Positions 1 to 64,000 of a DNA stretch of 64,000 bases are shown here, piece after piece. Both the position numbers and the translations under genes were made by a program. The notes below the pieces were generated by a model. It searched no databases. It was not told the DNA's origin and was given only the letters and a program-made list of their open reading frames with translations. The DNA is from Betaproteobacteria bacterium (lineage in GTDB: Bacteria > Pseudomonadota > Gammaproteobacteria > Burkholderiales > Casimicrobiaceae): assembly GCA_013298695.1 (NCBI GenBank), contig JAAFIS010000002.1, positions 340,935 to 404,934 of the forward strand, read 5' to 3'. Position 1 is the stretch's first letter; each line of letters begins with the position of its first letter.

Positions 1-1263
1 CCAGCTTTGCTCCATCACACCGATCACGATGCCGATGATGCCGCCGAAAATCACGCCGTTTAGTAGCGCAACGCTGATTTCTTTTCGGATGAGGCGGCGG
101 AAATGCTCGCTGCCAATTTGTCCGAGCGCAATCGCGCGGGCGATCATAGTGAGCGTTTGGTTGCCTGAGTTGCCGCCGATGCCGGCCACGATGGTTTGCA
201 GGACGGCGAGCACCGCAAGTTTTGAGATCGAGCCTTGAAACAAGTCGGTTGCGCGCGAGGCGATGAAGGCGGTGACTAAGTTAAGCGCAAGCCATTGCCA
301 GCGGTTTTTAACGCTCTTCCAAACACTCGCGAACACGTCCTCTTCTTCGCGCAAACCCGCGACCTTGCGGGCGTCTTCTTCCGCGCTTTCGCGAACGAAA
401 TCGAGCACTTCCGCGACCGTTACGCGCCCCACCAATTCGCCCTTGGCGTCGACTACGGGCGCAGAGACGAGGTCGTATCGTTCAAACGCCGCAGCGGCCG
501 AGTCGGCATGATCGGTGGCTTCAAATCGAATGGGCGGCTCGATCATCACGTCGCTGACCAAACGTTCTTCGTCAGTGACCAAAATCACGTTGGTCGGGAG
601 CACGCCGAGTAGCCGGTCGTCGCGATCAACAACGAAAACCTGATCTGTATTGGCAGGCAACTCATCGAAGCGGCGCAGATAGCGCATCACGACTTCGAGC
701 GAAACATCGGCGCGCACTTCGATCATGTCGAAATCCATGAGCGCACCGACCATGTCTTCCTCGTACGACATCGCTTGCCGCAGCTGCTCTCGCTCTTCGG
801 GATCAAGTGCACGCTTGACCTCTTCCACCACTTCAAACGGAAGATCGGGCGCGAGCTCGGCAATGTCTTCAGCGTCGAGCGTGGCCGCAGCGGCCACCAG
901 CTCGGGCGCATCCATACTCGCGATCAGACTCTCGCGCACTGCATCCGATGTTTCAACAAGAATGTCGCCGTCGCGCTCAGCCTTGACTAAATCCCAAACG
1001 AAGAGCCGCTCGTCAAGCGGCAAGGCTTCAAGAATGTGTGCAACGTCAGCGGGGTGAAGATCTTCGAGCTTCGCGCGCAGCGTGGTGAGCACGCCGTCGA
1101 GTACCGGACTTTTGTGCGCCTGCGCAATCGTCTCGGGTAACGACTGCGCAAATCCAGACAGCAGCCGGTACTGTCGGACTAACGCGATTACTTCGGCGAG
1201 CGCCTCGGTGAGCGCGTCATCCACGCTCGCAGAAAGCGACTCTTTGTCGAGAGCTTCGGGCAT
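1..1263 (-). CDS. mgtE: Magnesium transporter MgtE (C-terminus cut by window edge)
   Basis: Inner-membrane Mg2+ channel/transporter. About 421 residues are visible, starting MPEALDKESL. An acidic helical MgtE N domain (about residues 35-160, with LHPADVAHILEALP) is followed by a CBS pair (about 165-300, including VFVVDRDDRLLGVLP and SAPVVDAKGELVGRV). The start of the membrane domain then carries GIGGNSGNQTLTMIARAIAL, a strongly conserved family segment. The frame stays open to base 1, so roughly the last 30-50 residues of a normal 450-480 residue protein lie outside. The ATG at 1263 was chosen because no upstream in-frame start was seen; its ribosome site is weak. In known MgtE proteins the N and CBS domains close the pore when Mg2+ is high. 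Confidence 0.95.
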   Translation of the reverse strand, partial: MPEALDKESLSASVDDALTEALAEVIALVRQYRLLSGFAQSLPETIAQAHKSPVLDGVLTTLRAKLEDLHPADVAHILEALPLDERLFVWDLVKAERDGDILVETSDAVRESLIASMDAPELVAAAATLDAEDIAELAPDLPFEVVEEVKRALDPEEREQLRQAMSYEEDMVGALMDFDMIEVRADVSLEVVMRYLRRFDELPANTDQVFVVDRDDRLLGVLPTNVILVTDEERLVSDVMIEPPIRFEATDHADSAAAAFERYDLVSAPVVDAKGELVGRVTVAEVLDFVRESAEEDARKVAGLREEEDVFASVWKSVKNRWQWLALNLVTAFIASRATDLFQGSISKLAVLAVLQTIVAGIGGNSGNQTLTMIARAIALGQIGSEHFRRLIRKEISVALLNGVIFGGIIGIVIGVMEQSW

Positions 1264-1355
1264 GGAGAGAAGATGTCCAATGGATTGATAGGAACTGCGA
1301 CTGCTAAATTCTAGCTGTCGTTCTCATCGCCCATTAAGACAGGGCGATGTCGCGT

Positions 1356-2054
1356 TTATTCAGGTAACTCGACTTGAGGCATCCGCGCCACAATAATGCC
1401 GATTTTTTTTCGTAAGCCGGGCGCGTTACCGTTGCGCTCATAAAACCGCGGGTTTGGTGCCATTGCAGCGAGCCTCGCGGCTTGCTCAACACTTAACTGC
1501 GACGCGCCCACACCGAAATAGCGCCGCGCGGCAGCTTCTGCGCCGAACACCCCGTTGCCCCATTCGATTACGTTGAGATAGAGCTCAAGAATGCGCTCTT
1601 TATCGAGCGTGTATTCGAGCATCAGCGTAATGATTGCTTCTTGCCCCTTGCGCAGATACGACTTTTCAGGCGACAGAAACAAGTTTTTCGCGAGCTGCTG
1701 CGTAATTGTCGAGCCGCCGGCAACGAACTTTCCGCGTTGCTTGTTTTTTTCCATCGCGAGTTCGATACCCTCCCAATCGAAGCCCTCGTGGTCGACGAAT
1801 TTGGAGTCCTCTGCCGCAATCATCGCTCGCTTTAAGTTACGCGATATTTTTTCGTAGTCCACCCATTGATATTTGAGCGTTGCATTCGGCGCTTTTTCAT
1901 GAAGTTCCCCGAGGCGATACGACATAAACGCAGTGCGATCAGGGGGATGGTTGGCAAACCAGAGGACGAACGCGAAAAAGTAACACTGTGCTGCGACGAA
2001 GAGCACGATGCACATGAGAATGACGGCGCTGAAGGCTCGCAATAACGTACGCAT
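1356..2054 (-). CDS. mtgA: Monofunctional biosynthetic peptidoglycan transglycosylase
   Basis: Polymerises lipid II into glycan strands in the periplasm. 232 residues, the usual length for MtgA. A single N-terminal membrane anchor (about 8-33) is followed by a GT51 domain. The catalytic ED-x2-F-x2-H motif is AEDSKFVDHEGF with Glu82, and GGSTITQQLAKN (113-124) is the second family signature. No penicillin-binding transpeptidase domain follows, which separates it from class A PBPs. It lies 7 bp after the TonB-type gene on the same strand. In many betaproteobacteria aroE lies next to mtgA; it is not here. Confidence 0.96.
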   Translation of the reverse strand: MRTLLRAFSAVILMCIVLFVAAQCYFFAFVLWFANHPPDRTAFMSYRLGELHEKAPNATLKYQWVDYEKISRNLKRAMIAAEDSKFVDHEGFDWEGIELAMEKNKQRGKFVAGGSTITQQLAKNLFLSPEKSYLRKGQEAIITLMLEYTLDKERILELYLNVIEWGNGVFGAEAAARRYFGVGASQLSVEQAARLAAMAPNPRFYERNGNAPGLRKKIGIIVARMPQVELPE

Positions 2055-2061
2055 CGCGACG

Positions 2062-3012
2062 CTACAGCTTTCGCACCGGGGCGGGGGTTTGCTCGGCTGG
2101 AAATGCGCCGCCTTTGCTCTCTAACTCACCTTCGCGAGTAAAGCTCCAAGTCCGCGTGATGTAGAGGATGTCAGTATCCGCGCGGACATCCGCAGGAAAC
2201 GGCGAATAAGGCGCGGCACGTTCGACAATTTTGAGCGCAGCAGCGTCAAGGATGCGCTGCCCGGATGAGCGATCAATCTCAACCGACTCAACGCGGCCGT
2301 CGGCTTTGATGCCCACTGTGAGCACCAACGACCCGTGAATTCGTCGTTCACGCGCAACGGCAGGATAGTTGTCGTTTCCCACTTTCTCAACTTTTTGCCG
2401 CCAATCTTCAACATAGCGAGCAAAACGATACTCAGCTGCGCGGGCGCCAATGTGTCGCTTCTTCGGCCGTTGCTGATAGTTATCGAACTCACGCGCGATC
2501 TGTGCTTCGAGCCGCTGAAGCTCAAGCGCTTTCTCCGAGAGTTGCTTCATCGTGCTCGCGGCTTCGGCTTTAGTCGATTCCGTTGCCTCACGTTGATTGG
2601 CGGCCTGTGACTTGCTGCGCAGCTGTTGCATCAGCTCACGGGTTTGCCGTTCAAGCGATTGCACTTGCTCTTGCGCAAGCGCAAGCTGCATCTGTTGCGC
2701 ATCAATGGCAGCGCGCGGCAGCGGTGAGCTCAGCCGACGTTTGGCATCGGTGTTGCCACCGCCATCGAGGTTAGCTTGCGCGAGAAAGTCTGCCTTGCTC
2801 GGTTTGCTCGTCGTCTTCGCGTTGACCAACGAAACTTCAAGTGGCGGCGACACCGCGGGTGGCTTAAACAAATCTGGCAATTTAAAGTGGAGTGAGAGCA
2901 CAACGGCATGAACCGCCACCGACGCCATAATCGTCCATGTCAGCAGCGGGCTCATTTTTGCGACAACTGCCGGGCGCTGGTAGACGATGGATTTGTGGGG
3001 TTTTGCTCTCAC
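2062..3012 (-). CDS. TonB-family energy transducer
   Basis: 316 residues. An N-terminal membrane segment (about 22-43, SPLLTWTIMASVAVHAVVL) is followed by a short Pro-containing linker. Then comes a Gln/Glu/Lys-rich stretch (about 105-190) that looks like coiled coil, and a C-terminal TonB domain with YPAVARERRIHGSLVLTVGI. TonB proteins pass proton-motive force from ExbBD to outer-membrane receptors. No exbB, exbD or receptor gene is adjacent, so its partner is unknown. The coiled coil in place of the usual Pro-rich spacer is also seen in TolA-like proteins, but the C-terminal domain fits TonB better. Probably co-transcribed with mtgA. Confidence 0.85.
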   Translation of the reverse strand: MRAKPHKSIVYQRPAVVAKMSPLLTWTIMASVAVHAVVLSLHFKLPDLFKPPAVSPPLEVSLVNAKTTSKPSKADFLAQANLDGGGNTDAKRRLSSPLPRAAIDAQQMQLALAQEQVQSLERQTRELMQQLRSKSQAANQREATESTKAEAASTMKQLSEKALELQRLEAQIAREFDNYQQRPKKRHIGARAAEYRFARYVEDWRQKVEKVGNDNYPAVARERRIHGSLVLTVGIKADGRVESVEIDRSSGQRILDAAALKIVERAAPYSPFPADVRADTDILYITRTWSFTREGELESKGGAFPAEQTPAPVRKL

Positions 3013-3066
3013 GCTTTGATTTTATGAGCGTTTACTGCAAAAGCCGTTGCCGAAAACGCGCGGGGA

Positions 3067-4911
3067 TCAAACGATTTTTTCTACAAAGCGCAGATGCAAC
3101 GTCGGCTCGTATAAATCCACTTCAGCGATGGCGAGCACCACTTTTACACCGGGCTCCTGCGCTGACATATCGTTGACCCGTTGCACGATCGGGAGTGAAT
3201 CAAACCTAACCAGATTTTCGCGAATCACCGTCGCTGTAACGCGCTCAATCTTTTCTTGGACGATGTAGCGCAAACACCAGTAAAACTCCATCTGCTGTTG
3301 GAATTCGTTGTAAGTGCCATAGGTTGCATCGAAATCAGCAATGGCTGCGAGCAGTTTCGCGTCGCCACGCGCGTACGCAGGCGCCTCACCGCGAACCACT
3401 GACATGATTTGACGCTGGTTGACTAAGTCGGCATATCGACGCAGCGGCGACGTGGCCCACAAGTAGTGCGGCACGTTCAGCCCCTCGTGTGCGCCCGCTT
3501 GTGAACTCATCTTCGTCTTGCCTGCAGCCTGGACGCGGAACATGCCGGTGGCGCCGCGATCTGCGAGCACCTTTGCCCAGGCTACGTTGGCGTAGATCAT
3601 GAGCTCAGAGACGATGACATCAATGGCCGAACCGCGCGCACGCGGACGAACATCAATGCGCGAGTCGCTGGCGTCGGGATCACCGACGACCGTAAAGTTG
3701 TAATCGATACGATTGACCGCTTGCTCACCGCGCACACCCTGAAGCTGCGCGCAGAGTCGGTACAGCAGCCTGAGCTCAGCGGCAAATGGCGAAGACTTAT
3801 CGCCTGGCTCCATCCAGGTACTCGCGTCAAGCGCAGGAATACGCAGATTTTGCGCGATGTGAACTCGGTCGATTTTGGTTTCGACGTGTTTGACCTCAAG
3901 GGCCGCATCAACATCGAGATAAAGCGAGAGCGCGGGGAGCTCGCGTCCGGCATCTAGTGAATATTGCGCGCACGCTGCATCCGGAAGCATCGTGATCTTG
4001 TTGCCTGGCATGTAAACCGTTGACAAGCGATCGCGCGCGATTTTGTCAAGGGCAGAGTCAACGGCGATGCCAAGCGCGGGCGCAGCGATGTGAATGCCAA
4101 TGCGATGACCCGTCGCGGTTTGGGTGACGGAAAACGCATCGTCAATCTCAGTCGTCGAATCGTCGTCAATGCTGAACGCGCGCACCTCAGCGTCCGGCAA
4201 ATCATCCGGCACCTGAGGCGCATCCGTTGGCGGAAACGCGGTGCCCTTCGGAAAAACGTTGAGCAAAAACTTTCCGTAATGCAATGCGTGCGTCGAGGCG
4301 ATGATGCCGCATTTCGCGAGTAGCGCAATAGGCGCCATCCGCGCTTTTTCGACCGCCGCCGCCAGCGCTTTGTACTCAAGCGATTGTTTGTCGGGTGCAT
4401 GAAGCAATTTCAACCATTGCAGCACAATCGCATCGGGAGCACGACCCGCAACGAGTTCATCAACCCACGCCGCGACTTGTTCCGCTTCGCGGGCTTTTCG
4501 CTCCGCCCCGGCCAGCGCCGCTTTAAGCGCATCGGCAGGTGCGGGTTTGTAAATTCCCTTGCCGCGCTTGTAGAAATACATTGGCGCGGAGTGGAGCGCA
4601 AGAAGCGTTGCAGCAATTTGCGCCACCGTCGCCTGCTCACCGAAATACTCGCGAGCAAAATCTGCAAACCCGCGCTCGCCCGCCGCTCCCGCGCTCTCCC
4701 ACAATAGCGTGAGATCTAATCCATCTTTAAGCGTTTCGGCTTCCGCTTTTATCGCCCAAATATCTTGGGCGACAAGCTTGAAAATAACATTAGTCGACTT
4801 AATCTTTAATCGACGTCCCTCCTTGGTTTCAATGTGTGTGGAAGCGTCGGAAGTTGCTGTGACGGTGCCGAACTTAAGCTGTCCGTCGTCTTCAAAAATG
4901 GCGTGGGTCAT
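3067..4911 (-). CDS. RNase II/R-family 3'-5' exoribonuclease (RNB domain)
   Basis: 614 residues. The RNB catalytic signature is IDDDSTTEIDDAFSV (about 248-262) with its cluster of metal-binding Asp residues; further RNB blocks are YMPGNKITMLPDA and TSPLRRYADLVNQRQI. The N-terminus (FEDDGQLKFGTVTA) is short, and no clear paired cold-shock domains or basic C-terminal S1 tail are seen, so it is a compact RNase II-like form rather than RNase R. Degrades single-stranded RNA processively in the cytoplasm. Its stop overlaps the start of the 5'-nucleotidase gene in a 4-bp overlap (4908-4911), indicating a shared transcript in which the nucleotidase would be upstream. Confidence 0.9.
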   Translation of the reverse strand: MTHAIFEDDGQLKFGTVTATSDASTHIETKEGRRLKIKSTNVIFKLVAQDIWAIKAEAETLKDGLDLTLLWESAGAAGERGFADFAREYFGEQATVAQIAATLLALHSAPMYFYKRGKGIYKPAPADALKAALAGAERKAREAEQVAAWVDELVAGRAPDAIVLQWLKLLHAPDKQSLEYKALAAAVEKARMAPIALLAKCGIIASTHALHYGKFLLNVFPKGTAFPPTDAPQVPDDLPDAEVRAFSIDDDSTTEIDDAFSVTQTATGHRIGIHIAAPALGIAVDSALDKIARDRLSTVYMPGNKITMLPDAACAQYSLDAGRELPALSLYLDVDAALEVKHVETKIDRVHIAQNLRIPALDASTWMEPGDKSSPFAAELRLLYRLCAQLQGVRGEQAVNRIDYNFTVVGDPDASDSRIDVRPRARGSAIDVIVSELMIYANVAWAKVLADRGATGMFRVQAAGKTKMSSQAGAHEGLNVPHYLWATSPLRRYADLVNQRQIMSVVRGEAPAYARGDAKLLAAIADFDATYGTYNEFQQQMEFYWCLRYIVQEKIERVTATVIRENLVRFDSLPIVQRVNDMSAQEPGVKVVLAIAEVDLYEPTLHLRFVEKIV

Positions 4912-5822
4912 TGTTTGCTGTTCGTAATGCCGTGGGGCACGTGCCCCGCAGCGACCACGCGACTTGCCGATTCGACATGGCGACGTTGGTCATCAAAAAA
5001 AATGTCTGCGCCAAAAGCGCGCAGGAATTCGGATTTGTCGAGCCCACCCAAAAAGAGCGCCTCGTCGATACGAATGCCCCATTTGCGCAGCGTACGGATC
5101 ACCCGCTCATGGGCGGGTGCGCTGCGCGCAGTCACCAACGCCGTGCGGATCGGCTGTTGGTCGCGAGGGAATTCTGTTTGGATGCGGTGAAGCGCCTGTA
5201 AGAAACCGCGAAACGGGCCGCCTTCAAGCGGCGTTGCGGCAGCCGCTTGCTCAGAACGACTGAACGCTTCCAGACCGCTTGCCTGATAAACACGTTCGGC
5301 TTCGTCAGAAAACAACACGGCATCGCCGTCGAAGGCGATACGCAGCTCGTTGGGCTTTGCGCCTGAATCAACGCTGTCGTGCGGCGCACGCGGCACGATG
5401 GTCGCAGCAGCGTGGCCGTGCTGCAACGCATGCAACACGTCTCCAGCGTCGGCAGACAAAAACAGGTGCGAGCCTAGCGCTGACACGTAGCGAGAGGTGT
5501 CGCTGCCGCTCGTAAAAACCGCGCGAGTGATGGCAAGCCCATAGTGTTGAATAGCGTTGAACACACGCAACCCGGTATCGGCGCTATTGCGCGACAAAAG
5601 CACCACCTCAACGTAAGGTCGACCCGATACGTTCAGCGCCAACAGCTTGCGTGCAAGGTCGAATGCAACACCCGGCGACAACACGATCGACTCGCGCTCG
5701 ACCTGGTGTGCTTGATACGCCTCCACCCCTTGTTGCTCGTACACGGCGTGGCTCTCTGACAAATCGAAAAGTGCTCGCGAAGATATCGCGACCACCAGAC
5801 GATCATCAAGAGAGATAGCCAC
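4908..5822 (-). CDS. Cytosolic 5'-nucleotidase family protein
   Basis: 304 residues matching the bacterial 5'-nucleotidase family related to eukaryotic NT5C1 (PF06189). Recognisable blocks are LVVAISSRALFDLSESH at the N-terminus, VEVVLLSRNSADTGLRVFNA, RAVFTSGSDTSRYVSALG and RIAFDGDAVLFSDEAERVY. It dephosphorylates nucleoside 5'-monophosphates in the cytoplasm; substrate preference cannot be read from sequence. The gene overlaps the exoribonuclease by 4 bp and follows the TPR-methyltransferase by 3 bp. A nuclease plus a nucleotidase in one transcription unit would suit breakdown of RNA to nucleosides, but this is inference. Confidence 0.88.
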   Translation of the reverse strand: MAISLDDRLVVAISSRALFDLSESHAVYEQQGVEAYQAHQVERESIVLSPGVAFDLARKLLALNVSGRPYVEVVLLSRNSADTGLRVFNAIQHYGLAITRAVFTSGSDTSRYVSALGSHLFLSADAGDVLHALQHGHAAATIVPRAPHDSVDSGAKPNELRIAFDGDAVLFSDEAERVYQASGLEAFSRSEQAAAATPLEGGPFRGFLQALHRIQTEFPRDQQPIRTALVTARSAPAHERVIRTLRKWGIRIDEALFLGGLDKSEFLRAFGADIFFDDQRRHVESASRVVAAGHVPHGITNSKQ

Positions 5823-5825
5823 GGA

Positions 5826-7136
5826 CTAGATCGCCTGCGACTTTAGCGCGCACACCATGAACCCATGGATCGGCTGTCCACCTTCTTGCCGAACAACAAC
5901 GTCTTCAATTTCAGCCAGCTTCAACCCGTTGGATTCACACAAGCGTTGAACGTAGTGCTTTGAGTGAGCGAAGCGATGGGTGGAGCGCAGGAACACATCG
6001 CCCTCATCTTCGGTGGCCGCTTCGCAGCTGAAATAGAGTGCGCCGCTTGGACGCAACACACGCGCCGCATCAGCAATGAACTGCTCTAGTTTGCCCACGT
6101 ATATGAGCACATCGGTAGCGACGATCACTTCGTATTCGTTCGCGTCGGTTGCTGCGAGCGCCTCGCCTAGATCTACGAGGTGGAGGCGGTGATAGACGTC
6201 ACGGCGCTCTGCTTGTTCAACCATTTCTTTTGACACATCAACGCCCACGAAGTAGCCGTTAATGCGCCCAAGCGCAGCGCCCAAGAGCCCAGTTCCGCAA
6301 CCGAGATCGAGGAGGTTGATGTTGAGGCCGGGAAATCGATCACGAATCTTTGTTGCGAACAATTCCGGCAGACGGTATTGCAGAATCTTGAGTACTTGAC
6401 GATCAAAAAAAGCGGCGTAGTCGGCGTAGAGTGCTCGCACAATGCTGGCGGGTATGCGATCCGGTTGCTCGCCTCGCGCGCGAGCCGAGTGATACACAAC
6501 GTACTCATCGTTCGGTGCAATCGCCAGCGCGTCTGCGGCCAATTTGAGCGCTCGTTTGCTGTCGCCTCGAGCGGTGTGAAGCTCAGCAAGCTGGATCATG
6601 GCGGAGGTGTTCGCGGGCTGCGCAGCGAGAACTTTCTCCAACAAGGCAATGGCTTCGTCGGGCGCGGTTGCAGAGATGGTCTGAGCAAGGAGAAAGTCGA
6701 CTCCGGGCTCGGTAGGGTTAGCTTTCTGCGCGGCGCGCAACAATCCTTCAGCGGCAGCCCCATCACCAAGACGACGATACAACGTAGCGGCAAGTTCAAC
6801 CGCGGGCAAGTAGCGCGGTGCAGCTTGCGCGATCTGGCGGCACTCGTCTAGCGCCTCTTGCAGTTTGCCTTGGACGGTTAGGGCTTGGGCTCGCTGAAAA
6901 CGAGGATGCACCCAACTTGTGTTGAGCGCGGAGGCTCGCGAAACAGCGTCAATCGCTGCCGTTGGGTTGTTCGCAGCTAGGGCGAGATCAGCCCCGATTG
7001 AGTAGACACGAGGATCATTCGGCGACGTTTTTTGTAGCGCGTTGAGCGCAACGGCCGCAGTTTTCAGATCACGGGAGGCGATGAGGGACTGAATCCGAGA
7101 GAGCTCGGGTTCATTCGCGCGAAATTGTTCAAACAC
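5826..7136 (-). CDS. TPR-repeat protein with C-terminal SAM-dependent methyltransferase
   Basis: 436 residues. About residues 1-215 are helical tetratricopeptide repeats (for example SAMIQLAELHTARGDSKRAL near 178-197). A class I methyltransferase follows, with motif I LLDLGCGTG (275-283) and later IVATDVLIYVGKLE and LRPSGALYFSCEA. The fold is clear but the substrate is not; proteins of this architecture are usually annotated as TPR-domain methyltransferases of unknown target. It lies 3 bp before the nucleotidase on the same strand, so probably the first gene of the methyltransferase-nucleotidase-exonuclease unit. The gap to mpl (7137-7226) carries no obvious feature. Confidence 0.88.
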   Translation of the reverse strand: MFEQFRANEPELSRIQSLIASRDLKTAAVALNALQKTSPNDPRVYSIGADLALAANNPTAAIDAVSRASALNTSWVHPRFQRAQALTVQGKLQEALDECRQIAQAAPRYLPAVELAATLYRRLGDGAAAEGLLRAAQKANPTEPGVDFLLAQTISATAPDEAIALLEKVLAAQPANTSAMIQLAELHTARGDSKRALKLAADALAIAPNDEYVVYHSARARGEQPDRIPASIVRALYADYAAFFDRQVLKILQYRLPELFATKIRDRFPGLNINLLDLGCGTGLLGAALGRINGYFVGVDVSKEMVEQAERRDVYHRLHLVDLGEALAATDANEYEVIVATDVLIYVGKLEQFIADAARVLRPSGALYFSCEAATEDEGDVFLRSTHRFAHSKHYVQRLCESNGLKLAEIEDVVVRQEGGQPIHGFMVCALKSQAI

Positions 7137-7226
7137 GATAAGTGTCCGTTGAGTAGCAAACCCTTGATTTTAAGGAAACATGAGCCGTTCGCTCGAATGT
7201 TGCGCAAACGTCGTGTGTGCGAAGGC

Positions 7227-8585
7227 TCAGACCGTACGATTCGTGAGCGCCTGAAGCACTTTTGAGTGAATTCCCCCGAATCCGCCGTTACTCATGAACA
7301 GCAGATGGTCGCCTCGACGCGCGTTCGCCACAAGGGTATCGACGAGCTGTTGCAAGTCTTTCACGTCACGGCTTTTTTCCTTGATCGATTCGAGCGCTTC
7401 GCCCACATTCCAATTCACGGCACCCGAAAACGAATACACCAGATCAGCGCCTGCCAAACTCGGAGCGAGAGCGTCGCGCATCGCACCTTGCTTCATCGTG
7501 TTCGAGCGCGGCTCGAACACCGCAACGATTCGTTCGTTGCCGCGTAGTGTTTCACGCAGCGCGCCAATCGATGCGGCAATCGCTGTCGGGTGATGCGCGA
7601 AATCATCGTAAACGCGAACGCCGTTTACCTCTCCCCGCAGCTCCATTCGCCGCGCAACACCGCCGAACTGTGTAAGCGCAGATAACGCGACTTTCGGATC
7701 AACGCCGACGTGGCGCGCAGCGGCGATCGCGGCCATTGCGTTCATGCGGTTGTGTTCCCCGGGCATTTTCAGCGTTAACTCGCCAAATCGTTCGCCCGCA
7801 AAATCGAGTTGCCCTTCGGAGGTGAAATGCCAGCCTGACTCGTCGCCAAAGCTTTCGCGTTGCGACCAGCAGCCCATCGCGAGCACCGCGCGCAGCGCAG
7901 CGCTAGTTGCGTTCACGATGATGCGCCCAGATGCGGGAACCGATCGCACCAGATGGTGAAACTGACGCTCTATCGCAGCCAGGTCGGGAAAAATATCGGC
8001 GTGATCGAATTCGAGATTGTTGAGCACTGCGGTGCGTGGTCCGTAGTGAACAAACTTGCTTCGCTTGTCAAAGAAAGCGGTGTCATATTCGTCCGCTTCA
8101 ACGACAAAATATTTTGCTTCGCGTCCGTCTTTCGCGCGCAGTCGAGCCGAGATCCCATGATCTTTGGCGATGCCGCCGATCAGAAATCCACTTGCGACAC
8201 CCGCAGCGTCCAATACGTAGCTCAGCATCGACGTTGTTGTGGTTTTCCCGTGCGTTCCGGCTACCGCCAAAACATGTTTACCGCGCAACACGTTTTCCGC
8301 GAGCCACTGCGGGCCTGAAACGTATCGGGCGCCAGCGTCTAAGATCGCCTCCATCAACGCATTTCCACGCGACACGACGTTGCCAATCACGAACACGTCG
8401 GGATTGAGCGCAAGCTGTTCCGCGCCGTATCCAGCAACGAGCTCAATTCCGAGCGACTCAAGCTGGGTTGACATGGGTGGATAGACGTTGGCGTCGCAAC
8501 CGGTGACCCGATGGCCCGATTCGCGTGCGAGCGCTGCGATCCCGCCCATAAAAGTACCGCAGATACCAAGGATATGTAAGTGCAT
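7227..8585 (-). CDS. mpl: UDP-N-acetylmuramate:L-Ala-gamma-D-Glu-meso-DAP ligase
   Basis: Murein-recycling ligase that joins recovered tripeptide to UDP-MurNAc in the cytoplasm. 452 residues from the chosen start MHLHILGICG. It shows the Mpl N-terminal glycine motif GICGTFMGG (7-15), the Mur ligase ATP loop AGTHGKTTTT (109-118), NLEFDHADIF and the C-terminal DDFAHHPTAI. The frame is open upstream as far as 8708, but the family starts at exactly this MHLHILGI and the longer version would overlap the GGDEF gene. The ribosome site before 8585 is weak. Stands alone here, consistent with a non-essential recycling role. Confidence 0.96.
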   Translation of the reverse strand: MHLHILGICGTFMGGIAALARESGHRVTGCDANVYPPMSTQLESLGIELVAGYGAEQLALNPDVFVIGNVVSRGNALMEAILDAGARYVSGPQWLAENVLRGKHVLAVAGTHGKTTTTSMLSYVLDAAGVASGFLIGGIAKDHGISARLRAKDGREAKYFVVEADEYDTAFFDKRSKFVHYGPRTAVLNNLEFDHADIFPDLAAIERQFHHLVRSVPASGRIIVNATSAALRAVLAMGCWSQRESFGDESGWHFTSEGQLDFAGERFGELTLKMPGEHNRMNAMAAIAAARHVGVDPKVALSALTQFGGVARRMELRGEVNGVRVYDDFAHHPTAIAASIGALRETLRGNERIVAVFEPRSNTMKQGAMRDALAPSLAGADLVYSFSGAVNWNVGEALESIKEKSRDVKDLQQLVDTLVANARRGDHLLFMSNGGFGGIHSKVLQALTNRTV

Positions 8586-8622
8586 ACGGAAACAAGTGCC
8601 GCGCGAAGTGCGGTAAATCAAA

Positions 8623-10995
8623 TTAGTCAGCTGCGAATCGTACCCGACCCCCGCCTTCGCGCTTTGCGACATACATGGCTTGATCGGCGAGCTTGACCAG
8701 CTCGTCACTCGTGAACTTCGAGCCTATCTGGCTCATAACCGCTCCTATACTCACTGAAATGGGCTGCTCCGTGATCGCGCTCAAGTTCGCAGATGAGACC
8801 GAATCAATCAATGCTTGCGCCAACGCCACGCACTGGTCGCGGTTAGTTCCGATCGACACTACGACAAACTCGTCGCCGCCGAATCGACCCACGATCTCGC
8901 GCGGACCCATGCACTTACGCACGCATTTCGCAATCTCAACCAGTGCGTCATCGCCAGCCGCATGCCCTTGCGAATCATTGATCTTTTTGAAGCCGTCGAC
9001 ATCAATGAAAAACACAGTCACAGGCTGTCTTGCTGATACCGAAAGCGTCGCATCAAGTTCGCGAAAAAGTGCTCGGCGAGTCAATAGCGACGTCAACGGA
9101 TCGTAATCAGCTGCGATTCGCAACGTTTCTTCTCTGACCCGCGCATCATGGATATCGAACGAGACGTTGTAGCAGCCGACTACACGTCCGTTCGCGTCAA
9201 AATCTGGCGAGACCAAGGTTTTCATCCATCTCACCGCACCGTCGGAGCGCTTTGCCGCGCGTTCAAACGACGTTTCTTCGCCCGCCAATGCTTGCTCAAT
9301 GGCGCGCTCGAACATCGCGCCAAGCTCTTCGCCACGAACCTCGCGAGGCGTGCGACCGATCATGGTGTCACGAGAGATACCGGTCCATTCAACATAGGCG
9401 GTGTTCATAAATTCGTAGCGTCGATCAAGCCCAACGTAGGTAATCGGATTGGGCACGCGGTCGGCCAGGCGTTGAAGCCTCAACCGTGATTCCACTCGCG
9501 CGGTGCGGTCGACGCCGAGCGACAAAATAGAGCTGATCGTTCCATCTTCATTGCGCATCACCGAGGTGTACCACTCGATCCACACATAGCGCCCGCTTTC
9601 GTGCCGATAGCGATGGTGATTGACAACCGTTTGCGCGCCTCCAGAAAGGATTTGCTTGATGACTTGCCCGACTTCTTGCTGGTCGTCAGGATGAACAAAC
9701 TCGAGTGTGAGTTTTGTTCCGAGCATTGATTCCGCCGTTCGACCCAACATCTGCTCAGTGCGCTTAGACCATTGCACGATCGTGCCGTACTTGTCGTACT
9801 CCACCACGGCTACCGGGCTTCGCGCCAAATGCGCTGATAGCTGCGCATCAACACGCGCAATTTCCGATTGCGCCTGTTTGAGCTCGTGAATGTCAAAACT
9901 TGTGGTGTAAACGCCGCGCACGTTCCCAGCGGCATCAATGTCGGGCGCATACACCGTTCGCGTCCAGCGTTCTTCTAAATTTGCTAGCCGAACTGGCCTC
10001 TCGTGATGAACTGTTTCACCTCGAATCGCTCGTTCAAAATAGGGTCGATTCACGCTCCAAATAGCTTCGCCTCTTGCGACTGACGGATGTTTCCCGATGA
10101 CTTTTTCGGCGGATAAATTGTGCCGCTGCAAGAACTGCCGGTTCGCGAATCGATAGATTTCGTCGCGGTCGATGTAGGCCAGTGAGAAGGGGATGCTGTC
10201 GGTGAAATCATCAAGACGCTTGCGGGCGTTCTCCAGTTCTTGTTTCGCAGAGACATCAGCATCAATGTCGTACATCGACGCGATAATCGAGCGAGTCTCA
10301 CCGCTCGCGTCGCGTTCTGGCTGCAGCCTCACTCGCATCCAGCGTGGTGGGTCTATGTTCTGCAGTTGCCGATCGTAAACGACAGTTTCGCCTAAAAACG
10401 CCCGCGCATAGAAGGGTTCAATTCTTTTTGCGACTTCGCTTCCGAGCAGGAAAGCGGTTGCCATGCCGGTGATTTCTTGCGACGAGCGCCCCATCAGTGC
10501 CGCATAGGTTGAGTTGCAATACGACAGCGTTCGTTCGGCTGACACGCGCGCGATTGGGATCGACATCGATTCGAGCACGCTGCGCAGGCGCGCCTCGTTT
10601 GCTGCGAGTTGTTGCCGCAAACGAATGTCATCTTCGATATCGAAGGCTACCGTGAACACCGTTTGCGGGGCAATCGATTCAGCGTTATCGGGAAACACCA
10701 ACACACGATGCCAGCGCAACTCGCCACTGTACATTCTCACCTGGCGCTCGTAACGCGAAGTTTTTCCCTCAAATGCGCGGTCAAAATGCGGGCGAGCAAT
10801 GGCCCAGGCCGTGTGCCCGTACAGGACTTGAAGAGTGTTTCCGATTAGCGTTTCGCGCGCCCGCCCCACCCATCGCTCGTACGGCGAATTGCAAAACACC
10901 AGCTTCGCATCGCGATCCCAACGTGCCATCGGCAACGCGATCGACTCAACCAGTCGCGCTACTTCGGTTTGTTGATCATTCGTGATTGAAACCAT
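8623..10995 (-). CDS. Multi-PAS diguanylate cyclase (GGDEF)
   Basis: 790 residues with no predicted membrane segment. Five PAS/PAC units in tandem (about 8-125, 130-255, 258-375, 380-500, 505-625) are followed by a GGDEF domain. The active-site motif GGDEF is intact at about 706-710 within VGRFGGDEFVVV, and FIDVDGFKKINDSQGH is present. The RxxD inhibitory site that usually lies just before GGDEF is not conserved (GPRE here), so c-di-GMP product inhibition may be lost. No EAL domain. It should make cyclic di-GMP in response to signals sensed by the PAS domains; ligands cannot be read from sequence. It precedes mpl by 37 bp on the same strand. Confidence 0.93.
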   Translation of the reverse strand: MVSITNDQQTEVARLVESIALPMARWDRDAKLVFCNSPYERWVGRARETLIGNTLQVLYGHTAWAIARPHFDRAFEGKTSRYERQVRMYSGELRWHRVLVFPDNAESIAPQTVFTVAFDIEDDIRLRQQLAANEARLRSVLESMSIPIARVSAERTLSYCNSTYAALMGRSSQEITGMATAFLLGSEVAKRIEPFYARAFLGETVVYDRQLQNIDPPRWMRVRLQPERDASGETRSIIASMYDIDADVSAKQELENARKRLDDFTDSIPFSLAYIDRDEIYRFANRQFLQRHNLSAEKVIGKHPSVARGEAIWSVNRPYFERAIRGETVHHERPVRLANLEERWTRTVYAPDIDAAGNVRGVYTTSFDIHELKQAQSEIARVDAQLSAHLARSPVAVVEYDKYGTIVQWSKRTEQMLGRTAESMLGTKLTLEFVHPDDQQEVGQVIKQILSGGAQTVVNHHRYRHESGRYVWIEWYTSVMRNEDGTISSILSLGVDRTARVESRLRLQRLADRVPNPITYVGLDRRYEFMNTAYVEWTGISRDTMIGRTPREVRGEELGAMFERAIEQALAGEETSFERAAKRSDGAVRWMKTLVSPDFDANGRVVGCYNVSFDIHDARVREETLRIAADYDPLTSLLTRRALFRELDATLSVSARQPVTVFFIDVDGFKKINDSQGHAAGDDALVEIAKCVRKCMGPREIVGRFGGDEFVVVSIGTNRDQCVALAQALIDSVSSANLSAITEQPISVSIGAVMSQIGSKFTSDELVKLADQAMYVAKREGGGRVRFAAD

Positions 10996-11211
10996 GGATC
11001 GATTGAACTTACCGGTCGCTCTTCCGCTTATTGAACAATACAGAGCCGTAAAATTACATTTAATCTGGCGCAGCTTGCGTTAAATCTCACCGCTCGCAGC
11101 TATTGTCGCACCCAATATTCGATTTTGTTGCCTGCGTGTGTTTTCATCTAGGGTCGAGTCAGATCACTATTTGAGCCCCCTACGGCTGATCCGAGTTTGC
11201 TTTGAGTTTCT

Positions 11212-12054
11212 ATGACGTTACGTGGTAGCGCTACTGATCCGCGCCGTGCGCAGGCCTATAGGGCGCTTGCGGAATGCAATCCAATTGAAAAGGTGTCGCT
11301 TGTTCAGGCGATCGGCGCGCCTTCCGACTTCGAGGATACGTCGGATTGCCAGCAACCCATCCCAGGGCGCCCCGATCAACCCCTGCTCGTAGCTCCGGCC
11401 TTACTCGCTACCCGCTCCCTCGGAACCGTTGAAGGGCGCGCAACGCTGATTCACGCGGTCGCGCACATCGAGTTCAACGCGATCAATCTCGCGCTCGACA
11501 TGGTGCAGCGCTTCGGCGATCTCGGCGCGCAATTCATCGATGATTGGGTCAGCGTTGCTCGCGAAGAAGCACTGCATTTTTCGCTCTTGCAGGACCACCT
11601 TCACACCTTGGGCTTTGCATATGGAGATTTTCCCGCGCACAACGGGCTCTGGGAGATGGCCGAGAAAACTAGTGGCGATGTTCTCGCGCGGCTCGCGCTA
11701 GTTCCCCGGATTCTCGAAGCCCGCGGACTCGACGTTTCGCCAGGAATACGGGACAAACTCAAACAGGCGGGTGACCACCGAGGCGCTGAAATTCTCTCGA
11801 TCATCTTGCGTGACGAAATTGGCCATGTTGCCATTGGCAATCGCTGGTTTCGCCATTGCTGTGCTGAGCGCGGGCTTGATCCGATTCAATGTTTCGAAGC
11901 ACTCTGGATTGCCTACGACGGCCCGCAACCACGTGCGCCTTTTAACGTCGCCGCGCGACTGCAAGCAGGGTTCGTGCAGGAAGAAATTGACTGGTTAGAA
12001 CGAAAAGCTCGGGAGGGTCGACCCGTCGTAAAGCAGGATCGTAAACTTCAATGA
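11212..12054 (+). CDS. Ferritin-like DUF455 family protein
   Basis: 280 residues. Three helical segments carry the acidic and His residues of a di-iron four-helix bundle: HAVAHIEFNAINLALDMVQR, REEALHFSLLQDHL and LRDEIGHVAIGNRWF. Together these match the DUF455 family, whose reaction is not established; some relatives resemble the tRNA hydroxylase MiaE fold. Cytoplasmic, no signal peptide. It is divergent from the PAS-GGDEF gene, with a 216-bp gap that holds both promoters but no motif I can name. After the stop an eight-T run (about 12083-12090) might aid termination but lacks a strong hairpin. Confidence 0.85.
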   Translation: MTLRGSATDPRRAQAYRALAECNPIEKVSLVQAIGAPSDFEDTSDCQQPIPGRPDQPLLVAPALLATRSLGTVEGRATLIHAVAHIEFNAINLALDMVQRFGDLGAQFIDDWVSVAREEALHFSLLQDHLHTLGFAYGDFPAHNGLWEMAEKTSGDVLARLALVPRILEARGLDVSPGIRDKLKQAGDHRGAEILSIILRDEIGHVAIGNRWFRHCCAERGLDPIQCFEALWIAYDGPQPRAPFNVAARLQAGFVQEEIDWLERKAREGRPVVKQDRKLQ

Positions 12055-12187
12055 AACTCCATTCGCCATTGGACTGTGTGGGGTTTTTTTTATTTTTTGA
12101 TAGATGCCTATTTTCACGCGGTTGCCCCAATTTGTAGGCGTTAGTGATTGAGTGCCGGAACCATGTGAATAAAAGCGTGGCGTTGCA

Positions 12188-12544
12188 CTAAGAAGCATCC
12201 TTCCCGCGAAACGGGAGTTGGCGCGTTAGCAATTGAAACCACATCACCCAATCGCCGAGAAACGAGTAAAGCGGTTGCTTGAAACTGGCGGGTTTATTTT
12301 CCTCAAACACGAAATGCCCGACCCACGCCCACGCGTAAGCTTGAATCACTGCGACCGCAATTAGCCACCATTGCGAACTAGCAACTGCGTAGACGGCGAG
12401 CGTCAGCGCAATCGACGTGCCGACGAAATGTAGTGCTCGGCAAACCGTGTTTTGATGTTCGTGCAAATAAAACGGGTAGAACTCCCGAAAATTTGAATAG
12501 CGAACGGATGGGGTTGCGCCGTTGGCTTCTGCTGATGAATTCAT
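12188..12544 (-). CDS. DUF962/Mpo1-like small membrane protein
   Basis: 118 residues. It opens with FREFYPFYLHEHQNTVCRALHFVG, typical of the DUF962 (YGL010w/Mpo1-like) family. Hydrophobic segments follow (ALTLAVYAVASSQWWLIAVAV) and then WVGHFVFEENKPASF, where the conserved GHF-x-E-x-NKP block is clear. The yeast relative Mpo1 is a dioxygenase in phytosphingosine breakdown; the bacterial role is not known. It lies 65 bp downstream of tolA on the same strand, where tolB would be expected. Confidence 0.85.
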   Translation of the reverse strand: MNSSAEANGATPSVRYSNFREFYPFYLHEHQNTVCRALHFVGTSIALTLAVYAVASSQWWLIAVAVIQAYAWAWVGHFVFEENKPASFKQPLYSFLGDWVMWFQLLTRQLPFRGKDAS

Positions 12545-12609
12545 AGCGAAAACACGTAGTCTTTGAGCCCAGATTGTGAAGCCGCGATTCAGCCTGTGTC
12601 AATCGGCGA

Positions 12610-13479
12610 TTATTCGGACGGACGAAAGCGCAGCGTCAACCGACGCTGGAACACGTCGGCCTGATCGGGTTTCGGCAGCGGCGACGATTTCAAAATCGCC
12701 CGCTCAACGGCTTGATCGTAGGCCGCGCTGCCGCTTGACTTGGTCAGGCGTACGTCGAGCACCTCGCCAGTGGGCAATAGATTCACCTCGAACACAGCTT
12801 CTGGATTACCGCCGACTTCGGACGCGAGCACGATGTTTCCCCGGATTTTTCCCCGTATTTTTGCAACCCAATCGCCTTCGGCTTTAGCGCGCGCACGTTG
12901 CGCGGCTTCGCGAGCCACACGCTCGCTCGCCTCTTGAGCGGCAGCGCGATCTCGCAACTCTTTTGCAGCCTTTTCTAGCGCGTCTTGCTTTGTTTTCTCG
13001 TCGCGTTGCTCTTTGAGTGCGCGCTCTTTTGCGTCGGCCACTTCTCTAGCGCGAGTGTCGGCCAGTTTTTTCTCGGACTCTTTTTTCAACGCCAGTTCTT
13101 TAGCAAGTTTTTCATCCTGCTGTTTTTTCTTCGCGGCGTCTTCACGCTCTTTGGCTTGTTTTTCAACGGCCTTTTTCTTCTCGGCCTCCTCCCGTTTGAT
13201 CTGTGCGTCGTTTATTTTTGGTGGTTCAACTTTTGGTGGGGGTTGCGGCGTCGGCAACGGCTTCGGTGGAGTCGGTGCCGGCGTCTCGGGCGGAGGTGGT
13301 GGCGTTGGCGTTGGTGGTGGGGCCGTAGGTGCGACTTTTGGCGAAGGCAACACCAGATCAGCACTCACGACCTGCGCTGGCTCTTGTTTCCAGCGAACGC
13401 TGAACACTAGAACCGCCACCAGCAGAATATGCACAACGATTGCGCCGATCCACGCTCGAGTTTTGCTAGCACCGTCCAC
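12610..13479 (-). CDS. tolA: TolA envelope-constriction protein
   Basis: 289 residues. One N-terminal membrane helix (about 10-27, AWIGAIVVHILLVAVLVFSV) is followed by a Pro-rich linker (about 48-88). A long Lys/Ala/Glu helix (about 92-205) is the periplasm-spanning domain II, and the C-terminal domain (about 205-289) contains GNPEAVFEVNLLPTGEVLDV and ends in a TonB/TolA-like fold. TolA links the TolQR motor to TolB-Pal at the outer membrane during division. It follows tolR by 10 bp. tolB and pal do not follow. Confidence 0.95.
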   Translation of the reverse strand: MDGASKTRAWIGAIVVHILLVAVLVFSVRWKQEPAQVVSADLVLPSPKVAPTAPPPTPTPPPPPETPAPTPPKPLPTPQPPPKVEPPKINDAQIKREEAEKKKAVEKQAKEREDAAKKKQQDEKLAKELALKKESEKKLADTRAREVADAKERALKEQRDEKTKQDALEKAAKELRDRAAAQEASERVAREAAQRARAKAEGDWVAKIRGKIRGNIVLASEVGGNPEAVFEVNLLPTGEVLDVRLTKSSGSAAYDQAVERAILKSSPLPKPDQADVFQRRLTLRFRPSE

Positions 13480-13489
13480 GTGCGGACAC

Positions 13490-13885
13490 CTACGTACCTT
13501 CCCGAGCTGCCAGACCCACGCGTTTCACGCCTGCTGCGTGCAACGCGCCCAGCAAAGAAACGACTTCTTCATAGCGAACGGCGCGATCAGCAGCGATCAC
13601 AACGGGGCGATCACGCACCTTCTGCAGATCAAGAATTTTGCGCACCGCGTTATCGCGAGTGATGCGCGAATCACCCGCCTCGCGCATCGTAATATTGCCA
13701 TTCGCACGAACAACGATCTCGATCGGATCGGCTTGAGTTTGCGTGAGCGATTGGCCCACGCTCGGAAGCTCGATCTCGCCCGTGCGCAACGAAGGCGTTG
13801 CGATCATGAACACGATCAACAGCACGAGCATCACGTCGATAAATGGCACGACGTTGATTTGATTGACTAGCTTGCGGCGACGCAT
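13490..13885 (-). CDS. tolR: TolR/ExbD-family motor protein
   Basis: 131 residues. N-terminal basic stretch, then one membrane helix (about 10-32) containing NVVPFIDVMLVLLIVFMIAT, where the Asp is the conserved proton-path residue. A small periplasmic domain follows. The position between tolQ and tolA makes TolR the better name than ExbD. Functions with TolQ to convert proton flow into movement of TolA. The spacing to its neighbours (14 bp after tolQ, 10 bp before tolA) supports one transcript. Confidence 0.95.
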   Translation of the reverse strand: MRRRKLVNQINVVPFIDVMLVLLIVFMIATPSLRTGEIELPSVGQSLTQTQADPIEIVVRANGNITMREAGDSRITRDNAVRKILDLQKVRDRPVVIAADRAVRYEEVVSLLGALHAAGVKRVGLAAREGT

Positions 13886-13899
13886 GGCGATCAGAAAAC

Positions 13900-14574
13900 T
13901 TAGGTTTGACGCTGAAGGATGTTCAGAAACTCTTCAGCAAACGTTTCAAGCTGAACGTTGATCCGGTCAAGCTGTGCCTGGAATCGGTTGTACGCAACCA
14001 CGGCTGGAATCGCGGCGAATAGGCCAATCGCAGTCGCGATCAAAGCCTCGGCGATGCCCGGTGCCACCTGTGCGAGGGTTGCCTGCCCCACGCTTGCCAA
14101 TCCGCGAAACGAGTTCATGATGCCCCATACCGTTCCCAAGAGCCCGATGTACGGACTAACGCTCGCGACGGTCGCCAGACCGGGCAGCTGATGTTCGAGG
14201 CGATCCATCTCGCGCTGAATCGCAACCTTCAACGCGCGACGTGTGCCGTCGACGATGGCCTCTTTACTGGTGCTTGCAAGCTTTTTTTGTTTAATGAATT
14301 CGCGAAAACCCGCCGCGAATACTTGTGCTTGCGGGCCGCTTGTGGCCTGATCATTTTGCACGCGCTGAAACAGCTGATTCAAATCGGCGCCGCCCCAGAA
14401 CGATTCGTCGAACGTCGTGTTTCTTCGACCGGCCGCCTTGATTACGCCGCCCTTATAAAAAATCAACCACCACGACCACACTGAAAGGAAAATCAGGAGC
14501 AGCATCACCAACTGCACCGGCACGCTCGCGCCCGTGATCAAATGCATGAGTGATAAATCGGCGGTGGCTTTCAT
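13900..14574 (-). CDS. tolQ: TolQ/ExbB-family proton channel subunit
   Basis: 224 residues. Three membrane segments: SVPVQLVMLLLIFLSVWSWWLI (about 15-38), and two near the C-terminus around VSPYIGLLGTVWGIMNSF and IGLFAAIPAVVAYNRF. These GLLGTVWG and AIPAVVAYN blocks are the family signatures. Forms the inner-membrane stator complex with TolR. Its start codon touches the stop of ybgC (shared base 14574), so translation is probably coupled. Confidence 0.96.
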   Translation of the reverse strand: MKATADLSLMHLITGASVPVQLVMLLLIFLSVWSWWLIFYKGGVIKAAGRRNTTFDESFWGGADLNQLFQRVQNDQATSGPQAQVFAAGFREFIKQKKLASTSKEAIVDGTRRALKVAIQREMDRLEHQLPGLATVASVSPYIGLLGTVWGIMNSFRGLASVGQATLAQVAPGIAEALIATAIGLFAAIPAVVAYNRFQAQLDRINVQLETFAEEFLNILQRQT

Positions 14575-15002
14575 CAGGCTGGAAGTGCGGTTGAATTCAT
14601 CATTTGGCTTCGCATTGTCGCTGGCATCGCAACCGGTTTCATAGTTTCAGTGTTGATATAGGCAAGTGTGACTACGCCCAAAAGCAAGAGTTCGCTCGAT
14701 TCGTTTGCGCCCCGGGTAACGAGCTGGCGAATCGTCAGCTTACTGTGCCCCACTTTAATGGGTTCACACGTTACGTGAATCATGTCGCCTAATTTAGCGG
14801 GCAATTCATAATCGGCTTCTACGCGTTTGACCACAAACACGGCGTGCAAGTCACGCTGGATCTGATCAAGTTCAAACCCAGCGTTACGCAACCATTCGGT
14901 TCGCGCGCGCTCAAGATAGCGTAAATAGTTGGCGTAGTAGACGACGCCTGCGACGTCGGTGTCTTCGTAATAGATGCGAACGTTAATCGAGAACGGCGTC
15001 AT
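14574..15002 (-). CDS. ybgC: Tol-Pal-associated acyl-CoA thioesterase YbgC
   Basis: 142 residues with a hotdog fold. The catalytic Asp lies in [26 protein letters not shown] (near residue 17), the 4-hydroxybenzoyl-CoA thioesterase signature. YbgC hydrolyses short acyl-CoA or acyl-ACP substrates and is usually the first gene of the tol operon, as here. It overlaps ruvB at one end (14999-15002) and touches tolQ at the other, so ruvB-ybgC-tolQRA reads as a single transcript. Confidence 0.94.
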
Positions 15003-16060
15003 TCGGAAAATAGCTCGCCCGTGCCCATCGCCGCAGGCGGCATGATGCCGAAATGGCGATACGCGCGCGCAGTTGCCATGCGACCACGACTCGTGCGCTG
15101 CACGTAGCCTTGCTGGATCAAAAACGGCTCAATTACGTCTTCGATCGTTTCTCGCTCTTCGCTAATCGCGGCAGCGAGATTGTCTACGCCTACCGGGCCA
15201 CCCGAAAATTTTTCCAGTATGGCAGCGAGCAGCTTTCGATCCATCACGTCAAGTCCGCTCGCATCAACGTCGAGCATCGACAGTGCCGCATCCGCGACTC
15301 CACGGCTCACTTGCCCATTAGCTTTGACTTCCGCGTAGTCGCGTACGCGGCGTAGCAAACGATTCGCAATGCGCGGCGTGCCACGCGATCGTTTTGCAAT
15401 TTCAAGTGCGCCTGTGTTTTCCACTTTCACATCGAGCAAGCTTGCCGAACGTGCGACGATACGCGACAGCTCTTCATCCGAATAAAACTCAAGCCGCGCA
15501 ACGATGCCAAAACGATCACGCAGCGGATTGGTCAGCATGCCCGCACGAGTGGTTGCGCCCACTAACGTGAACGGCGGCAAATCCAATTTCACTGAGCGCG
15601 CGGTGGGTCCCTCGCCGATCATAATGTCGATCGAATAATCCTCCATCGCGCTGTAGAGCGTTTCTTCAAGAACTGCGCTCAGGCGATGAATCTCATCGAT
15701 AAAGAGCACATCGTTGGGCTCAAGATTGGTGAGAATCGCCGCGAGGTCACCCTTTTTCTCGAGCACCGGCCCGGAAGTTTGCTGCATGTTCACGCCCATC
15801 TCGCGAGCGATGATGTGTGACAGCGTCGTCTTCCCCAATCCAGGAGGACCGAACAAGAGCACGTGATCTAGCGGCTCTTGGCGCGTTTTCGCAGCGGAGA
15901 TAAATATCGAGAGTTGATCGCGAATTTTTTCTTGCCCGACGTACTCATCGAGCTGCTTAGGGCGCAGCGCGCGCTCAAGCGCCTCCTCTTGCGTGCTCTC
16001 AGTCTTCGGAGCAATCAAGCGGTCGGGTGCAGCGGCGAGCGCGTCGTCGTGGATGGCCAT
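14999..16060 (-). CDS. ruvB: Holliday junction branch-migration ATPase RuvB
   Basis: 353 residues, full length. It shows the arrangement [18 protein letters not shown], Walker [12 protein letters not shown], Walker [12 protein letters not shown], sensor and arginine region [19 protein letters not shown], and the winged-helix DNA-binding C-terminus ending in [17 protein letters not shown]. Hexameric motor that pulls DNA through RuvA-held junctions. RuvA is 953 bp upstream on the same strand, separated from ruvB by an opposite-strand gene and a short ORF. A 9-bp perfect hairpin lies 39 bp before its start. Confidence 0.98.
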
Positions 16061-16098
16061 CTCGGTATTGTATGGCGTGCCTTTACTGGTATGACGTA

Positions 16099-16119
16099 GG
16101 GTGCGATCCTATCGCACCC
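16099..16119. repeat. Short perfect inverted repeat upstream of ruvB
   Basis: Arms GGGTGCGAT (16099-16107) and ATCGCACCC (16111-16119) enclose a 3-base loop. No T-run follows in either direction, so it is not an intrinsic terminator. It lies just upstream of the ruvB start on the promoter side. It resembles the left arm of the REP-like repeat at 45395 (TAGGTCGCGATC) and may be a small relative of it, or an operator. Confidence 0.6.
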
Positions 16120-16205
16120 AAATTGATGCTGAACAAGTGCGACTGCAGAAATGTGTCATGTGCCTATCTGTCATGAGGAGAACGCGAGCGTCCGACGAGA
16201 TCCAT

Positions 16206-16361
16206 CTACCGCGAATTGGCTTCTTCACGATCAAACCGAAAATGAGATGGCATTGATCCACAAAATTTCTGCAATTGTTCGAACGCTTCTTTCTTGAGTG
16301 CTTTTCTCGTAGTCTTCGATTGATCTGGCACGATCAGATCAGGTTGTTTATCGTTTTCCAT
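16206..16361 (-). CDS. 51-residue ORF, antitoxin-like tail (function unknown)
   Basis: ATG at 16361, stop TAG at 16206, giving a charged 51-residue protein that begins MENDKQPDLIVPDQSKTTRK and ends SMPSHFRFDREEANSR. The ending, hydrophobic-then-FDREEAN-Arg, reminds me of tails of small type II antitoxins, but I cannot name a family. No toxin-sized ORF lies next to it on the same strand: only about 145 bp remain before ruvB. There is no clear ribosome-binding site. It could be a relic antitoxin, a small regulator or a chance ORF. It fills a 444-bp gap that has no other gene. Confidence 0.4.
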   Translation of the reverse strand: MENDKQPDLIVPDQSKTTRKALKKEAFEQLQKFCGSMPSHFRFDREEANSR

Positions 16362-16504
16362 TTTGCGAATTTTAAGAGTGGTCGTCTTCCAAGTTAGCGC
16401 ATGCGATCACGTTGCGTAATGACTGCTTGGTAGCGCACCCATTAAAACGAGCGCCAAGAGCACGGAACTCAGAACTTTTTCGATCATGCAAAGTCGCATT
16501 GATA

Positions 16505-17059
16505 ATGGTGCGACGATCAAAACTGAACGTGAATTGCATTTTGCTTCTTGCGAGCATATCGCTACTCGTCGGCGGAATCTATTTTTCGCCATTCAACGGC
16601 CCCATCGTCGATTACAAGATTCATGGCGTGCTGCTTAGGGTTGCCGACCATCGAGAGGCAATCACGAAATCCGTTTCCTCCACAGGAATCGTTCCCGAGG
16701 AGCGTCCAAGCCACCGGCTTCCAGACGTACGGAGCGAAAAATGGAATGAGTCAATTTCGACAACGCACCTGAATTTCGATCCTTGGGGACAGCCTTTTCG
16801 ATACCGAACGACTTCTGAAAGCCGTGGGTTCATCGTCTATTCAGTCGGTATCAATGGAATAGATGAGCACGGTGCCGGAGATGATGTGACTGACTCAACG
16901 AAGCGATATCGGTGTGAGGATTACCGACACAACTGCGACAGAAATGTCCACTTCGCCGCAATCCTTGCAATGCTTGTTGGCTTCACGCTGCTTGTTTTTT
17001 CCGTGAGCAAGCTCATTTCTTCGACAAATTCTTCAAAGCCTGCCGGATTGCGTCGTTGA
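16505..17059 (+). CDS. Membrane-anchored protein with pseudopilin GspG-like C-terminus
   Basis: 184 residues from ATG 16505; an upstream in-frame ATG at 16412 would add 31 residues without a hydrophobic start. The chosen start gives [20 protein letters not shown], one membrane helix (about 8-28). The middle contains [17 protein letters not shown] and [19 protein letters not shown], the pattern of the calcium-binding end of type II secretion major pseudopilins (DPWG...YSxGxDG...GDD). A second helix lies near the C-terminus ([17 protein letters not shown]). No prepilin peptidase site or secretion genes are nearby, so not a normal pseudopilin. It is on the opposite strand to ruvA and ruvB, and its 3' end overlaps ruvA by 47 bp. 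Confidence 0.6.
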
Positions 17060-17603
17060 TCGCTAAATCTGCCGGCAGATCTCGGCACGCACTCGCGGCC
17101 TCCTTATCGTTGTAGCCGAGCGCGAGGAGCGCATTGACGACGTCGTTTGCGGGCGAAGAAACGGCACTGATTGAAGTTGACGCGCCGCCGCCCGCTCCTA
17201 CGGCAACCACTTTACCGCGCAGCTCCAACAACAATCGTTCTGCCGTTTTGTTGCCGATGCCAGGCACGCGCGTTAAGCGTTTGATGTCTTGCAACACGAC
17301 CGCTTGATTGAGCTCCGTAACCGTGAGGCCGGAGAGTACGGCGAGCGCGACTTTCGGGCCGATACCAGTGACTTTGATGAGCTGGCGAAACGCGGCACGT
17401 TCTTCCTCGGTGGCGAAGCCGAAGAGCAAATGCGCGTCTTCGCGTACGACGTAATGCGTGGCGAGTTGCACCGCTTGCCCCGTGGCGGGAAGCGAATAAA
17501 ACGTGCTCATCGGCACGTCCACTTCGTAGCCAACTCCGGCGACGTCGATCACAATTTGTGGGGGATGTTTGGCAACGAGCGTGCCGCTGAGGCGACCAAT
17601 CAT
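17013..17603 (-). CDS. ruvA: Holliday junction-binding protein RuvA
   Basis: 196 residues. OB-fold N-terminus starts [20 protein letters not shown]. Two helix-hairpin-helix motifs are seen, [21 protein letters not shown] and [20 protein letters not shown]. The C-terminal domain III ([14 protein letters not shown]) binds RuvB. Normally sits directly between ruvC and ruvB. Here it is separated from ruvC by a 3-gene cassette plus two paired-palindrome elements, and from ruvB by an opposite-strand gene, so it probably needs its own promoter in the 17604-17840 gap. Confidence 0.97.
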
Positions 17604-17739
17604 GGAGCTTACTGTGCGCAGAGTTGCGCTAATTACGATTCAGCGGAATAGGTTACCAGCGATAGCGGATCGGGCCGCCTGAATCATCGGGAAGCGTGTT
17701 TTGGCGGGTCACCAAGTCTAGACAGCTATAAAGAAAAAA

Positions 17740-17823
17740 GCCCAATTAAATTGGGCGTTAAGGTGTCTTTTATCGTGTATTGTTATACCAATTTTCTAGC
17801 CACTTAGCCCTATTAAATTGGGC
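17740..17823. repeat. Paired-palindrome element, locus A
   Basis: Two copies of a 17-bp palindrome, GCCCAATTAAATTGGGC (17740-17756) and GCCCTATTAAATTGGGC (17807-17823), with centres 67 bp apart. The AT-rich spacer shows no ORF. The rest of the 237-bp gap between the secreted-protein gene and ruvA holds nothing else I recognise. The elements do not resemble intrinsic terminators. Together with locus B this brackets the sigma-factor cassette. Confidence 0.85.
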
Positions 17824-17840
17824 GTTCAGTAGAAAATCTG

Positions 17841-19079
17841 CTATCTAGATTTCCCTTCAGATTGAGCGAATCCAGAGGGGATTTGGAACTGCGCGGCGTC
17901 GGGCTCGCTGCGACGAATCTCGCTAATGCGATAGATGAATTCACCGCTGCGGGGATCACTGCGCTTCGAGTACACCATCATTTTCAGATCGGGAGAGAAA
18001 AAGCGTTCGTTGATGGTTTCGATGGCTCGGTTGTTTCCCATCGCTCCTGCCGGAATCGTTTCCACGCTGCGATCAACGTCCACTTTCAAGCCTTCGTAGA
18101 CGGCGTTAGTTTTTTCGCGAACCAGTTTTGCGTCTTTCACGCCCTTTGCCGCATCTGTGAGCGGTGTTCGAACGTTGGGTGGCGTCGGCGGTGTGGGCGG
18201 TGTCGGTGCCGTCGGAGGACTTGGGGGGCTAGGCGGCGCGGGCATGTCGTTTAGCGTCACACTGCGCCCGTCTGGGGAGACCTCGACGCGGCCCGGCCCG
18301 GAAGACGACCAGCTGAAGGTGCGCCCCGCACCACCGGCCGATTGACCGTGTGTGAGGTCAATGATCTTCGCACTGCTGCGAACGTTGACTTGCACGTCGT
18401 CTTTCGATGTCATCATCGGTATACCGTTGCGCCCGGCAGAGAATACGAACCCCAGCGGTTGCCAATCCCCACGCAGCTTCACAAAGCAATCGTTAATCGC
18501 ATCTCCGTCAAACGGTGCACTGCACGCCATGCGGCGCTGTGGATCAATGATGTGAGCGCGCTTGGCCACCGGATCATTAATGAACACTCTCGCGCTGCCG
18601 TCGGTTTGGCGCAACTCTTGCCGAGTGCGCCCTTCGCCATCACGCGCTAGAAGCCGAGTGCTCACGCGATTGATTTGGGTGCCATCGGACAGCGTTTGCT
18701 TGAATTCGCGAGTTTCGCGTGCTGAATAAGGATTGCCTTTTACGTTGGTTTCGCTGGTCGAAAGATTGAACGAGAAACTTCCGCGGCGATCAGCGTCTTC
18801 CAGCGCACGGCGCACGGTCTCGCGAATTTCAGTGACATCGACTTGCGCGACTGCGCGTTCGATCTCGGGGCCGAGCGCCTCAAGAGTTGTCAACGCAGTA
18901 TTTAGACTCGTGTCAACCAAATTGTGCAGACGCTCGGCGAATTTGTCGGCCGCCGCTTTCTCCGACCTCGCAGCCTTGGATTCGGTTTGCGCGTTCGCTC
19001 GCGGCGCAGCTGTCACGATGATTGCGGCCAATGTCGGAAATGCGATCGTCAACAACGATGCTTTTAGTTTCATGTTCAT
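17841..19079 (-). CDS. Secreted protein of unknown function, ECF-cassette member
   Basis: 412 residues. A signal peptide is clear (about 1-30, LLTIAFPTLAAIIVTAAPRANA). Then come a helical region rich in Ala and charged residues, a central beta-rich region (for example QTLSDGTQINRVSTRLLARD), a proline-threonine linker near 285-310 (repeated PP-S/T), and a C-terminal domain with KTNAVYEGLKVDVDRSVETI and FFSPDLKMMVYSKRSDPRSG. I do not recognise a family. The gene follows the anti-sigma candidate by 47 bp on the same strand, so it is probably made with the sigma pair and may be its effector or periplasmic sensor. It may be located in the periplasm. Confidence 0.75.
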   Translation of the reverse strand: MNMKLKASLLTIAFPTLAAIIVTAAPRANAQTESKAARSEKAAADKFAERLHNLVDTSLNTALTTLEALGPEIERAVAQVDVTEIRETVRRALEDADRRGSFSFNLSTSETNVKGNPYSARETREFKQTLSDGTQINRVSTRLLARDGEGRTRQELRQTDGSARVFINDPVAKRAHIIDPQRRMACSAPFDGDAINDCFVKLRGDWQPLGFVFSAGRNGIPMMTSKDDVQVNVRSSAKIIDLTHGQSAGGAGRTFSWSSSGPGRVEVSPDGRSVTLNDMPAPPSPPSPPTAPTPPTPPTPPNVRTPLTDAAKGVKDAKLVREKTNAVYEGLKVDVDRSVETIPAGAMGNNRAIETINERFFSPDLKMMVYSKRSDPRSGEFIYRISEIRRSEPDAAQFQIPSGFAQSEGKSR

Positions 19080-19126
19080 GGTTAACTCCTAAATCAGGTT
19101 TGCCATTGCGTCCACGTGCAGTTCAA

Positions 19127-19762
19127 TCACTGAAACTGCCAGCGCCAACGCTTCTGTTTTTCCGCTTCCACGAAACGAACCGCAAGCACTTCGCCCTGCC
19201 CGCCGATAAGCATTTCTGCTTTCACTGATTCGGCAAGTCGCTGCGGTGGTACGGGAATCCCAAAATCAAGCATTGCTTCGCGAGTCACGTTGACCCGCAA
19301 CATGTTCGAGACGTCGAGTGACGCGGTTTGCGGCGACGGATTGACGAGCATGAAAGGCGTTGCGACTTCAACGGATTCGCGGAAGAACGAAATCCAGAGC
19401 GGCGCAGAAGCGGTCGCGACCACCACCGTCGCCAGCGATCCTGCCAGCGCGGCCGACCAACGATTCGATGCGGCTTCGCGCAGCCAGCGAAACGCGGACG
19501 CGATCCGATCCACAGCTTGCACATGTTGCGCACGTTGCGCACGTTGCGAACATTGCAGCGTGGGTTGCGAGGCGGCCGCTGCCTCTCGGTGTGCAGCTTC
19601 GTGTGCGGCGCGCATTTGCGCCAAGGTCGACGCGGCAAGCGCCTGCGGGACGCTGCTGGCAAGATAGCTCGTGCGAACGTCGGCAAGCGCTGTGTCAAAC
19701 GCTGACTCTCGGTTCGCGGCGGTGCCGTCCTTGCTGTTTGTCGATGTGTCTGCGTCGCTCAT
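19127..19762 (-). CDS. Putative anti-sigma factor, single-pass membrane protein
   Basis: 211 residues. A soluble N-terminal part (about 1-95) precedes one membrane helix (about 103-125, SAALAGSLATVVVATASAPL) and a periplasmic C-terminal part ending VRFVEAEKQKRWRWQFQ. It overlaps the sigma gene by 4 bp, the usual layout of an ECF sigma factor and its anti-sigma. No CxxC zinc anti-sigma motif is seen, so the assignment rests on position and topology. Residues around 70-85 (SQRAQRAQHVQ) are encoded by a 9-bp tandem repeat. Confidence 0.7.
   Translation of the reverse strand: MSDADTSTNSKDGTAANRESAFDTALADVRTSYLASSVPQALAASTLAQMRAAHEAAHREAAAASQPTLQCSQRAQRAQHVQAVDRIASAFRWLREAASNRWSAALAGSLATVVVATASAPLWISFFRESVEVATPFMLVNPSPQTASLDVSNMLRVNVTREAMLDFGIPVPPQRLAESVKAEMLIGGQGEVLAVRFVEAEKQKRWRWQFQ
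19517..19560. repeat. Imperfect 9-bp tandem repeat inside the anti-sigma gene
   Basis: Five units on the plus strand: TTGCACATG, TTGCGCACG, TTGCGCACG, TTGCGAACA, then the partial TTGCAGCG. The central two units are identical. The unit length is a multiple of three, so gain or loss of units would add or remove three residues without shifting frame. It lies in the N-terminal cytoplasmic part of the putative anti-sigma factor, before the membrane helix. Confidence 0.8.
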
Positions 19763-20397
19763 ACTGCATTTCCCTCGTGAGCCAGAAAAAGTTCCGCAAG
19801 CGATTCTTTAAGGCGTGCACGCGCACGGCTTAGTCGCGAGCGGACCGTCCCGATCGGACAGCCGATGATCGCGGCAGCACTTTCGTAGCTGAATTCTTCA
19901 AATTCAATCAACACAATGACTTCGCGAAATTCGCACGGCAACTGACGGATAGCGGCGTGCAGCGCGGCTTCGCGTGACTGACGATCAAGCGCGGCAAAGC
20001 CATCCTCCGCGTGCGCGGGCAGCTCAGCGGCGTTGTGATCTGAGATCAAATTTCGCTCAATCGTTGCATCGTCGTCGACAAAAACAAGCCGCGAATCACT
20101 CGTCTGAATGCGCAGCACATGATTGCGTGCAACGCCGCAGAGAAGCGCAACCAAGGAGCCGCGCGCCGCGTCAAATTTGTGCGCGCCCGGACCGGCGAGC
20201 CAAATAAACGCTTCCTGCATCGCGTCGCTCGCGGCATCTTTCGACGTCGCAATCATTGATGCGAAGCGGAACACGGGAGCTGCGTGTCGGCGATAGATTT
20301 CATCGAGCGCGGCATACGCGTCTTCGCGCTCCGCCTTCGCGACGCGAGCAATTAAATCTTCATCAGAACAGTCGCTGAGCGCCCCCATAGCAACCAT
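19759..20397 (-). CDS. ECF-type sigma-70 family RNA polymerase sigma factor
   Basis: 212 residues. Region 2: DAYAALDEIYRRHAAPVFRFA through DAASDAMQEAFIWLAGPGAHKF. Region 4: LPCEFREVIVLIEFEEFSYESAA with the helix-turn-helix IIGCPIGTVRSRLSRARARL. No region 1.1 or 3 is seen, so it is group 4. It directs RNA polymerase to stress promoters once released from an anti-sigma, most likely the overlapping downstream gene. The start could also be the second ATG at 20388. Expected to activate its own promoter in the gap at 20398-20579, which also contains paired-palindrome locus B. Confidence 0.92.
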   Translation of the reverse strand: MVAMGALSDCSDEDLIARVAKAEREDAYAALDEIYRRHAAPVFRFASMIATSKDAASDAMQEAFIWLAGPGAHKFDAARGSLVALLCGVARNHVLRIQTSDSRLVFVDDDATIERNLISDHNAAELPAHAEDGFAALDRQSREAALHAAIRQLPCEFREVIVLIEFEEFSYESAAAIIGCPIGTVRSRLSRARARLKESLAELFLAHEGNAV

Positions 20398-20480
20398 TCT
20401 CGCTGGCCGCTTGGAAAGTTCCCAGCGGCGACTCTTTCGCCCAGGCGGGTGTGGAAAGATATTACCTTTACATGTGGAAA

Positions 20481-20561
20481 GCCCTAATTATTGGGCGACT
20501 TCCTAATTTTTATATTTTTCGTCATCTGACTAAACGTTACTGCTCGCCCAATCAAATGGGC
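20481..20561. repeat. Paired-palindrome element, locus B
   Basis: GCCCTAATTATTGGGC (20481-20496, imperfect) and GCCCAATCAAATGGGC (20546-20561), centres 65 bp apart, with an AT-rich spacer. Lies between the sigma-factor start and the end of ruvC. With locus A it forms a symmetrical bracket around the three-gene cassette. Confidence 0.8.
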
Positions 20562-20579
20562 GCTCAATTATCCGAGCCG

Positions 20580-21128
20580 TTAGATCAATCGCCCTGCGCG
20601 CTGTCTAACCTTTTGACTGGAAAGTAGCTCCGTAGCGATCGCGCCGAGTCCTTGCCGCGCGTGAGCGTGGGTAATCGCCGTTGCCAGCGCGTCGGCGGCG
20701 TCGGCCTGTGGCGTTGCAGCGAGTTTCAGCAGCCGCTTGACCATTTCCTGCACCTGCTCTTTCGCAGCCTTGCCGTGACCCACAACTGATTGCTTCACTT
20801 GCAGCGCGGTGTACTCAAACACCGGCACATCGCACAACACGGCAGCAGTGATCGCCGCGCCGCGCGCCTGCCCCAGCAGCAGTGTCGATTGCGGATTCAC
20901 GTTGACAAAGACCTTTTCAACGACGACGTCATCGGGTTTGTGGTGCGCGATGATCGACTGAATGTCGGTGGCGATTGTGCGCAATCGCATCGGAAGCGTT
21001 TCATCTGCATCAGAACGAATGCAACCGCTCGCCACATACGAAAGCTTCGAGCCGCTCGATTGGATCAAACCGAATCCCGTGACACGGAGACCGGGATCGA
21101 TGCCCAAGATGAGACGCGGAAGCGTCAC
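20580..21128 (-). CDS. ruvC: Holliday junction resolvase RuvC
   Basis: 182 residues. The catalytic acidic residues are recognisable: Asp in [14 protein letters not shown], Glu in VVVEKVFVN, and the C-terminal [13 protein letters not shown]. It also carries [12 protein letters not shown]. Cuts Holliday junctions bound by RuvAB. Its start overlaps the DUF2867 gene by 4 bp. ruvA is nearly 3 kb further on, past a cassette of three genes. Confidence 0.97.
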
Positions 21129-21652
21129 AACCTGGTTCTGTAGCGCGCAAGAATCGCCGGCACAATGCGCCGGTGCGCTGGGACAACCACTGCCATATAC
21201 GTGCGACCCAGCAAATTGTGAATGTGAACAACGGTAGTCACTTGTAGTGAAAGAATGCCATCTACGGCGGCTCTCCGAACCGACACTTTGGCGTCCAGAT
21301 GTCGATCCGAGTCGCCAAGAATGGCCTCGTCGAAACTATTGTGGTGCAATCCAAAAATGCCGATACGATCACCCACCGTATATTCGTCGACGGACTTGCC
21401 GCGCTCGATACTGCTGAGTGCTCCCAAGTTTTTGAGCCCGAACATCGAAACAACACGGTTGCGCGTTGCCATCATCGCTTCAATCCACTTTGGTGTTTGC
21501 GCAACAACGTCGAGATAAAGTGCGAGCGCAGACCGATCATCATCTGCCCCAATTGCAATCGAATAGGAATCGTGAAAATCTGCGCCACCGTAGAACGAAC
21601 TAATTGCAGCGTCGGTTGGCACCGGCACTTCTAGCTGTGGAAACTTCATCAT
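21125..21652 (-). CDS. DUF2867 family protein
   Basis: 175 residues. It matches the DUF2867 family by length and by the blocks [53 protein letters not shown] and a C-terminal [20 protein letters not shown]. No catalytic motif is known for this family and I infer no function. It overlaps both the YbjQ gene (4 bp) and ruvC (4 bp), so it is translated from the same message. Confidence 0.85.
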
Positions 21653-21996
21653 ATTTTTACCGCTGTGCCAGAAACGGCCACCATCATCATGCCGTTAGTT
21701 TCGCCCAGCACCTCGTAGTCAAAATCGATCCCGATAATGCCATTCGCGCCAAGCTCTTTTGCGGACGCGACCATATCGTCCATCGCGGCGTCGCGCGCAC
21801 TTTTTAGCGAGCGCTCATAGCCGCCCGCGCGGCCGCCGACAACATCGCGAACCGACGAGAACATGTCACGAAAAATATTGGCACCGATGATGGCGACGCC
21901 ATTGACGACGCCCAAGTATTCGACGACGACAACACCGTTCGACGGCACAACGGTTGAGAGAAAAAACCCCTCGTCCTTCTTTGAAAACCAGCCCAT
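21649..21996 (-). CDS. YbjQ/DUF74 family protein
   Basis: 115 residues. The family's glycine pattern is clear: YLGVVNGVAIIGANIFRDMF, then GGRAGGYERSLKSARDAAMD and ELGANGIIGIDFDYEV. Related proteins form pentamers and are described as heavy-metal-binding, but this has little direct support. The gene lies 88 bp after yebC on the same strand. Confidence 0.9.
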   Translation of the reverse strand: MGWFSKKDEGFFLSTVVPSNGVVVVEYLGVVNGVAIIGANIFRDMFSSVRDVVGGRAGGYERSLKSARDAAMDDMVASAKELGANGIIGIDFDYEVLGETNGMMMVAVSGTAVKI

Positions 21997-22084
21997 GCTT
22001 TACTCCAATGGTGTTCGGGATTAATTTCGTCGTGCGAGACGTTCTCGACGATAAAGCTTGTTTCTTACTAGCCGGATAGCTTAA

Positions 22085-22810
22085 CTATTCGCCGATCAGC
22101 GCCGAGGTAAATACATCTTGAACATCGTCTAGCGATTCGAGTGCATCCAAAAGTTTTTGCATCTTGACGGCGTCTTCACCGGTGAACTCGACTTCGTTCA
22201 TCGCCTTCATTGAGACCTCACCAATGTCGGTGACGAAACCCGATTTCTCCAACACCTCTTTCACGCTCAGATAATCGTAGGGTCCCGTAGTAACTTGGAT
22301 CGAGCCATCATCGTTGGCCGCAACATCGTCAGCGCCGGCGTCCAGCGCTGCTTCCATCAGTTTGTCTTCGTCGGTTCCGGGCGCAAACACCAGCGTTCCG
22401 CAGTGCTTGAACAAAAATGCGACCGAGCCATCCGTGCCTAAATTGCCGCCGTACTTTGAGAACGCGTGACGAACTTCTGACACGGTGCGTTGCTTGTTGT
22501 CGGTCAGGCAATCGACGATCACGGCCGCGCCTCCGATACCGTAGCCTTCGTACCGAACTTCTTCGTAGTCAACGCCTTCGAGCTCTCCCGCGCCGCGCTT
22601 CACCGCGCGCTCAACGGTGTCTTTCGTAAGATTTGCCCCGTACGCTTTGTCGACTGCAAGCCGCAGGCGCGGGTTTCCTTCAAGGCTCGATCCGCCCATC
22701 TTTGCAGCGACGGTAATTTCTTTGATGAGGCGCGTGGCGACCTTGCCTTTTTTAGCGTCCTGCCGCCCTTTGCGGTGTTGAATGTTTGCCCAAGCGGAAT
22801 GACCTGCCAT
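22085..22810 (-). CDS. yebC: YebC/PmpR-family translation/transcription regulator
   Basis: 241 residues, the standard length. It starts [20 protein letters not shown] and includes [20 protein letters not shown] and [14 protein letters not shown], all highly conserved. YebC proteins bind DNA in some species and help ribosomes at stalling sequences in others. Its usual position is just upstream of ruvC; here two small genes (YbjQ, DUF2867) intervene. Confidence 0.97.
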
Positions 22811-22868
22811 AGTTTCTTGCAGCGGTTGGCTGCCCGTATTGTGTTGCGCTGATTTTAGAACTGCTTGT

Positions 22869-23501
22869 TCAGTTGGCAGAGCTCGCGCCCCGCGCCATCA
22901 ATTGAGCAAGTGTTTTCAGGCGTAGATCGACATCGTTCACCTCAAGCAGCGTTTGCTTAAGCGCGGGGGGCATTTTGATGATCTCTGCCAGACGCGAGCT
23001 CACCCAGTTTGCATCGTCTAAATCAAATGGCGGCGCAAAGCGCGATTCGCCGAGCGCATCAACAATGGGTTTGAGCGCGGTCAGAAGCGTTGCGTATTCG
23101 GTCGGGAGCGCGGACTTCTCGACATTGGGCAACCAACGCACAGTCGCATGATGCAACCCGTTGCTGCGCACTCTTGAACTCAAAATTTCAAAGCGTTGAT
23201 CCCCAATCACATCGAGCACGAATAAGTTGGGTTGCGGCGCATCGAACGAGGCGACGTTTACCGCCGTGCCAACCCGAGCAAACGACTGGTTTTCGCCCAC
23301 TTCATTGCCTGCATTCAGCGTCACGATCCCAAACGATTCGCCCGATGCAATACAGTTTTTCGCCATTTCGTAATAACGCTGCTCGAACACGCGCAACGAC
23401 AGGCGTCCGCCTGGAAACAACGTCGCACTCAATGGAAAGAGCGCGAGATCAGCGCTGCGTTCAGCGGTTACGCCAAGTTTTTTACCTAAAAACGAGAAGA
23501 T
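22869..23501 (-). CDS. LON-substrate-binding-domain protein, probable AUC start
   Basis: Stand-alone Lon N-terminal domain, no protease part. The first conventional start in frame is TTG at 23432, which would begin inside the conserved [13 protein letters not shown] block. The frame is open further up to a TGA at about 23517, and codons 23480-23432 encode [11 protein letters not shown], matching the family's start. No ATG, GTG or TTG lies in that stretch. An ATC codon at 23501 has GGAG seven bases upstream, ideal spacing, so I place the start there (210 residues) as inference. Later blocks [15 protein letters not shown] and FGIVTLNAG fit the domain. Role unknown, possibly a protein-binding module. 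Confidence 0.7.
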
Positions 23502-23577
23502 GATTGCACTCCAACTTCAGTTGCGGGAAACCCGCCGCACACGGCAACAAAGGTGCCCGAAAAATTACTAACTAGCG

Positions 23578-24462
23578 CTATTCTAGTTTTGGATGCTCTC
23601 GGTCATGCCGCAACACGCGCCAAGTTTCGGAAAACGTAGAAGCGATGGCATCGGCGACGTAAACGCTGCGATGTTGGCCGCCCGTGCAGCCAATCGCCAC
23701 GTGAACACTCGCGCGGTTATCTTTTGCAAAAAGCGAGAGCGTTGCGTTCAGATACGCCTTGATCGCCGCCATGAGTGAGCCTGTTTCCTGCTGTTCCGCC
23801 AAGAAGGCCATTACTTTCGCATCACGTCCGGTCAGTCCGGCTAAGCCGCTCACGTAATAGGGATTAGGCAATATCCGGGCATCAAACACCAAATCAGCGT
23901 CGCCGGGAACGCCCGTTCTGTAGGCAAACGACGAGATCACCAGCAACGGGTTGCCGTCGGATTCAGTCAGCGAGCGCGCGAACTCACGCACGCGCAAGCG
24001 GAGCACGTGCGCGCTGGTGGCCGAGGTGTCAATATCGAACGCATTCAGCGCAACGCTTCTGACCCGCGCGCGCTCCGCTGCAATCGCCTCGTGTAAGGTC
24101 GTTTGATCGCTCGCGAAGGGATGTTTGCGGCGCGTCTCCGCAAACCGCTTAGTCAGCGTAACGTCATCGGCATCCAACCGTAGGACGTGAATACGCAGCA
24201 TAGAAAATCGGTCTCTGATTTTCTCGACGGCGCGCTGAAACGACTGTGAGAAGTCGTTGAGTTGAGCGTTGAGCGAAATTGCGATTCGATTCGCGTTTGC
24301 GTCAAGCATGCTAGCTGTCGCGTCTGCAGCAAGATTGGCCGGGAGATTGTTGATGACCGAGAAGCCAGAGTCCTCGAGTGCGCCCAGTGCGACGTTTTTT
24401 CCGGCGCCGGACACTCCCAGCACGAGTACCAATTCGCGTGAGAGATCCGCCGCCGAATTCAA
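23578..24462 (-). CDS. rapZ: RNase adapter / nucleotide-binding protein RapZ
   Basis: 294 residues. N-terminal P-loop domain and a C-terminal RNA/metabolite-binding domain with FDARILPNPYY and IGCTGGQHRSVYVADAIA. In enterobacteria RapZ presents GlmZ sRNA to RNase E; in this class its targets are not known. The Walker A loop reads GVSGAGKN, with Asn23 where Ser or Thr is expected, and the following CVDNLP motif is VINNLP. Start overlaps the end of hprK by 4 bp. Part of the rpoN-hpf-ptsN-hprK-rapZ unit. Confidence 0.94.
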   Translation of the reverse strand: MNSAADLSRELVLVLGVSGAGKNVALGALEDSGFSVINNLPANLAADATASMLDANANRIAISLNAQLNDFSQSFQRAVEKIRDRFSMLRIHVLRLDADDVTLTKRFAETRRKHPFASDQTTLHEAIAAERARVRSVALNAFDIDTSATSAHVLRLRVREFARSLTESDGNPLLVISSFAYRTGVPGDADLVFDARILPNPYYVSGLAGLTGRDAKVMAFLAEQQETGSLMAAIKAYLNATLSLFAKDNRASVHVAIGCTGGQHRSVYVADAIASTFSETWRVLRHDREHPKLE

Positions 24463-25400
24463 GAACCGGTCTCCATCAATTTCGCTTGTCGCTCGATAAA
24501 TTCGCGCGTCGGATCAATGCCGCGAAGATTTAAAACGAAGTTTCTAACGGCAGTTTCTACCAGCACAGCCAGATTTCGTCCTGCGGCAACGGGAATCACA
24601 ACCTTGCGAATTTTTACGCCCAATACTTCCTGGTAGCTAGTGTTGACGCTCATCCGATCCAGCCGCTTGAACTGTTCATCACTCAAGTCTTCTAGATGGA
24701 CGATGAGTTTTAGCGATTTTCGCGGTCGCACCGCCGTTTCGCCAAACGTTGTGCGGATATTGAGAATGCCAATACCTCGCACTTCTAAGAAATCGCGCAA
24801 CACCTCGGGGCAGCGACCTTCAATTAAGTCTGGCGAGACTCGATCAACTTCCACAATGTCATCCGCGATCAGGCCGTGGCCCCTGCTGATGAGCTCCAAT
24901 GCGAGCTCACTCTTGCCGATCGCAGATGCTCCCGTAATCAAGACGCCCATTTCCAACACATCTAGAAATACGCCATGCAGCGTCGTGCTTGCCGCCAAAA
25001 CGCGCGACAGATACAGGCGCAGCACGTCGACGACGTGTGGACTCGGATGTTGCGACGTTAGTAAAGGCACATGCGCGGCGTCGCAAAGACGCGTCATGTA
25101 ACCGGGGGCGGCGCCGATTCCACTCAACAACACTGCACCAGCTTCATCCACCAGAAGTTTGGCGAACGTTTGCTCTTGGTCGTGTTGATTCAGCGTATTG
25201 AGATACGCGATTTCCGCTGGGCCGACCACCTGAACTCGAAACGGGTGAATGAAATTCATGTGCCCGACAAGTCCGACGTGAGCTTGCTGCGTGGTGTCGC
25301 GCGAGAGCGCGCGTGAACCGCCATCTCGCCCGCCCGCCCATTCAATACCGAGTCGCTCTTGGTTATCGGCCACCAGCTTGTTTATTTCGATGGTCCGCAC
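24459..25400 (-). CDS. hprK: HPr kinase/phosphorylase
   Basis: 313 residues. Walker A GASAIGKSELALELI, the DDIVEV catalytic region (HGLIADDIVEVDRV) and the HprK signature VRGIGILNIRTTFG are all present. It phosphorylates and dephosphorylates HPr on Ser46. In proteobacteria it lies with ptsN and rapZ and is tied to the nitrogen PTS rather than sugar transport. Follows ptsN by 16 bp. Confidence 0.97.
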   Translation of the reverse strand: MRTIEINKLVADNQERLGIEWAGGRDGGSRALSRDTTQQAHVGLVGHMNFIHPFRVQVVGPAEIAYLNTLNQHDQEQTFAKLLVDEAGAVLLSGIGAAPGYMTRLCDAAHVPLLTSQHPSPHVVDVLRLYLSRVLAASTTLHGVFLDVLEMGVLITGASAIGKSELALELISRGHGLIADDIVEVDRVSPDLIEGRCPEVLRDFLEVRGIGILNIRTTFGETAVRPRKSLKLIVHLEDLSDEQFKRLDRMSVNTSYQEVLGVKIRKVVIPVAAGRNLAVLVETAVRNFVLNLRGIDPTREFIERQAKLMETGS

Positions 25401-25416
25401 GAGAGGTAACTCCTAT

Positions 25417-25893
25417 TTACTTTGCGAAGAGCGCGTAAACCGTTTGTGCGTCGTTTGCTGCCGAAAGAGAATCGCGAAACGAGCGATTGGAGAAACGCTG
25501 TGCGAGTTCGGAAAGGATTTGCAGGTGTGCGTCTGTGGCTGCCTCGGGAACCAACAAGACAAACACGTCGCGAACCGGTAGGCCGTCCGGCGCTTGAAAT
25601 GCGATCGGCTCAAGCGGGCGTGCGAAATAGCCAATTGATCGCTCCAAACCGCGAATGCGCCCGTGCGGAATCGCGATCCCTTGACCCAGACCGGTGGAGC
25701 CAAGTTTTTCGCGCGCAAGCAGACTGTCGATCGTTACCGTTGGCACCAGATCGTAGCGAAGCTCCGATTCAAGCGCGATGATTTCGAACAAACGTCGCTT
25801 GTTGCTAGCGTCGATGCCAAGCAAAACATTTTCCGGAGCGAGGAGGTCAGCAAGGAGTGTCACAAGCAATAGGCGCGGCTGAGGGCACAACAA
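25417..25893 (-). CDS. ptsN: PTS IIA-like nitrogen-regulatory protein PtsN
   Basis: 158 residues. The phosphorylated His is in QGIAIPHGRIRGLERS. The start region LVTLLADLLAPENVLLGIDA and RDVFVLLVPEAATDAHLQIL fit EIIA-Ntr. A regulatory phosphocarrier that affects potassium uptake and stress responses in related bacteria. Separated from hpf by an intrinsic terminator (25947-25980), so transcription into ptsN-hprK-rapZ is at least partly independent of hpf. Confidence 0.95.
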   Translation of the reverse strand: MLCPQPRLLLVTLLADLLAPENVLLGIDASNKRRLFEIIALESELRYDLVPTVTIDSLLAREKLGSTGLGQGIAIPHGRIRGLERSIGYFARPLEPIAFQAPDGLPVRDVFVLLVPEAATDAHLQILSELAQRFSNRSFRDSLSAANDAQTVYALFAK

Positions 25894-25946
25894 CGAGTTC
25901 GACTGAAGCGTTGATTGTAGCGACGTAACGCAGCCGCCTCACCCAT

Positions 25947-25980
25947 GAAAAAGCGCGAGCCGCCAAGGGGCGGTCGCGCT
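25947..25980 (-). terminator. Intrinsic terminator after hpf
   Basis: Read on the minus strand: a GC-rich stem with arms AGCGCGA/TCGCGCT plus GGCGG/CCGCC around a short loop, followed by a run of five T. It lies 32 bp beyond the hpf stop. Confidence 0.85.
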
Positions 25981-26011
25981 GGTCAGAAAAACAGGAGGCC
26001 CTAGCGGGACG

Positions 26012-26338
26012 TCAGTTCAAGTCGGTTCGCTTGCGCTCAAAGCCTTCGCTGCGATGAACTTGCAGTTTTTCCTTGTGCCGAACGACTTGTCGATCCAGCC
26101 GATCAGCGAGCTGGTCGATGGCGGCGTATAAGTTCTCATCTTCACAAGTAGCATGAATATCACGCCCGCTGACATGCACATTGGCTTCCACTTTTTGTCG
26201 CAACTTTTCGACGGACATGACGACGTTAACGTCTATGACATGATCGAAGTGTCGGTTCACGCGGTCTAGTTTCGAGACGACGTACGTTCGCAGTGCATCT
26301 GTGACTGCGACATGGTGGCCAGTGATGTGCAAATTCAT
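26012..26338 (-). CDS. hpf: Ribosome hibernation-promoting factor (short HPF)
   Basis: 108 residues. The sequence begins MNLHITGHHVAVTDALRTYV and contains HFDHVIDVNVVMSVEKLRQK, both typical. Length matches the short form that makes 100S ribosome dimers together with RMF in stationary phase. Sits directly after rpoN, its usual place, with 83 bp between them, and is followed by a terminator. Confidence 0.96.
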   Translation of the reverse strand: MNLHITGHHVAVTDALRTYVVSKLDRVNRHFDHVIDVNVVMSVEKLRQKVEANVHVSGRDIHATCEDENLYAAIDQLADRLDRQVVRHKEKLQVHRSEGFERKRTDLN

Positions 26339-26421
26339 GAAACTACCTCTACAAAAAAGTCGAGATGAATAAAGTTCGTGTCACGCTGACGTTGCATAAA
26401 ACAACCGTGCTTCAAATTTCG

Positions 26422-28008
26422 TCACCGCTTACGCAAGTTGACTGGATCGATGCCTTGTTGTTCCCGGTACTTTGCAACCGTTCGGCGCGCGACGATGATG
26501 CCTTGTTCGCCGAGCATTTCGGCGATACGGCTATCGGAGAGCGGGTTCTGCGTTTCCTCCTCTGAAACTAGGGTTTTGATCATGGCGCGAATCGCGGTTG
26601 AAGACGCAGCGCCGCCTGCATCGGTGGCCACATGGCTGCCGAAGAAGTACTTGAATTCGAAGGTGCCTCGCACCGAGGTGAGGTATTTTTGCGTGGTGAC
26701 ACGCGAGACAGTAGATTCATGTAGACCGAGCGCATCAGCGACTTCGCGCAACACGAGCGGTCGCATCGCGACGGCACCATGTTCAAAAAAAGCTTGTTGA
26801 CGCTCCACAATCTCATTGGCTACTCGAAGAATCGTATCGAACCTCTGAGCCACATTCTTAACCAACCAGCGCGCTTCTTGCAACTGATTTGATAAGGGGG
26901 TTGCCCGCCCTTCTTTCTGGCGGTGCAACATATCGGCGTAGACAGCGCTCACCGCAAGCTTAGGAACCACGCCCTGGTTGAGTTCCGCGGTCCATCGACT
27001 TTTCGTGCGGCGCACAATCACATCGGGCACCATCTGACTAGCAGCAATATCTGCGAAGGCCGCGCCCGGCCTGGGGTTCAATCTCTGAATTACGTCTAGA
27101 GACTCGCGCATTATCTGCTCGTTTACCCCAAACAACTTGCGTATACGAACGTAGTCCCGTTGTGAAAGCAGCTCAAAATTTTCTTTCACGATTCGGTAGG
27201 CAAGCTGCGTGGCGGTGCTCGATTTGAGTTCCTGCAGCTGAATTAGTAAACATTCGCGAATGTCGCGCGCGCCGACACCTGCAGGCTCTAGGGTATGCAG
27301 CAGCGAGAGCGCGTGATCCCAATCGTCACGAAGCGCTTCAACGCTCGTTTGCGCTAACAGCGCGGTTTCTTCCAAGCTAATGGCAAGAAACCCGTTGTCG
27401 TCAAGGGATTCAATCAGTACCCGAAGCAATGCATTGACGAACTCGCCTTCACGCAGCAACGGCACTTGTTGCAGCAAGTGCTCTTGCAAGCTTGTATTGC
27501 GGCTTTGCTGCCATTCGCTGAGATCGTCACCATCGTGACTTGCGCTACCGCTCCCCCACTCGTCGAGATCTAATGCGTCACGATCCGAGGCTTCACCTCC
27601 CTCTTCGGCACTACTGGTCTCAGTGCTCGTGGTGGCGGCGGGTTCTTCGCCAATTGGCTGCAAATCCGATAGCGCGGGTTCGGGAGATGCGACGCCGTCA
27701 AACGCAACGTCGGAAGCCAAGCCGAGCGCTTCTACACCCGAGAGCGGATCGGCGGCTTCCGCGATCCATAGATCGCTGTCGAGCTTCGCTTCGCGCTCAG
27801 ATTCGAGCTCAATGACGGCGAGCGTTTCGATGCTCAGTTCAGGCGGCTCATCAGCGTCTTCGAGCTCTAGGAGAGGGTTTTCGGCGAGCGCGGTGGAAAT
27901 CTCTTGCTGCAACTCAAGTGTGGACAACTGAAGCAAACGAATCGATTGCTGCAGTTGTGGCGTCAGCGTTAAATGCTGCGCTAGTTTGAGTTGAAGTCCC
28001 GTTTTCAT
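26422..28008 (-). CDS. rpoN: RNA polymerase sigma-54 factor RpoN
   Basis: 528 residues. Activator-interacting region I opens MKTGLQLKLAQHLTLTPQLQ. An acidic, Ser-rich region II follows (about 60-170). The core-binding domain carries LEPAGVGARDIRECLLIQL, the helix-turn-helix VADALGLHESTVSRVTTQKY follows, and the RpoN box is ARRTVAKYREQQGI near the C-terminus. Starts -24/-12 promoters with enhancer-binding ATPases. lptB lies 58 bp upstream and hpf downstream. Confidence 0.98.
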   Translation of the reverse strand: MKTGLQLKLAQHLTLTPQLQQSIRLLQLSTLELQQEISTALAENPLLELEDADEPPELSIETLAVIELESEREAKLDSDLWIAEAADPLSGVEALGLASDVAFDGVASPEPALSDLQPIGEEPAATTSTETSSAEEGGEASDRDALDLDEWGSGSASHDGDDLSEWQQSRNTSLQEHLLQQVPLLREGEFVNALLRVLIESLDDNGFLAISLEETALLAQTSVEALRDDWDHALSLLHTLEPAGVGARDIRECLLIQLQELKSSTATQLAYRIVKENFELLSQRDYVRIRKLFGVNEQIMRESLDVIQRLNPRPGAAFADIAASQMVPDVIVRRTKSRWTAELNQGVVPKLAVSAVYADMLHRQKEGRATPLSNQLQEARWLVKNVAQRFDTILRVANEIVERQQAFFEHGAVAMRPLVLREVADALGLHESTVSRVTTQKYLTSVRGTFEFKYFFGSHVATDAGGAASSTAIRAMIKTLVSEEETQNPLSDSRIAEMLGEQGIIVARRTVAKYREQQGIDPVNLRKR

Positions 28009-28066
28009 GTGGCGATATGTGAAGCTCCAGGTTGCGTGCAGGCAATGTGCCGCGCGCTATCACCAG

Positions 28067-28789
28067 TTACAACCGAAAGTGCTCTCCTAAATAAACTTTG
28101 CGAACAGATTCGTTGCCGATGATCGACTCGGGCGAGCCGTCAGCCAACACTCGACCTTCGCTGATGATGTACGCGCGGTCGCAGATCCCGAGCGTTTCGC
28201 GCACGTTGTGATCGGTAATCAAAACGCCGATGCCGCGCTCGCGCAAAAAGCGAACGATGCGCTGGATTTCGATCACAGCGATCGGATCAACGCCAGCGAA
28301 CGGCTCGTCTAGCAAAATAAAGCGCGGTCTTGACGCCAGCGCCCGAGCAATTTCCAGACGACGTCGCTCACCGCCAGACAAGGCGACCGACGGCGTATCT
28401 CGCAGATGCGCAATCGACAAATCTTCCAATAGCGCCTGCAGTTCATCATCGAGAACTGTGTCGTCCTTCTGGTGCAGCTCGAGAATCGCTCGCACGTTTT
28501 CGCCAGCGGTAAGCTTGCGAAAAATAGAAGCCTCTTGTGGCAAATACGACAAGCCTTTTCTCGCGCGCTCATGAATCGGCAAATGCGTGAGTTCTGTTTG
28601 ATCAAGTTTGATCACGCCGCCGTCAGCGGCGACCAAACCCACGATCATGTAGAAACACGTCGTCTTGCCCGCGCCGTTGGGGCCAAGCAGTCCGACCACC
28701 TCGCCGCTGTCGACGGTGACCGAGACGTCGTGAACAACAGTGCGTGATTTGTAGCGCTTTTTAAGCGCAACGGCTGAAAGCTGGCTCAT
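28067..28789 (-). CDS. lptB: LPS export ABC transporter ATPase LptB
   Basis: 240 residues from [15 protein letters not shown]. The frame is open much further upstream, but that part overlaps lptA in another frame and lacks ABC sequence. Walker [14 protein letters not shown], signature [14 protein letters not shown] and Walker [15 protein letters not shown] are intact. Powers extraction of LPS from the inner membrane together with LptFG, not in this window. Start lies 29 bp inside lptA. Confidence 0.97.
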
Positions 28790-29453
28790 TGCGCTTCGGA
28801 GGATTGGGTTGAACAACGTTGGTCTTTGCTGCGGGTTTGCCGGCCGGTTTGGCGGTCGCCTTCGACCCGTCAGTCGACTCGGCCGGCGGCGCGGCCGAGG
28901 TGTCCTCTTTGTCGCGCGGCTGCAAAACAAACGTGACACCTTTACCGGTTGTTTTTTTATCTTTACTATCACGCGCCTCGAACGTATTGGCTTGCGTGTT
29001 GTAGACGATGAAATTGGCACGCGTTTCATCATCGCCTACGAATAACACTGCGTTTCCAATCAGCTCAACGATTCCTTTTGCGCTGTCGTACTCAACTCGA
29101 TCCGAAACGCCCTGCGCCCAGTTGCCGCCGTCGGTTCGTTGCCGAAAACACACCGGTTTCGCAGTAAGGATTGCGTAGTACTGCTCGTCCTCCGTCGTGC
29201 GCACGTCGGCGCGGTCGGCGGTAATGCGGAGCGTGCCTTGAACAATCGCAACGTCGCGTGTCAATCGATAAACGCCTTTGCCTTGGTCGCCTTCAAAGTC
29301 AAGACTTGTGATCGTTGCCTTTTGTTTGCGATCAGCTTTTTCGGCAGCGCTTGGCGGCGAGAAACTGATCGCAACCAGCGCAGCGGCGACCGTTAGAGCA
29401 TGGCTCAACGCAATCGTCAACGCCAGAGCGCGACGCGGTGGGCGGGTGATCAT
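28761..29453 (-). CDS. lptA: LPS transport periplasmic protein LptA
   Basis: 230 residues. Signal peptide about 1-36 ([19 protein letters not shown]). The OstA/LptA beta-jellyroll includes [17 protein letters not shown] and [20 protein letters not shown]. The C-terminal quarter is low-complexity Lys/Ala/Pro, longer than in E. coli LptA. Forms the periplasmic bridge for LPS. Overlaps lptC by 4 bp and lptB by 29 bp. Confidence 0.93.
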
Positions 29454-30067
29454 TTCTTCTCCTTCGGATTGAGTTCCAGGTTAAAGCCCTGCGTGGTTTT
29501 TCCGGTTTGATTTTCGGCATCGATTTCGATGCCTTGTGTAGTGACAATTCGATCGCCGCTAACCGTACGCGTTACGTCTTTAGTGGTGGCACGCTGGGTT
29601 TGCGGATAAACGGCGAGCGTTTCGCTCTCATAGCGAATCGGATCTCGACCGTTGAACGCGCCTTGAACCGCGACGACTTTTCCGGAGAAGTCAGCCTGTT
29701 CCACGCCCTTGGTGCTCGCGTTGTTGTACATCACGCCCTTTTGTGCCCGAACATCGAGACTGGCTTTGCCATCGACGTTGCTTACGTACTTCGGTTGTTC
29801 AATGATGGTGGTGTTTCCTGAGGGAAAATGGGTTGCCTTTGCCCCCACAATCACCTGATCCACGCGACCAGTAGTGGCTGTTTTCTCAATGACAAAACGC
29901 TCCATAAAGTGATCGGGCGCACTCTGAGTTGGCTTTAGCCGCTCTGCAGCTGAAGCGGCCACGCGCGCGTCAAGCCAGTACGTTAGCGCCGCAAAAAACG
30001 CAACCGCAGCAAGCGGCACAAGCATGGTTGCGCGATCTTGCCGCCGACGCGCGTTTAGCGTACTCAT
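29450..30067 (-). CDS. lptC: LPS export system protein LptC
   Basis: 205 residues, single N-terminal membrane helix (about 15-36, LVPLAAVAFFAALTYWL), then a periplasmic jellyroll with PDHFMERFVIEKTATTGRVD and VDGKASLDVRAQKGVMYNN. Receives LPS from LptBFG and passes it to LptA. Coupled to kdsC (4-bp overlap) and lptA (4-bp overlap). Confidence 0.92.
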   Translation of the reverse strand: MSTLNARRRQDRATMLVPLAAVAFFAALTYWLDARVAASAAERLKPTQSAPDHFMERFVIEKTATTGRVDQVIVGAKATHFPSGNTTIIEQPKYVSNVDGKASLDVRAQKGVMYNNASTKGVEQADFSGKVVAVQGAFNGRDPIRYESETLAVYPQTQRATTKDVTRTVSGDRIVTTQGIEIDAENQTGKTTQGFNLELNPKEKK

Positions 30068-30606
30068 TGGCCCGCTCCTTTCAGATATCGATCCAACAAA
30101 GGTTCGAGTTGACCTTGAACGCGAAGCACCGCCTCAATGAACTCGCGTACCGCGCCGTGACCGCCTTCAAGCGACGACAGCCAGTGCGCGCGATTGCGCA
30201 CTGCAGCCGCTGCGTTCGGAACGGTCGCTGCAATTCCAGCGATTTGCATCGCGGGCAAGTCCAGCCAATCGTCGCCCATGTAGGCTACGTTTTCTGGAGC
30301 CAGCGAAAAGCGCTCGCATAACGCGAGAAACGCAGTGCCCTTTTTTCGCTGGCCGGTTTCCAGATGAATGCTCAACTCTGCGGCACGTCGCTCAACGGCC
30401 GCGCCTCCACGCGCAGTGAGCAGAGCCACCTGCCACCCGGCTTCTTTAGCGAGCGTGATGCCGAACCCGTCCATCACCGAAAACGACTTAACTTCTTGAT
30501 CGCCAAGATAGTTGAGTCGACCGTCGGTGAGTACACCGTCAACGTCGCATACCAACGCTTTGACTTTCGCCATCCGCTCAGCGACGGTAAGCACGCGGGT
30601 CATCAC
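30064..30606 (-). CDS. kdsC: KDO-8-phosphate phosphatase KdsC
   Basis: 180 residues, HAD family. Catalytic motif CDVDGVLTDGRLNYLG near residue 20, motif II LLTARGG and the C-terminal YMGDDWLDLPAM. Removes phosphate from KDO-8-P in LPS inner-core synthesis. Shares a base with the kdsD stop at 30606 and overlaps lptC. Confidence 0.97.
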   Translation of the reverse strand: MMTRVLTVAERMAKVKALVCDVDGVLTDGRLNYLGDQEVKSFSVMDGFGITLAKEAGWQVALLTARGGAAVERRAAELSIHLETGQRKKGTAFLALCERFSLAPENVAYMGDDWLDLPAMQIAGIAATVPNAAAAVRNRAHWLSSLEGGHGAVREFIEAVLRVQGQLEPLLDRYLKGAGQ

Positions 30607-31589
30607 TAAACCACCTTCGCCCGCAAAAGATCGTGCATCTGTAGCGCACCAAGCACTTCGCGACGTTCATTGATCACAATCAACTGCTGCTTTCGCGTAT
30701 TTTCGAGAAGCGAAACGGCTTCAACAGCGAGCTCGTCCGGGCCAATCGTCACCGGCGTTCGCGTCATGAAATCAGCCACTCGTGCGGTTGCGAAATTGGT
30801 GAGTTTCGGCAGGCAGCGACGCAAGTCGCCGTCGGTAAAGATACCTGCGAGGGAGTTGTCAGCGGACATCACGACAGTCATGCCCATGCCCTTCCCCGTA
30901 ATTTCGAACAACGCTTGCTCCATCGTAGCGTCGATGTTGACCACCGGAATGGCAGCACCGGTGCGCATCACATCGCGCACATGCGTGATCAGCTTGCGAC
31001 CGAGCGAGCCACCCGGATGAGACCGCGCAAAGTCTTCCGCAGTGAAACCACGCGCTTCTAGCAACGCCATGGCCAAGGCGTCGCCCAGCGCCATCGCCGC
31101 GGCCGTACTAGCCGTGGGCGCTAGTCCTAGCGGGCAGGCCTCTTCATCAACGCGTGCGTCGAGCGCGATATCGGCCTCAACAGCGAGCGTTGAACGCTCG
31201 TTGCCAGTGATCGCGATGAGCGTTGCTCCAACGCGCTTAATCGGCGTTAAGAGAAGGTTGATCTCCGCTACTTCGCCAGAATTGGAAAGCGCGATGACCA
31301 CGTCATTGCGCGAAATCATGCCGAGATCGCCGTGGCTCGCCTCGGCGGGATGAACGAAAAACGCGGGCGTTCCCGTAGAGGCAAGCGTGGCGGCGAGCTT
31401 TCTCGCAACATGCCCGGATTTTCCGATTCCGGTGACCACAACGCGTCCGGACGCGTTCAACAACACCGTGACGGCTTTCACAAACGACTCGCCCACGCGC
31501 GGCTCAAGCGCCGCGACGGCCTGGGCTTCGGTGGCGAGCACGCTTCGTGCGCGCTGCACTACCGCGTTGGAGTCAACTGCAAAATTCAT
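30606..31589 (-). CDS. kdsD: Arabinose-5-phosphate isomerase KdsD
   Basis: 327 residues. An SIS domain (about 40-175, VVTGIGKSGHVARKLAATLA and EASHGDLGMISRNDVVIALS) is followed by two CBS domains (about 205-325). Converts ribulose-5-P to arabinose-5-P, the first KDO precursor. Appears to be the first gene of kdsD-kdsC-lptC-lptA-lptB. The 265-bp gap upstream holds paired-palindrome locus C and a hairpin. Confidence 0.96.
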   Translation of the reverse strand: MNFAVDSNAVVQRARSVLATEAQAVAALEPRVGESFVKAVTVLLNASGRVVVTGIGKSGHVARKLAATLASTGTPAFFVHPAEASHGDLGMISRNDVVIALSNSGEVAEINLLLTPIKRVGATLIAITGNERSTLAVEADIALDARVDEEACPLGLAPTASTAAAMALGDALAMALLEARGFTAEDFARSHPGGSLGRKLITHVRDVMRTGAAIPVVNIDATMEQALFEITGKGMGMTVVMSADNSLAGIFTDGDLRRCLPKLTNFATARVADFMTRTPVTIGPDELAVEAVSLLENTRKQQLIVINERREVLGALQMHDLLRAKVV

Positions 31590-31660
31590 GCAAGGCAGTA
31601 TACCGACGATAACGCGGCTTTGCAGAAGCCCGAACGCGGCTACAAGTAACTCATTATTTC

Positions 31661-31743
31661 GCAGTATTTATTGGGCTAATGCGTGCATTCACTGAGTTAT
31701 CAATAAATACGTTTTACGGCTTTGCCACCCAATTAAATTGGCT
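31661..31743. repeat. Paired-palindrome element, locus C (degenerate)
   Basis: Left copy is half-decayed (GCAGTATTTATTGGGC, 31661-31676); right copy is CACCCAATTAAATTGGCT (about 31726-31743), missing one G. Centres are about 66 bp apart. Lies upstream of kdsD, in the gap to the BON gene. Confidence 0.7.
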
Positions 31744-31776
31744 ATTAGCATAGATTGTTGCTGCTATGAAAACTAG

Positions 31777-31810
31777 AACACCCCTCATTCGTCACCGAAT
31801 GAAGGGTGTT
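31777..31810 (-). terminator. Probable terminator hairpin after the BON-domain gene
   Basis: Arms of 15 bp with one mismatch (AACACCCCTCATTCG at 31777-31791, CGAATGAAGGGTGTT at 31796-31810) and a 4-base loop. On the minus strand a short T-rich tail (CTAGTTTTC) follows. It lies about 45 bp beyond the BON gene stop. Confidence 0.65.
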
Positions 31811-31854
31811 TAAGTCGCGCGACCTAGGTTTCGTGAAAACCTAGTTCGAAGGGT

Positions 31855-32172
31855 CTACGGGCGCACTGCGAGGCGGTTTTGCACGGCCACGACGCCTTTA
31901 ACGCCGCGAGCGAGCGTTTCCGCACGATCTTTCTCGGTCGCAGATTTCGCGAAGCCAGAAAGTTGAACGGTTCCCTTAAGTGTTTCCACCGAAATCGCCG
32001 CGGCATCAACGGTTTTGTCTTCAACAAAACGTGCCTTTACAGCAGTGGTAATAGCAGTGTCGTCAATGTAGCTACCGACAGTTTGTTGATCGCGAACCAC
32101 TGCGCAGCCAGCGAAGGTAATCGCGAACGCGCCGAGGGCAATGGTGAGGATAGAGGCTTGGAACTTTTTCAT
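31855..32172 (-). CDS. BON-domain lipoprotein
   Basis: 105 residues. Lipoprotein signal with lipobox ITFAGC, Cys23 the likely lipidated residue. One BON domain follows: DDTAITTAVKARFVEDKTVD and VETLKGTVQLSGFAKSATEK. BON domains bind phospholipids or envelope surfaces (OsmY/DolP type). An osmotic-stress role is inferred from family and from neighbours that are all stress-type envelope proteins. The ferritin-like gene lies 25 bp upstream. Confidence 0.9.
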   Translation of the reverse strand: MKKFQASILTIALGAFAITFAGCAVVRDQQTVGSYIDDTAITTAVKARFVEDKTVDAAAISVETLKGTVQLSGFAKSATEKDRAETLARGVKGVVAVQNRLAVRP

Positions 32173-32197
32173 AGTTAACTCCAGTTAAGTTTAGACA

Positions 32198-32779
32198 TTA
32201 TTTTTCGAGCCAATCACTGAGTTCATCAGCATGCTCTTCTTCATCCGCCAGAATCTCTTCCAGCAACTTTCTAGTAGTCGGGTCGGTGGGAGCCACCAAC
32301 GCGATCATTTGACGATACGATTCAACGGCCACGCGCTCCGCAATCAAGTTTGACTTCACCATTGCGGCGATGTCTTCGGGTGCGTCGTAGTGCGCATGAC
32401 TTCGCGAAAGCAGAGTGGCCGGCGAAAAATCGGGGTCACCTCCGAGCTGCACGATGCGATTTGCTAGTCGATCAGCGTGCGCCGCTTCCTCATTTGCGTG
32501 GACTAGGAATTCGTCAGCAATGGCGGCCGAGCGAATGCTCTTTGCGGTGTGATAGTGGCGTTTGTATCGAAGCACGCATACGAGCTCAGTTGCGAGCGCG
32601 TCGTTCAGCAACTTCACAATGGCTTCTCGATTTTCTGGACCGCTAGGAGTTACCGCACCCTGGTCCAACGATTTCTTCGCCGCGTCAAGCGCTCTATGGT
32701 CGAGCGCCAGAGAGTCAGCACGCGGCTGTTTTCTCACTGCAGACGCATTGTTGCGGGTCGGCTTAGTTTCGGTTTTCAT
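32198..32779 (-). CDS. Ferritin-like (bacterioferritin-type) protein
   Basis: 193 residues. A disordered basic N-terminus (about 1-45) is followed by a four-helix bundle with iron ligands: LNDALATELVCVLRYKRHYH, DEFLVHANEEAAHADRLANR, SNLIAERVAVESYRQMIALV and EEILADEEEHADELSDWLEK. Paired ExxH motifs indicate a di-iron site. The extended N-terminal tail is unlike classic Bfr and could bind DNA or membrane. Start overlaps the upstream gene by 4 bp. Probably protects against iron and oxidative stress. Confidence 0.88.
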   Translation of the reverse strand: MKTETKPTRNNASAVRKQPRADSLALDHRALDAAKKSLDQGAVTPSGPENREAIVKLLNDALATELVCVLRYKRHYHTAKSIRSAAIADEFLVHANEEAAHADRLANRIVQLGGDPDFSPATLLSRSHAHYDAPEDIAAMVKSNLIAERVAVESYRQMIALVAPTDPTTRKLLEEILADEEEHADELSDWLEK

Positions 32780-33285
32780 CGTTCGTCTTTCGTGGAACGG
32801 CGCGGCTGATTAAAAGAATCAATAAGCGGTTTCCACCATGTGTTCGCGAGGACGTTCGGCTGTAAGAGCCCGGCAATCCCCACCGATGGCGCCACATAGC
32901 GCCATGGTCGTACCGCGACGACCGCAGCACCCAGCACGGCAGCCACCGAAACGACGGTCCATGGGCGCTCTTTGGCGTAGCCCGCCAATACCGGTTCGGC
33001 GACCGTCAGCGCCTTGCTGATCGGGTGCGCATCAAGCGCGCTTTTGAACGCGTCAAACAGAGGGGTGAAATTCGAGTCGCCCGTGCGCTTCGCATCATCA
33101 CTTGCGCTTCGCGCGCGGGATGTCGTTGGCGATGGGTCGTAACGAGAAGCGTCATCCTGTTTAGCATTACTTGCCGCATCAGGTGCACCTTCAAACATGT
33201 CTGCAAATCTCATTCGACTGCGCGCAAGCTGCTGCAATGCGGCGTCGGCGTTGGGTGGGCGTTCCGGGGGGTGTTTTGCGTGCAT
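32776..33285 (-). CDS. Small membrane protein of unknown family (YqjK-like position)
   Basis: 169 residues from ATG 33285, chosen over an upstream start at 33357 because AAGGAA lies at good distance. Residues 1-75 are polar and low-complexity; a hydrophobic segment near 115-133 (TVVSVAAVLGAAVVAV) is the only membrane helix. I recognise no domain. In E. coli the order yqjD (DUF883), yqjE (DUF1469), yqjK is fixed; here DUF883 and DUF1469 precede this gene in the same order, so it occupies the yqjK slot. Homology to YqjK is not shown. Confidence 0.7.
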   Translation of the reverse strand: MHAKHPPERPPNADAALQQLARSRMRFADMFEGAPDAASNAKQDDASRYDPSPTTSRARSASDDAKRTGDSNFTPLFDAFKSALDAHPISKALTVAEPVLAGYAKERPWTVVSVAAVLGAAVVAVRPWRYVAPSVGIAGLLQPNVLANTWWKPLIDSFNQPRRSTKDER

Positions 33286-33298
33286 GGTCAGCGTTTCC

Positions 33299-33664
33299 TT
33301 AACGTCGAGTGAGCGCGTAAAAGTCCGCTCGGAGTTCTCGTTCGAGCGTAGCGCCAAAGTTAGAGCTTGAGCGGCGTGATGCCACTAGGGCCGCAATGCT
33401 GAGAAGCAGCAGCAACACGCCCGGCACCACTAACTGGATCGGCGAATATGCGACAACACCACCCAGCACGAGCATCGCACCGACGGCAAACACTACGCAC
33501 AAACTTGTTGCAAACATCAATGCGAGTATTGCTGCGACAAGCCTTGCGACAACCCGCGTGCGAGCCGCACCGATTTCCGCCTTTGCGAGCGCCGCATATC
33601 CCGCAACGTGATCGAACACAAGTTCCGGGTCCTTACTCAGCAATCGAAACATGTTCATCCACAT
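33299..33664 (-). CDS. DUF1469/YqjE-like phage-holin-family membrane protein
   Basis: 121 residues. A short amphipathic N-terminus (VFDHVAGYAALAKAEIGAAR) is followed by two adjacent membrane helices (about 43-70 and 75-97) and a polar C-terminus. This is the DUF1469 layout. ATG at 33664 has GGGGAAG five bases upstream; two further in-frame ATGs follow within five codons. Lies between DUF883 and the YqjK-position gene, 13 bp from the latter. Confidence 0.82.
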   Translation of the reverse strand: MWMNMFRLLSKDPELVFDHVAGYAALAKAEIGAARTRVVARLVAAILALMFATSLCVVFAVGAMLVLGGVVAYSPIQLVVPGVLLLLLSIAALVASRRSSSNFGATLERELRADFYALTRR

Positions 33665-33690
33665 AGTCTTCCCCGTTGCGAACGTGCCAA

Positions 33691-34092
33691 TTAGCGGTAG
33701 TAACGATCAGAACGCTGGCGCGTTGCCATCACTAGGGCGGCAACCGCAGCTCCGATTGCCGCGGCAATCACCACCGAGCGCATTGGTTGATCCGCGACAT
33801 ACGTTTCGGCGCGCTCTTTGATTTCTAGTGCGCGTTCGCGTGCTCGCAAGCTAGCTTCCTTCGTCGCGTTCCACGCGTCCTTGGCAGTCGCCTCAGACTG
33901 GCGAGCGACCCGCTTAAACGTGTCGCCAGCAGTGCCTCCTGCGTCTTCTGCAAACTCCGAGACTTTTTCGATCGCAGCAGTTGTTTTGTCGTACGCGTTG
34001 TCGACAAAATCCTTTGCGCCATTGCGCACGTTTCGCGCAGCACCGCCAGCTTTGTGCTGGGCTTCGTTAATGAATTCGTTTGAAGTAGCCAT
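33691..34092 (-). CDS. DUF883 (ElaB/YqjD-type) membrane protein
   Basis: 133 residues. A long helical region with heptad-like Ala/Lys/Glu pattern (KTTAAIEKVSEFAEDAGGTA) ends in a C-terminal membrane anchor (about 107-127, SVVIAAAIGAAVAALVMA). YqjD-type proteins anchor stationary-phase ribosomes to the inner membrane. Start set at 34092 (MATSNEF) because GGAG lies six bases before; an ATG five codons earlier would lack a site. Confidence 0.88.
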   Translation of the reverse strand: MATSNEFINEAQHKAGGAARNVRNGAKDFVDNAYDKTTAAIEKVSEFAEDAGGTAGDTFKRVARQSEATAKDAWNATKEASLRARERALEIKERAETYVADQPMRSVVIAAAIGAAVAALVMATRQRSDRYYR

Positions 34093-34146
34093 TGTTTTCT
34101 CCGACATTGATGATTTGAAATTAAGGGCACACCATCGAGCTCGCAG

Positions 34147-34311
34147 TTACGACTTGCGAACCAGACTGATGATGAAGGTGATGATTGCGATTGCGGCAAA
34201 AATAAAGAACAAGATCTTGGCGATCTCGACGGCGCCTGCGGCGATACCGCCAAAGCCAAACACGGCGGCGATCAGCGCGATCACCAGAAAAACAACTGCG
34301 TAGTGCAACAT
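34147..34311 (-). CDS. DUF1328 small membrane protein
   Basis: 54 residues. It starts [20 protein letters not shown] and continues [16 protein letters not shown], with two membrane helices; this is the DUF1328 (YtjA) signature. A strong AAGGAG lies seven bases before the ATG. Function is not known; the family often accompanies CsbD and DUF883 proteins in stress operons, as it does here. Confidence 0.92.
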
Positions 34312-34442
34312 GAACGTCTCCTTAAGAAGGGCAGATGCGAAGCAATCTGCGATAGGAGAACTTTATGCGAGGCCAGGTCGCACTAATATCGGGCAGCTGC
34401 GCGACACGGTGTAGGCGCGTGCACGCTCTCGTAGGCGTTGGC

Positions 34443-35819
34443 CTACAGACTGTCCTTGGTTGTGGATCCAGGGAACGTAGCGGAGATCGAGCAGCCCGCG
34501 CCCGGCGCAGCACTAATAACAAGCCGCCCTCGCGCGGCTTGCACTCGATGACGAATTCCAGCTAACCCTCGGCTCGCGTTGAGTCGCTTGTCGACATCGA
34601 AACCGATGCCGTTGTCCTTGATTTTGAGCTCGAACGTACTGCCGCGATCGGTTAGAGACACATCAACCTTAGTTGCCCTTGCATAGCGAGAAATGTTGGT
34701 TAATGATTCCTGAACCGTACGGTAGATAGTGAGACCAACGTCTTGCGGCACGTCAATCGGGTCGAGTTGAATCGTCGTGTCGATCTCTGTGCGCTGCGCA
34801 AAATCTTTGACCAGAAACTCAACTGCAGGCGCCAGCCCCAAATCAGACAAGGCCGATGGTCTAAGATCTTCAGTGATGCGCCGCTTAAGTGCGATGCCTG
34901 CGTTGAGTGACGACACCAGATGCTCAATGCGCTCTGCAACCGCAGGCGTTAGCGGTTGCAACATCGCTCGTAGTCTCGCAACGTCGAGTTTGGCCGCCGT
35001 CATCAGCGCGCCCATCTCATCGTGCAGTTCGCGCGCCAAGTGCTCGCGTTCCGACTCTTGAATGGTTTGTAGTTGATTCGCCAGAATCGTTAAGTCTTCT
35101 GTGCGCTGGCTTACCAATCGATCTAGTTGGTCTCGCTCGCTGGCTAGTGCCATCGCTTTCTCCTTTTCGAGAACCGCGAAGCGAGCACTTTGCCGGAGGT
35201 ACATGTAGAACGCTAACAATGCAGCAAGCGCGCCTAACCCGACGCCTACACGGGCGATCATTAAGCTCTGATCGATCTGCCCACGCATCACGGACGCTTC
35301 AACATTTGTCCTCTCGATCAACGTAGCGCCGAGTGTCCGCACGTTATCCATGTAGAGCCTGCCGACTGCGGTGTCCATCGCAGTTTGCCACTCGACGCCG
35401 CTAGGTGATCTCTGACGCATCGCGATCGTCACCTCGAGTTCGGCGAGTTTCTTCGAAACCGATCTCGATAGTTCCGCGAATATTTGCAAATCAGCGGGCA
35501 AGCCAACATAGTGCGCTCGAATTTCGTCAAGCGTCGAACCGATGTTCGCCACCGCAGCGTTATACGGTTCGAGATAGCTCGATTGCCCGGTGATCATGTA
35601 CCCCCGCTGGCCCGTTTCAGCGTCGAGTGCCAACTGCATGAGTCGGTTCAACGCGTGTCGTCTATCCATGACAGTGCTCAACAATTCGGATGCGCCATCG
35701 GCGCGGCGATATCCAAGCTCACTTACCGAAATGAGTGCTGCAGCCGCGATAAGTGCAAGAAGAAAGTTAACCGTCGAGCGATTGAGCGGCAATGAATCGA
35801 GGAATTCATTAGGTTTCAT
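34443..35819 (-). CDS. CHASE3 sensor histidine kinase (NarL-system type)
   Basis: 458 residues. Membrane helix (about 15-35), periplasmic CHASE3 domain with LNRLMQLALDAETGQRGYMI (about 40-175), second helix (about 185-205), coiled linker, then a HisKA_3 domain with the phosphorylated His in HLARELHDEMGALMTAAK and an HATPase_c domain (DNGIGFDVDKRL, SRGLAGIRHRVQAARG). ATG 35819 has CGGAG five bases upstream. Divergent from the LuxR-type regulator 71 bp away, its probable partner. Signal unknown. Confidence 0.93.
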   Translation of the reverse strand: MKPNEFLDSLPLNRSTVNFLLALIAAAALISVSELGYRRADGASELLSTVMDRRHALNRLMQLALDAETGQRGYMITGQSSYLEPYNAAVANIGSTLDEIRAHYVGLPADLQIFAELSRSVSKKLAELEVTIAMRQRSPSGVEWQTAMDTAVGRLYMDNVRTLGATLIERTNVEASVMRGQIDQSLMIARVGVGLGALAALLAFYMYLRQSARFAVLEKEKAMALASERDQLDRLVSQRTEDLTILANQLQTIQESEREHLARELHDEMGALMTAAKLDVARLRAMLQPLTPAVAERIEHLVSSLNAGIALKRRITEDLRPSALSDLGLAPAVEFLVKDFAQRTEIDTTIQLDPIDVPQDVGLTIYRTVQESLTNISRYARATKVDVSLTDRGSTFELKIKDNGIGFDVDKRLNASRGLAGIRHRVQAARGRLVISAAPGAGCSISATFPGSTTKDSL

Positions 35820-35890
35820 AAACACTCCGGCAAGAAGCCATTACACTTTGCGGACTTCTTCCACTACATCGCGCGTATAGCTTCGAAGAC

Positions 35891-36529
35891 ATGCTTAAAA
35901 CAAAAGTTGGCTTAGTGGACGACCACGTGATTGTTCGATCGGGGCTCAAGGCGCTGCTCGAGCTCAACGCAGATATTGAAATTGCGGGTGAAGCTGCTAA
36001 CGCGCGAGAAGCACTAGATCTTGTGCGCAATACGCCGCTCGATGTGTTGGTTATGGATCTATCCATGCCTGGCCAGACCGGCATTGACGTCCTGGGATCG
36101 ATCCTGGCGCGCGCGCCAGAGCTCGCGGTGCTGGTGTTGAGCAGCTATCCCGCAGAACACTACGCAGTAAGCTTGATTCGCCAGGGCGCGATGGGTTATC
36201 TGAACAAACAATGTGAGCCTGAAGAAATTGTTACGGCGATCCGAAAGCTCGCCAACAAAACGCGTTATATCAGCGCGGAGGTCGCCGATCTCTTGGCGTT
36301 GCAGTTGAATAAATCGCAGACCGCGCGGCCGCATGAGCTGTTGTCGGAACGTGAGTTTCAAGTGTTTCTGCGGCTAGCGAAGGGCGAAACGGTCACCGAT
36401 ATCAGCACCGCGCTTTCGCTGAGCTCGAAAACGGTCAGCACTTACCGCTCACGAATCATGGAGAAAATGACGTTGAACTCAAACAGCGATTTAACGTATT
36501 ACGCATTGAAAGCCGGCCTTCTAGATTAA
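35891..36529 (+). CDS. LuxR/NarL-family response regulator
   Basis: 212 residues. Receiver domain with Asp56 in LDVLVMDLSMPGQTGIDVLG, conserved acidic pair DDH near residue 10 and Lys in LIRQGAMGYLNKQCEPEE. C-terminal GerE helix-turn-helix: LSEREFQVFLRLAKGETVTD and LSLSSKTVSTYRSRIMEKM. Binds DNA after phosphorylation by the divergent CHASE3 kinase. Confidence 0.95.
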   Translation: MLKTKVGLVDDHVIVRSGLKALLELNADIEIAGEAANAREALDLVRNTPLDVLVMDLSMPGQTGIDVLGSILARAPELAVLVLSSYPAEHYAVSLIRQGAMGYLNKQCEPEEIVTAIRKLANKTRYISAEVADLLALQLNKSQTARPHELLSEREFQVFLRLAKGETVTDISTALSLSSKTVSTYRSRIMEKMTLNSNSDLTYYALKAGLLD

Positions 36530-36580
36530 CAACGCTCGCGGCGCTGCTGCGATTTAGGAGCGGACACGCTGCGTGACCCA

Positions 36581-36940
36581 TCACGCCGCAGCGACGTAGT
36601 CGAAAAAATTCTCCAACTCATTTGATTTGTCGAAAACACGATCGGCGCCTAATCGCAAACAGATTTTGCGCACCTCCGCTGTTGCGTAATTCGTAAGCAC
36701 AACGATTGAACCTTTACCGCGCAAAGGGGCAATCTCTTTCAAGACGTTGATCCCGGTACCTTGCTTTAATCGAATGTCGATCACGGCAAGATCCCATTGC
36801 GACGCGTGCGTACGTACCCATTCGATCGCATCGCGCTCCGTTTCCACGAATGCCACAACCTCACCTCGCGTCAGTTCGCCCAGCGTTGCAATCAAATTTT
36901 CCCGAATCACCGGGCTATCCTCGACTAGAAAAATCCTCAT
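36581..36940 (-). CDS. Stand-alone receiver-domain protein
   Basis: 119 residues, receiver domain only. Phospho-acceptor Asp55 in WDLAVIDIRLKQGTGINVLK, acidic VEDSP near the start, and Thr/Lys positions in IVVLTNYATAEVRK. No output domain, so it acts by protein contact (as CheY does) or as a phosphate sink. Faces the LuxR-type regulator tail to tail and probably shares the neighbouring kinase. Confidence 0.92.
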   Translation of the reverse strand: MRIFLVEDSPVIRENLIATLGELTRGEVVAFVETERDAIEWVRTHASQWDLAVIDIRLKQGTGINVLKEIAPLRGKGSIVVLTNYATAEVRKICLRLGADRVFDKSNELENFFDYVAAA

Positions 36941-37080
36941 TCTCGCTACCGCTTATCGTTATCAATCGACCCGCCGTGACCATAAGATTAATACACGTTT
37001 GAGACGAAAAAAAGCGGCGAATACTGACCTTCTGTAAGCCTTGTCCTACAAACCAGTTGGCGGAGACTTGAAACAATTTG

Positions 37081-37467
37081 TTACTGCAGATCAAAAAGCT
37101 CTTTTCGGCCTAGCACAGCTGTTATCGCTCGCTCAGGCGACGACGTTGCGATCGCGCTTATCTCACCAATAATGCCGGCTTCACAAAACCCTGCAGAAAA
37201 GCTTTGCACATGGCGATTTGCGATGGCGGGCGAAGGTAGCATCTTGATAGTTCGATGCGCATCATCTGCAACGATCCGCGCGACAAGCGTGTGGAGAGCG
37301 TCAAAATCCCCCTCCAGATACTGGAGAAAACATTCGCCGTCAAAAAGCAAGAATCCTGTAATGTCGTTTGACCCATTTCGCGCGCGGGCGACGCTAAAGA
37401 TTCGGGCGACGCGAGAACTAGTGGCTTGCGGCGTCGCCGTACTCACGTAAAAGACGCGATCAATCAT
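37081..37467 (-). CDS. Short BLUF-domain blue-light photoreceptor
   Basis: 128 residues from ATG 37467 (MIDRVFYVST); an upstream in-frame start at 37572 would add 35 residues with no BLUF match. Tyr7, Asn31 and Gln49 are spaced 24 and 18 residues apart, exactly the flavin hydrogen-bond triad of AppA (Tyr21/Asn45/Gln63). Blocks NDITGFLLFDGECFLQYLEG and VARIVADDAHRTIKML fit the family. No enzyme domain is attached, so output is by protein contact. It is divergent from the Crp/Fnr gene across a 139-bp gap. Confidence 0.92.
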   Translation of the reverse strand: MIDRVFYVSTATPQATSSRVARIFSVARARNGSNDITGFLLFDGECFLQYLEGDFDALHTLVARIVADDAHRTIKMLPSPAIANRHVQSFSAGFCEAGIIGEISAIATSSPERAITAVLGRKELFDLQ

Positions 37468-37606
37468 CGTAAATTCAATGAGACAAAACCAAAAGTCTAG
37501 AGTGAGCCCTTGATATACGCTACGTGAAATGACATAGGAAAACAAGCGGCTCGCGCCCTTGTGCGCGCGCAATCGTTAATCGTTTTGGACACACTGCGGC
37601 ACAGAT

Positions 37607-38335
37607 ATGACCCACCCTTGCGACACATGCCGACTCAGAAATTCGGGGGCTTTCAGGCCCGCCAGCGCCGAAGAAATTGATTTCATCGCGCAACGGCGGT
37701 CCACTTTGGTAACCGCTGACTCGGGCGCGCGCATCGTAGAAGAAGGCTCCAGCGGCAATCCATTGCAAACGATCTACAGCGGTTGGGCGTTTCGCTTCAA
37801 AAGCCTCCCCAACGGGCGAAGACAAATTCTTAATTTCCTTTTACCCGGCGATTTAGTTGGGCTACAAGAGGAATTCACGGACCAGTCGAGTTATGGGGTG
37901 GAAGCGCTTACGCCCATAGAATTGTGCGTTTTCAAAGACGATACCGTATGGGAGACAATGACTCGACATCCACGTCTAGGTTACGGATTAACGTGGATCA
38001 CCGCGCGCGATGAAATACATCTAGACGCAAATTTATTGACCACGGGGCAGCGCACCGCGGTCGAGCGCATTGCGATGCTGCTGATTCATCTGTATCGCCG
38101 CAGCGCAGTGCTCGGGCTCAATGAAAACGGCGTCGCGCCGTTCCCGCTAAATCAAAGCCACATCGCGGATGCGCTCGGCCTCTCGCTTGTTCACACGAAC
38201 AAATCGCTTCGTCGCTTACGTGCAATCGGCATGTTTACGATTTCCAATCAAACGCTGCGCCTTGACAACGTATCCGCTCTTGAGAGGATCGCGGAATACT
38301 ACGATCGTCCGCAGCGCAAATTGCCTCTGCTGTAG
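37607..38335 (+). CDS. Crp/Fnr-family transcription regulator
   Basis: 242 residues. Cyclic-nucleotide-binding-fold N-domain (about 20-135) with FRFKSLPNGRRQILNFLLPG, dimer helix, and a winged helix-turn-helix with NQSHIADALGLSLVHTNKSL. Three Cys (C5, C8, C107) are present; four are needed for an FNR-type [4Fe-4S] cluster, so oxygen sensing by that mechanism is unlikely. Divergent from the BLUF gene, with shared regulatory DNA between them. Confidence 0.93.
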   Translation: MTHPCDTCRLRNSGAFRPASAEEIDFIAQRRSTLVTADSGARIVEEGSSGNPLQTIYSGWAFRFKSLPNGRRQILNFLLPGDLVGLQEEFTDQSSYGVEALTPIELCVFKDDTVWETMTRHPRLGYGLTWITARDEIHLDANLLTTGQRTAVERIAMLLIHLYRRSAVLGLNENGVAPFPLNQSHIADALGLSLVHTNKSLRRLRAIGMFTISNQTLRLDNVSALERIAEYYDRPQRKLPLL

Positions 38336-38472
38336 TCACTCTCCTACGCGGCCTCGCGTGGATTGCCCATAGTCAACGTAGCGATGCTTTTCTAAGATTC
38401 ATTCAGTCGAATCGAACTCCTCCTCGAGTTATCAAGATCGACTTGTTTGACACCAACTTAGGAGCCACAGCA

Positions 38473-38694
38473 ATGAACAAAGAGCAAATCTCAGGCAACT
38501 GGAAACAGTTCAAAGGAAAAATTCAGGAACAGTGGGGCAAGCTCACGGACGACGACCTCGACGTAATTGCTGGCAAGCGCACGCAATTTGTCGGCCGTTT
38601 GCAAGAGCGCAGCGGCATCGCCAAAGAAGAAGCTGAAAAGCAGCTCACGGATTGGGAATCCCGCAACAAGGATTTCATGTGGGACGAAAAGTAA
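38473..38694 (+). CDS. CsbD-family stress protein
   Basis: 73 residues from ATG 38473 (MNKEQISGNWKQFKGKIQEQ), preceded by AGGAG nine bases upstream; a start ten codons earlier lacks a site. The sequence is a textbook CsbD (general-stress) protein, small, hydrophilic and helical, with WGKLTDDDLDVIAGKRTQFV. Ends at a strong terminator. Molecular role not known. Confidence 0.95.
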   Translation: MNKEQISGNWKQFKGKIQEQWGKLTDDDLDVIAGKRTQFVGRLQERSGIAKEEAEKQLTDWESRNKDFMWDEK

Positions 38695-38740
38695 GCTAAA
38701 AATTGCGCCGCGTCACCGCGGCGTAGTCTGAGCGACTTCG

Positions 38741-38789
38741 CGCGCCGCACTTGTTTCCGCACTACGCGGAAGAAAGTGCGGCGCGTTTT
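38741..38789 (+). terminator. Intrinsic terminator of csbD, overlapping the next gene's 3' end
   Basis: Outer arms CGCGCCGCACTT (38741-38752) and AAGTGCGGCGCG (38774-38785) plus an inner stem TTTCCGC/CGCGGAA, followed by TTTT on the plus strand. The right half lies inside the last codons of the convergent TAXI gene, whose stop codon is at 38762-38764 within the loop. Confidence 0.85.
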
Positions 38790-40096
38790 CGTTCGATGCG
38801 TACACGAACAAGATCAATGTGATCGCGAATTCCGAACTGATCATTGCTGTAGTTATTTGGAATTTTTATCCGGCTCACCAGCGCGTCAATTTCGTCGAGT
38901 TCCCGTGCGGCTTCGACCAGTGAAGAGCTCTCCGTTGCGCCGCGAACGCTCGCATCAATCCGTTTCACGTCTTTGTAGAACGCGAACAATTTGTTGCGCA
39001 CCTGCATCCCGATCAGCTTCGGAATCCAGTCGGATAGAGAAAAAAGAATTGCAAGCAGCGGGATTAAAAATACAACTGCCCGCGACACAAAGTTTGCGAC
39101 TTTAAACGGCAAGTACCGATACAAAAGCGGAGTTCCTTCTTTCAAAAAACGTTCCGCATCTGAAGAGAGTAAAAAATCCTGGGCATAGGCAAAGGTTGGA
39201 AATTCGTTGGCCTTCGCAGTGGCACTTGCCCCGCTGTGTACGCGCTTGGCTGCGCGCATGAGCAGAAAAGTCACACCAGGATGTAGGTCTTCGCGAGCCA
39301 CCAAGCTCGACGTGGTTGCAACGGTGCGCACCGCTTGCGACGGAATTCGCAGCGACAGGTCGATCACTCCCGGTGGAAGCGTAATCGCTGTCAACTGAGA
39401 AAGGCGACGCATGTACGCCTCGGCATATTCGAGATCTGCGATGCGCAGCTTGTCGTCGCGGAATAGCGATTGGATGAGCGGCGCGTCTACGCTTCCAACG
39501 AAAATCGCAGCGTCGACCGAACCGTTTCGCAGTGCGGCTGCGGCGTCTTCTCCGCCGACATCCACGGTCAACGTACGACTGCTTTGAGGAAGATCATGCA
39601 GTGCAAGTAAATTCACCGCGAGAGCGCGTGTTCCACTACCTTGCGCTCCGATTGCAACCTTTTTTTCACGCAAATCGCCAAGTGAAGTTAGCGGCGCGAC
39701 GAACGAGGTGGGGCGATAGAACAACAGCACAGGTTCATAGAAAAAACTGCCGAGCGATTCAAGCGGTTTCTTCTCCGCGTCTTCACGAGCAATAAGCCCG
39801 TTCTGCACAAACGCAATGTCGACACCTGATTTTTCATCGATGAGCCGCGCAAGATTTTCCGTGGCGCCTCTTGACGGCCGAAGCGTGAGCTTAATTCCCT
39901 CTTCGGCAAGCGCCGCTTGGTAGCGAGCCGCGTATGCGTCGTACGCGCCACCGACAGCGCCCGTAGACATCACCACTTCGCTCGGCACGCCCGGGCGCGC
40001 GTATCTGTACGCGAGCGAAAAACCGACGACGAGCGCGACGGCGACGATGAGCGTCGACCATTTATGTTCTGACAGAAACTGATTGCTCATACTCAA
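38762..40096 (-). CDS. TAXI-family solute-binding protein with membrane anchors
   Basis: 444 residues. N-terminal membrane helix (about 14-31), then a TAXI (TRAP-associated extracytoplasmic immunogenic) binding domain: STGAVGGAYDAYAARYQAAL, DIAFVQNGLIAREDA, VAIGAQGSGTRALAVNLLAL. After about residue 330 the chain continues with another membrane segment (FVSRAVVFLIPLLAILFSLS) and a cytoplasmic helical tail, so both ends are anchored. No TRAP permease gene is nearby. Could sense a solute rather than deliver it. Its C-terminal codons overlap the csbD terminator. Confidence 0.85.
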   Translation of the reverse strand: MSMSNQFLSEHKWSTLIVAVALVVGFSLAYRYARPGVPSEVVMSTGAVGGAYDAYAARYQAALAEEGIKLTLRPSRGATENLARLIDEKSGVDIAFVQNGLIAREDAEKKPLESLGSFFYEPVLLFYRPTSFVAPLTSLGDLREKKVAIGAQGSGTRALAVNLLALHDLPQSSRTLTVDVGGEDAAAALRNGSVDAAIFVGSVDAPLIQSLFRDDKLRIADLEYAEAYMRRLSQLTAITLPPGVIDLSLRIPSQAVRTVATTSSLVAREDLHPGVTFLLMRAAKRVHSGASATAKANEFPTFAYAQDFLLSSDAERFLKEGTPLLYRYLPFKVANFVSRAVVFLIPLLAILFSLSDWIPKLIGMQVRNKLFAFYKDVKRIDASVRGATESSSLVEAARELDEIDALVSRIKIPNNYSNDQFGIRDHIDLVRVRIERKRAALSSA

Positions 40097-40201
40097 CGAC
40101 GCTCACACGTTTTCTAGAAGTTGCAGCCGAAGCGATTAGGAAGCGCTCTCCACTCGGCTATTTCACCACGTGCACTTCCAGCATTACGAAAGCGATCTGC
40201 C

Positions 40202-40230
40202 AAAAAAAGGTCGACCTCGCGGTCGACCTT
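40202..40230 (-). terminator. Intrinsic terminator after the BON-OmpA gene
   Basis: Perfect 10-bp arms AAGGTCGACC and GGTCGACCTT with a TCGC loop. On the minus strand the stem is followed by seven T. It lies 37 bp past the OmpA-like stop. Confidence 0.9.
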
Positions 40231-40266
40231 GTTACGAGTGCTACAACGCGCTTACAGCCGCGGCAG

Positions 40267-41052
40267 TCACTCGATAGAGAGCTCTACGCGCCGAGCCTCA
40301 GCGAGATCACCGCTTCCAGTCGTTTCGACGGGTTTTTGCATCACGATGCGCGCTTCATCGACTCCGGCAGCGCGCAGTATCTCTCGCACCGACTTCGCTC
40401 GATTTTTCGCGAGCTCTTCGTTCGCCGCTTTGTCACCCCGTGGATCGTGGAAACCCGAGATCACGCCCCTCGACGCGGGATTGGCTTTGAGATAGGTGAT
40501 GATGACGCCCAGCGAATCGCGGTCCTTCGCATCGACATCCGTTTTCGCGGTTTCGAAGTAGACCTTCACCGCAGGCGGTTTCGGACCACTTGCAGCGGTG
40601 GCGGATGGTGCGTTAACGACAATTTTATTGTCGATGGTGACGCCTGGACCGTAGATCGATGTTGCCCAATCGCCGCGCGCTTTTTTCTCGTCTTCGCTGA
40701 ACACCGTTCCCGTAAGCACGATTCTTGAAGATGCGCTTTTATCAATGGTGAGTTGATCGATCACGTTGCCCGCACCGTACTTCGCGATGGCAGCGTCGGC
40801 GATGGCTTTCTTAGTCGCAGCGTCTTTGACGGCACCGGTCAAAGTGATCTTGCCATCGGTGCTCCAGATCGCGCCTCCTGCAGACGCGGCAACGGAGGCA
40901 AGTGGAGTGCTGCTACAGCAACCGGGCACCGAGAGAGAGTTGTGTTTCATCCAGAACCCAATCACCGCAATCGCAAGCAGGATCGCGATAACCAAGTTCC
41001 ACAGATCGTAAGCACGCCAGTTGTCAGCCGAGCGCAGAGAGATTCGAGACAT
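40267..41052 (-). CDS. BON/OmpA-domain membrane protein
   Basis: 261 residues. N-terminal membrane helix (about 17-35, LWNLVIAILLAIAVIGFWM), then a BON-like repeat region (about 60-150) with GKITLTGAVKDAATKKAIAD and RIVLTGTVFSEDEKKARGDW. A C-terminal OmpA peptidoglycan-binding domain (about 162-261) carries VYFETAKTDVDAKDRDSLGV and the DPRGDKAANEELAKNRAKSV signature with conserved Asp and Arg. Tethers the inner membrane to peptidoglycan. Follows the helix-hairpin-helix gene by 25 bp; ends at a terminator. Confidence 0.9.
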   Translation of the reverse strand: MSRISLRSADNWRAYDLWNLVIAILLAIAVIGFWMKHNSLSVPGCCSSTPLASVAASAGGAIWSTDGKITLTGAVKDAATKKAIADAAIAKYGAGNVIDQLTIDKSASSRIVLTGTVFSEDEKKARGDWATSIYGPGVTIDNKIVVNAPSATAASGPKPPAVKVYFETAKTDVDAKDRDSLGVIITYLKANPASRGVISGFHDPRGDKAANEELAKNRAKSVREILRAAGVDEARIVMQKPVETTGSGDLAEARRVELSIE

Positions 41053-41077
41053 AGTGTTCTCCTTAGTTCTGCAGCGC

Positions 41078-41587
41078 TTACGCGTCGCTGTTTTTCAAAG
41101 AGACACCAGCGACCAGCTCGTCTTGGAGCTTCTTAAGCGTTGCCCACGAACCATCTGCGCACAATCGCGCTTGTTCACCCCAGCTTTCGGGATTCGCAAG
41201 TTTGAAATTCGGCCCCGCAGCGTCGAGTATTTTTGAAATCGATGCGATATCCATGGATCCCAATTGGCTGAAAGTGTGCACGCTGGCGGCATGAAGCACT
41301 TCGTTAATTTTTGGGCCGATACCTTCGATGATTTCGAAGTTGTCGTAACCGTTTGGACTTTTGATTTTGGTGAATCCATAAGCCGACGCAGCTGCCGCCA
41401 ATGCTGTCGCCGTTGGCGTGCTGGAGACAGGCGGAGTTGCGGGCGCAGGAGACGGTGAAGGCGCGTAAGCCATCGCGGATGCCGAACCACCTGCCGAACC
41501 GCCGCGGCGGAAGAACTTGTCGAACAGCCAATTCAGCAACCATCCAAGAAATAGACCGAACAGAAACAAACCCAAGCAGCATTCCAT
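41078..41587 (-). CDS. Membrane-anchored helix-hairpin-helix protein
   Basis: 169 residues from ATG 41587, chosen because GAGGAG lies eight bases upstream; the frame is open further up but without family match. One N-terminal membrane helix (MECCLGLFLFGLFLGWLLNW), a Gly/Ser/Pro-rich linker, then a helix-hairpin-helix-type domain: FEIIEGIGPKINEVLHAASV and SISKILDAAGPNFKLANPES. The second half matches the small domain often found beside OmpA/BON proteins. Operon partner of the BON-OmpA gene. DNA binding is possible but unproven. Confidence 0.82.
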   Translation of the reverse strand: MECCLGLFLFGLFLGWLLNWLFDKFFRRGGSAGGSASAMAYAPSPSPAPATPPVSSTPTATALAAAASAYGFTKIKSPNGYDNFEIIEGIGPKINEVLHAASVHTFSQLGSMDIASISKILDAAGPNFKLANPESWGEQARLCADGSWATLKKLQDELVAGVSLKNSDA

Positions 41588-41908
41588 TTTTTGACTCCTC
41601 GTCAATACATTCGTTGTTTGCGCCGCACTTAGTTCAGCCCCAGCTTTATCGCTGTTTTGAGCAACCCCTCGTTTCGTAGGGCGAATGTCGTCGATTGCAA
41701 TGGAGCCGTCAATGAAGCGCCCGAAACGTGACGAAAAATCTGAGTCGTCAGCCTGCGTTTTGCCGTAACTACGGACTGCAAGCACGCAAACGAACGCATC
41801 GGTTGGGCGTCATTTTTTATTGGGCGAGCGTGTCGGCAAAACTATTTCTCGAGTTACCCGCTTTCTTGAATTTAGCCCGCGTTCAATCGCCAATGTTGGA
41901 CTTAGCTG
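41588..41908. other. Non-coding gap without recognised features
   Basis: A 321-bp gap between the end of hemW and the start of the HHH gene. It contains two TTGGGCG words 19 bases apart near 41803-41825, of which the second has an AT-rich left flank like half of the dispersed palindrome, but no partner at 66 bp. A 69-codon ORF is possible but has no ribosome site or family resemblance. Confidence 0.5.
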
Positions 41909-43093
41909 CTACAGAAAAACTTCAAGCGCTTGGTTGAGAAACTGCCGGCCTAGCGGGGTAGGCTTCACGCGTAAGTGATCGCGCTCGATCAGCCTTTTCG
42001 CTTCGCATTCGTTAAGCGCGCGATTCACCAACGCAATAGAGAAACCCGTGCGCTCCTCAAATTCGCGAATCGCGAAACCTTCGTTGAGTCGCAATGCGTT
42101 CAACATAAACTCAAAACCCACTTCATTGCGCGCAACGATTCGACGCTCGTGCACGGCGTCGCCTCGAATCGCGCGCTGCATGTATTCTCGCGGCTGCTTT
42201 ACTCGCTCGGTGCGCACAATGCGTGGCGGCTCGGTGGGCGAACCCGGCATTGAAAGCTTACCGTGCGCGCCCGCGCCGATGCCAACGTAGTCGCCAAACT
42301 TCCAGTAGTTCATGTTGTGCTGGCATTCACGTTGAGGCTTCGCGTAGGCTGACGTTTCGTAGTGAACATAGCCCGCTGCTTCCAGAAATGCTTCCACGCG
42401 CAGTTGCATGTCAGCGGCCATATCGTGATCGGGCAACGGCGGCGGCTTTTTCGCAAATACCGTATTCGGCTCCATCGTCAATTGATAGAACGAGAGATGC
42501 GGCGTATTGAACGACAGCGCGGTTTCTACGTCGCGTTCGCACTCGGCCATCGTTTGCGGTTCAGTGCCTGTGTGCGAAGCGGGCAACGCAAACATCACAT
42601 CCAAATTCACGTTGCCAATCGTTGCCAGACCAATTTCAATCGCACGCCTTGCTTCTGCGGAATCATGTACGCGACCGAGCGCTTTCAAATGTGCATCGTT
42701 GAAACTTTGAATGCCAATCGAGAGACGATTAATACCCACCGATTTGTAGTCGGCGAATTTTTGCGCCTCAAACGTTCCCGGATTCGCCTCCAACGTGATC
42801 TCTGCTTGTGGAGAAAGCCGTGTGCGCGCACGAACGCCCGCGATGATTTCGCCAATCGCGTCCGCCGAGAAAAGACTCGGCGTCCCGCCACCGAAAAACA
42901 CCGTGTGAATCGTACGCCCCCAAAAATTCGGCAACTCTGATTCAAGATCACTCATTAACGCATTGATGTACTCGCGCTCTTGTACCGCGCCTTCATGTGA
43001 ATTGAAATCGCAATACGGACACTTGCGGATACACCACGGAATGTGGATGTAGAGCGAGAGGGGCGGCAGCGAGGTGAATTGAGGGGAGAGCAA
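41909..43093 (-). CDS. hemW: Radical SAM heme chaperone HemW
   Basis: 394 residues. The [4Fe-4S] cluster motif C-x3-C-x2-C is CIRKCPYCDF in YIHIPWCIRKCPYCDFNSH. It also has TVFFGGGTPSLFSADAIGEI, NRLSIGIQSFNDAHLKALGR and the C-terminal HemN domain (EVGFEFMLNALRLNEGFAIR). HemW carries heme to respiratory enzymes; older annotations call it coproporphyrinogen oxidase-like. A REP-like repeat follows at its 5' side in the gap to yceH. Confidence 0.96.
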   Translation of the reverse strand: MLSPQFTSLPPLSLYIHIPWCIRKCPYCDFNSHEGAVQEREYINALMSDLESELPNFWGRTIHTVFFGGGTPSLFSADAIGEIIAGVRARTRLSPQAEITLEANPGTFEAQKFADYKSVGINRLSIGIQSFNDAHLKALGRVHDSAEARRAIEIGLATIGNVNLDVMFALPASHTGTEPQTMAECERDVETALSFNTPHLSFYQLTMEPNTVFAKKPPPLPDHDMAADMQLRVEAFLEAAGYVHYETSAYAKPQRECQHNMNYWKFGDYVGIGAGAHGKLSMPGSPTEPPRIVRTERVKQPREYMQRAIRGDAVHERRIVARNEVGFEFMLNALRLNEGFAIREFEERTGFSIALVNRALNECEAKRLIERDHLRVKPTPLGRQFLNQALEVFL

Positions 43094-43142
43094 TTTTGGA
43101 TTGGTTTATCTTGACGAAGATCGCGCTGATTTCGACCAAATT

Positions 43143-43211
43143 GTAGGCGCGTCCCCGCGAAAGCGGGGATCAACCGCGCTCAGCGCGAAAGCGCGGTCAA
43201 GCCCGCGCCTA
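43143..43211. repeat. REP-like inverted repeat 1 (hemW-yceH gap)
   Basis: Outer arms TAGGCGCG (43144-43151) and CGCGCCTA (43204-43211). Inside are two further hairpins, CCCCGC-GAAA-GCGGGG and ACCGCGC...GCGCGGT. The right half, GCGCGGTCAAGCCCGCGCCTA, is nearly identical to the right arm of the next repeat at 43946. Confidence 0.85.
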
Positions 43212-43240
43212 TAAATAAACCGCTTACTCCCCAACGTTTA

Positions 43241-43882
43241 TCAACCGCCCAATTGAACGCGCAACGCTGCAAGCGTTTCTTCCAACTCCGCAACCTTTGC
43301 CTCCAACGAACTCACGCGCTCCGAAAGTTGAGTCTCGCGTTCAACCTTCGACGGCGGCAGAACATTCGCCGCCGCGTCAGGAATTTCGCCGCCAAACAAC
43401 ATGTGTTGCCACTTCGCGGCGCGCGCACCCGCTTCGCGCGGCAACTGCACTACGAGCGGCGGCGTTAACTCGCCCATCGCTTTGAGCGTGTTTTCCACTT
43501 CTTGCAAATCGGTGAACGCATGCATGCGCTCCGCACGTGAACGCAATTCACCCGGCATTTGCGCCCCGCGTAACATGAGTTCGCAAAGTAACGCCGCCTC
43601 TGTGCGCTGCAAGCCAAGCCGCTCAACAAACGTTTCCGAATACTTCGGCACGCGCGTTGCCGCGCCCGTGTACAAACTGGTGAATCCGCGCTCACGCAAA
43701 CGCTCCACCGCGCCTGCGACTTCGCCCTCAGTGAGCGACGTTACCGGCGCGCGATTGTTCGATTGATTGCAGCCATTCACAAGGGAATTGATCGTTAATG
43801 GATACGTGTCCGGCACCGTGATTCGCTTTTCGATCATGGTGCCGATTACGCGGGCTTCGATGGGGTCAAGAACGGCTTGCAT
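43241..43882 (-). CDS. YceH family protein (DUF480)
   Basis: 213 residues from [20 protein letters not shown]; a start three codons earlier is possible. Two winged-helix domains are expected for DUF480, with [20 protein letters not shown] the strongest family block. A C-terminal coiled coil follows (about 180-213, [20 protein letters not shown]). Predicted cytoplasmic DNA- or protein-binding role; function not established. Confidence 0.9.
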
Positions 43883-43894
43883 AACGATCAACTT

Positions 43895-43967
43895 GTAGGC
43901 GCGGGCTTGACCGCGCTCGGGTGAATCACTCGCGGCTTGCGCGAAGCGCGGTCAAGCCCGCGCCTAC
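43895..43967. repeat. REP-like inverted repeat 2 (yceH-rdgB gap)
   Basis: Perfect 22-bp arms at 43895-43916 and 43946-43967 (left arm begins GTAGGCGCGGGCTTGACC) around a 29-bp loop. It fills almost the whole gap between the yceH start and rdgB stop. Confidence 0.92.
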
Positions 43968-43970
43968 TTC

Positions 43971-44567
43971 TCAACGATACCGCTCGTGTAGCGCGTCAAC
44001 GAGCTTCGCAAATGCACGCCCACGATGTGAACGCGCACCTTTTTTGTCAATCGGCATTTCTGCGCCCGTCAGTCCCAGTTCGGTGTCGAGGAAGTACGGA
44101 TCGTAGCCAAAGCCGCCCTCACCGCGCGGCGAATCGATGACTTCGCCATACCAACGTCCCTCTGCGATGATCGGCTCTGGATCGTCTTCACGGGTGACGA
44201 GCGCAAGCACGGCGGTGTAGTGCGCGCGACGATGGGTGACTCCTTGCAAATCACGAATCAATTTCGCATTGTTATCCGCATCACTTTTTTGTTCGCCTGC
44301 GTAGAAGGCAGAGTTCACACCGGGTGCGCCATTCAATGCGTCAACGCAAATGCCGGAATCATCGGCGAGCGCGGGAAGCCCCGTGTGTTTCGCTGCGTTG
44401 CGTGCTTTCGCAAGCGCGTTTTCGAGAAACGTGCAATGGGGTTCGGGCGCTTCGGGCACATTGAACGCGCTTTGTGCGATGACTTCGATGCCAAGTGGCG
44501 CGAGTAAGCGTTCGAATTCTTTAAGCTTCTTTAAGTTGCCGGTAGCGATGACGAGTTTTTTTACCAT
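43971..44567 (-). CDS. rdgB: XTP/dITP pyrophosphatase RdgB
   Basis: 198 residues. Substrate-binding start KKLVIATGNLKKLKEFERLL, ALADDSGICVDALNGAPGVN with its catalytic Asp, and FGYDPYFLDTELGLTGAEM near the C-terminus with SHRGRAFAKL. Removes XTP, ITP and dITP from the nucleotide pool. Lies downstream of rph in the same orientation, a common pairing. Confidence 0.97.
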   Translation of the reverse strand: MVKKLVIATGNLKKLKEFERLLAPLGIEVIAQSAFNVPEAPEPHCTFLENALAKARNAAKHTGLPALADDSGICVDALNGAPGVNSAFYAGEQKSDADNNAKLIRDLQGVTHRRAHYTAVLALVTREDDPEPIIAEGRWYGEVIDSPRGEGGFGYDPYFLDTELGLTGAEMPIDKKGARSHRGRAFAKLVDALHERYR

Positions 44568-44574
44568 CAGGTAT

Positions 44575-44640
44575 TGTAGGAGCGGCTCTGCCGCGATTGG
44601 CGGTAGCCAGACGCGAAATCGCGGCAGAGCCGCTCCTACA
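44575..44640. repeat. REP-like inverted repeat 3 (rdgB-rph gap)
   Basis: Perfect 24-bp arms at 44575-44598 and 44617-44640 (TGTAGGAGCGGCTCTGCCGC at the left), 18-bp loop. The GTAGGAGCGGCT start resembles REP sequences known from Pseudomonas and Xanthomonadales genomes. Confidence 0.93.
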
Positions 44641-44645
44641 GTTTC

Positions 44646-45365
44646 TTAGGCGCTCGCAATCGCTTTTGTTTGCGCATCACCCAACGCCTTCAGCCCATCC
44701 GCAGCCAGCGCGAGCAATGCATCCATCTCAGCGCGCGAAAACGGCTTTCCTTCTGCAGTACCTTGCACTTCTACAAATCCGCCGGAGCCTGTCATCACGA
44801 CGTTCATATCGGTTTCACAATTGGAATCCTCGTCGTAATCAAGATCGAGCACGGATGCACCTTCGTAGATGCCGACAGAGACGCCTGCCACTGAATCGGT
44901 GAGCGGCGTTTCGGTGAGCGTTCCCGCTGCGACCAGTTTGTTGCAGGCAATGGCGAGCGCAACATACGCGCCGGTGATCGATGCGCAACGCGTGCCGCCG
45001 TCGGCTTGCAGCACGTCGCAATCAAGCGTGATTTGTCGCTCACCCAGCTTTTTCAGATCGATGATCGCGCGCAAACTGCGTCCAATCAAGCGTTGAATTT
45101 CTTGCGTACGGCCACTTTGTTTTCCGCTCGCGGCTTCGCGACGTGAGCGCGTGTGCGTGGAGCGCGGCAGCATGCCGTATTCAGCGGTGACCCAGCCTTC
45201 GCCCGAGCCTTTTTTATGACCTGGCACGCCGTTCTCAACGCTCGCCGTGCAGAGTACGCGCGTGTTGCCGCATTCGATCAACACCGAGCCTTCCGCGTGA
45301 ACCGTGAAATGCGGTGTGATTTTGATAGCGCGAAGTTGATTCGCGGCGCGTTGTGACGGGCGCAT
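44646..45365 (-). CDS. rph: Ribonuclease PH
   Basis: 239 residues, full length. [20 protein letters not shown] start, [20 protein letters not shown] with the phosphate-binding arginines, and [20 protein letters not shown]. Phosphorolytic 3' trimming of tRNA and degradation of rRNA. A REP-like repeat lies on both sides. Confidence 0.98.
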
Positions 45366-45394
45366 AAAGGTTCCTTAAATGTTTGCAAGGATTG

Positions 45395-45499
45395 TAGGTC
45401 GCGATCTTATTGCGCCGTTCGTTCGCAGCGCAACGCGTGGTTGCGTATTTTTTGCCGAGCAGTGTGCGCGGAGACTTGGCGCAATAAGATTGCGCCCTA
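45395..45499. repeat. REP-like inverted repeat 4, supplies the epimerase stop codon
   Basis: Arms of 22 bp, 20 matching, at 45395-45416 (TAGGTCGCGATCTTATTGCG) and 45478-45499. The right arm covers the stop codon TAG of the epimerase gene (45497-45499). Loop of 61 bp. Confidence 0.85.
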
Positions 45500-46468
45500 A
45501 AGCGATCTGGCCATCAACTCCAACTCAATTTCACTGTCCGCAAATCCATCAAACCCCGCTTCACGCAAACCACTTGCATCAAGCTCCCAACTATCGAGCA
45601 GTTGCTGCGCGATACGACGTTGCCCCATAGCAATCATCGCAGCACGCAGTAAGACAGGTGGCACACCCATATTCGTCGAGCGCGACTTCATCCCCCTTGC
45701 AATTGCATTCACCATCGCCGTCGTTGAGATCGATTCACGATCGGTCGGATGCCAAATCGACACAGGTGTGTCATCTCGTTGCACACGATCTACACACCAA
45801 AAGATAGCCGAGATCAAACCGCGAATAGAGACCATTGAACGACGATTGTGAATCGCGCCAAACGGAATAGGCAAGCGCTTATCGCTCAACGTCGCGATGA
45901 GTTTTGCGAGTCGAATCATGTTGCCCGGTGCGCCAGCACCATAGACGACAGGTGGTCGCAAAATATGCACATCATCGCCCAACTTAATTGGGCGATCAAT
46001 CAATATTCGCTCCGCCTCAACTTTTGATTTTCCATAACCACTCGCCCAATTTAATTGGGCGTATATTGAAATAGCTAGTGCGTTGACGTGATCACCGTAT
46101 ACCGCCGCAGAACTCAAAAAAATGAAGCGCTTCACACCCGCGTCGCGCGCTGCGTTTGCGATGAGTTCAGTAAGCACGACGTTCTCGCGATGCATCGCCT
46201 CCGCGCTCGCGTTCGCATCGTGAACGCGAGCCGCGCAATGAATGATTGTGTCAACGTTGCGCAGTCGGCTCACCCATTCGGCATGATCGAGCGCGTGATA
46301 GTCGCCGACGAACTGCCAGGTTAGCAATTCACGCGCGGCGGTCGGCAGCTTCGATAACGTTTTGCTCGCGGGCTGCGTAGAAAGCGCAACCACTTTGCGC
46401 CCTTGTTTGATCGCCTCGCCGACACAATGCGCGCCGACGTAGCCCGAGGCGCCAGTGACTGCGATCAA
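45497..46468 (-). CDS. NAD-dependent sugar epimerase/dehydratase (SDR)
   Basis: 323 residues from TTG 46468, which overlaps the glycosyltransferase stop as TTGA with GGAGAAG upstream; the frame is open to 46660 but only from here does it match the family (LIAVTGASGYVGAHC, Rossmann glycine motif). The active-site motif is SGYGKSKVEAERILI, and LRPPVVYGAGAPGNMIRL is the substrate-side block. Similar enzymes act on UDP- or GDP-sugars for surface polysaccharide. Two copies of the dispersed palindrome are encoded within it on each side of the YGKSK codons, without changing the normal family length. Confidence 0.9.
   Translation of the reverse strand: MIAVTGASGYVGAHCVGEAIKQGRKVVALSTQPASKTLSKLPTAARELLTWQFVGDYHALDHAEWVSRLRNVDTIIHCAARVHDANASAEAMHRENVVLTELIANAARDAGVKRFIFLSSAAVYGDHVNALAISIYAQLNWASGYGKSKVEAERILIDRPIKLGDDVHILRPPVVYGAGAPGNMIRLAKLIATLSDKRLPIPFGAIHNRRSMVSIRGLISAIFWCVDRVQRDDTPVSIWHPTDRESISTTAMVNAIARGMKSRSTNMGVPPVLLRAAMIAMGQRRIAQQLLDSWELDASGLREAGFDGFADSEIELELMARSL
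45977..46060. repeat. Paired-palindrome element, locus D (inside a gene)
   Basis: GCCCAACTTAATTGGGC (45977-45993) and GCCCAATTTAATTGGGC (46044-46060, perfect in its outer arms), centres 67 bp apart. Both lie in the coding sequence of the epimerase, in different codon phases: the second encodes AQLNWA, the first RPIKLGD. The DNA between them encodes the conserved active-site segment. Confidence 0.9.
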
Positions 46469-47268
46469 AACAGCTTCTCCACAATGCGCGGATCCCGCCA
46501 GCGCCAACCGTGTTTGTTGAAAAGTTTCACCAGCGAAACGATCGTTACCCAGGTGAGTTTCCACGAGCGATGCGAGCCGCGAGCCCAGTCGTGCGTGACG
46601 CGCGCTTGCGGCACGTAGAGCGCCCGCCCGATGTCTCTCGCGCGCAGTGTGATGTCGCAATCTTCAAAATACAGAAAGAATCGCTCGTCGAATCCTCTCA
46701 AGCGAACGAACGCATCCCGCCGAAAAAACATGAGCGCGCCCGACATGAACTCGGGCTCAAGAAATTTCTCGTAATCCTCGTCGCGCATCTCGAAATAATC
46801 AGCATCCACATTTAAATTAAACCAATCAGCGAGCGAACGAGAAAGAAAACGCCGCGCAATCAAAGCGCGAATCGTCGGATAACGTTTGCAGAGCAATTGC
46901 CGTTCGCCGTTCGGGTGAAACAGTGCTGGCGCGACAAGCACCGTTTCGCGATCTTTTTGCAGCGTGCGAATTAGATGTTGAATTGCATCGGGCTCGAAGC
47001 GAATGTCCGGATTAATCGCGGCGTGAAATTCCGCCTCCGGGAGTAGCGAAAAAGCGAGGTTTTGCCCGTTGCCAAAACCCGCATTGCCATTTGGATTTAA
47101 CTCGTAGCGAAACTTCGGGAACCGCGCGACGAGCGCCTTCGCTTGATCCGAATTGCCGTTATCAACGACGATCCCTTGCACAAAGTCGCCGCTGTGCTCG
47201 CACGAGGCAAGCGCTGCTTCAAGCGCAGGTAAGCGCGGGTCGTAAATGACAATGGCGGCGGTCCACAT
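46465..47268 (-). CDS. Family 2 glycosyltransferase
   Basis: 267 residues from ATG 47268 (MWTAAIVIYDPRLPALEAAL); the frame is open further up, but there it would run into the promoter region of the divergent surface-protein gene. GT-A fold blocks are IVVDNGNSDQAKALVARFPK, NGNAGFGNGQNLAFS, the acidic INPDIRFEPD and FMSGALMFFRRDAFVRLRGF with DERFFLYFEDCDITLRARD. Resembles rhamnosyl- and related transferases of O-antigen synthesis. Coupled to the epimerase by a TTGA overlap. The two are an isolated pair, not a full polysaccharide cluster. Confidence 0.9.
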   Translation of the reverse strand: MWTAAIVIYDPRLPALEAALASCEHSGDFVQGIVVDNGNSDQAKALVARFPKFRYELNPNGNAGFGNGQNLAFSLLPEAEFHAAINPDIRFEPDAIQHLIRTLQKDRETVLVAPALFHPNGERQLLCKRYPTIRALIARRFLSRSLADWFNLNVDADYFEMRDEDYEKFLEPEFMSGALMFFRRDAFVRLRGFDERFFLYFEDCDITLRARDIGRALYVPQARVTHDWARGSHRSWKLTWVTIVSLVKLFNKHGWRWRDPRIVEKLF

Positions 47269-47405
47269 GCAAACGAATATAGCGATTGCGCCACGGGCCA
47301 CGAACAACCATTTGTCCAATTTGCCGGTTCGATTCCGTCTCAATGTGAACAGGCGCTCGCTAATCCAGTGAAAACCCTTAAACCTCGATTGCAAAGGAAT
47401 AAACT

Positions 47406-48896
47406 GTGAAAAACTCGTTTTTGATCGCTTTTCCAGGCGGCGGACCGATTCGTCAATTCTGGGTTGCTGCGGCAATCGCATGCTTGGTTGCACCGATCTC
47501 CGCCGCCACCTGCCCGTTTGACGCCGGCGGCTCCGATCCGATGAACGACGGCGTCGTACTTACCCGATTCGCGCTCGGTATCACTGGCGCACCATTGATT
47601 GCAAACACCAAGTTTGCGAGCATCGCCGGGTTTACCGGCGCCGATGCGCAAGCCAATATCCAATGCACGGCGTGCGGCTTGGATGTCGACGGCAACGGCC
47701 AGATCGACGCCATTGATTCCACGGTCATCGCGCGGCATCTCACCGGATTCAAGGGCGCGTCGCTCACCAACGGTCTCGGGCTGAGCGCTTCCGCCGTCAC
47801 CGCAGTGAATAGCTTCATCGTCAACGGTTGCGCCGTGGGCGGCGCGATCAACGCATTTGTGCAGGGTGGCAACGCGTTTGGTCAACCCGCGGTACTGGGA
47901 ACCACGGACAATCAAAACCTGACGCTGGGGATCGGCGGCGGCAACGGCGTTCGGATCGTGCAAACCGTCAATGCGATCGCGCCCAACATGGTGTCGGGGA
48001 GCAGCAGCAATTTCGCGGATCTGGGTGACGCGACGCGTGGCTACGTCGTCGCGGCAACGATTGCCGGAGGCGCAAGTAACCTTGTCCGTGGCTCCTACGG
48101 CACAGTCGGCGGTGGACTCGACAACTCTGCCGGAGATTTAAGCGTTGGAGCAAACGGTTCGGGCTACGCAACGGTGGCGGGTGGGCTCAATAACAGTGCG
48201 TGGGCCGAGTTGAGTGTCATAAGCGGAGGGCAATCCAACTATGCCTTCGGTCCTTTTTCCACTGTCCCTGGCGGCAAATCCAACACTGCGCGTGGCGTAG
48301 CCAGCTTCGCAGCGGGCCAAAATGCATTCGCTGCAGACCGCACTTTTGTCTGGAATAGTTACGGCACTCGGAACGAACAGATCTTCCGTCCCGACTCGTT
48401 CCGGGTCGGGGCTGCCAATGGGTTTGACGTGAATTTTGGCGTCAATAAGGAGCATTACTTTGCGACCAATCTCGATGTGGCCGGCTACGTACTATCGACC
48501 TCCACGGGCGCGAAACTCTCACTAGGGGGAGTGTGGACGAACAACTCCAGCCGCGACAGCAAAGAGAATTTCTCCCGGCTCGACTCGCGCGCAATCCTCA
48601 AAAAAACTGTTGCACTGCCGGTGACGATGTGGAACTACAAAGCCGAAGGCGCGGCGATCAAACGCATTGGCCCGATGGCGCAGGACTTCCGAGCTGCGTT
48701 TGGCTTGGGCATTGATGACACTTCAATCGGTGTGCTCGATGCAAGTGGCGTCGCACTCGCCGCGATTCAGGGGCTGAACCAAAAGCTCAACGAGGAAGTG
48801 AAATCACTGCGCGCGAAGCTCTCCGCGAAAGATGCTGAAGCGACGAAACTCAACGCGCGATTGGCGGCGATTGAGAAGAGGCTGGGTTTGAATTAG
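47406..48896 (+). CDS. Modular surface protein with dockerin-like motif and S74 chaperone domain
   Basis: 496 residues. Signal peptide about 1-34 (VAAAIACLVAPISA). A dockerin/EF-hand-like calcium motif CGLDVDGNGQIDAIDSTVIA (90-109). A Gly/Asn/Ser-rich stretch at about 218-308 with repeated GG-x-SN-x-A spacing (GGGLDNSAG, GGLNNSAW, GGQSNYAFG, GGKSNTARG), like trimeric autotransporter heads. From about 375 an intramolecular chaperone domain of the endosialidase type: NSSRDSKENFSRLDSRAILK with candidate catalytic Ser382 and Lys386, and GPMAQDFRAAF. Ends in a coiled coil (455-495). Inferred: a trimer that folds on, then cleaves off, its C-terminal chaperone. Divergent from the GT2 gene. Confidence 0.82.
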   Translation: MKNSFLIAFPGGGPIRQFWVAAAIACLVAPISAATCPFDAGGSDPMNDGVVLTRFALGITGAPLIANTKFASIAGFTGADAQANIQCTACGLDVDGNGQIDAIDSTVIARHLTGFKGASLTNGLGLSASAVTAVNSFIVNGCAVGGAINAFVQGGNAFGQPAVLGTTDNQNLTLGIGGGNGVRIVQTVNAIAPNMVSGSSSNFADLGDATRGYVVAATIAGGASNLVRGSYGTVGGGLDNSAGDLSVGANGSGYATVAGGLNNSAWAELSVISGGQSNYAFGPFSTVPGGKSNTARGVASFAAGQNAFAADRTFVWNSYGTRNEQIFRPDSFRVGAANGFDVNFGVNKEHYFATNLDVAGYVLSTSTGAKLSLGGVWTNNSSRDSKENFSRLDSRAILKKTVALPVTMWNYKAEGAAIKRIGPMAQDFRAAFGLGIDDTSIGVLDASGVALAAIQGLNQKLNEEVKSLRAKLSAKDAEATKLNARLAAIEKRLGLN

Positions 48897-48928
48897 CTGC
48901 CTTTTTCAATACAACTTTTTATGTTATC

Positions 48929-49010
48929 GCCCACGTAAAATGGGCGATAACGTGTTTTTAGTAGCTTGTTGATAACCGATCTAATTGCATCTTCGCCCGA
49001 TTTATATGGC
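48929..49010. repeat. Paired-palindrome element, locus E
   Basis: GCCCACGTAAAATGGGC (48929-48945) extended by flanking TTATC/GATAA to a longer hairpin, and the weaker GCCCGATTTATATGGC (48995-49010). Centres 66 bp apart. Located in the 288-bp gap between the surface-protein gene and the PLP-enzyme gene, which converge here. The rest of the gap shows nothing certain. Confidence 0.75.
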
Positions 49011-49184
49011 TTCTCACCTGAGAGGCTGGTTTGAAAGTTCAGCGCAACTTTGCCGGAGCCCAGCGGCTCGCATGTGAGTTTTCGTTGCACGACGAATTCG
49101 CGAATAGATGCCGTGTTGCGGCGAAACGTACGGGAACCCGGATGCGAGCATCTGGGCTACGCGGGAACAAATGTGCCGCTTTGG

Positions 49185-50417
49185 CTAACCGAGCGCTTGC
49201 AAAAAATCTTCGATCAAATCGTCGGTGTCTTCGATGCCGACCGAGATGCGGATGAGCGATTCGGCGATGCCCATTTCGGCGCGCCGCTCTTTGCCGATTT
49301 CGTAGAAGATCGTTTGCGCGACCGGAATGACGAGCGTGCGAGTGTCGCCGAGATTGCTGGAGATGATCGCGATTTGCAGGCGGTTGAGATAGTCAAAGCA
49401 ATCGACGTCGTCGCGCAATTCAATCGCTAGCAACCAACCTGCGGCTTTGAAATGTTCGCTTGAAATTTTGTGTTGCGCATGGCTTGCGAGCCCCGGGTAA
49501 TGCACTTTCGCCACACGCGGATCGGCTTCGAGCGCTCGCGCAAGAGCGAGCGCGTTCGCGCACATGCGTGGCACGCGGAGCGCGACGGTTTCTGCACCCA
49601 CAGCGATGTGATGCGCAGCTTCGGGCGCAAGGCTGCCGCCGAAATCGCGCAATGCTTTAGCGCGCAGTTGCGCCATGCCCCACTGCCGACTTTCACCGCG
49701 CTGATAGTTGGTCGCAATCGGATAGGTTTTCCAATCGAACACGCCCGTGTCGGTCAAGCTGCCGCCGAGCGCGTTGCCATGGCCGCCGATAGCTTTGGTG
49801 AGCGCATTGATCACGAGACCCGCGCCGACCGATTTCGGGCGGAACAACACGGGTGAAGTCATCGTGTTGTCGACGACGAACAAAATGCCACGCGCTTTAC
49901 AGAGCCCGCCGATACGCGATAAATCCGCGACCTGCGTACGTGGATTTGCGATGGTTTCAACGAACACCATGCGCGTGTTCGGCTTGATCGCAGCTTCAAT
50001 ATGTTTCACATCGGTCGCGTCGGCGAAATCGACCGTTACGCCCTGCGCGTTAACCGTGTTCCACATACTGGCCGTGTTGCCGAACAAAAATGCCGACGAT
50101 ACGACGTGATCGCCCGCGCGCAACAAGCCTTGATACAACGCGCCGACGGCGGCCATCCCCGTGGCGAAGCAAAGCGTGGCAACGCCGTCTTCCATCGCGG
50201 TAATTTTTTCTTCGAGCGCGCTAATCGTAGGGTTGCCTTGCCGACCGTAACGAAATCCAGATTGCTTGCCCTGAAACACCGCAGCCAAATCGCGCGCATC
50301 GCCATAGCCAAACGCCACCGAGGTGTGGATCGGCTTATGCAGCGATCCGTGTTCGATGGGTTTTTGACGATCACTGTGTAGGATCGTCGTGGTGAAGCCG
50401 CGTGGCCGTTTGTTCAT
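49185..50417 (-). CDS. Cys/Met-metabolism PLP enzyme (cystathionine gamma-synthase family)
   Basis: 410 residues. PLP-binding Lys in NALTKAIGGHGNALGGS, with FRYGRQGNPTISALEEKITA, ATLCFATGMAAVGALYQGLL and SVGIEDTDDLIEDFLQAL of the family. Could be cystathionine gamma-synthase, O-acetyl/O-succinylhomoserine sulfhydrylase or a lyase; the sequence alone does not decide. It follows metK on the same strand after 128 bp containing a metK terminator and a second hairpin, which suggests methionine synthesis but separate transcription. Confidence 0.88.
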   Translation of the reverse strand: MNKRPRGFTTTILHSDRQKPIEHGSLHKPIHTSVAFGYGDARDLAAVFQGKQSGFRYGRQGNPTISALEEKITAMEDGVATLCFATGMAAVGALYQGLLRAGDHVVSSAFLFGNTASMWNTVNAQGVTVDFADATDVKHIEAAIKPNTRMVFVETIANPRTQVADLSRIGGLCKARGILFVVDNTMTSPVLFRPKSVGAGLVINALTKAIGGHGNALGGSLTDTGVFDWKTYPIATNYQRGESRQWGMAQLRAKALRDFGGSLAPEAAHHIAVGAETVALRVPRMCANALALARALEADPRVAKVHYPGLASHAQHKISSEHFKAAGWLLAIELRDDVDCFDYLNRLQIAIISSNLGDTRTLVIPVAQTIFYEIGKERRAEMGIAESLIRISVGIEDTDDLIEDFLQALG

Positions 50418-50485
50418 TGTTGCTCGTTACTTGAGTCCGGGCGCCGAACGCAGTGCAGCCGCTGTATAGCTTCGGCCGCTTCGCT

Positions 50486-50505
50486 TAACTTGCTCACGCA
50501 AGTTA
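50486..50505. promoter_or_regulatory. Hairpin in the leader of the PLP-enzyme gene
   Basis: Perfect 8-bp arms TAACTTGC and GCAAGTTA with a TCAC loop. It lies about 70 bp upstream of the PLP-enzyme start, after the metK terminator. No T-run, so it is more likely an operator or leader stem than a terminator. Confidence 0.5.
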
Positions 50506-50521
50506 GCCTTCGCAACAAAAC

Positions 50522-50548
50522 CAAAAGATTCGCGTTTCACGCGAATCA
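50522..50548 (-). terminator. Intrinsic terminator of metK overlapping its stop codon
   Basis: On the minus strand GATTCGCG-TGAAA-CGCGAATC is followed by TTTTGGTTTTG. The metK stop codon TGA (50546-50548) partly lies in the first base pairs of the stem. Confidence 0.8.
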
Positions 50549-51727
50549 GCCTTTCAGTCCTGCTGCGTCCCGCAGCACTTTGGCTTTGTCCGTACGCTCC
50601 CAAGTGAACTCCGGCTCATCGCGACCGAAGTGTCCGTACGCCGCAGTCTTCTGGTAAATCGGACGCAGCAGATCGAGCATTTGAATGATGCCTTTCGGAC
50701 GCAGATCGAAATGTTCGTTCACGAGCGCCGCGATTTTTTCATCCGAGATCACGCCCGTGCCTTCGGTGTACACGGTCACGTTCATCGGCTTCGCCACACC
50801 AATCGCGTACGCCACTTGAATTTGGCATTGCTTAGCGATGCCTGCGGCGACGATGTTTTTCGCGACATAACGAGCGGCATAGGCCGCCGAGCGATCCACT
50901 TTCGAAGGATCTTTTCCGGAGAACGCGCCACCGCCGTGCGGGCATGCGCCGCCGTAGGTGTCAACAATAATTTTGCGACCGGTCAAGCCGCAATCACCTT
51001 GTGGGCCGCCGACGACGAAACGCCCGGTTGGGTTCACGAGATAGCGTGTGTTTACGAGCATCTCTTTCGGCAACACTGGCTTGATGATGTTTTCAACGAC
51101 GGAATCAACGAACTCTTTTTTCATCGTTTTGCCATCGCTCCACTCGGGCGCGTGTTGCGATGAGAGCACCACCGTATCAATCGACACTGGCTTGCCATCC
51201 ACATAGCGCATCGTAACTTGCGATTTCGCATCCGGGCGCAGATACGGCATCCGACCATCTCGACGCAGCGCCGCTTGGCGTTCAACGAGGCGATGCGCGT
51301 AATAAATCGGCGCAGGCATCAGCTCAGGTGTTTCATCACAGGCGTAGCCGAACATCAAGCCTTGATCGCCCGCACCGGTGTTCAGATGATCGTCGCTTGC
51401 GTGATCGACGCCCTGCGCGATGTCGTTAGATTGTTTGTCATACGCGACAAGCACCGCGCAGCCTTTGTAGTCGATGCCGTATTCGGTGTTGTCGTAGCCG
51501 ATGCGCTTGATGGTGTCGCGCGCTACTTGAATGTAATCAACGTGCGCGTTGGTGGTGATTTCGCCCGCGAGAACGACAAGCCCCGTGTTGCAGAGCGTTT
51601 CCGCGGCAACGCGCGACAGCGGATCCTGCTCGAAAATCGCGTCGAGAATGGCGTCAGAAATTTGATCCGCAACCTTATCGGGATGGCCTTCGGAGACGGA
51701 TTCGGAAGTAAAAAGATAGTCGCTCAT
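50546..51727 (-). CDS. metK: S-adenosylmethionine synthetase
   Basis: 393 residues from [20 protein letters not shown], the canonical start; the open frame further up to 51838 has no match. ATP-binding [36 protein letters not shown] and [20 protein letters not shown] (P-loop and metal site) are intact. Makes SAM from methionine and ATP. The upstream leader carries a long-range inverted repeat at the start codon. Confidence 0.99.
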
Positions 51728-51731
51728 GAAT

Positions 51732-51798
51732 GAAACCTTGGACGTAGTGCTTAAGAAGTTCATCCGACCCTTGCGAGCCGACTGAAACACAAGGTTTC
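51732..51798 (-). promoter_or_regulatory. metK leader inverted repeat reaching the start region
   Basis: Read on the metK strand, GAAACCTTG (51798-51790) can pair perfectly with CAAGGTTTC (51740-51732), which lies four bases before the ATG and contains the only AAGG-like ribosome site. The 49-base loop includes further short stems. Pairing would hide the ribosome site. The sequence does not fit the SAM-I, SAM-II, SAH or SAM/SAH riboswitch patterns I know. A regulatory role is inference. Confidence 0.5.
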
Positions 51799-52000
51799 GC
51801 GAGCGGCGACGCTTTAGCGATAGCGATTTCACGAGCAACTGAAGTTACATCGATCCGTCGCGCGAACAAGCATTCAGGCGCTTATTCGCGTCGGCCGCCC
51901 GCAAGTAGTCGAATAACTCTGCGGCTGACGCTTAGAATTTTAGCAAGTCGGTCGCAGTCGCGGCCAATAACTACGTCTGTATTTCAAACCGCGCCCTTCG

Positions 52001-52879
52001 TTGTCCTCATTTCTCGCCAAACTCAGTCATCGCCTCGCAACCTGGCTTGCACGGCAACCCCTTGCGCGCCAAGCGCGGATTGGCGCTTGGTTAGGCCGCA
52101 AAATGTTGTGGTCGAGCGGGATGCAAAACCGATTGACTGACAACCTCACCACCGCGCGCTATGTTGATCGTGTTTCTCTGCGCGACGTCGCTGAGGCCGC
52201 TGGCCAGTTAGCGATAGAAACTGTCGCATTGTGGAAGACACCCGACGAAGTGGTGCTTTCGAGAGTGCGCGCCGTCTACGGTTGGGATCAAGTACTCGCA
52301 ATTCGCGACTCAGGTCGCGGCATCATTTTTCTCACGCCGCACTTGGGCACGTTTGAAATAGCCTCGCTCTACATCGGCGCTCAAATGCCAATGACCGCAA
52401 TGTTTCGCAAGCCGCGCGTTGCATGGGCCGAGCCGATGATGCGCGAGGGTCGTGATCGGCTTCAGATTAAGTCAGTACCCGCAGACATGAGCGGCGTTCG
52501 AGCCATGCTCAAAGCGCTGCGCCGTGGTCAGCCGATTGGACTGTTGCCTGATCAAGTGCCGACCCAAGGTGATGGCGTGTGGGCACCTTTTTTTGGGCGA
52601 CCCGCATACACCATGACCTTAGTGCAAAAAATGGCGCGCACCACGCAAAGCGCCGTGGTGATGGTCGCGTGTAAACGCTTGAGCGGTGGCGGAGGCTATG
52701 AGCTTCGGTTTGAAGTCGTTCCGGCGTTTTCATATGCCCCTGAAGTGGCGAGCGCCGAGCTCAATGCTGCGGTTGAGCGCGCCATTGACACCGCGCCCGC
52801 GCAGTATCTTTGGACGTACAACCGATACAAAGTGCCTTCGACCACGCCTGACTCCGATTCTTCTACGATCATCCTTTAA
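52001..52879 (+). CDS. Lipid A biosynthesis lauroyl/myristoyl acyltransferase (LpxL/HtrB family), first copy
   Basis: 292 residues from TTG 52001; only CTG lies between this and an in-frame stop at 51968. The HX4(D/E) active site is HLGTFE in IIFLTPHLGTFEIASLYIGA, followed by MFRKPRVAWAEPMMREGRDR and IGLLPDQVPTQGDGVWAPFF. Adds a secondary acyl chain to KDO2-lipid IVA at the inner membrane. The second copy starts one base after this stop, so the two are a translationally linked pair. Divergent from metK. Confidence 0.92.
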   Translation: MSSFLAKLSHRLATWLARQPLARQARIGAWLGRKMLWSSGMQNRLTDNLTTARYVDRVSLRDVAEAAGQLAIETVALWKTPDEVVLSRVRAVYGWDQVLAIRDSGRGIIFLTPHLGTFEIASLYIGAQMPMTAMFRKPRVAWAEPMMREGRDRLQIKSVPADMSGVRAMLKALRRGQPIGLLPDQVPTQGDGVWAPFFGRPAYTMTLVQKMARTTQSAVVMVACKRLSGGGGYELRFEVVPAFSYAPEVASAELNAAVERAIDTAPAQYLWTYNRYKVPSTTPDSDSSTIIL

Positions 52880-52880
52880 A

Positions 52881-53771
52881 ATGACGGTATCCGGTCGTTT
52901 AATTGAGATAGCGAGTAAAGCACTCAACTTGCTGCCCGCCCAATTTAATTGGCGTTTAAGCATAGTAGTCACTTGGCTAGGCTGGCATCTCGCTCGATCA
53001 CGTCGGCGGATTGCTCTGATCAATCTGCAGTTGTGTTTTCCCGAGAAAACCGACGCGGAGCGCACCGTGATCGCGCGCGAACATTTCCGCGCCTACGTGC
53101 AAGCCGCGCTCGAACATGGCTTTTTGTGGAACGCTTCCGGTAAAGCAATTCGCGAGTACGTTTCGTTGCACGACGAGCATCATTGGAAACGATTTCGCGA
53201 GATCGACCCGCAGCGCCCGGTGATTTGGTTGTGCCCCCATTTCATCGGGCTTGACGCGGCAGCGATCCGCATTTCGGTCGACACGTCGGGATGCTCGATT
53301 TACAGCGAACAAAGCAATCCTGATCTCGATGCAATGATGCTCGCAGGGCGAACGCGGTTTGGCGAATCAAAAATCATCGCGCGCACCGAAGGCGTAAAAC
53401 CGATCATCCGTGCGATGAAATCGGGGCTACCGTTCTACTATTTGCCGGATATGGACTTTGGTTTGCGTGACTCAGTGTTCGTACCGTTTTTCGGTGTGAA
53501 CGCCGCAACGATTACCGGCGTGTCACGGCTCGCAAAGCTCACCAACGCAGCAGTCGTTCCGGTGATTGCAACCCAAAGAGCCAATGGATCGGGTTACGAC
53601 GTGCGTTTTTATCCCGCATTTGAAAATTTTCCTTCAGGCGATGATGTTGCCGATGCGCGCGCGGTGAATGAATTTATTGAACAACGAATTCGCGAGAACG
53701 TCGCGCAGTATTTGTGGACGCATAAGCGGTTTAAAACGCGGCCACCGGGTGAGCCGAGTGTTTATCAATGA
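52881..53771 (+). CDS. Lipid A acyltransferase (LpxL/HtrB family), second copy
   Basis: 296 residues from ATG 52881, immediately after the first copy's stop; an earlier in-frame start would lie inside that gene. HX4D site is HFIGLD in VIWLCPHFIGLDAAAIRISV; also ALINLQLCFPEKTDAERTVI and LPDMDFGLRDSVFVPFFGVN. Probably adds the other secondary acyl chain. A single copy of the dispersed palindrome lies at codons 20-25 (encoding AQFNW) in the N-terminal part. Confidence 0.93.
   Translation: MTVSGRLIEIASKALNLLPAQFNWRLSIVVTWLGWHLARSRRRIALINLQLCFPEKTDAERTVIAREHFRAYVQAALEHGFLWNASGKAIREYVSLHDEHHWKRFREIDPQRPVIWLCPHFIGLDAAAIRISVDTSGCSIYSEQSNPDLDAMMLAGRTRFGESKIIARTEGVKPIIRAMKSGLPFYYLPDMDFGLRDSVFVPFFGVNAATITGVSRLAKLTNAAVVPVIATQRANGSGYDVRFYPAFENFPSGDDVADARAVNEFIEQRIRENVAQYLWTHKRFKTRPPGEPSVYQ
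52938..52953. repeat. Single palindrome copy inside the second acyltransferase (locus F)
   Basis: GCCCAATTTAATTGGC, matching the family core with one G lost on the right. No clear second copy 66 bp on either side; the sequence around the start codon at 52879 is weakly similar. It falls in a variable part of the protein (LPAQFNWRLS). Confidence 0.7.
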
Positions 53772-53790
53772 AGCGTAACGATAGCAACGC

Positions 53791-54837
53791 ATGAGCACCA
53801 CGATACACGAAGCGAACGACACAAACGTCGCACGAGCAGTGACTTTGTTGCGTAGTGGTGAGCTCGTCGCGCTTCCCACTGAAACGGTGTACGGTCTTGC
53901 GGCAGATGCGTCGGATGCGAACTCGGTTGCGAACATTTTTTCTGCGAAAGGTCGTCCAGCAAATCACCCGCTGATCGTTCATGTTGCAAGCGCTGACGCT
54001 GCGAAATCGTGGGCACGCGAATGGCCAGAGGCTGCACAGAAACTCGCGGATGCGTTTTGGCCAGGGCCGATGACCTTGATCGTGAAACGCGCGGCGCATG
54101 TGCTGGATGCCGTGACGGGTGGGCAAGATACAGTTGGGCTTCGAGTGCCTTCGCATCCCGTCGCACAGCGCGTGCTCGCGATGTTCGCCGACAAGGATGC
54201 TGCGCTCCGCGATCACTCCGTTCCTGGTGAGCTTGTCGAACCACGGGGACTCGCCGCCCCATCAGCCAACAAATTCGGCCACGTGAGTCCCACCTCCGCG
54301 CAACACGTCGCAGCAGAATTCGTAGACGACGATCTGTTCATTCTCGATGGTGGCGCGTGCGAAGTCGGCGTTGAATCGACGATCATCGACCTGACTGGCA
54401 GCGCGGCGCGAATTCTGCGGCCTGGGCGTATTCGCGCGCAAGAGATTGAACGCGTGTTGGGCCGCGAGTTAGCGCAATCAAGCTCTGGCGCAAGCACACC
54501 ACGCGTGTCTGGATCGCTGGATTCGCACTATGCGCCGCGTAAAAAGACGTTTATGTTTGAAAACGATGCGCTCGATCTGTTTCTAGATGCCTCGCGCGAC
54601 GCAGGCAAGCGAGTCGGCCTGATTCATCACTCTGATCGGTTTGCGAAGCATCGCGTAAGCGCGCGCGTAACGCTCTCGCACGAAACTGCCGCGCGGTTTG
54701 AACACGATATCTATGCGGCGCTTCGCGATCTCGATGATTCAACCGTTGATTTGATCGCAATTGAAATGCCTCCGTCTGGCAGCGATTGGGAAGCCGTGAA
54801 TGACCGTTTGCGGCGTGCCACCTATCAACCGTCGTAG
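53791..54837 (+). CDS. L-threonylcarbamoyladenylate synthase (Sua5/TsaC)
   Basis: 348 residues. YrdC domain first (about 1-200): LRSGELVALPTETVYGLAAD, IFSAKGRPANHPLIVHVASA, LRVPSHPVAQRVLA and PSANKFGHVSPTSAQHV. A C-terminal Sua5 domain (about 235-345) makes it the longer Sua5 form. It makes threonylcarbamoyl-AMP for the t6A37 tRNA modification. Follows the acyltransferase pair by 19 bp. Confidence 0.95.
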   Translation: MSTTIHEANDTNVARAVTLLRSGELVALPTETVYGLAADASDANSVANIFSAKGRPANHPLIVHVASADAAKSWAREWPEAAQKLADAFWPGPMTLIVKRAAHVLDAVTGGQDTVGLRVPSHPVAQRVLAMFADKDAALRDHSVPGELVEPRGLAAPSANKFGHVSPTSAQHVAAEFVDDDLFILDGGACEVGVESTIIDLTGSAARILRPGRIRAQEIERVLGRELAQSSSGASTPRVSGSLDSHYAPRKKTFMFENDALDLFLDASRDAGKRVGLIHHSDRFAKHRVSARVTLSHETAARFEHDIYAALRDLDDSTVDLIAIEMPPSGSDWEAVNDRLRRATYQPS

Positions 54838-54938
54838 CGAAGGCTACAACGCGCTACGGCACAACAGCTAACGGCTCCCACTCCTGCGGCTAACCCCCAA
54901 GATCAGCGACCTGGTGCCATTCGGTGAATAATCGTTAA

Positions 54939-56087
54939 ATGAAAATCGTACTCGCCCCAGATTCGTTCAAAGGCTCACTCTCATCGGAGCAAGTCTGTGC
55001 CGCCATTGAACTCGGATTGCGCCGCGTATTGCCGCACGCCGAAATAGTTCATCGTCCGATGGCTGACGGCGGCGAAGGCACGCTCGATGCGGTTGCGGCG
55101 GCCTCTGCTGGCGCGCGGCGAAAACAAGCGCTGGTGCGCAACGCTGCGGGGCATTCCGCAGAGGCGGGATACGCGCTTGTTCGACACGGCATTTACGAAG
55201 CGGCGGTGATTGAAGTCGCGCAGGTCGTTGGGATCACCGACGCGTCCAACATGGCGGTTTCGGTTGGCGCGAGATCATCCTACGGAGTGGGCGAATTGTT
55301 GCGCGTATTGATTGATGAGGGCATACGGCACTTTTTCGTCGGACTGGGCGGAACGTGTACGAACGATGGCGGCGCAGGGCTACTCGCAGCGCTCGGCGTG
55401 AAGTTTGTGAGCAGTACGCGCAAAGCGATCGAACCTACGCCAGACGGACTCGCAACGCTCATTTCTGTCGATGTGACCGCGCTAGACTCCCGCGTCTCTG
55501 AATGCACGATCACGTTGCTATCGGATGTCAACAACCCGCTCTGCGGTGCGATGGGTGCTACAGCGATTTTTGGGCCGCAGAAAGGCGTCGCAGCGAGCGA
55601 TGTTTCGCGCGTTGATGCAGTCATTGAGAACTACGCAACGCGACTCGAAGCGGCCTTACAGCGCTCGGCGAGAGACAAACCCGGAGCGGGCGCTGCGGGC
55701 GGACTGGGCTATGCGCTGCAGCTGATCGGCGCAAAGTTTGCCTCAGGGGCGGAAACGGTTGCCGAGTTGATCGCGCTTAAAGACGCATGCGCGGGTGCGG
55801 ATTGGCTCATCACTGGCGAGGGCAGAAGCGATGTGCAAACACTGCTCGGCAAAACTCCTTTCGCGGCTGCGCAAATTGCGCGGAAACATGGCGCGAAAAC
55901 GTTGCAAGCCACAATATTGTCGGGCGGCGTTGATCCAGCCGCACTCGTGAAGCTCAATGACGTGTTCAACGGCGGCTGTTTTTCGTTGGTGCCAGGGCCG
56001 ATTGCGCTTGATCAAGCCGTCATTCGGGGTGCTGAATTTTTAAGCAACACCGCGGAACAGCTCGCTCGTCTGAAAGTGAATGGGTAA
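54939..56087 (+). CDS. Glycerate kinase (GlxK/GarK family)
   Basis: 382 residues. MKIVLAPDSFKGSLSSEQVC start, RPMADGGEGTLDAVA and GLGGTCTNDGGAGLLAALGV are family landmarks; GAGAAGGLGYALQLIGAKFA near 250 and WLITGEGRSDVQTLLGKTPF near 290. Phosphorylates D-glycerate, a link from glyoxylate/sugar-acid breakdown to glycolysis. No glyoxylate-pathway genes are adjacent. Confidence 0.96.
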   Translation: MKIVLAPDSFKGSLSSEQVCAAIELGLRRVLPHAEIVHRPMADGGEGTLDAVAAASAGARRKQALVRNAAGHSAEAGYALVRHGIYEAAVIEVAQVVGITDASNMAVSVGARSSYGVGELLRVLIDEGIRHFFVGLGGTCTNDGGAGLLAALGVKFVSSTRKAIEPTPDGLATLISVDVTALDSRVSECTITLLSDVNNPLCGAMGATAIFGPQKGVAASDVSRVDAVIENYATRLEAALQRSARDKPGAGAAGGLGYALQLIGAKFASGAETVAELIALKDACAGADWLITGEGRSDVQTLLGKTPFAAAQIARKHGAKTLQATILSGGVDPAALVKLNDVFNGGCFSLVPGPIALDQAVIRGAEFLSNTAEQLARLKVNG

Positions 56088-56165
56088 TTCATCGCGTTCG
56101 ATTTGGATGCGGTAGCGAACGCACAAAATGCATTGGACAAAACGGATTGACTATTTCTCTGTAGC

Positions 56166-56247
56166 GCCCATTTACTTGGGTTGAAGCTCATTTACACGCG
56201 TCTATCGATCAGTCCACTTTATGGTCATATCGCCCAATTTACGCGGC
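56166..56247. repeat. Paired-palindrome element, locus G
   Basis: GCCCATTTACTTGGGT (56166-56181) and GCCCAATTTACGCGGC (56232-56247), both imperfect, centres 66 bp apart. Lies in the 226-bp gap between convergent glycerate kinase and BLUF genes. Confidence 0.72.
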
Positions 56248-56313
56248 GTCGTAAGCGCAGCGCCGCCTACGATTTCTCCGTTGATAACCGTCGTGGCGTT
56301 GGTTCCACAGGTG

Positions 56314-56745
56314 TCAGGCGCGAAGCTCGGTTCTCTCGGTGCGCTCGCAAAGCTCTTCTATAACGTTTTCGATCAAATCACTTTCGACCAGATACGGATT
56401 GAATCCTTTGCCATCGCGCCAACGCGATGACTCGGGCGCGGCGGAGGAAAGCTCAGTGGAATAGCCCATGTGCCACTCGGGAAACAGTCGCCGCCACGGC
56501 TCGGTATAGCGCAAGAGTGTGGCGCCAGCGTGACGCGGGTCCGAGGCGATTTTGTTGTACAGCGCGTTTACGTCTTCACGCTCACCTTCTAGGCACTGCA
56601 GCGCGTAGTTCGGCGAAATACACAAATACCCGGTAACGCCGTTGCGACTGTTGTTGCGCTCAGACGCGGCAAGGATTTGTTGAATATTGGCTTTGTTCAG
56701 CGGCTCGTGAAGACGGCTCGCGTAGATCAATCGTACAAGTTTCAT
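56314..56745 (-). CDS. BLUF-domain blue-light photoreceptor, second copy
   Basis: 143 residues from ATG 56745 (MKLVRLIYASRL), with GGGAG five bases upstream; the open frame further up has no family match. Tyr8, Asn32 and Gln50 have the same 24/18 spacing as AppA. Blocks RNGVTGYLCISPNYALQCLE and RRLFPEWHMGYSTEL fit, including the Met near the flavin. No attached output domain. Only about 40 percent alike to the first BLUF protein by eye, so not a recent duplicate. Confidence 0.93.
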   Translation of the reverse strand: MKLVRLIYASRLHEPLNKANIQQILAASERNNSRNGVTGYLCISPNYALQCLEGEREDVNALYNKIASDPRHAGATLLRYTEPWRRLFPEWHMGYSTELSSAAPESSRWRDGKGFNPYLVESDLIENVIEELCERTERTELRA

Positions 56746-56968
56746 GGGCACTCCCAACTGCAATGCAACACGACGCGATGGTCGTGCGTTTTCCCCATTT
56801 TGATCGCCGTGGCTATCGATCGACGGTTGTCCGCTGTATTCAATTCGCGACATGAAGACGCCGTGCCGCGACACACTTGATTGCTCAAATACAAACTAAA
56901 GTCTACGGCGCGTAAGGCTGGACACGCTAGCCGTAGACAAGCGCGTTCTTGTTCAACGTTTGCGCGAG

Positions 56969-57673
56969 TTATTTGGCCTTTTTCACGCCAAAAAGTATTC
57001 GACTCGCTTCGTCGTTGGGCGCGGTAGGTGGTGCGTTGAGGCTCTTCACAATGTCGTACGCGCGAATCGTGGCGGGGCGCGCCTTAATCGCCTCGAACCA
57101 GCGCTTTAGGTGCGGGAAATCGTTCAAATTCATTCCTTGGCGCTCATGCGGAACGATCCACGGGTAACACGCCATATCGGCAATCGAATACGCGCCTGCT
57201 AAAAATTCTCGATCAGCCAAACGATGATCCATCACGCCGTACAAACGCGCGGTTTCATTCTTGTAGCGATCCATCGCATACGGGATTTTTTCCGGCGCGT
57301 AGAGGTTGAAATGATGATTTTGCCCGGCCATCGGCCCCAACCCACCCATCTGCCAAAACAACCATTGAATGGCTTCTTTACGCCAATACGCGTTTTTGCG
57401 ATCGAGAAATTTCTTCGATTTATCAGCGAGATACATAAGGATTGCGCCGCTTTCAAAGAGCGTGAGCGGATCGCTGTTTGGCATTGCCTGCATCGGCTTG
57501 TGATCAACGATAGCTGGGATGCGATTGTTCGGCGCGATCTTTAAAAATGCCGGATCAAACTGCGCGCCCTTGCCGATGTTTACCGGCAGCACGCGATATT
57601 TCGCGCCCATCTCTTCAAGCATCATCGTCACTTTGTGGCCGTTCGGTGTCGTCCAGTAATACACGTCAATCAT
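56969..57673 (-). CDS. Glutathione S-transferase family protein (YfcG-like)
   Basis: 234 residues. Thioredoxin-fold N-domain MIDVYYWTTPNGHKVTMMLE, NRIPAIVDHKP and LFESGAILMYLADKSKK; the helical C-domain contains WLFWQMGGLGPMAGQNHHFN, the YfcG/YghU signature. These enzymes act as disulfide-bond reductases with glutathione. Cytoplasmic; the substrate is not known. Confidence 0.93.
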   Translation of the reverse strand: MIDVYYWTTPNGHKVTMMLEEMGAKYRVLPVNIGKGAQFDPAFLKIAPNNRIPAIVDHKPMQAMPNSDPLTLFESGAILMYLADKSKKFLDRKNAYWRKEAIQWLFWQMGGLGPMAGQNHHFNLYAPEKIPYAMDRYKNETARLYGVMDHRLADREFLAGAYSIADMACYPWIVPHERQGMNLNDFPHLKRWFEAIKARPATIRAYDIVKSLNAPPTAPNDEASRILFGVKKAK

Positions 57674-57904
57674 GAAAAATCCTTGTCCAAAAAAAGCAAA
57701 CTATCCAAGTCGGCCGTGCCCACAGCCCGGATCCGCGCGCCAAGCAACCGTGGCGCACGCCGCGGCCAACGCGGCTTAAACTAGGTGAGGCATTGTCAAT
57801 GAATTGCAACACCTTGTCATCCAAACGCATCGCCCGCGCGTGAATGGCTTGAAAACAGCGCAATTCGCCCTCAGTATTCGGTAACACCTCTACGAAAGAC
57901 ATCG

Positions 57905-58216
57905 ATGCCAGCAGCTCACGTCGCACGTCTCATCCCCGCGCTTGCGGAACGCCCTTCGCTCCACGACACATTGGCCATCGCCATGAACGATGCGAGCTAT
58001 GTGCAGATAGACGAAGCCGTGTTCTCCGCTGATTACCTCCACGCGCCCGACGAGTACACGCGCCCGGATGATGTGCTGGTGGAAGGGACTGCTGACGACA
58101 CCGAGCTGCTGCTTCTGCAGCGCGACTTCGAGGGCGCAACCCTCGATGACGACGGCGACATCGTTTTGCTAGACGGCACCGTAGTGCGATTCCTACGCTC
58201 GGCAATGGTGCACTGA
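57905..58216 (+). CDS. Acidic hypothetical protein
   Basis: 103 residues, rich in Asp/Glu (for example EYTRPDDVLVEGTADDTELL and ATLDDDGDIVLLDGTVVRFL). I recognise no family. Coding is plausible because the reading frame is long, acidic and compact, and it is followed after 88 bp by the DUF1190 gene on the same strand. No signal peptide. Confidence 0.6.
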   Translation: MPAAHVARLIPALAERPSLHDTLAIAMNDASYVQIDEAVFSADYLHAPDEYTRPDDVLVEGTADDTELLLLQRDFEGATLDDDGDIVLLDGTVVRFLRSAMVH

Positions 58217-58304
58217 GCGACGCCCCTGCGAGCTCTAGCGCGGCGAAAGCGTTGCGCGGCAAGCGCACCCGTGCAAGAATCAAACGGGAGGCGCGACTAC
58301 AGCA

Positions 58305-58823
58305 ATGGACGACAAACAACGACCGCACGATCACGACGCGTTGCAATCCGCGAACGATCAGCCACGCTCTAACGAGCGTAACTCTGCAAACAGTGCTTCG
58401 CCGAATCGCGCGAAGCCAGCGAGAAGCGGAAGCGTCGCGTCGCCCAAGCCGCGCCGAAGTAAACAACTCACGTTAATTTTTATAAGTGCTGCGGCCGCTG
58501 CGAGTCTGGCCGGTTGCGGTCGCCTAGAAAACGAAGGTGGAACCAGCCGCGATGTTTACGCCAATCTCGAAGAGTGTCGCGCAGACTGGGGCAACCCAGA
58601 AGACTGCGAAGAGATCGATGAAAAGCGATCAGCCACCGGCGCTCGATCGTTTTACGGCCCACGGTATACGTCACGTACCGGAACCTCTGGCGGCTATACC
58701 TCCATGCCGCGCCCAGGCTCGCGCTCTAAAGGGACAGTGTCGAGCGGCGGCAGCTCCTCGCGCGGTGGGTTTGGATCATCCAGCTCGCGCCACGGCAGCA
58801 GCGGCCATTCGACCTCCGGTTAG
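58305..58823 (+). CDS. DUF1190 (YgiB-like) lipoprotein
   Basis: 172 residues. An unusually long polar N-terminus (1-53) precedes a short hydrophobic stretch and the lipobox SLAGC with Cys71. Then come VYANLEECRADWGNPEDCEE, the DUF1190 block, and a Gly/Ser-rich C-terminus. The order DUF1190, glutathionylspermidine-synthase-like, DUF350 matches the ygiB-ygiC type cluster. The long leader before the lipobox may mean a downstream start or a retained cytoplasmic tail. Confidence 0.8.
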   Translation: MDDKQRPHDHDALQSANDQPRSNERNSANSASPNRAKPARSGSVASPKPRRSKQLTLIFISAAAAASLAGCGRLENEGGTSRDVYANLEECRADWGNPEDCEEIDEKRSATGARSFYGPRYTSRTGTSGGYTSMPRPGSRSKGTVSSGGSSSRGGFGSSSSRHGSSGHSTSG

Positions 58824-58925
58824 CGGGTAGCGCCTCCTGTTCCGTCTACCGCGTTTCTCAATCCGATCACTCTTTATTGCTTTTTCGATGTCGACACTCT
58901 TTCTCATTTCAATGAAACACTGGTC

Positions 58926-60053
58926 ATGAAACGTGAGCGCTGCGCCGTGCGCCCCGAATGGCGCAAACGTTGTGAAGATGCAGGATTTAGCTTTCATTCA
59001 ATCGACGGCGTTTATTGGGACGAAGGTTATTGCTATCGCTTCACTTCCGCGCAGATTGATGATTTGGAGCACGCGACCAACGAGCTGCATCAGATGTGCA
59101 TGCAGGCAGCAGAGCACATCATCGTCAAAGAGCGGTTTGCCGAGCTCGCCATTCCCCAGCCCGCGTGGGCCCTCATTCGCGAGAGTTGGGATGAAGATCA
59201 TCCGTCATTGTTTGGTCGATTCGATTTGGCTTGGAATGGAAGCGGGCCGCCCAAACTGCTCGAATACAACGCCGATACGCCAACCAGTTTGATCGAGGGT
59301 AGCGTTGCACAGTGGCATTGGCTTGAAGATGTGAAGCCGGGAGCCGACCAATTTAATTCATTGCACGAAAAACTAATCGCGCAGTGGCAGTGGCTTAAGT
59401 CTGAGCACGGATATAAGCACGTTCATTTCACGTGTGCGGCTGATAGTGAAGAAGACGGCGGCAACCTCGACTATTTGCGCGACACAGCGATGCAAGCCGG
59501 TATTGAAGCACCGTGGATTTCGATTGAAGAAATCGGCTGGAACGAATTGCAGCTTGCGTTTACCGACCTCGACGAAGCGCGGATTGAGACTTTGTTCAAA
59601 CTCTATCCGTGGGAGTGGATGCTCGCTGATGAGTTCGGTAACAATCTTCGCAAAACTAAGATGCGAGTAATCGAGCCCGCATGGAAAATGGTCCTAGCGA
59701 ACAAGGGGTTGTTGCCAATTTTATGGGAGCTGTATCCCAATCACCCTTTGCTCTTACCCGCGTCATTCGATCGCCACAAAGTGCTGGGCGACTACGTAAA
59801 GAAACCGCTTCTTTCCCGCGAAGGCGCGAACGTCGAAATCTACAAAGGTGGCGAAGTGATTCGCGCTGATGGAACTTACGGGGAAGAAGGCTTCGTCTTC
59901 CAGCAATACACGCCGATCCCAAACTTTGATGGCAACTTTGTCACGATTGGCTCCTGGATCATCGGCGACGAACCTGTGGGCATTGGCTTGCGCGAAGACG
60001 CCACAGAAATCACAATGAATACCTCGCGCTTTTTGCCGCATTATTTTGAATAA
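58926..60053 (+). CDS. Glutathionylspermidine synthase-family ATP-grasp enzyme (YgiC-like)
   Basis: 375 residues. Blocks include DEGYCYRFTSAQIDDLEHAT, FGRFDLAWNGSGPPKLLEYN with DTPTSLIEGSVAQWHW, YPWEWMLADEFGNNLRK and the ATP-grasp end VKKPLLSREGANVEIYKGGE. This matches the C-terminal synthetase half of GspSA without the amidase domain. Such stand-alone proteins have not been shown to make glutathionylspermidine; the true substrate is open. Lies between DUF1190 and DUF350 genes. Confidence 0.92.
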   Translation: MKRERCAVRPEWRKRCEDAGFSFHSIDGVYWDEGYCYRFTSAQIDDLEHATNELHQMCMQAAEHIIVKERFAELAIPQPAWALIRESWDEDHPSLFGRFDLAWNGSGPPKLLEYNADTPTSLIEGSVAQWHWLEDVKPGADQFNSLHEKLIAQWQWLKSEHGYKHVHFTCAADSEEDGGNLDYLRDTAMQAGIEAPWISIEEIGWNELQLAFTDLDEARIETLFKLYPWEWMLADEFGNNLRKTKMRVIEPAWKMVLANKGLLPILWELYPNHPLLLPASFDRHKVLGDYVKKPLLSREGANVEIYKGGEVIRADGTYGEEGFVFQQYTPIPNFDGNFVTIGSWIIGDEPVGIGLREDATEITMNTSRFLPHYFE

Positions 60054-60076
60054 CTGACCCCTACTAAAGGCCACGT

Positions 60077-60490
60077 ATGAGCTACACCATCGGTGAATCC
60101 ATCCGCTACATCGACGATTTCTTGATTTACTTCGGGCTCGCATTGGCGCTGTTCGTCGCCTTCGTCTTCATCTATACCGCGGTGACGCCGTATAAGGAAA
60201 TGAAGTTGATTCGCGAGGGCAACACGGCCGCGTCGGTCTCGCTTTTCGGCGCGATGATCGGTTTCGCACTGCCGCTTGCAAGTGCGGTTGCCAATGCAAC
60301 CAACGTGATCGACATGTTGATCTTCGCGGTCGTCGCGACCGTCGCGCAAATCGTTGTGTTTGTCGTTGCGCGCATGGTGTTGCCCGGACTCTCAGGCTCA
60401 ATCGAAGACAATAACACCGCAAAGGCCACGTTCCTGGCAGCGATTTCCATATCGGTTGGCATGCTTAACGCAGCAGCACTGGTGTATTAA
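60077..60490 (+). CDS. DUF350 membrane protein
   Basis: 137 residues, four membrane helices. It opens near the membrane with RYIDDFLIYFGLALALFVAF and carries REGNTAASVSLFGAMIGFAL, the DUF350 signature. It follows the ATP-grasp gene by 23 bp. Function unknown; the combination recurs in many proteobacteria. Confidence 0.9.
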   Translation: MSYTIGESIRYIDDFLIYFGLALALFVAFVFIYTAVTPYKEMKLIREGNTAASVSLFGAMIGFALPLASAVANATNVIDMLIFAVVATVAQIVVFVVARMVLPGLSGSIEDNNTAKATFLAAISISVGMLNAAALVY

Positions 60491-60528
60491 TTCGCTGTTC
60501 TGCATGACACTGGCTCTCGCCGCTTAAC

Positions 60529-60611
60529 GCCTATATAGCTGGGCGATAGTCTAACTTCGACGCATTATTGATTATCGAGAAAATGCTCAGCTCGCCCCAT
60601 TTAAATAAGGC
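60529..60611. repeat. Paired-palindrome element, locus H
   Basis: GCCTATATAGCTGGGC (60529-60544) and GCCCCATTTAAATAAGGC (60594-60611), both imperfect, centres 66 bp apart. The inner spacer shares the string TTGAT-x-A-x-CGA with locus E. Lies in the 252-bp gap between DUF350 and the metalloprotease; no other feature seen. Confidence 0.72.
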
Positions 60612-60742
60612 TCAACGGGTGATTTACGCATCGTTTCGCAAGCAGGTTCGATAGGCCTTTCGCTCGCGTCGCAATCGCTGATGAAACATCCACGCGCGGC
60701 GAGCAGTCATAGCTCAGTAACGCGCAACCCACGGAGTCGCTC

Positions 60743-61660
60743 ATGGCCGTACGCAACACACCGCAACGCCGTTGCGGCACGATGGCAGTTCACTTCTCGC
60801 TGTTGGAGCTGTATCCGGGCTATCGGAAATGCTTGACCCAGCTTGAGCATGCATGCGTTGAACGTCGGCGTTCCGCGCCGTTCGCACGCGCGAAACCCTA
60901 TCGCATCAACGTCGTGGTTCACGTGCTCTACAACAACGAAAAAGAGAATATCAGCGATGCGCAAATCAAATCGCAAATCGCTGTACTCAATCGCGATTTC
61001 CGCGCAACCAATTCTGATCGAAGCAAAACGCCTGCGGTTTGGAGAGGACTCGTCAGCGATTCGCAAGTTGAGTTTGTGCTCGCAACCAAAGATCCTGACG
61101 GCAAAAAATCAACCGGCATCACACGCACTCGCAGCAGCACTACATCGTTCGCAATTGATGACAACGTGATCAAGAAAACGAAGAGCGGCGGCAAAGACGC
61201 ATGGCCGACTGATCGCTATTTGAATATCTGGGTCTGCGCGCTCTCTGGCGGCATTCTCGGCTACGCGCAATTTCCAGGCGGTCCATCATGGTCGGATGGC
61301 GTGGTGATTCTGAATACAGCCTTTGGCACAAGCGGCCTCGCCAAAGCCCCATTCAATAAGGGTCGAACCGCAACGCATGAAGTCGGGCACTACTTAAATC
61401 TTCGCCACATTTGGGGCGACACAGAAGATTGCAGCGGTACTGACTTCGTAGTCGACACGCCAAACGCCGAAGGCCCGAACTACGGCTCACCTACGTTTCC
61501 AAAAGTCTCTTGCAGCAACGGCCCGAACGGCGATATGTTCATGAATTACATGGATTACGTCGACGATGCTGCGATGTTCATGTTCACTAAAGAGCAAACT
61601 CAACGCATGCAAGTCACGCTCGACGGACCACGCAAGACGTTATGGAACGCGACGACCTAA
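60743..61660 (+). CDS. M43 (pappalysin-type) zinc metalloprotease
   Basis: 305 residues. Zinc site HEVGHYLNLRHIWGD has the metzincin HExxHxxxxxH form, and FMNYMDYVDDAAMFMFT supplies the Met-turn. The upstream block YLNIWVCALSGGILGYAQFP is typical of the family. There is no signal peptide, so export, if any, uses another route. A conserved disulfide is possible (DCSGTD, VSCSNG). Overlaps the next gene by 19 bp. Confidence 0.92.
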   Translation: MAVRNTPQRRCGTMAVHFSLLELYPGYRKCLTQLEHACVERRRSAPFARAKPYRINVVVHVLYNNEKENISDAQIKSQIAVLNRDFRATNSDRSKTPAVWRGLVSDSQVEFVLATKDPDGKKSTGITRTRSSTTSFAIDDNVIKKTKSGGKDAWPTDRYLNIWVCALSGGILGYAQFPGGPSWSDGVVILNTAFGTSGLAKAPFNKGRTATHEVGHYLNLRHIWGDTEDCSGTDFVVDTPNAEGPNYGSPTFPKVSCSNGPNGDMFMNYMDYVDDAAMFMFTKEQTQRMQVTLDGPRKTLWNATT

Positions 61661-61998
61661 GCGAAGCGAATGAAGCCGTGACAACGACGATTGATACAAC
61701 CCTCCTCGCGCGCGCATGGGTCCACGCGCACGAGGAAGATCACGACGGCATGCAAGTGTTTCGTCCGCTCGGAACGCAGCTGCCGCCTTCGCGTGGGCGG
61801 CGCGTCATTGATCTTTCAACGCCAGAGGTTATGACTGGTCTCGCACCGGGTGCGGATGATCGCCCAGAGAGTTTCCACCGAGCCTGGACGATTGAAAATG
61901 ACGTGCTCCGCATTCGCGCGGTGGCTGCGAGCGAGCAACGTTTCCGCATCTCAAGGTTAGCGTCAGATGAACTTGCACTGATACGGCTCTCGTCATAG
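61642..61998 (+). CDS. Hypothetical protein coupled to the metalloprotease
   Basis: 118 residues starting inside the protease gene in another frame (19-bp overlap), which indicates coupled translation. Sequence blocks: LARAWVHAHEEDHDGMQVFR and DRPESFHRAWTIENDVLRIR. I recognise no family. Small proteins fixed next to proteases are sometimes inhibitors or chaperones; this is only inference. Ends before a bidirectional terminator. Confidence 0.7.
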   Translation: MERDDLSEANEAVTTTIDTTLLARAWVHAHEEDHDGMQVFRPLGTQLPPSRGRRVIDLSTPEVMTGLAPGADDRPESFHRAWTIENDVLRIRAVAASEQRFRISRLASDELALIRLSS

Positions 61999-62017
61999 AA
62001 AACCCGGGGTTAGGAAT

Positions 62018-62045
62018 AAAAAAAGCCCGCACAAGGCGGGCTTTT
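62018..62045. terminator. Bidirectional intrinsic terminator
   Basis: Stem GCCCGC (62025-62030) and GCGGGC (62036-62041) with an ACAAG loop, flanked by seven A on the left and TTTT on the right, so it can act on both strands. It separates the plus-strand protease pair from rplY on the minus strand. Confidence 0.9.
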
Positions 62046-62063
62046 CGCGGATCAAAACGACAA

Positions 62064-62759
62064 TTATTTCTTGCCGTCTTTAACGCCTTGCTTGTCTTTG
62101 TTCGGCGCAGCAGGTGGAGCTGCTGGCGCTTTCTGTTTCGACGCTGCAACTTCCGCAGCGGCAGGTGCGCCCTCAGCGGGTGCAGCTTCTTCTTTGACCA
62201 TCGACGCGGTGGCGAACACTGCATCTTTGTTGCGTCCGTGGAACACGAGCGTAACGCCTGCGGGCAGCGTAATGTCTTTCGCGTGAATCGATTCGCCCGC
62301 TTTGAGATCTTTCATATCGACCTCAATGAAGCGCGGAAGATCTTTCGGTAAGCAGCTGATTTCAACGTCGGTCAACACGTGGTTTACGATTGCTGCGGAG
62401 AGTTTGACCGCAGGCGACACGTCTTGATTCACGAAGTGAACGGGCACTTTCATGTGAATTTTCTTGCCGGCTTCAACGCGTTGAAAATCGATATGCAAAA
62501 TTTGCTGTTTGAACGGGTGGTATTGCACATCGCGCAGCAGAACTTGGCTGGTCGCTTTGTCGACCTTCATCGAAAGAATCGAGCTATGAAACTCTTCTTT
62601 CTTGAGGGCGTGCCAAAGGGCGTTGTGATCGAGTTCGATCATTTCAGGTTTAGCTTCGCCTCCGTAGACGATGCCTGGAACTTTCGCAGCGTGACGCAGG
62701 CGGCGGCTCGCTCCGGTGCCCTGTAGCGTCCGCGCGAAAGCGGTGAATTCAGTTGCCAT
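62064..62759 (-). CDS. rplY: 50S ribosomal protein L25/CTC
   Basis: 231 residues from [20 protein letters not shown], with GGAG eight bases upstream; a start seven codons earlier is less likely. [20 protein letters not shown] and [20 protein letters not shown] mark the L25 and TL5/CTC domains. The last 40 residues are Ala/Pro/Lys-rich and low-complexity. Binds 5S rRNA. Downstream of prs in the usual order, but pth does not follow. Confidence 0.97.
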
Positions 62760-62851
62760 GTTGTTAACTCCAATTGTCATTAAAAGTTTTGTCGTGACAC
62801 CGCGACCAGTGTGACGTCAAAGGCTCTCGCGCGTTTGCGCGTGAGAAAAAT

Positions 62852-63811
62852 CTATTCGGTAAATAACGAAGACACGCTGTCTTCGTTGGAAATTCTTTGC
62901 ATCGTTTCAGCAATCAATTGCGCGCTAGAAATTTGACGAATTTTTCCAGTCTTCGCCAAATCCTGCGCTTCTTTCGAGAGCGGAATGGTGTCGCTCACGA
63001 CCAATGAATCAAGTGACGGACCCTCAATTCGCGAAACTGCCTCACCGGATAACACTGCATGCGTGCAATACGCGATCACTTTCACCGCGCCATTGTCTTT
63101 GAGCGCTTGCGCGGCTTTGCAAAGCGTATTCGCGGTGTCAACGATGTCGTCCATAATCACGCAGGTGCGCCCATCGACGTCACCGATGATGTTCATCACT
63201 TCCGAGACGTTTGCCTTCGGACGGCGTTTGTCGATGATCGCTAAATCGGTGTCCAATCGTTTGGCCACTGCGCGAGCACGAACGACGCCGCCAACGTCGG
63301 GCGACACCACCAAGAGGTTTTCGTATTTCTGTTTCCAAATGTCTGCAAGCAGAATTGGCGTCGCGTAAATGTTGTCAACTGGGATGTTGAAAAAACCCTG
63401 AATTTGATCTGCGTGTAGATCCATCGTGAGTACGCGATCAACGCCCACCGCAGAGAGCATGTCAGCGACGACTTTGGCAGAGATCGGGACCCGCGCCGAA
63501 CGAGGGCGACGATCTTGGCGGGCATACCCGAAATACGGCATCGCTGCCGTGATTCGACCTGCGGAGGCGCGCTTTAGCGCATCGACCATGATCACCAGTT
63601 CCATCAAATTTTGATTGGTGGGCGCGCAGGTGGATTGCAAAACGAACACGTCTTTACCGCGCACGTTTTCGAGAATTTCGATGTCGCACTCGCCGTCAGA
63701 AAACGACGAAACCTTTGCCTTGCCCAAGCGAAGGTTCAAATGTTCAGCGACCGATTGTGCGAGCTTCACGTTGGCATTGCCGGTGAAAACCATCATGTCG
63801 TGAAAGCTCAT
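62852..63811 (-). CDS. prs: Ribose-phosphate pyrophosphokinase
   Basis: 319 residues from [20 protein letters not shown]; the open frame upstream runs through the terminator and tRNA. PRPP-synthase landmarks: [40 protein letters not shown] and the PRPP-binding [20 protein letters not shown]. Makes PRPP for nucleotide, His and Trp synthesis. Followed by rplY at 92 bp, probably co-transcribed. Confidence 0.98.
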
Positions 63812-63842
63812 GGCGCGGACTCGGTGAACAATGAGTGGATCG

Positions 63843-63883
63843 AAAAAAAAGCGGTCTTGATAGATTAAGCAAGACCGCTTTTT
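63843..63883. terminator. Terminator between tRNA-Gln and prs
   Basis: Perfect 9-bp stem GCGGTCTTG (63851-63859) and CAAGACCGC (63870-63878), extended by A/T pairs, with T-runs on both sides. On the minus strand it ends the tRNA transcript just before prs, so prs has its own promoter or relies on read-through. Confidence 0.85.
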
Positions 63884-63894
63884 GAGATTTGTAT

Positions 63895-63969
63895 TGGCAG
63901 GGGAGGAAGGGATCGAACCTACGTATACCGGAATCAAAATCCGGTGCCTTACCACTTGGCGACTCCCCT
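63895..63969 (-). tRNA. tRNA-Gln (anticodon UUG)
   Basis: 75 nt with CCA encoded (63895-63897). Acceptor stem AGGGGAG/CTCCCCT, anticodon stem CCGGA/TCCGG with loop TTTTGAT, giving UUG. The T arm has GTAGG/CCTTC around TTCGATC, with one U-U mismatch. D arm GCC-AAGTGGTAA-GGC. Position upstream of prs is typical for the class. Confidence 0.95.
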
Positions 63970-64000
63970 ACACACGAGTGCAGCTTTCGCTACCTCGCTT

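Follow-up and report, generated by a model that had tools for sequence, protein, structure and literature searches.

Dispersed two-fold symmetric sites of ~120-140 bp, built around paired palindromes, in a Casimicrobiaceae chromosome

Sites in the window

The window, i.e., the whole 64-kb stretch of DNA analysed here, carries dispersed copies of a palindromic 19-mer, one pair of them within the reading frame of an NAD-dependent epimerase (Table 1). With up to 3 mismatches the 19-mer was matched 11 times, against 0.08 expected, and none of 100 shuffles reached 11. A sequence-only reading of this DNA had described seven places at which two palindromes stand at a fixed distance and an eighth with a single copy. 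All seven pairs were located, with a spacing of 66 or 67 bp, and the supposed single copy was found to have a decayed partner. The pairing and its fixed spacing stand, but the pair is not the whole unit: the palindromes are the visible portion of a larger, two-fold symmetric site of ~120-140 bp. The string TTGAT-x-A-x-CGA noted in two of the spacers is the conserved centre of the site.

Table 1. Features located in the 64-kb window (positions are those of the window)
Feature	Position	Strand	Palindromes	Profile score and remarks
Half site	4737..4795		4753, one good palindrome, no partner	halves 39.8 and -12.3
Weaker site	12040..12157		weak pair at 12056	33.7 (halves 11.7 + 22.0); beyond the range of the sequence-only reading
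Symmetric site	17723..17840		17739/17806, spacing 67	84.2 (halves 42.6 + 41.5); best in the window
Symmetric site	20463..20579		20479/20545, spacing 66	54.3
Symmetric site	31643..31760		31659/31726, spacing 67	63.7
Weak decayed site	41792..41908		spacing 66	26.9
NAD-dependent epimerase reading frame	45497-46660	minus		encloses the site at 45960..46077
Symmetric site	45960..46077		45976/46043	64.0; wholly within the epimerase frame
Symmetric site	48912..49028		48928/48994, spacing 66	68.5
Site with decayed left palindrome	52854..52971		52870 (decayed)/52937	44.2 (halves 10.6 + 33.6)
Symmetric site	56148..56265		56164-5/56231	53.6
Symmetric site	60511..60628		60527/60593-4	45.9

Abundance and anatomy

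Across the genome, the 19-mer with up to 3 mismatches yielded 218 forward and 216 reverse hits, and a reversed-sequence control yielded none. In 864 kb of the genome (800 kb plus the window) the same search gave 70 hits, against 0, 1 and 0 in three Markov controls, and the only pair distances between 4 and 300 bp were 67 bp (9 pairs) and 66 bp (1 pair), which is the sharp peak that the sequence-only reading had envisaged. At up to 6 mismatches there were 372 hits, against 171-179 in the controls, with distances of 67 (40), 66 (11) and 65 bp (2), and every other distance occurred at most twice. A search with a symmetric profile (score of at least 25) found 157 sites in the 864 kb and none in a Markov control; extrapolation gives ~740 sites per genome, in line with the hundreds that had been predicted. 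In a relative, G005, a profile refined on one 400-kb stretch recovered 27 and 26 sites at a score of at least 20 in two others that had played no part in the refinement, the controls giving 0.

Within a site the order is an AGCTTT box, the palindrome, an A/T box and the centre TTTATCGATAAA, followed by the mirrored half, so that end boxes flank the palindrome pair and a conserved centre joins it. The pooled half-site profile is symmetric by construction, and symmetry was checked separately on single sites: both halves scored at least 10 in 134 of 157 sites of the window's own genome (G000) and in 82 of 85 sites of G005. GGG is near-invariant in the site sets of both genomes. Each half-site carries 34.1 bits of information in G005, 26.7 in G000 and 21.9 in G002, of which 17.8, 11.6 and 9.4 bits, respectively, are base-specific, a share too large for DNA bending to be the whole code. 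The A/T content is periodic at ~9.8 bp, close to the helical repeat, and the periodicity reaches 60-70 bp either way from the site centre. The strongest period is 9.9 bp in G000 and 9.7 bp in G005, while in G002 9.9 bp is second to 23.5 bp, and a rival peak at 7.8-7.9 bp is almost equally strong in all three. This phasing resembles that of DNA wrapped around a protein, and the sites may be wrapped in the same way.

Placement along the chromosome

Site spacing is more regular than chance placement would produce. The coefficient of variation (CV) of the spacing is 0.59 in G000, against 1.03 for random placement, and 0.37 in a first stretch of G005 and 0.65 in G002, against ~1.0. The lowest values among 300 random sets, all of which kept the coding/non-coding split of the sites, were 0.87 (G000), 0.64 (G005) and 0.75 (G002). 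Over 1.2 Mb of G005, leaving aside one gap of 105 kb, the CV is 0.48, and gaps below 4 kb make up 1% of the total against 29% expected. Evenness is lower in two more stretches of G005, with CVs of 0.59 and, with the 105-kb gap included, 1.32; all G005 gaps pooled give 0.90. Mean gaps between sites are 5.5, 5.8 and 11.3 kb. The sites are mostly extragenic, with 33 of 145 (score of at least 30) lying inside genes, though ~91% of the DNA falls within greedy ORF calls. Convergent gene ends are enriched and divergent ones depleted (p = 0.0024 in G000 and 0.088 in G005). The site-free 105-kb stretch of G005, a single case picked as the largest gap, carries conjugation and Tn3 genes, and ~9 sites would be expected in it. 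PMC7811141 attributes the same three features, namely regular spacing, few occurrences in acquired DNA and a tendency to avoid genes, to DNA uptake sequences as well.

Taxonomic range

Among the family genomes searched, sites were found only in this genus, and their dialects differ by species. With the G000 model, 5 of 17 genus genomes (G003, G007, G008, G012 and G016) give 0 to 6 rows; the G005 model, applied to three of these five, raises the counts of G012 and G008 and leaves G016 at 0. In a sample of 40 relatives, the 19-mer with up to 2 mismatches hit eight genomes, two of them outside the genus at one lone place each. The strict 19-mer was absent from the viral contigs searched. Outside the genus it occurred in 16 stretches of a genome-contig collection, three of which share DNA of G002 or G009 loci; the other 13 are unrelated and lack a second palindrome at the characteristic spacing. 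A T-run follows the 19-mer in several of the unrelated genomes, an arrangement that is terminator-like.

Alternative explanations

The sequence-only reading had offered a mobile element with palindromic ends, a two-site target of a DNA-binding protein and paired RNA hairpins as possible explanations. A mobile repeat family of the REPIN or MITE kind, now decayed, is suggested by hundreds of copies, palindromes, fixed length and intergenic preference, but the sites show almost no sign of copying. The mean pairwise identity of 120 sites is 64.85 of 166 columns, against 64.80 after column shuffling. There is a small excess of similar pairs, with 66 pairs sharing at least 80 columns against 25.8 in shuffles and 9 sharing at least 85 against 1.6, but none reaches 90. 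Left and right ends of one site are likewise near the shuffled identity, with peak z values of 3.7 and 3.0 at two adjoining palindrome positions of 73. Sites inside genes do not look inserted. Residues 66-298 of the epimerase protein align with positions 1-233 of the Pfam Epimerase profile with no net insertion, and the site in this gene is clearly kept in the G009 orthologue and weakly in that of G014. Among 14 intragenic sites checked against Pfam, seven overlap a domain match, five lie outside any match and two are in proteins without one. Five of the seven are wholly inside the match (Epimerase, Hydant_A_N, ABC_tran, TsaD and, for a weak site, cNMP_binding) and two partly (NTP_transferase and Lip_A_acyltrans); an insertion of ~40 residues is absent from all seven, the match lengths being within 5 residues of the profile. 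The loci corresponding to one G005 site in G011, G012 and G004 have no site at the matching place, and one G012 locus has a weak hit (score 12.9) elsewhere; nearby sequence differs too, so that this comparison is neutral as to origin. The genome does contain one REP-type (Y1) transposase gene, but its 3.4-kb locus has a different REP and no palindrome hit at up to 5 mismatches; because the only Y1_Tnp gene found adjoins REPs of its own, a RAYT link was rejected. Together with the absence of sites from the 105-kb stretch with conjugation genes, these results make a mobile origin very improbable. Transcription terminators or structured RNA appear just as implausible. The palindromes could form hairpins, and the enrichment at convergent gene ends and the T-run after the 19-mer elsewhere would suit a terminator; however, RNAalifold predicted no pairs on 70 sites, opposing positions show little or no covariation once base composition is accounted for (highest z 2.9), the sole Rfam match in the window at the gathering score is a tRNA, and the fixed double-palindrome spacing and the boxes are unlike a terminator. 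The remaining option of that reading, a target of a DNA-binding protein with more than one site, fits.

Two rivals concern the identity of such a reader. The sites might be strong chromosomal gyrase sites, bound and wrapped by gyrase itself and cleaved at the 4 bp in their centre, in which case even spacing and enrichment at convergent ends would serve the removal of positive supercoils. The E. coli gyrase motif, as described in PMC6379681, spans 130 bp, is symmetric about a 4-bp cut and has arms with a GC periodicity of 10.75 bp; its extent and symmetry about match those of the sites. The A/T profiles rank the annotated cut of phage Mu at 121 (G000), 233 (G002) and 865 (G005) of 36,581, and within 6 bp all three peak exactly on the cut centre. 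On the Mu right arm the A/T ranks are 234 (G000) and 106 (G002) of 73,154, but 2,698 with the G005 profile, and on the left arm 4,992, 13,176 and 12,321. The full base profile ranks the Mu cut only 820, 868 and 15,233 of 36,577. In a pSC101 scan the top centre shifts with the dialect profile used. Gyrases of three species favour -4G and -2A at the cut, according to PMC12324340, whereas the sites most often carry A or T at -4 in each of the three dialects and, at -2, T in two of them (G000 and G002) and A only in G005. One type IIA A subunit is present in 10 of 11 genus genomes (G006 has two pieces, apparently of one), and a second, ParC-like A subunit was not found in these 11; but 4 of 5 other family genera tested also have one A subunit, yet no sites. 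GyrA has the ordinary layout, and G000 and G005, despite their different dialects, share 91% identity in its C-terminal domain. Because neither the core bases nor the base-specific profile fits, gyrase was retained as a rival and not as the complete explanation; we consider this rival unlikely, though less so than any other alternative to the reading that we prefer. Among known candidates for the wrapping engine gyrase is the best, but it is probably not the reader of the site-specific bases. Alternatively, the reader could be a machine for DNA uptake or transfer, with the sites accumulating through molecular drive as in Haemophilus and Neisseria. Evolution in place, even spacing, absence from acquired DNA, gene avoidance and species dialects all fit, and PMC7811141 describes uptake sequences as scarce in new segments and coding sequence and relatively even in distribution. 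The uptake sequence modelled there is 31 bp long and recurs ~1 kb apart on average. An uptake signal would not be expected to take the form of a 120-140-bp dyad with a centre, and mean gaps here are several-fold longer. ComEC is present, but in all 11 genomes tested, including four without model-detected sites, so its presence does not discriminate. We regard this explanation as distinctly improbable, more so than gyrase.

Proposed role

The reading that we favour, if only slightly, is that the sites are wrapping targets of a putative two-fold symmetric, chromosome-organising protein complex and evolved in place. Each site would be a double-stranded DNA target that arose where it is located through base changes and that positions a symmetric complex, around which ~120-140 bp may be wrapped. 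Along the host chromosome such complexes would recur at average intervals of 5-12 kb, for the most part in intergenic DNA and with convergent gene ends over-represented, and may serve to structure the chromosome or to control its topology. More tentatively, and on the doubtful side, the sites could form a genus-specific, chromosome-wide lattice of high-information wrapping sites of ~140 bp, read by a dedicated putative protein, alone or with gyrase. If this is true, the lattice would be a bacterial counterpart, programmed in the sequence, of positioned nucleosomes or marked domains, and hundreds of sites would switch dialect together between species without copying.

Bacterial chromosome domains of ~10 kb are generally considered to lack fixed borders coded in the sequence. 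The genomes studied here have hundreds of long symmetric sites at intervals of that order, and the whole set varies with the species. Identifying the reader would reveal how point mutation creates and revises a whole genome's sites of ~45-70 bits each (double the per-half value). It would also supply a natural map on which to examine how chromosomes are shaped by wrapping proteins, including gyrase. Judged by titles and abstract openings, none of the open-licence papers found on evenly spaced sites, gyrase-site arrays or paired palindromes describes such a site system.

Comparison with known systems

The sites share features with several known systems. REP, BIME and REPIN elements with their RAYTs are likewise dispersed palindromes, many per genome and mostly extragenic, but the sites here carry hardly any signal of copying, have no cognate transposase that we found and show no insertion. 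REPs also carry a GTAG foot, which is not among the conserved boxes of the sites. The Haemophilus USS and Neisseria DUS are similar in being present in hundreds, in place, relatively evenly, poorly represented in genes and acquired DNA, and divided into species dialects; the sites here differ in their length of 120-140 bp, in their two-fold symmetry, in having a centre as well as end boxes, and in recurring every 5-12 kb on average. With the E. coli gyrase motif and the Mu strong site they have in common a length of ~130 bp, symmetry and near-helical A/T-G/C phasing, the Mu cut being in phase, but the E. coli motif is degenerate, whereas these sites hold 22-34 bits per half, have another core, are evenly spaced and are limited to one genus. 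Finally, matS and parS are dispersed targets of architectural proteins, as the sites here may be of a putative one; they are single short palindromes, present in tens of copies and restricted to a single chromosomal region, unlike the long, multi-part sites described here.

Anatomy and symmetry of the sites

The palindromes of the window (bases 340935-404934, contig 12 of a 4.08-Mb assembly with 22 contigs) belong to a longer structure. Genome-wide, the 19-mer has 218 matches on one strand and 216 on the other with up to 3 mismatches, and the reversed 19-mer, used as a control, has none at the same tolerance. The analysis of the source genome, G000, covered 864 kb (the window and 800 kb more, 21% of the genome); there, neighbouring matches with up to 3 mismatches lie 67 bp apart in 9 pairs and 66 bp apart in 1, with no other distance between 4 and 300 bp, bearing out the fixed spacing of paired palindromes claimed in the sequence-only reading.

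Further conserved boxes emerged when 94 half-sites, each oriented from the outside inward, were pooled (see table). In the 864 kb, an iterated symmetric profile identified 159 sites at a score of at least 22 and 157 at 25 or more, with no sites at a score of at least 12 in one third-order Markov control; by extrapolation the whole genome would hold ~740. At scores of at least 20 the palindromes are spaced by 67 bp in 132 sites, 66 in 26, 68 in 5, and 65 and 69 in 1 each, the score being slightly biased toward 67. The symmetry of individual sites is real: each half scores at least 10 in 134 of the 157 sites, and the end box, in any of four allowed forms, is present on both sides in 86, on one side in 54 and on neither in 17, as against both sides in just 7 sites when a control position 40 bp further outward is scored.

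Elements of the site and other features of the window
Feature	Sequence	Position	Strand	Basis
End box	AGC(T)	-15 to -12 before palindrome		pooled half-sites
Palindrome	GCCCAATTTAATTGGGC	inward of end box		pooled half-sites
A/T box		about 11-15 bp from centre		pooled half-sites
Centre	TTTATC	other half is the mirror image		pooled half-sites
Multi-match stretches		window 43892-43967, 44574-44643, 49129-49161, 50467-50511		matches in genus relatives
tRNA gene		window 63898-63969	minus	sole Rfam match at gathering score in window

Distribution and dialects

Sequence models were built from G000 (R1) and from G005, a genome of the same genus (R2). R1, at an E-value of 0.001, matched 15 of 17 genus genomes; among the matches listed, with both strands counted, ten genomes have at least 120-150, two have 41-46, three have 1-6 and two have none. 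Outside the genus, R1 matched none of 43 family genomes at E 1e-5 with stricter filters. R2 matched 8 of 9 genus genomes and none of 31 others. Two genomes poor in R1 matches, G012 and G008, yield 50 and 24 with R2, respectively, and G016 yields none with either model. As far as these searches within the family extend, the sites appear to be a genus trait with species-specific dialects. The G005 dialect has the centre AAGTCGACTT and ends CAGCTTTTT, and that of G000 has the centre TTTATCGATAAA. Between the dialects of G000, G002 and G005 the A/T pattern agrees with r of 0.90, 0.80 and 0.73, whereas the choice of A or T at shared A/T positions agrees less (0.76, 0.44 and 0.45); for the choice of G or C at shared G/C positions, r is 0.57, 0.97 and 0.73.

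Sites inside genes and relatedness among sites

The site at 45976 falls within an epimerase reading frame, whose residues 66-298 match positions 1-233 of the Pfam Epimerase profile at equal length. Alignment to a solved SDR enzyme is gapless across the first palindrome in reading direction and ends before the second, and alignment to three orthologues is gapless across the entire site. The G009 orthologue retains a site at the same place (spacing 67, score 32.6); a weak one, scoring 10.0 by the G000 profile and 24.3 by that of G002, is seen in the G014 orthologue, and none in that of G010. Identity between G000 and G009 at this site is 31/44 in informative and 33/68 in uninformative columns; for G014, on the matching strand, the values of 25/44 and 41/68 do not differ. 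Fourteen intragenic sites were checked against Pfam: five lie wholly within a match (Epimerase, Hydant_A_N, ABC_tran, TsaD and cNMP_binding, the last a weak site of score 21.5), two partly within one (NTP_transferase, Lip_A_acyltrans), five beyond any match, and two in proteins without a match. At the seven domain-overlapping sites the match is at most 5 residues longer or shorter in the protein than in the profile, so none of these carries an insertion of ~40 residues. Judged from these alignments, the sites appear to have evolved in place.

The sites show hardly any copying. Among 120 G000 sites (spacing 67, score at least 30, best orientation), mean pairwise identity is 64.85 of 166 columns vs 64.80 after column shuffling; no pair reaches 90, and 66 pairs reach 80 vs 25.8 expected, a small excess. 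Corresponding means are 72.8 vs 72.3 for G005 (27 sites) and 59.6 vs 59.4 for G002 (53 sites). Within a single site, the two halves resemble each other no more than shuffled halves do, apart from a few positions; the highest z values (3.7 and 3.0) both lie within the palindrome. Covariation of facing palindrome positions is weak at best (top z 2.9), and RNAalifold predicted no pairs from 70 sites.

Placement along the chromosome

The greedy, length-based calling of reading frames used here gives too many genes (91% of DNA). On these calls, the 145 G000 sites scoring at least 30 comprise 33 within reading frames and 39 in convergent, 61 in tandem and 12 in divergent gaps, compared with 76, 198 and 79 such gaps (p 0.0024). 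The 89 G005 sites comprise 11 within reading frames and 30, 33 and 15 in the respective gaps, compared with 100, 174 and 101 (p 0.088). Sites are spaced more evenly than under random placement with the same coding/non-coding split, for which the coefficient of variation is about 1.0: it is 0.59 over 153 gaps in G000 (mean 5.5 kb), 0.65 over 63 gaps in G002 (mean 5.8 kb) and 0.37 over 33 gaps in the first stretch of G005 (mean 11.3 kb). Two other G005 stretches are less even (0.59, and 1.32 with a large gap included), and all G005 gaps pooled give 0.90, or 0.48 once the large gap is removed.

This gap (C1:110268-215391, 105 kb), picked as the largest in G005, contains no sites where ~9 were expected over its full length (Poisson chance of none 1.2e-4, uncorrected for that choice). 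It carries genes for TraG_N, a TraG-D_C coupling protein, a topoisomerase, ParA, a Tn3 transposase and a resolvase, has ordinary-looking genes at both edges, and is by appearance an integrated conjugative element. The gap also encodes a helicase of the SNF2 type and a DNA methylase, perhaps as a defence island on the integrated element.

Other repeats and genes

The window stretches with many matches in relatives (see table) are probably other dispersed repeats, REP-like in kind. The sole Y1 transposase gene found in G000, RAYT-like (L045:1384-1905; C1, about 100 kb), is adjoined by REPs of another kind, GTAGGGTGGGCAC..GTGCCCACC, and by an ORF which we take to resemble an IS110-type transposase. 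In Flavobacteria-like MAGs the 19-mer of the paired palindromes occurs as a lone hairpin (locus L087 at 1947, 3300 and 4945, and loci L095 and L098), mostly with T-rich DNA after it in the manner of a terminator; these hairpins are unrelated to the paired sites. The genus genomes tested among G000 to G021 show one type IIA topoisomerase A subunit, with no second (ParC-like) subunit seen, and four of five other genera tested in the family likewise have one.

Probable DNA wrapping and comparison with known systems

Measured outward from the centre, A/T content in G000 peaks at about 3.5, 13, 23, 34, 43, 54, 60 and 67 bp, reaching background past about 70 bp; the peaks of other dialects are much alike, G005 lacking the last. 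A period of 9.9 bp ranks first in G000 and one of 9.7 bp in G005, and in G002 a 9.9-bp period is second to one of 23.5 bp; a peak at 7.8-7.9 bp is close behind in all three. Such phasing would reflect DNA that curves around a protein along 120-140 bp.

Gyrase is a possible wrapper. The E. coli gyrase motif, as given in PMC6379681, agrees with the sites in size, symmetry and phasing. Among 36,581 positions of phage Mu, the A/T profiles of G000, G002 and G005 rank the annotated cut at 121, 233 and 865 (218, 423 and 1,781 with composition removed), and within 6 bp each has its maximum exactly at the cut centre. However, full base profiles place the cut at 820, 868 and 15,233, the Mu left arm is unremarkable in the ranking, and the core bases known for gyrases (PMC12324340) are unlike the site cores. 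GyrA itself is ordinary, its C-terminal domain being 91-97% identical between G000 and G005, G002, G009 and G012. Wrapping of the sites is therefore likely and gyrase as the wrapper possible, and a dedicated protein may read them. As far as the distribution of the sites goes, accumulation driven by DNA uptake is a serious rival explanation. Compared on defining features with a REP/MITE, an RNA hairpin, a strong gyrase site and an uptake sequence, the sites fit none of them fully.
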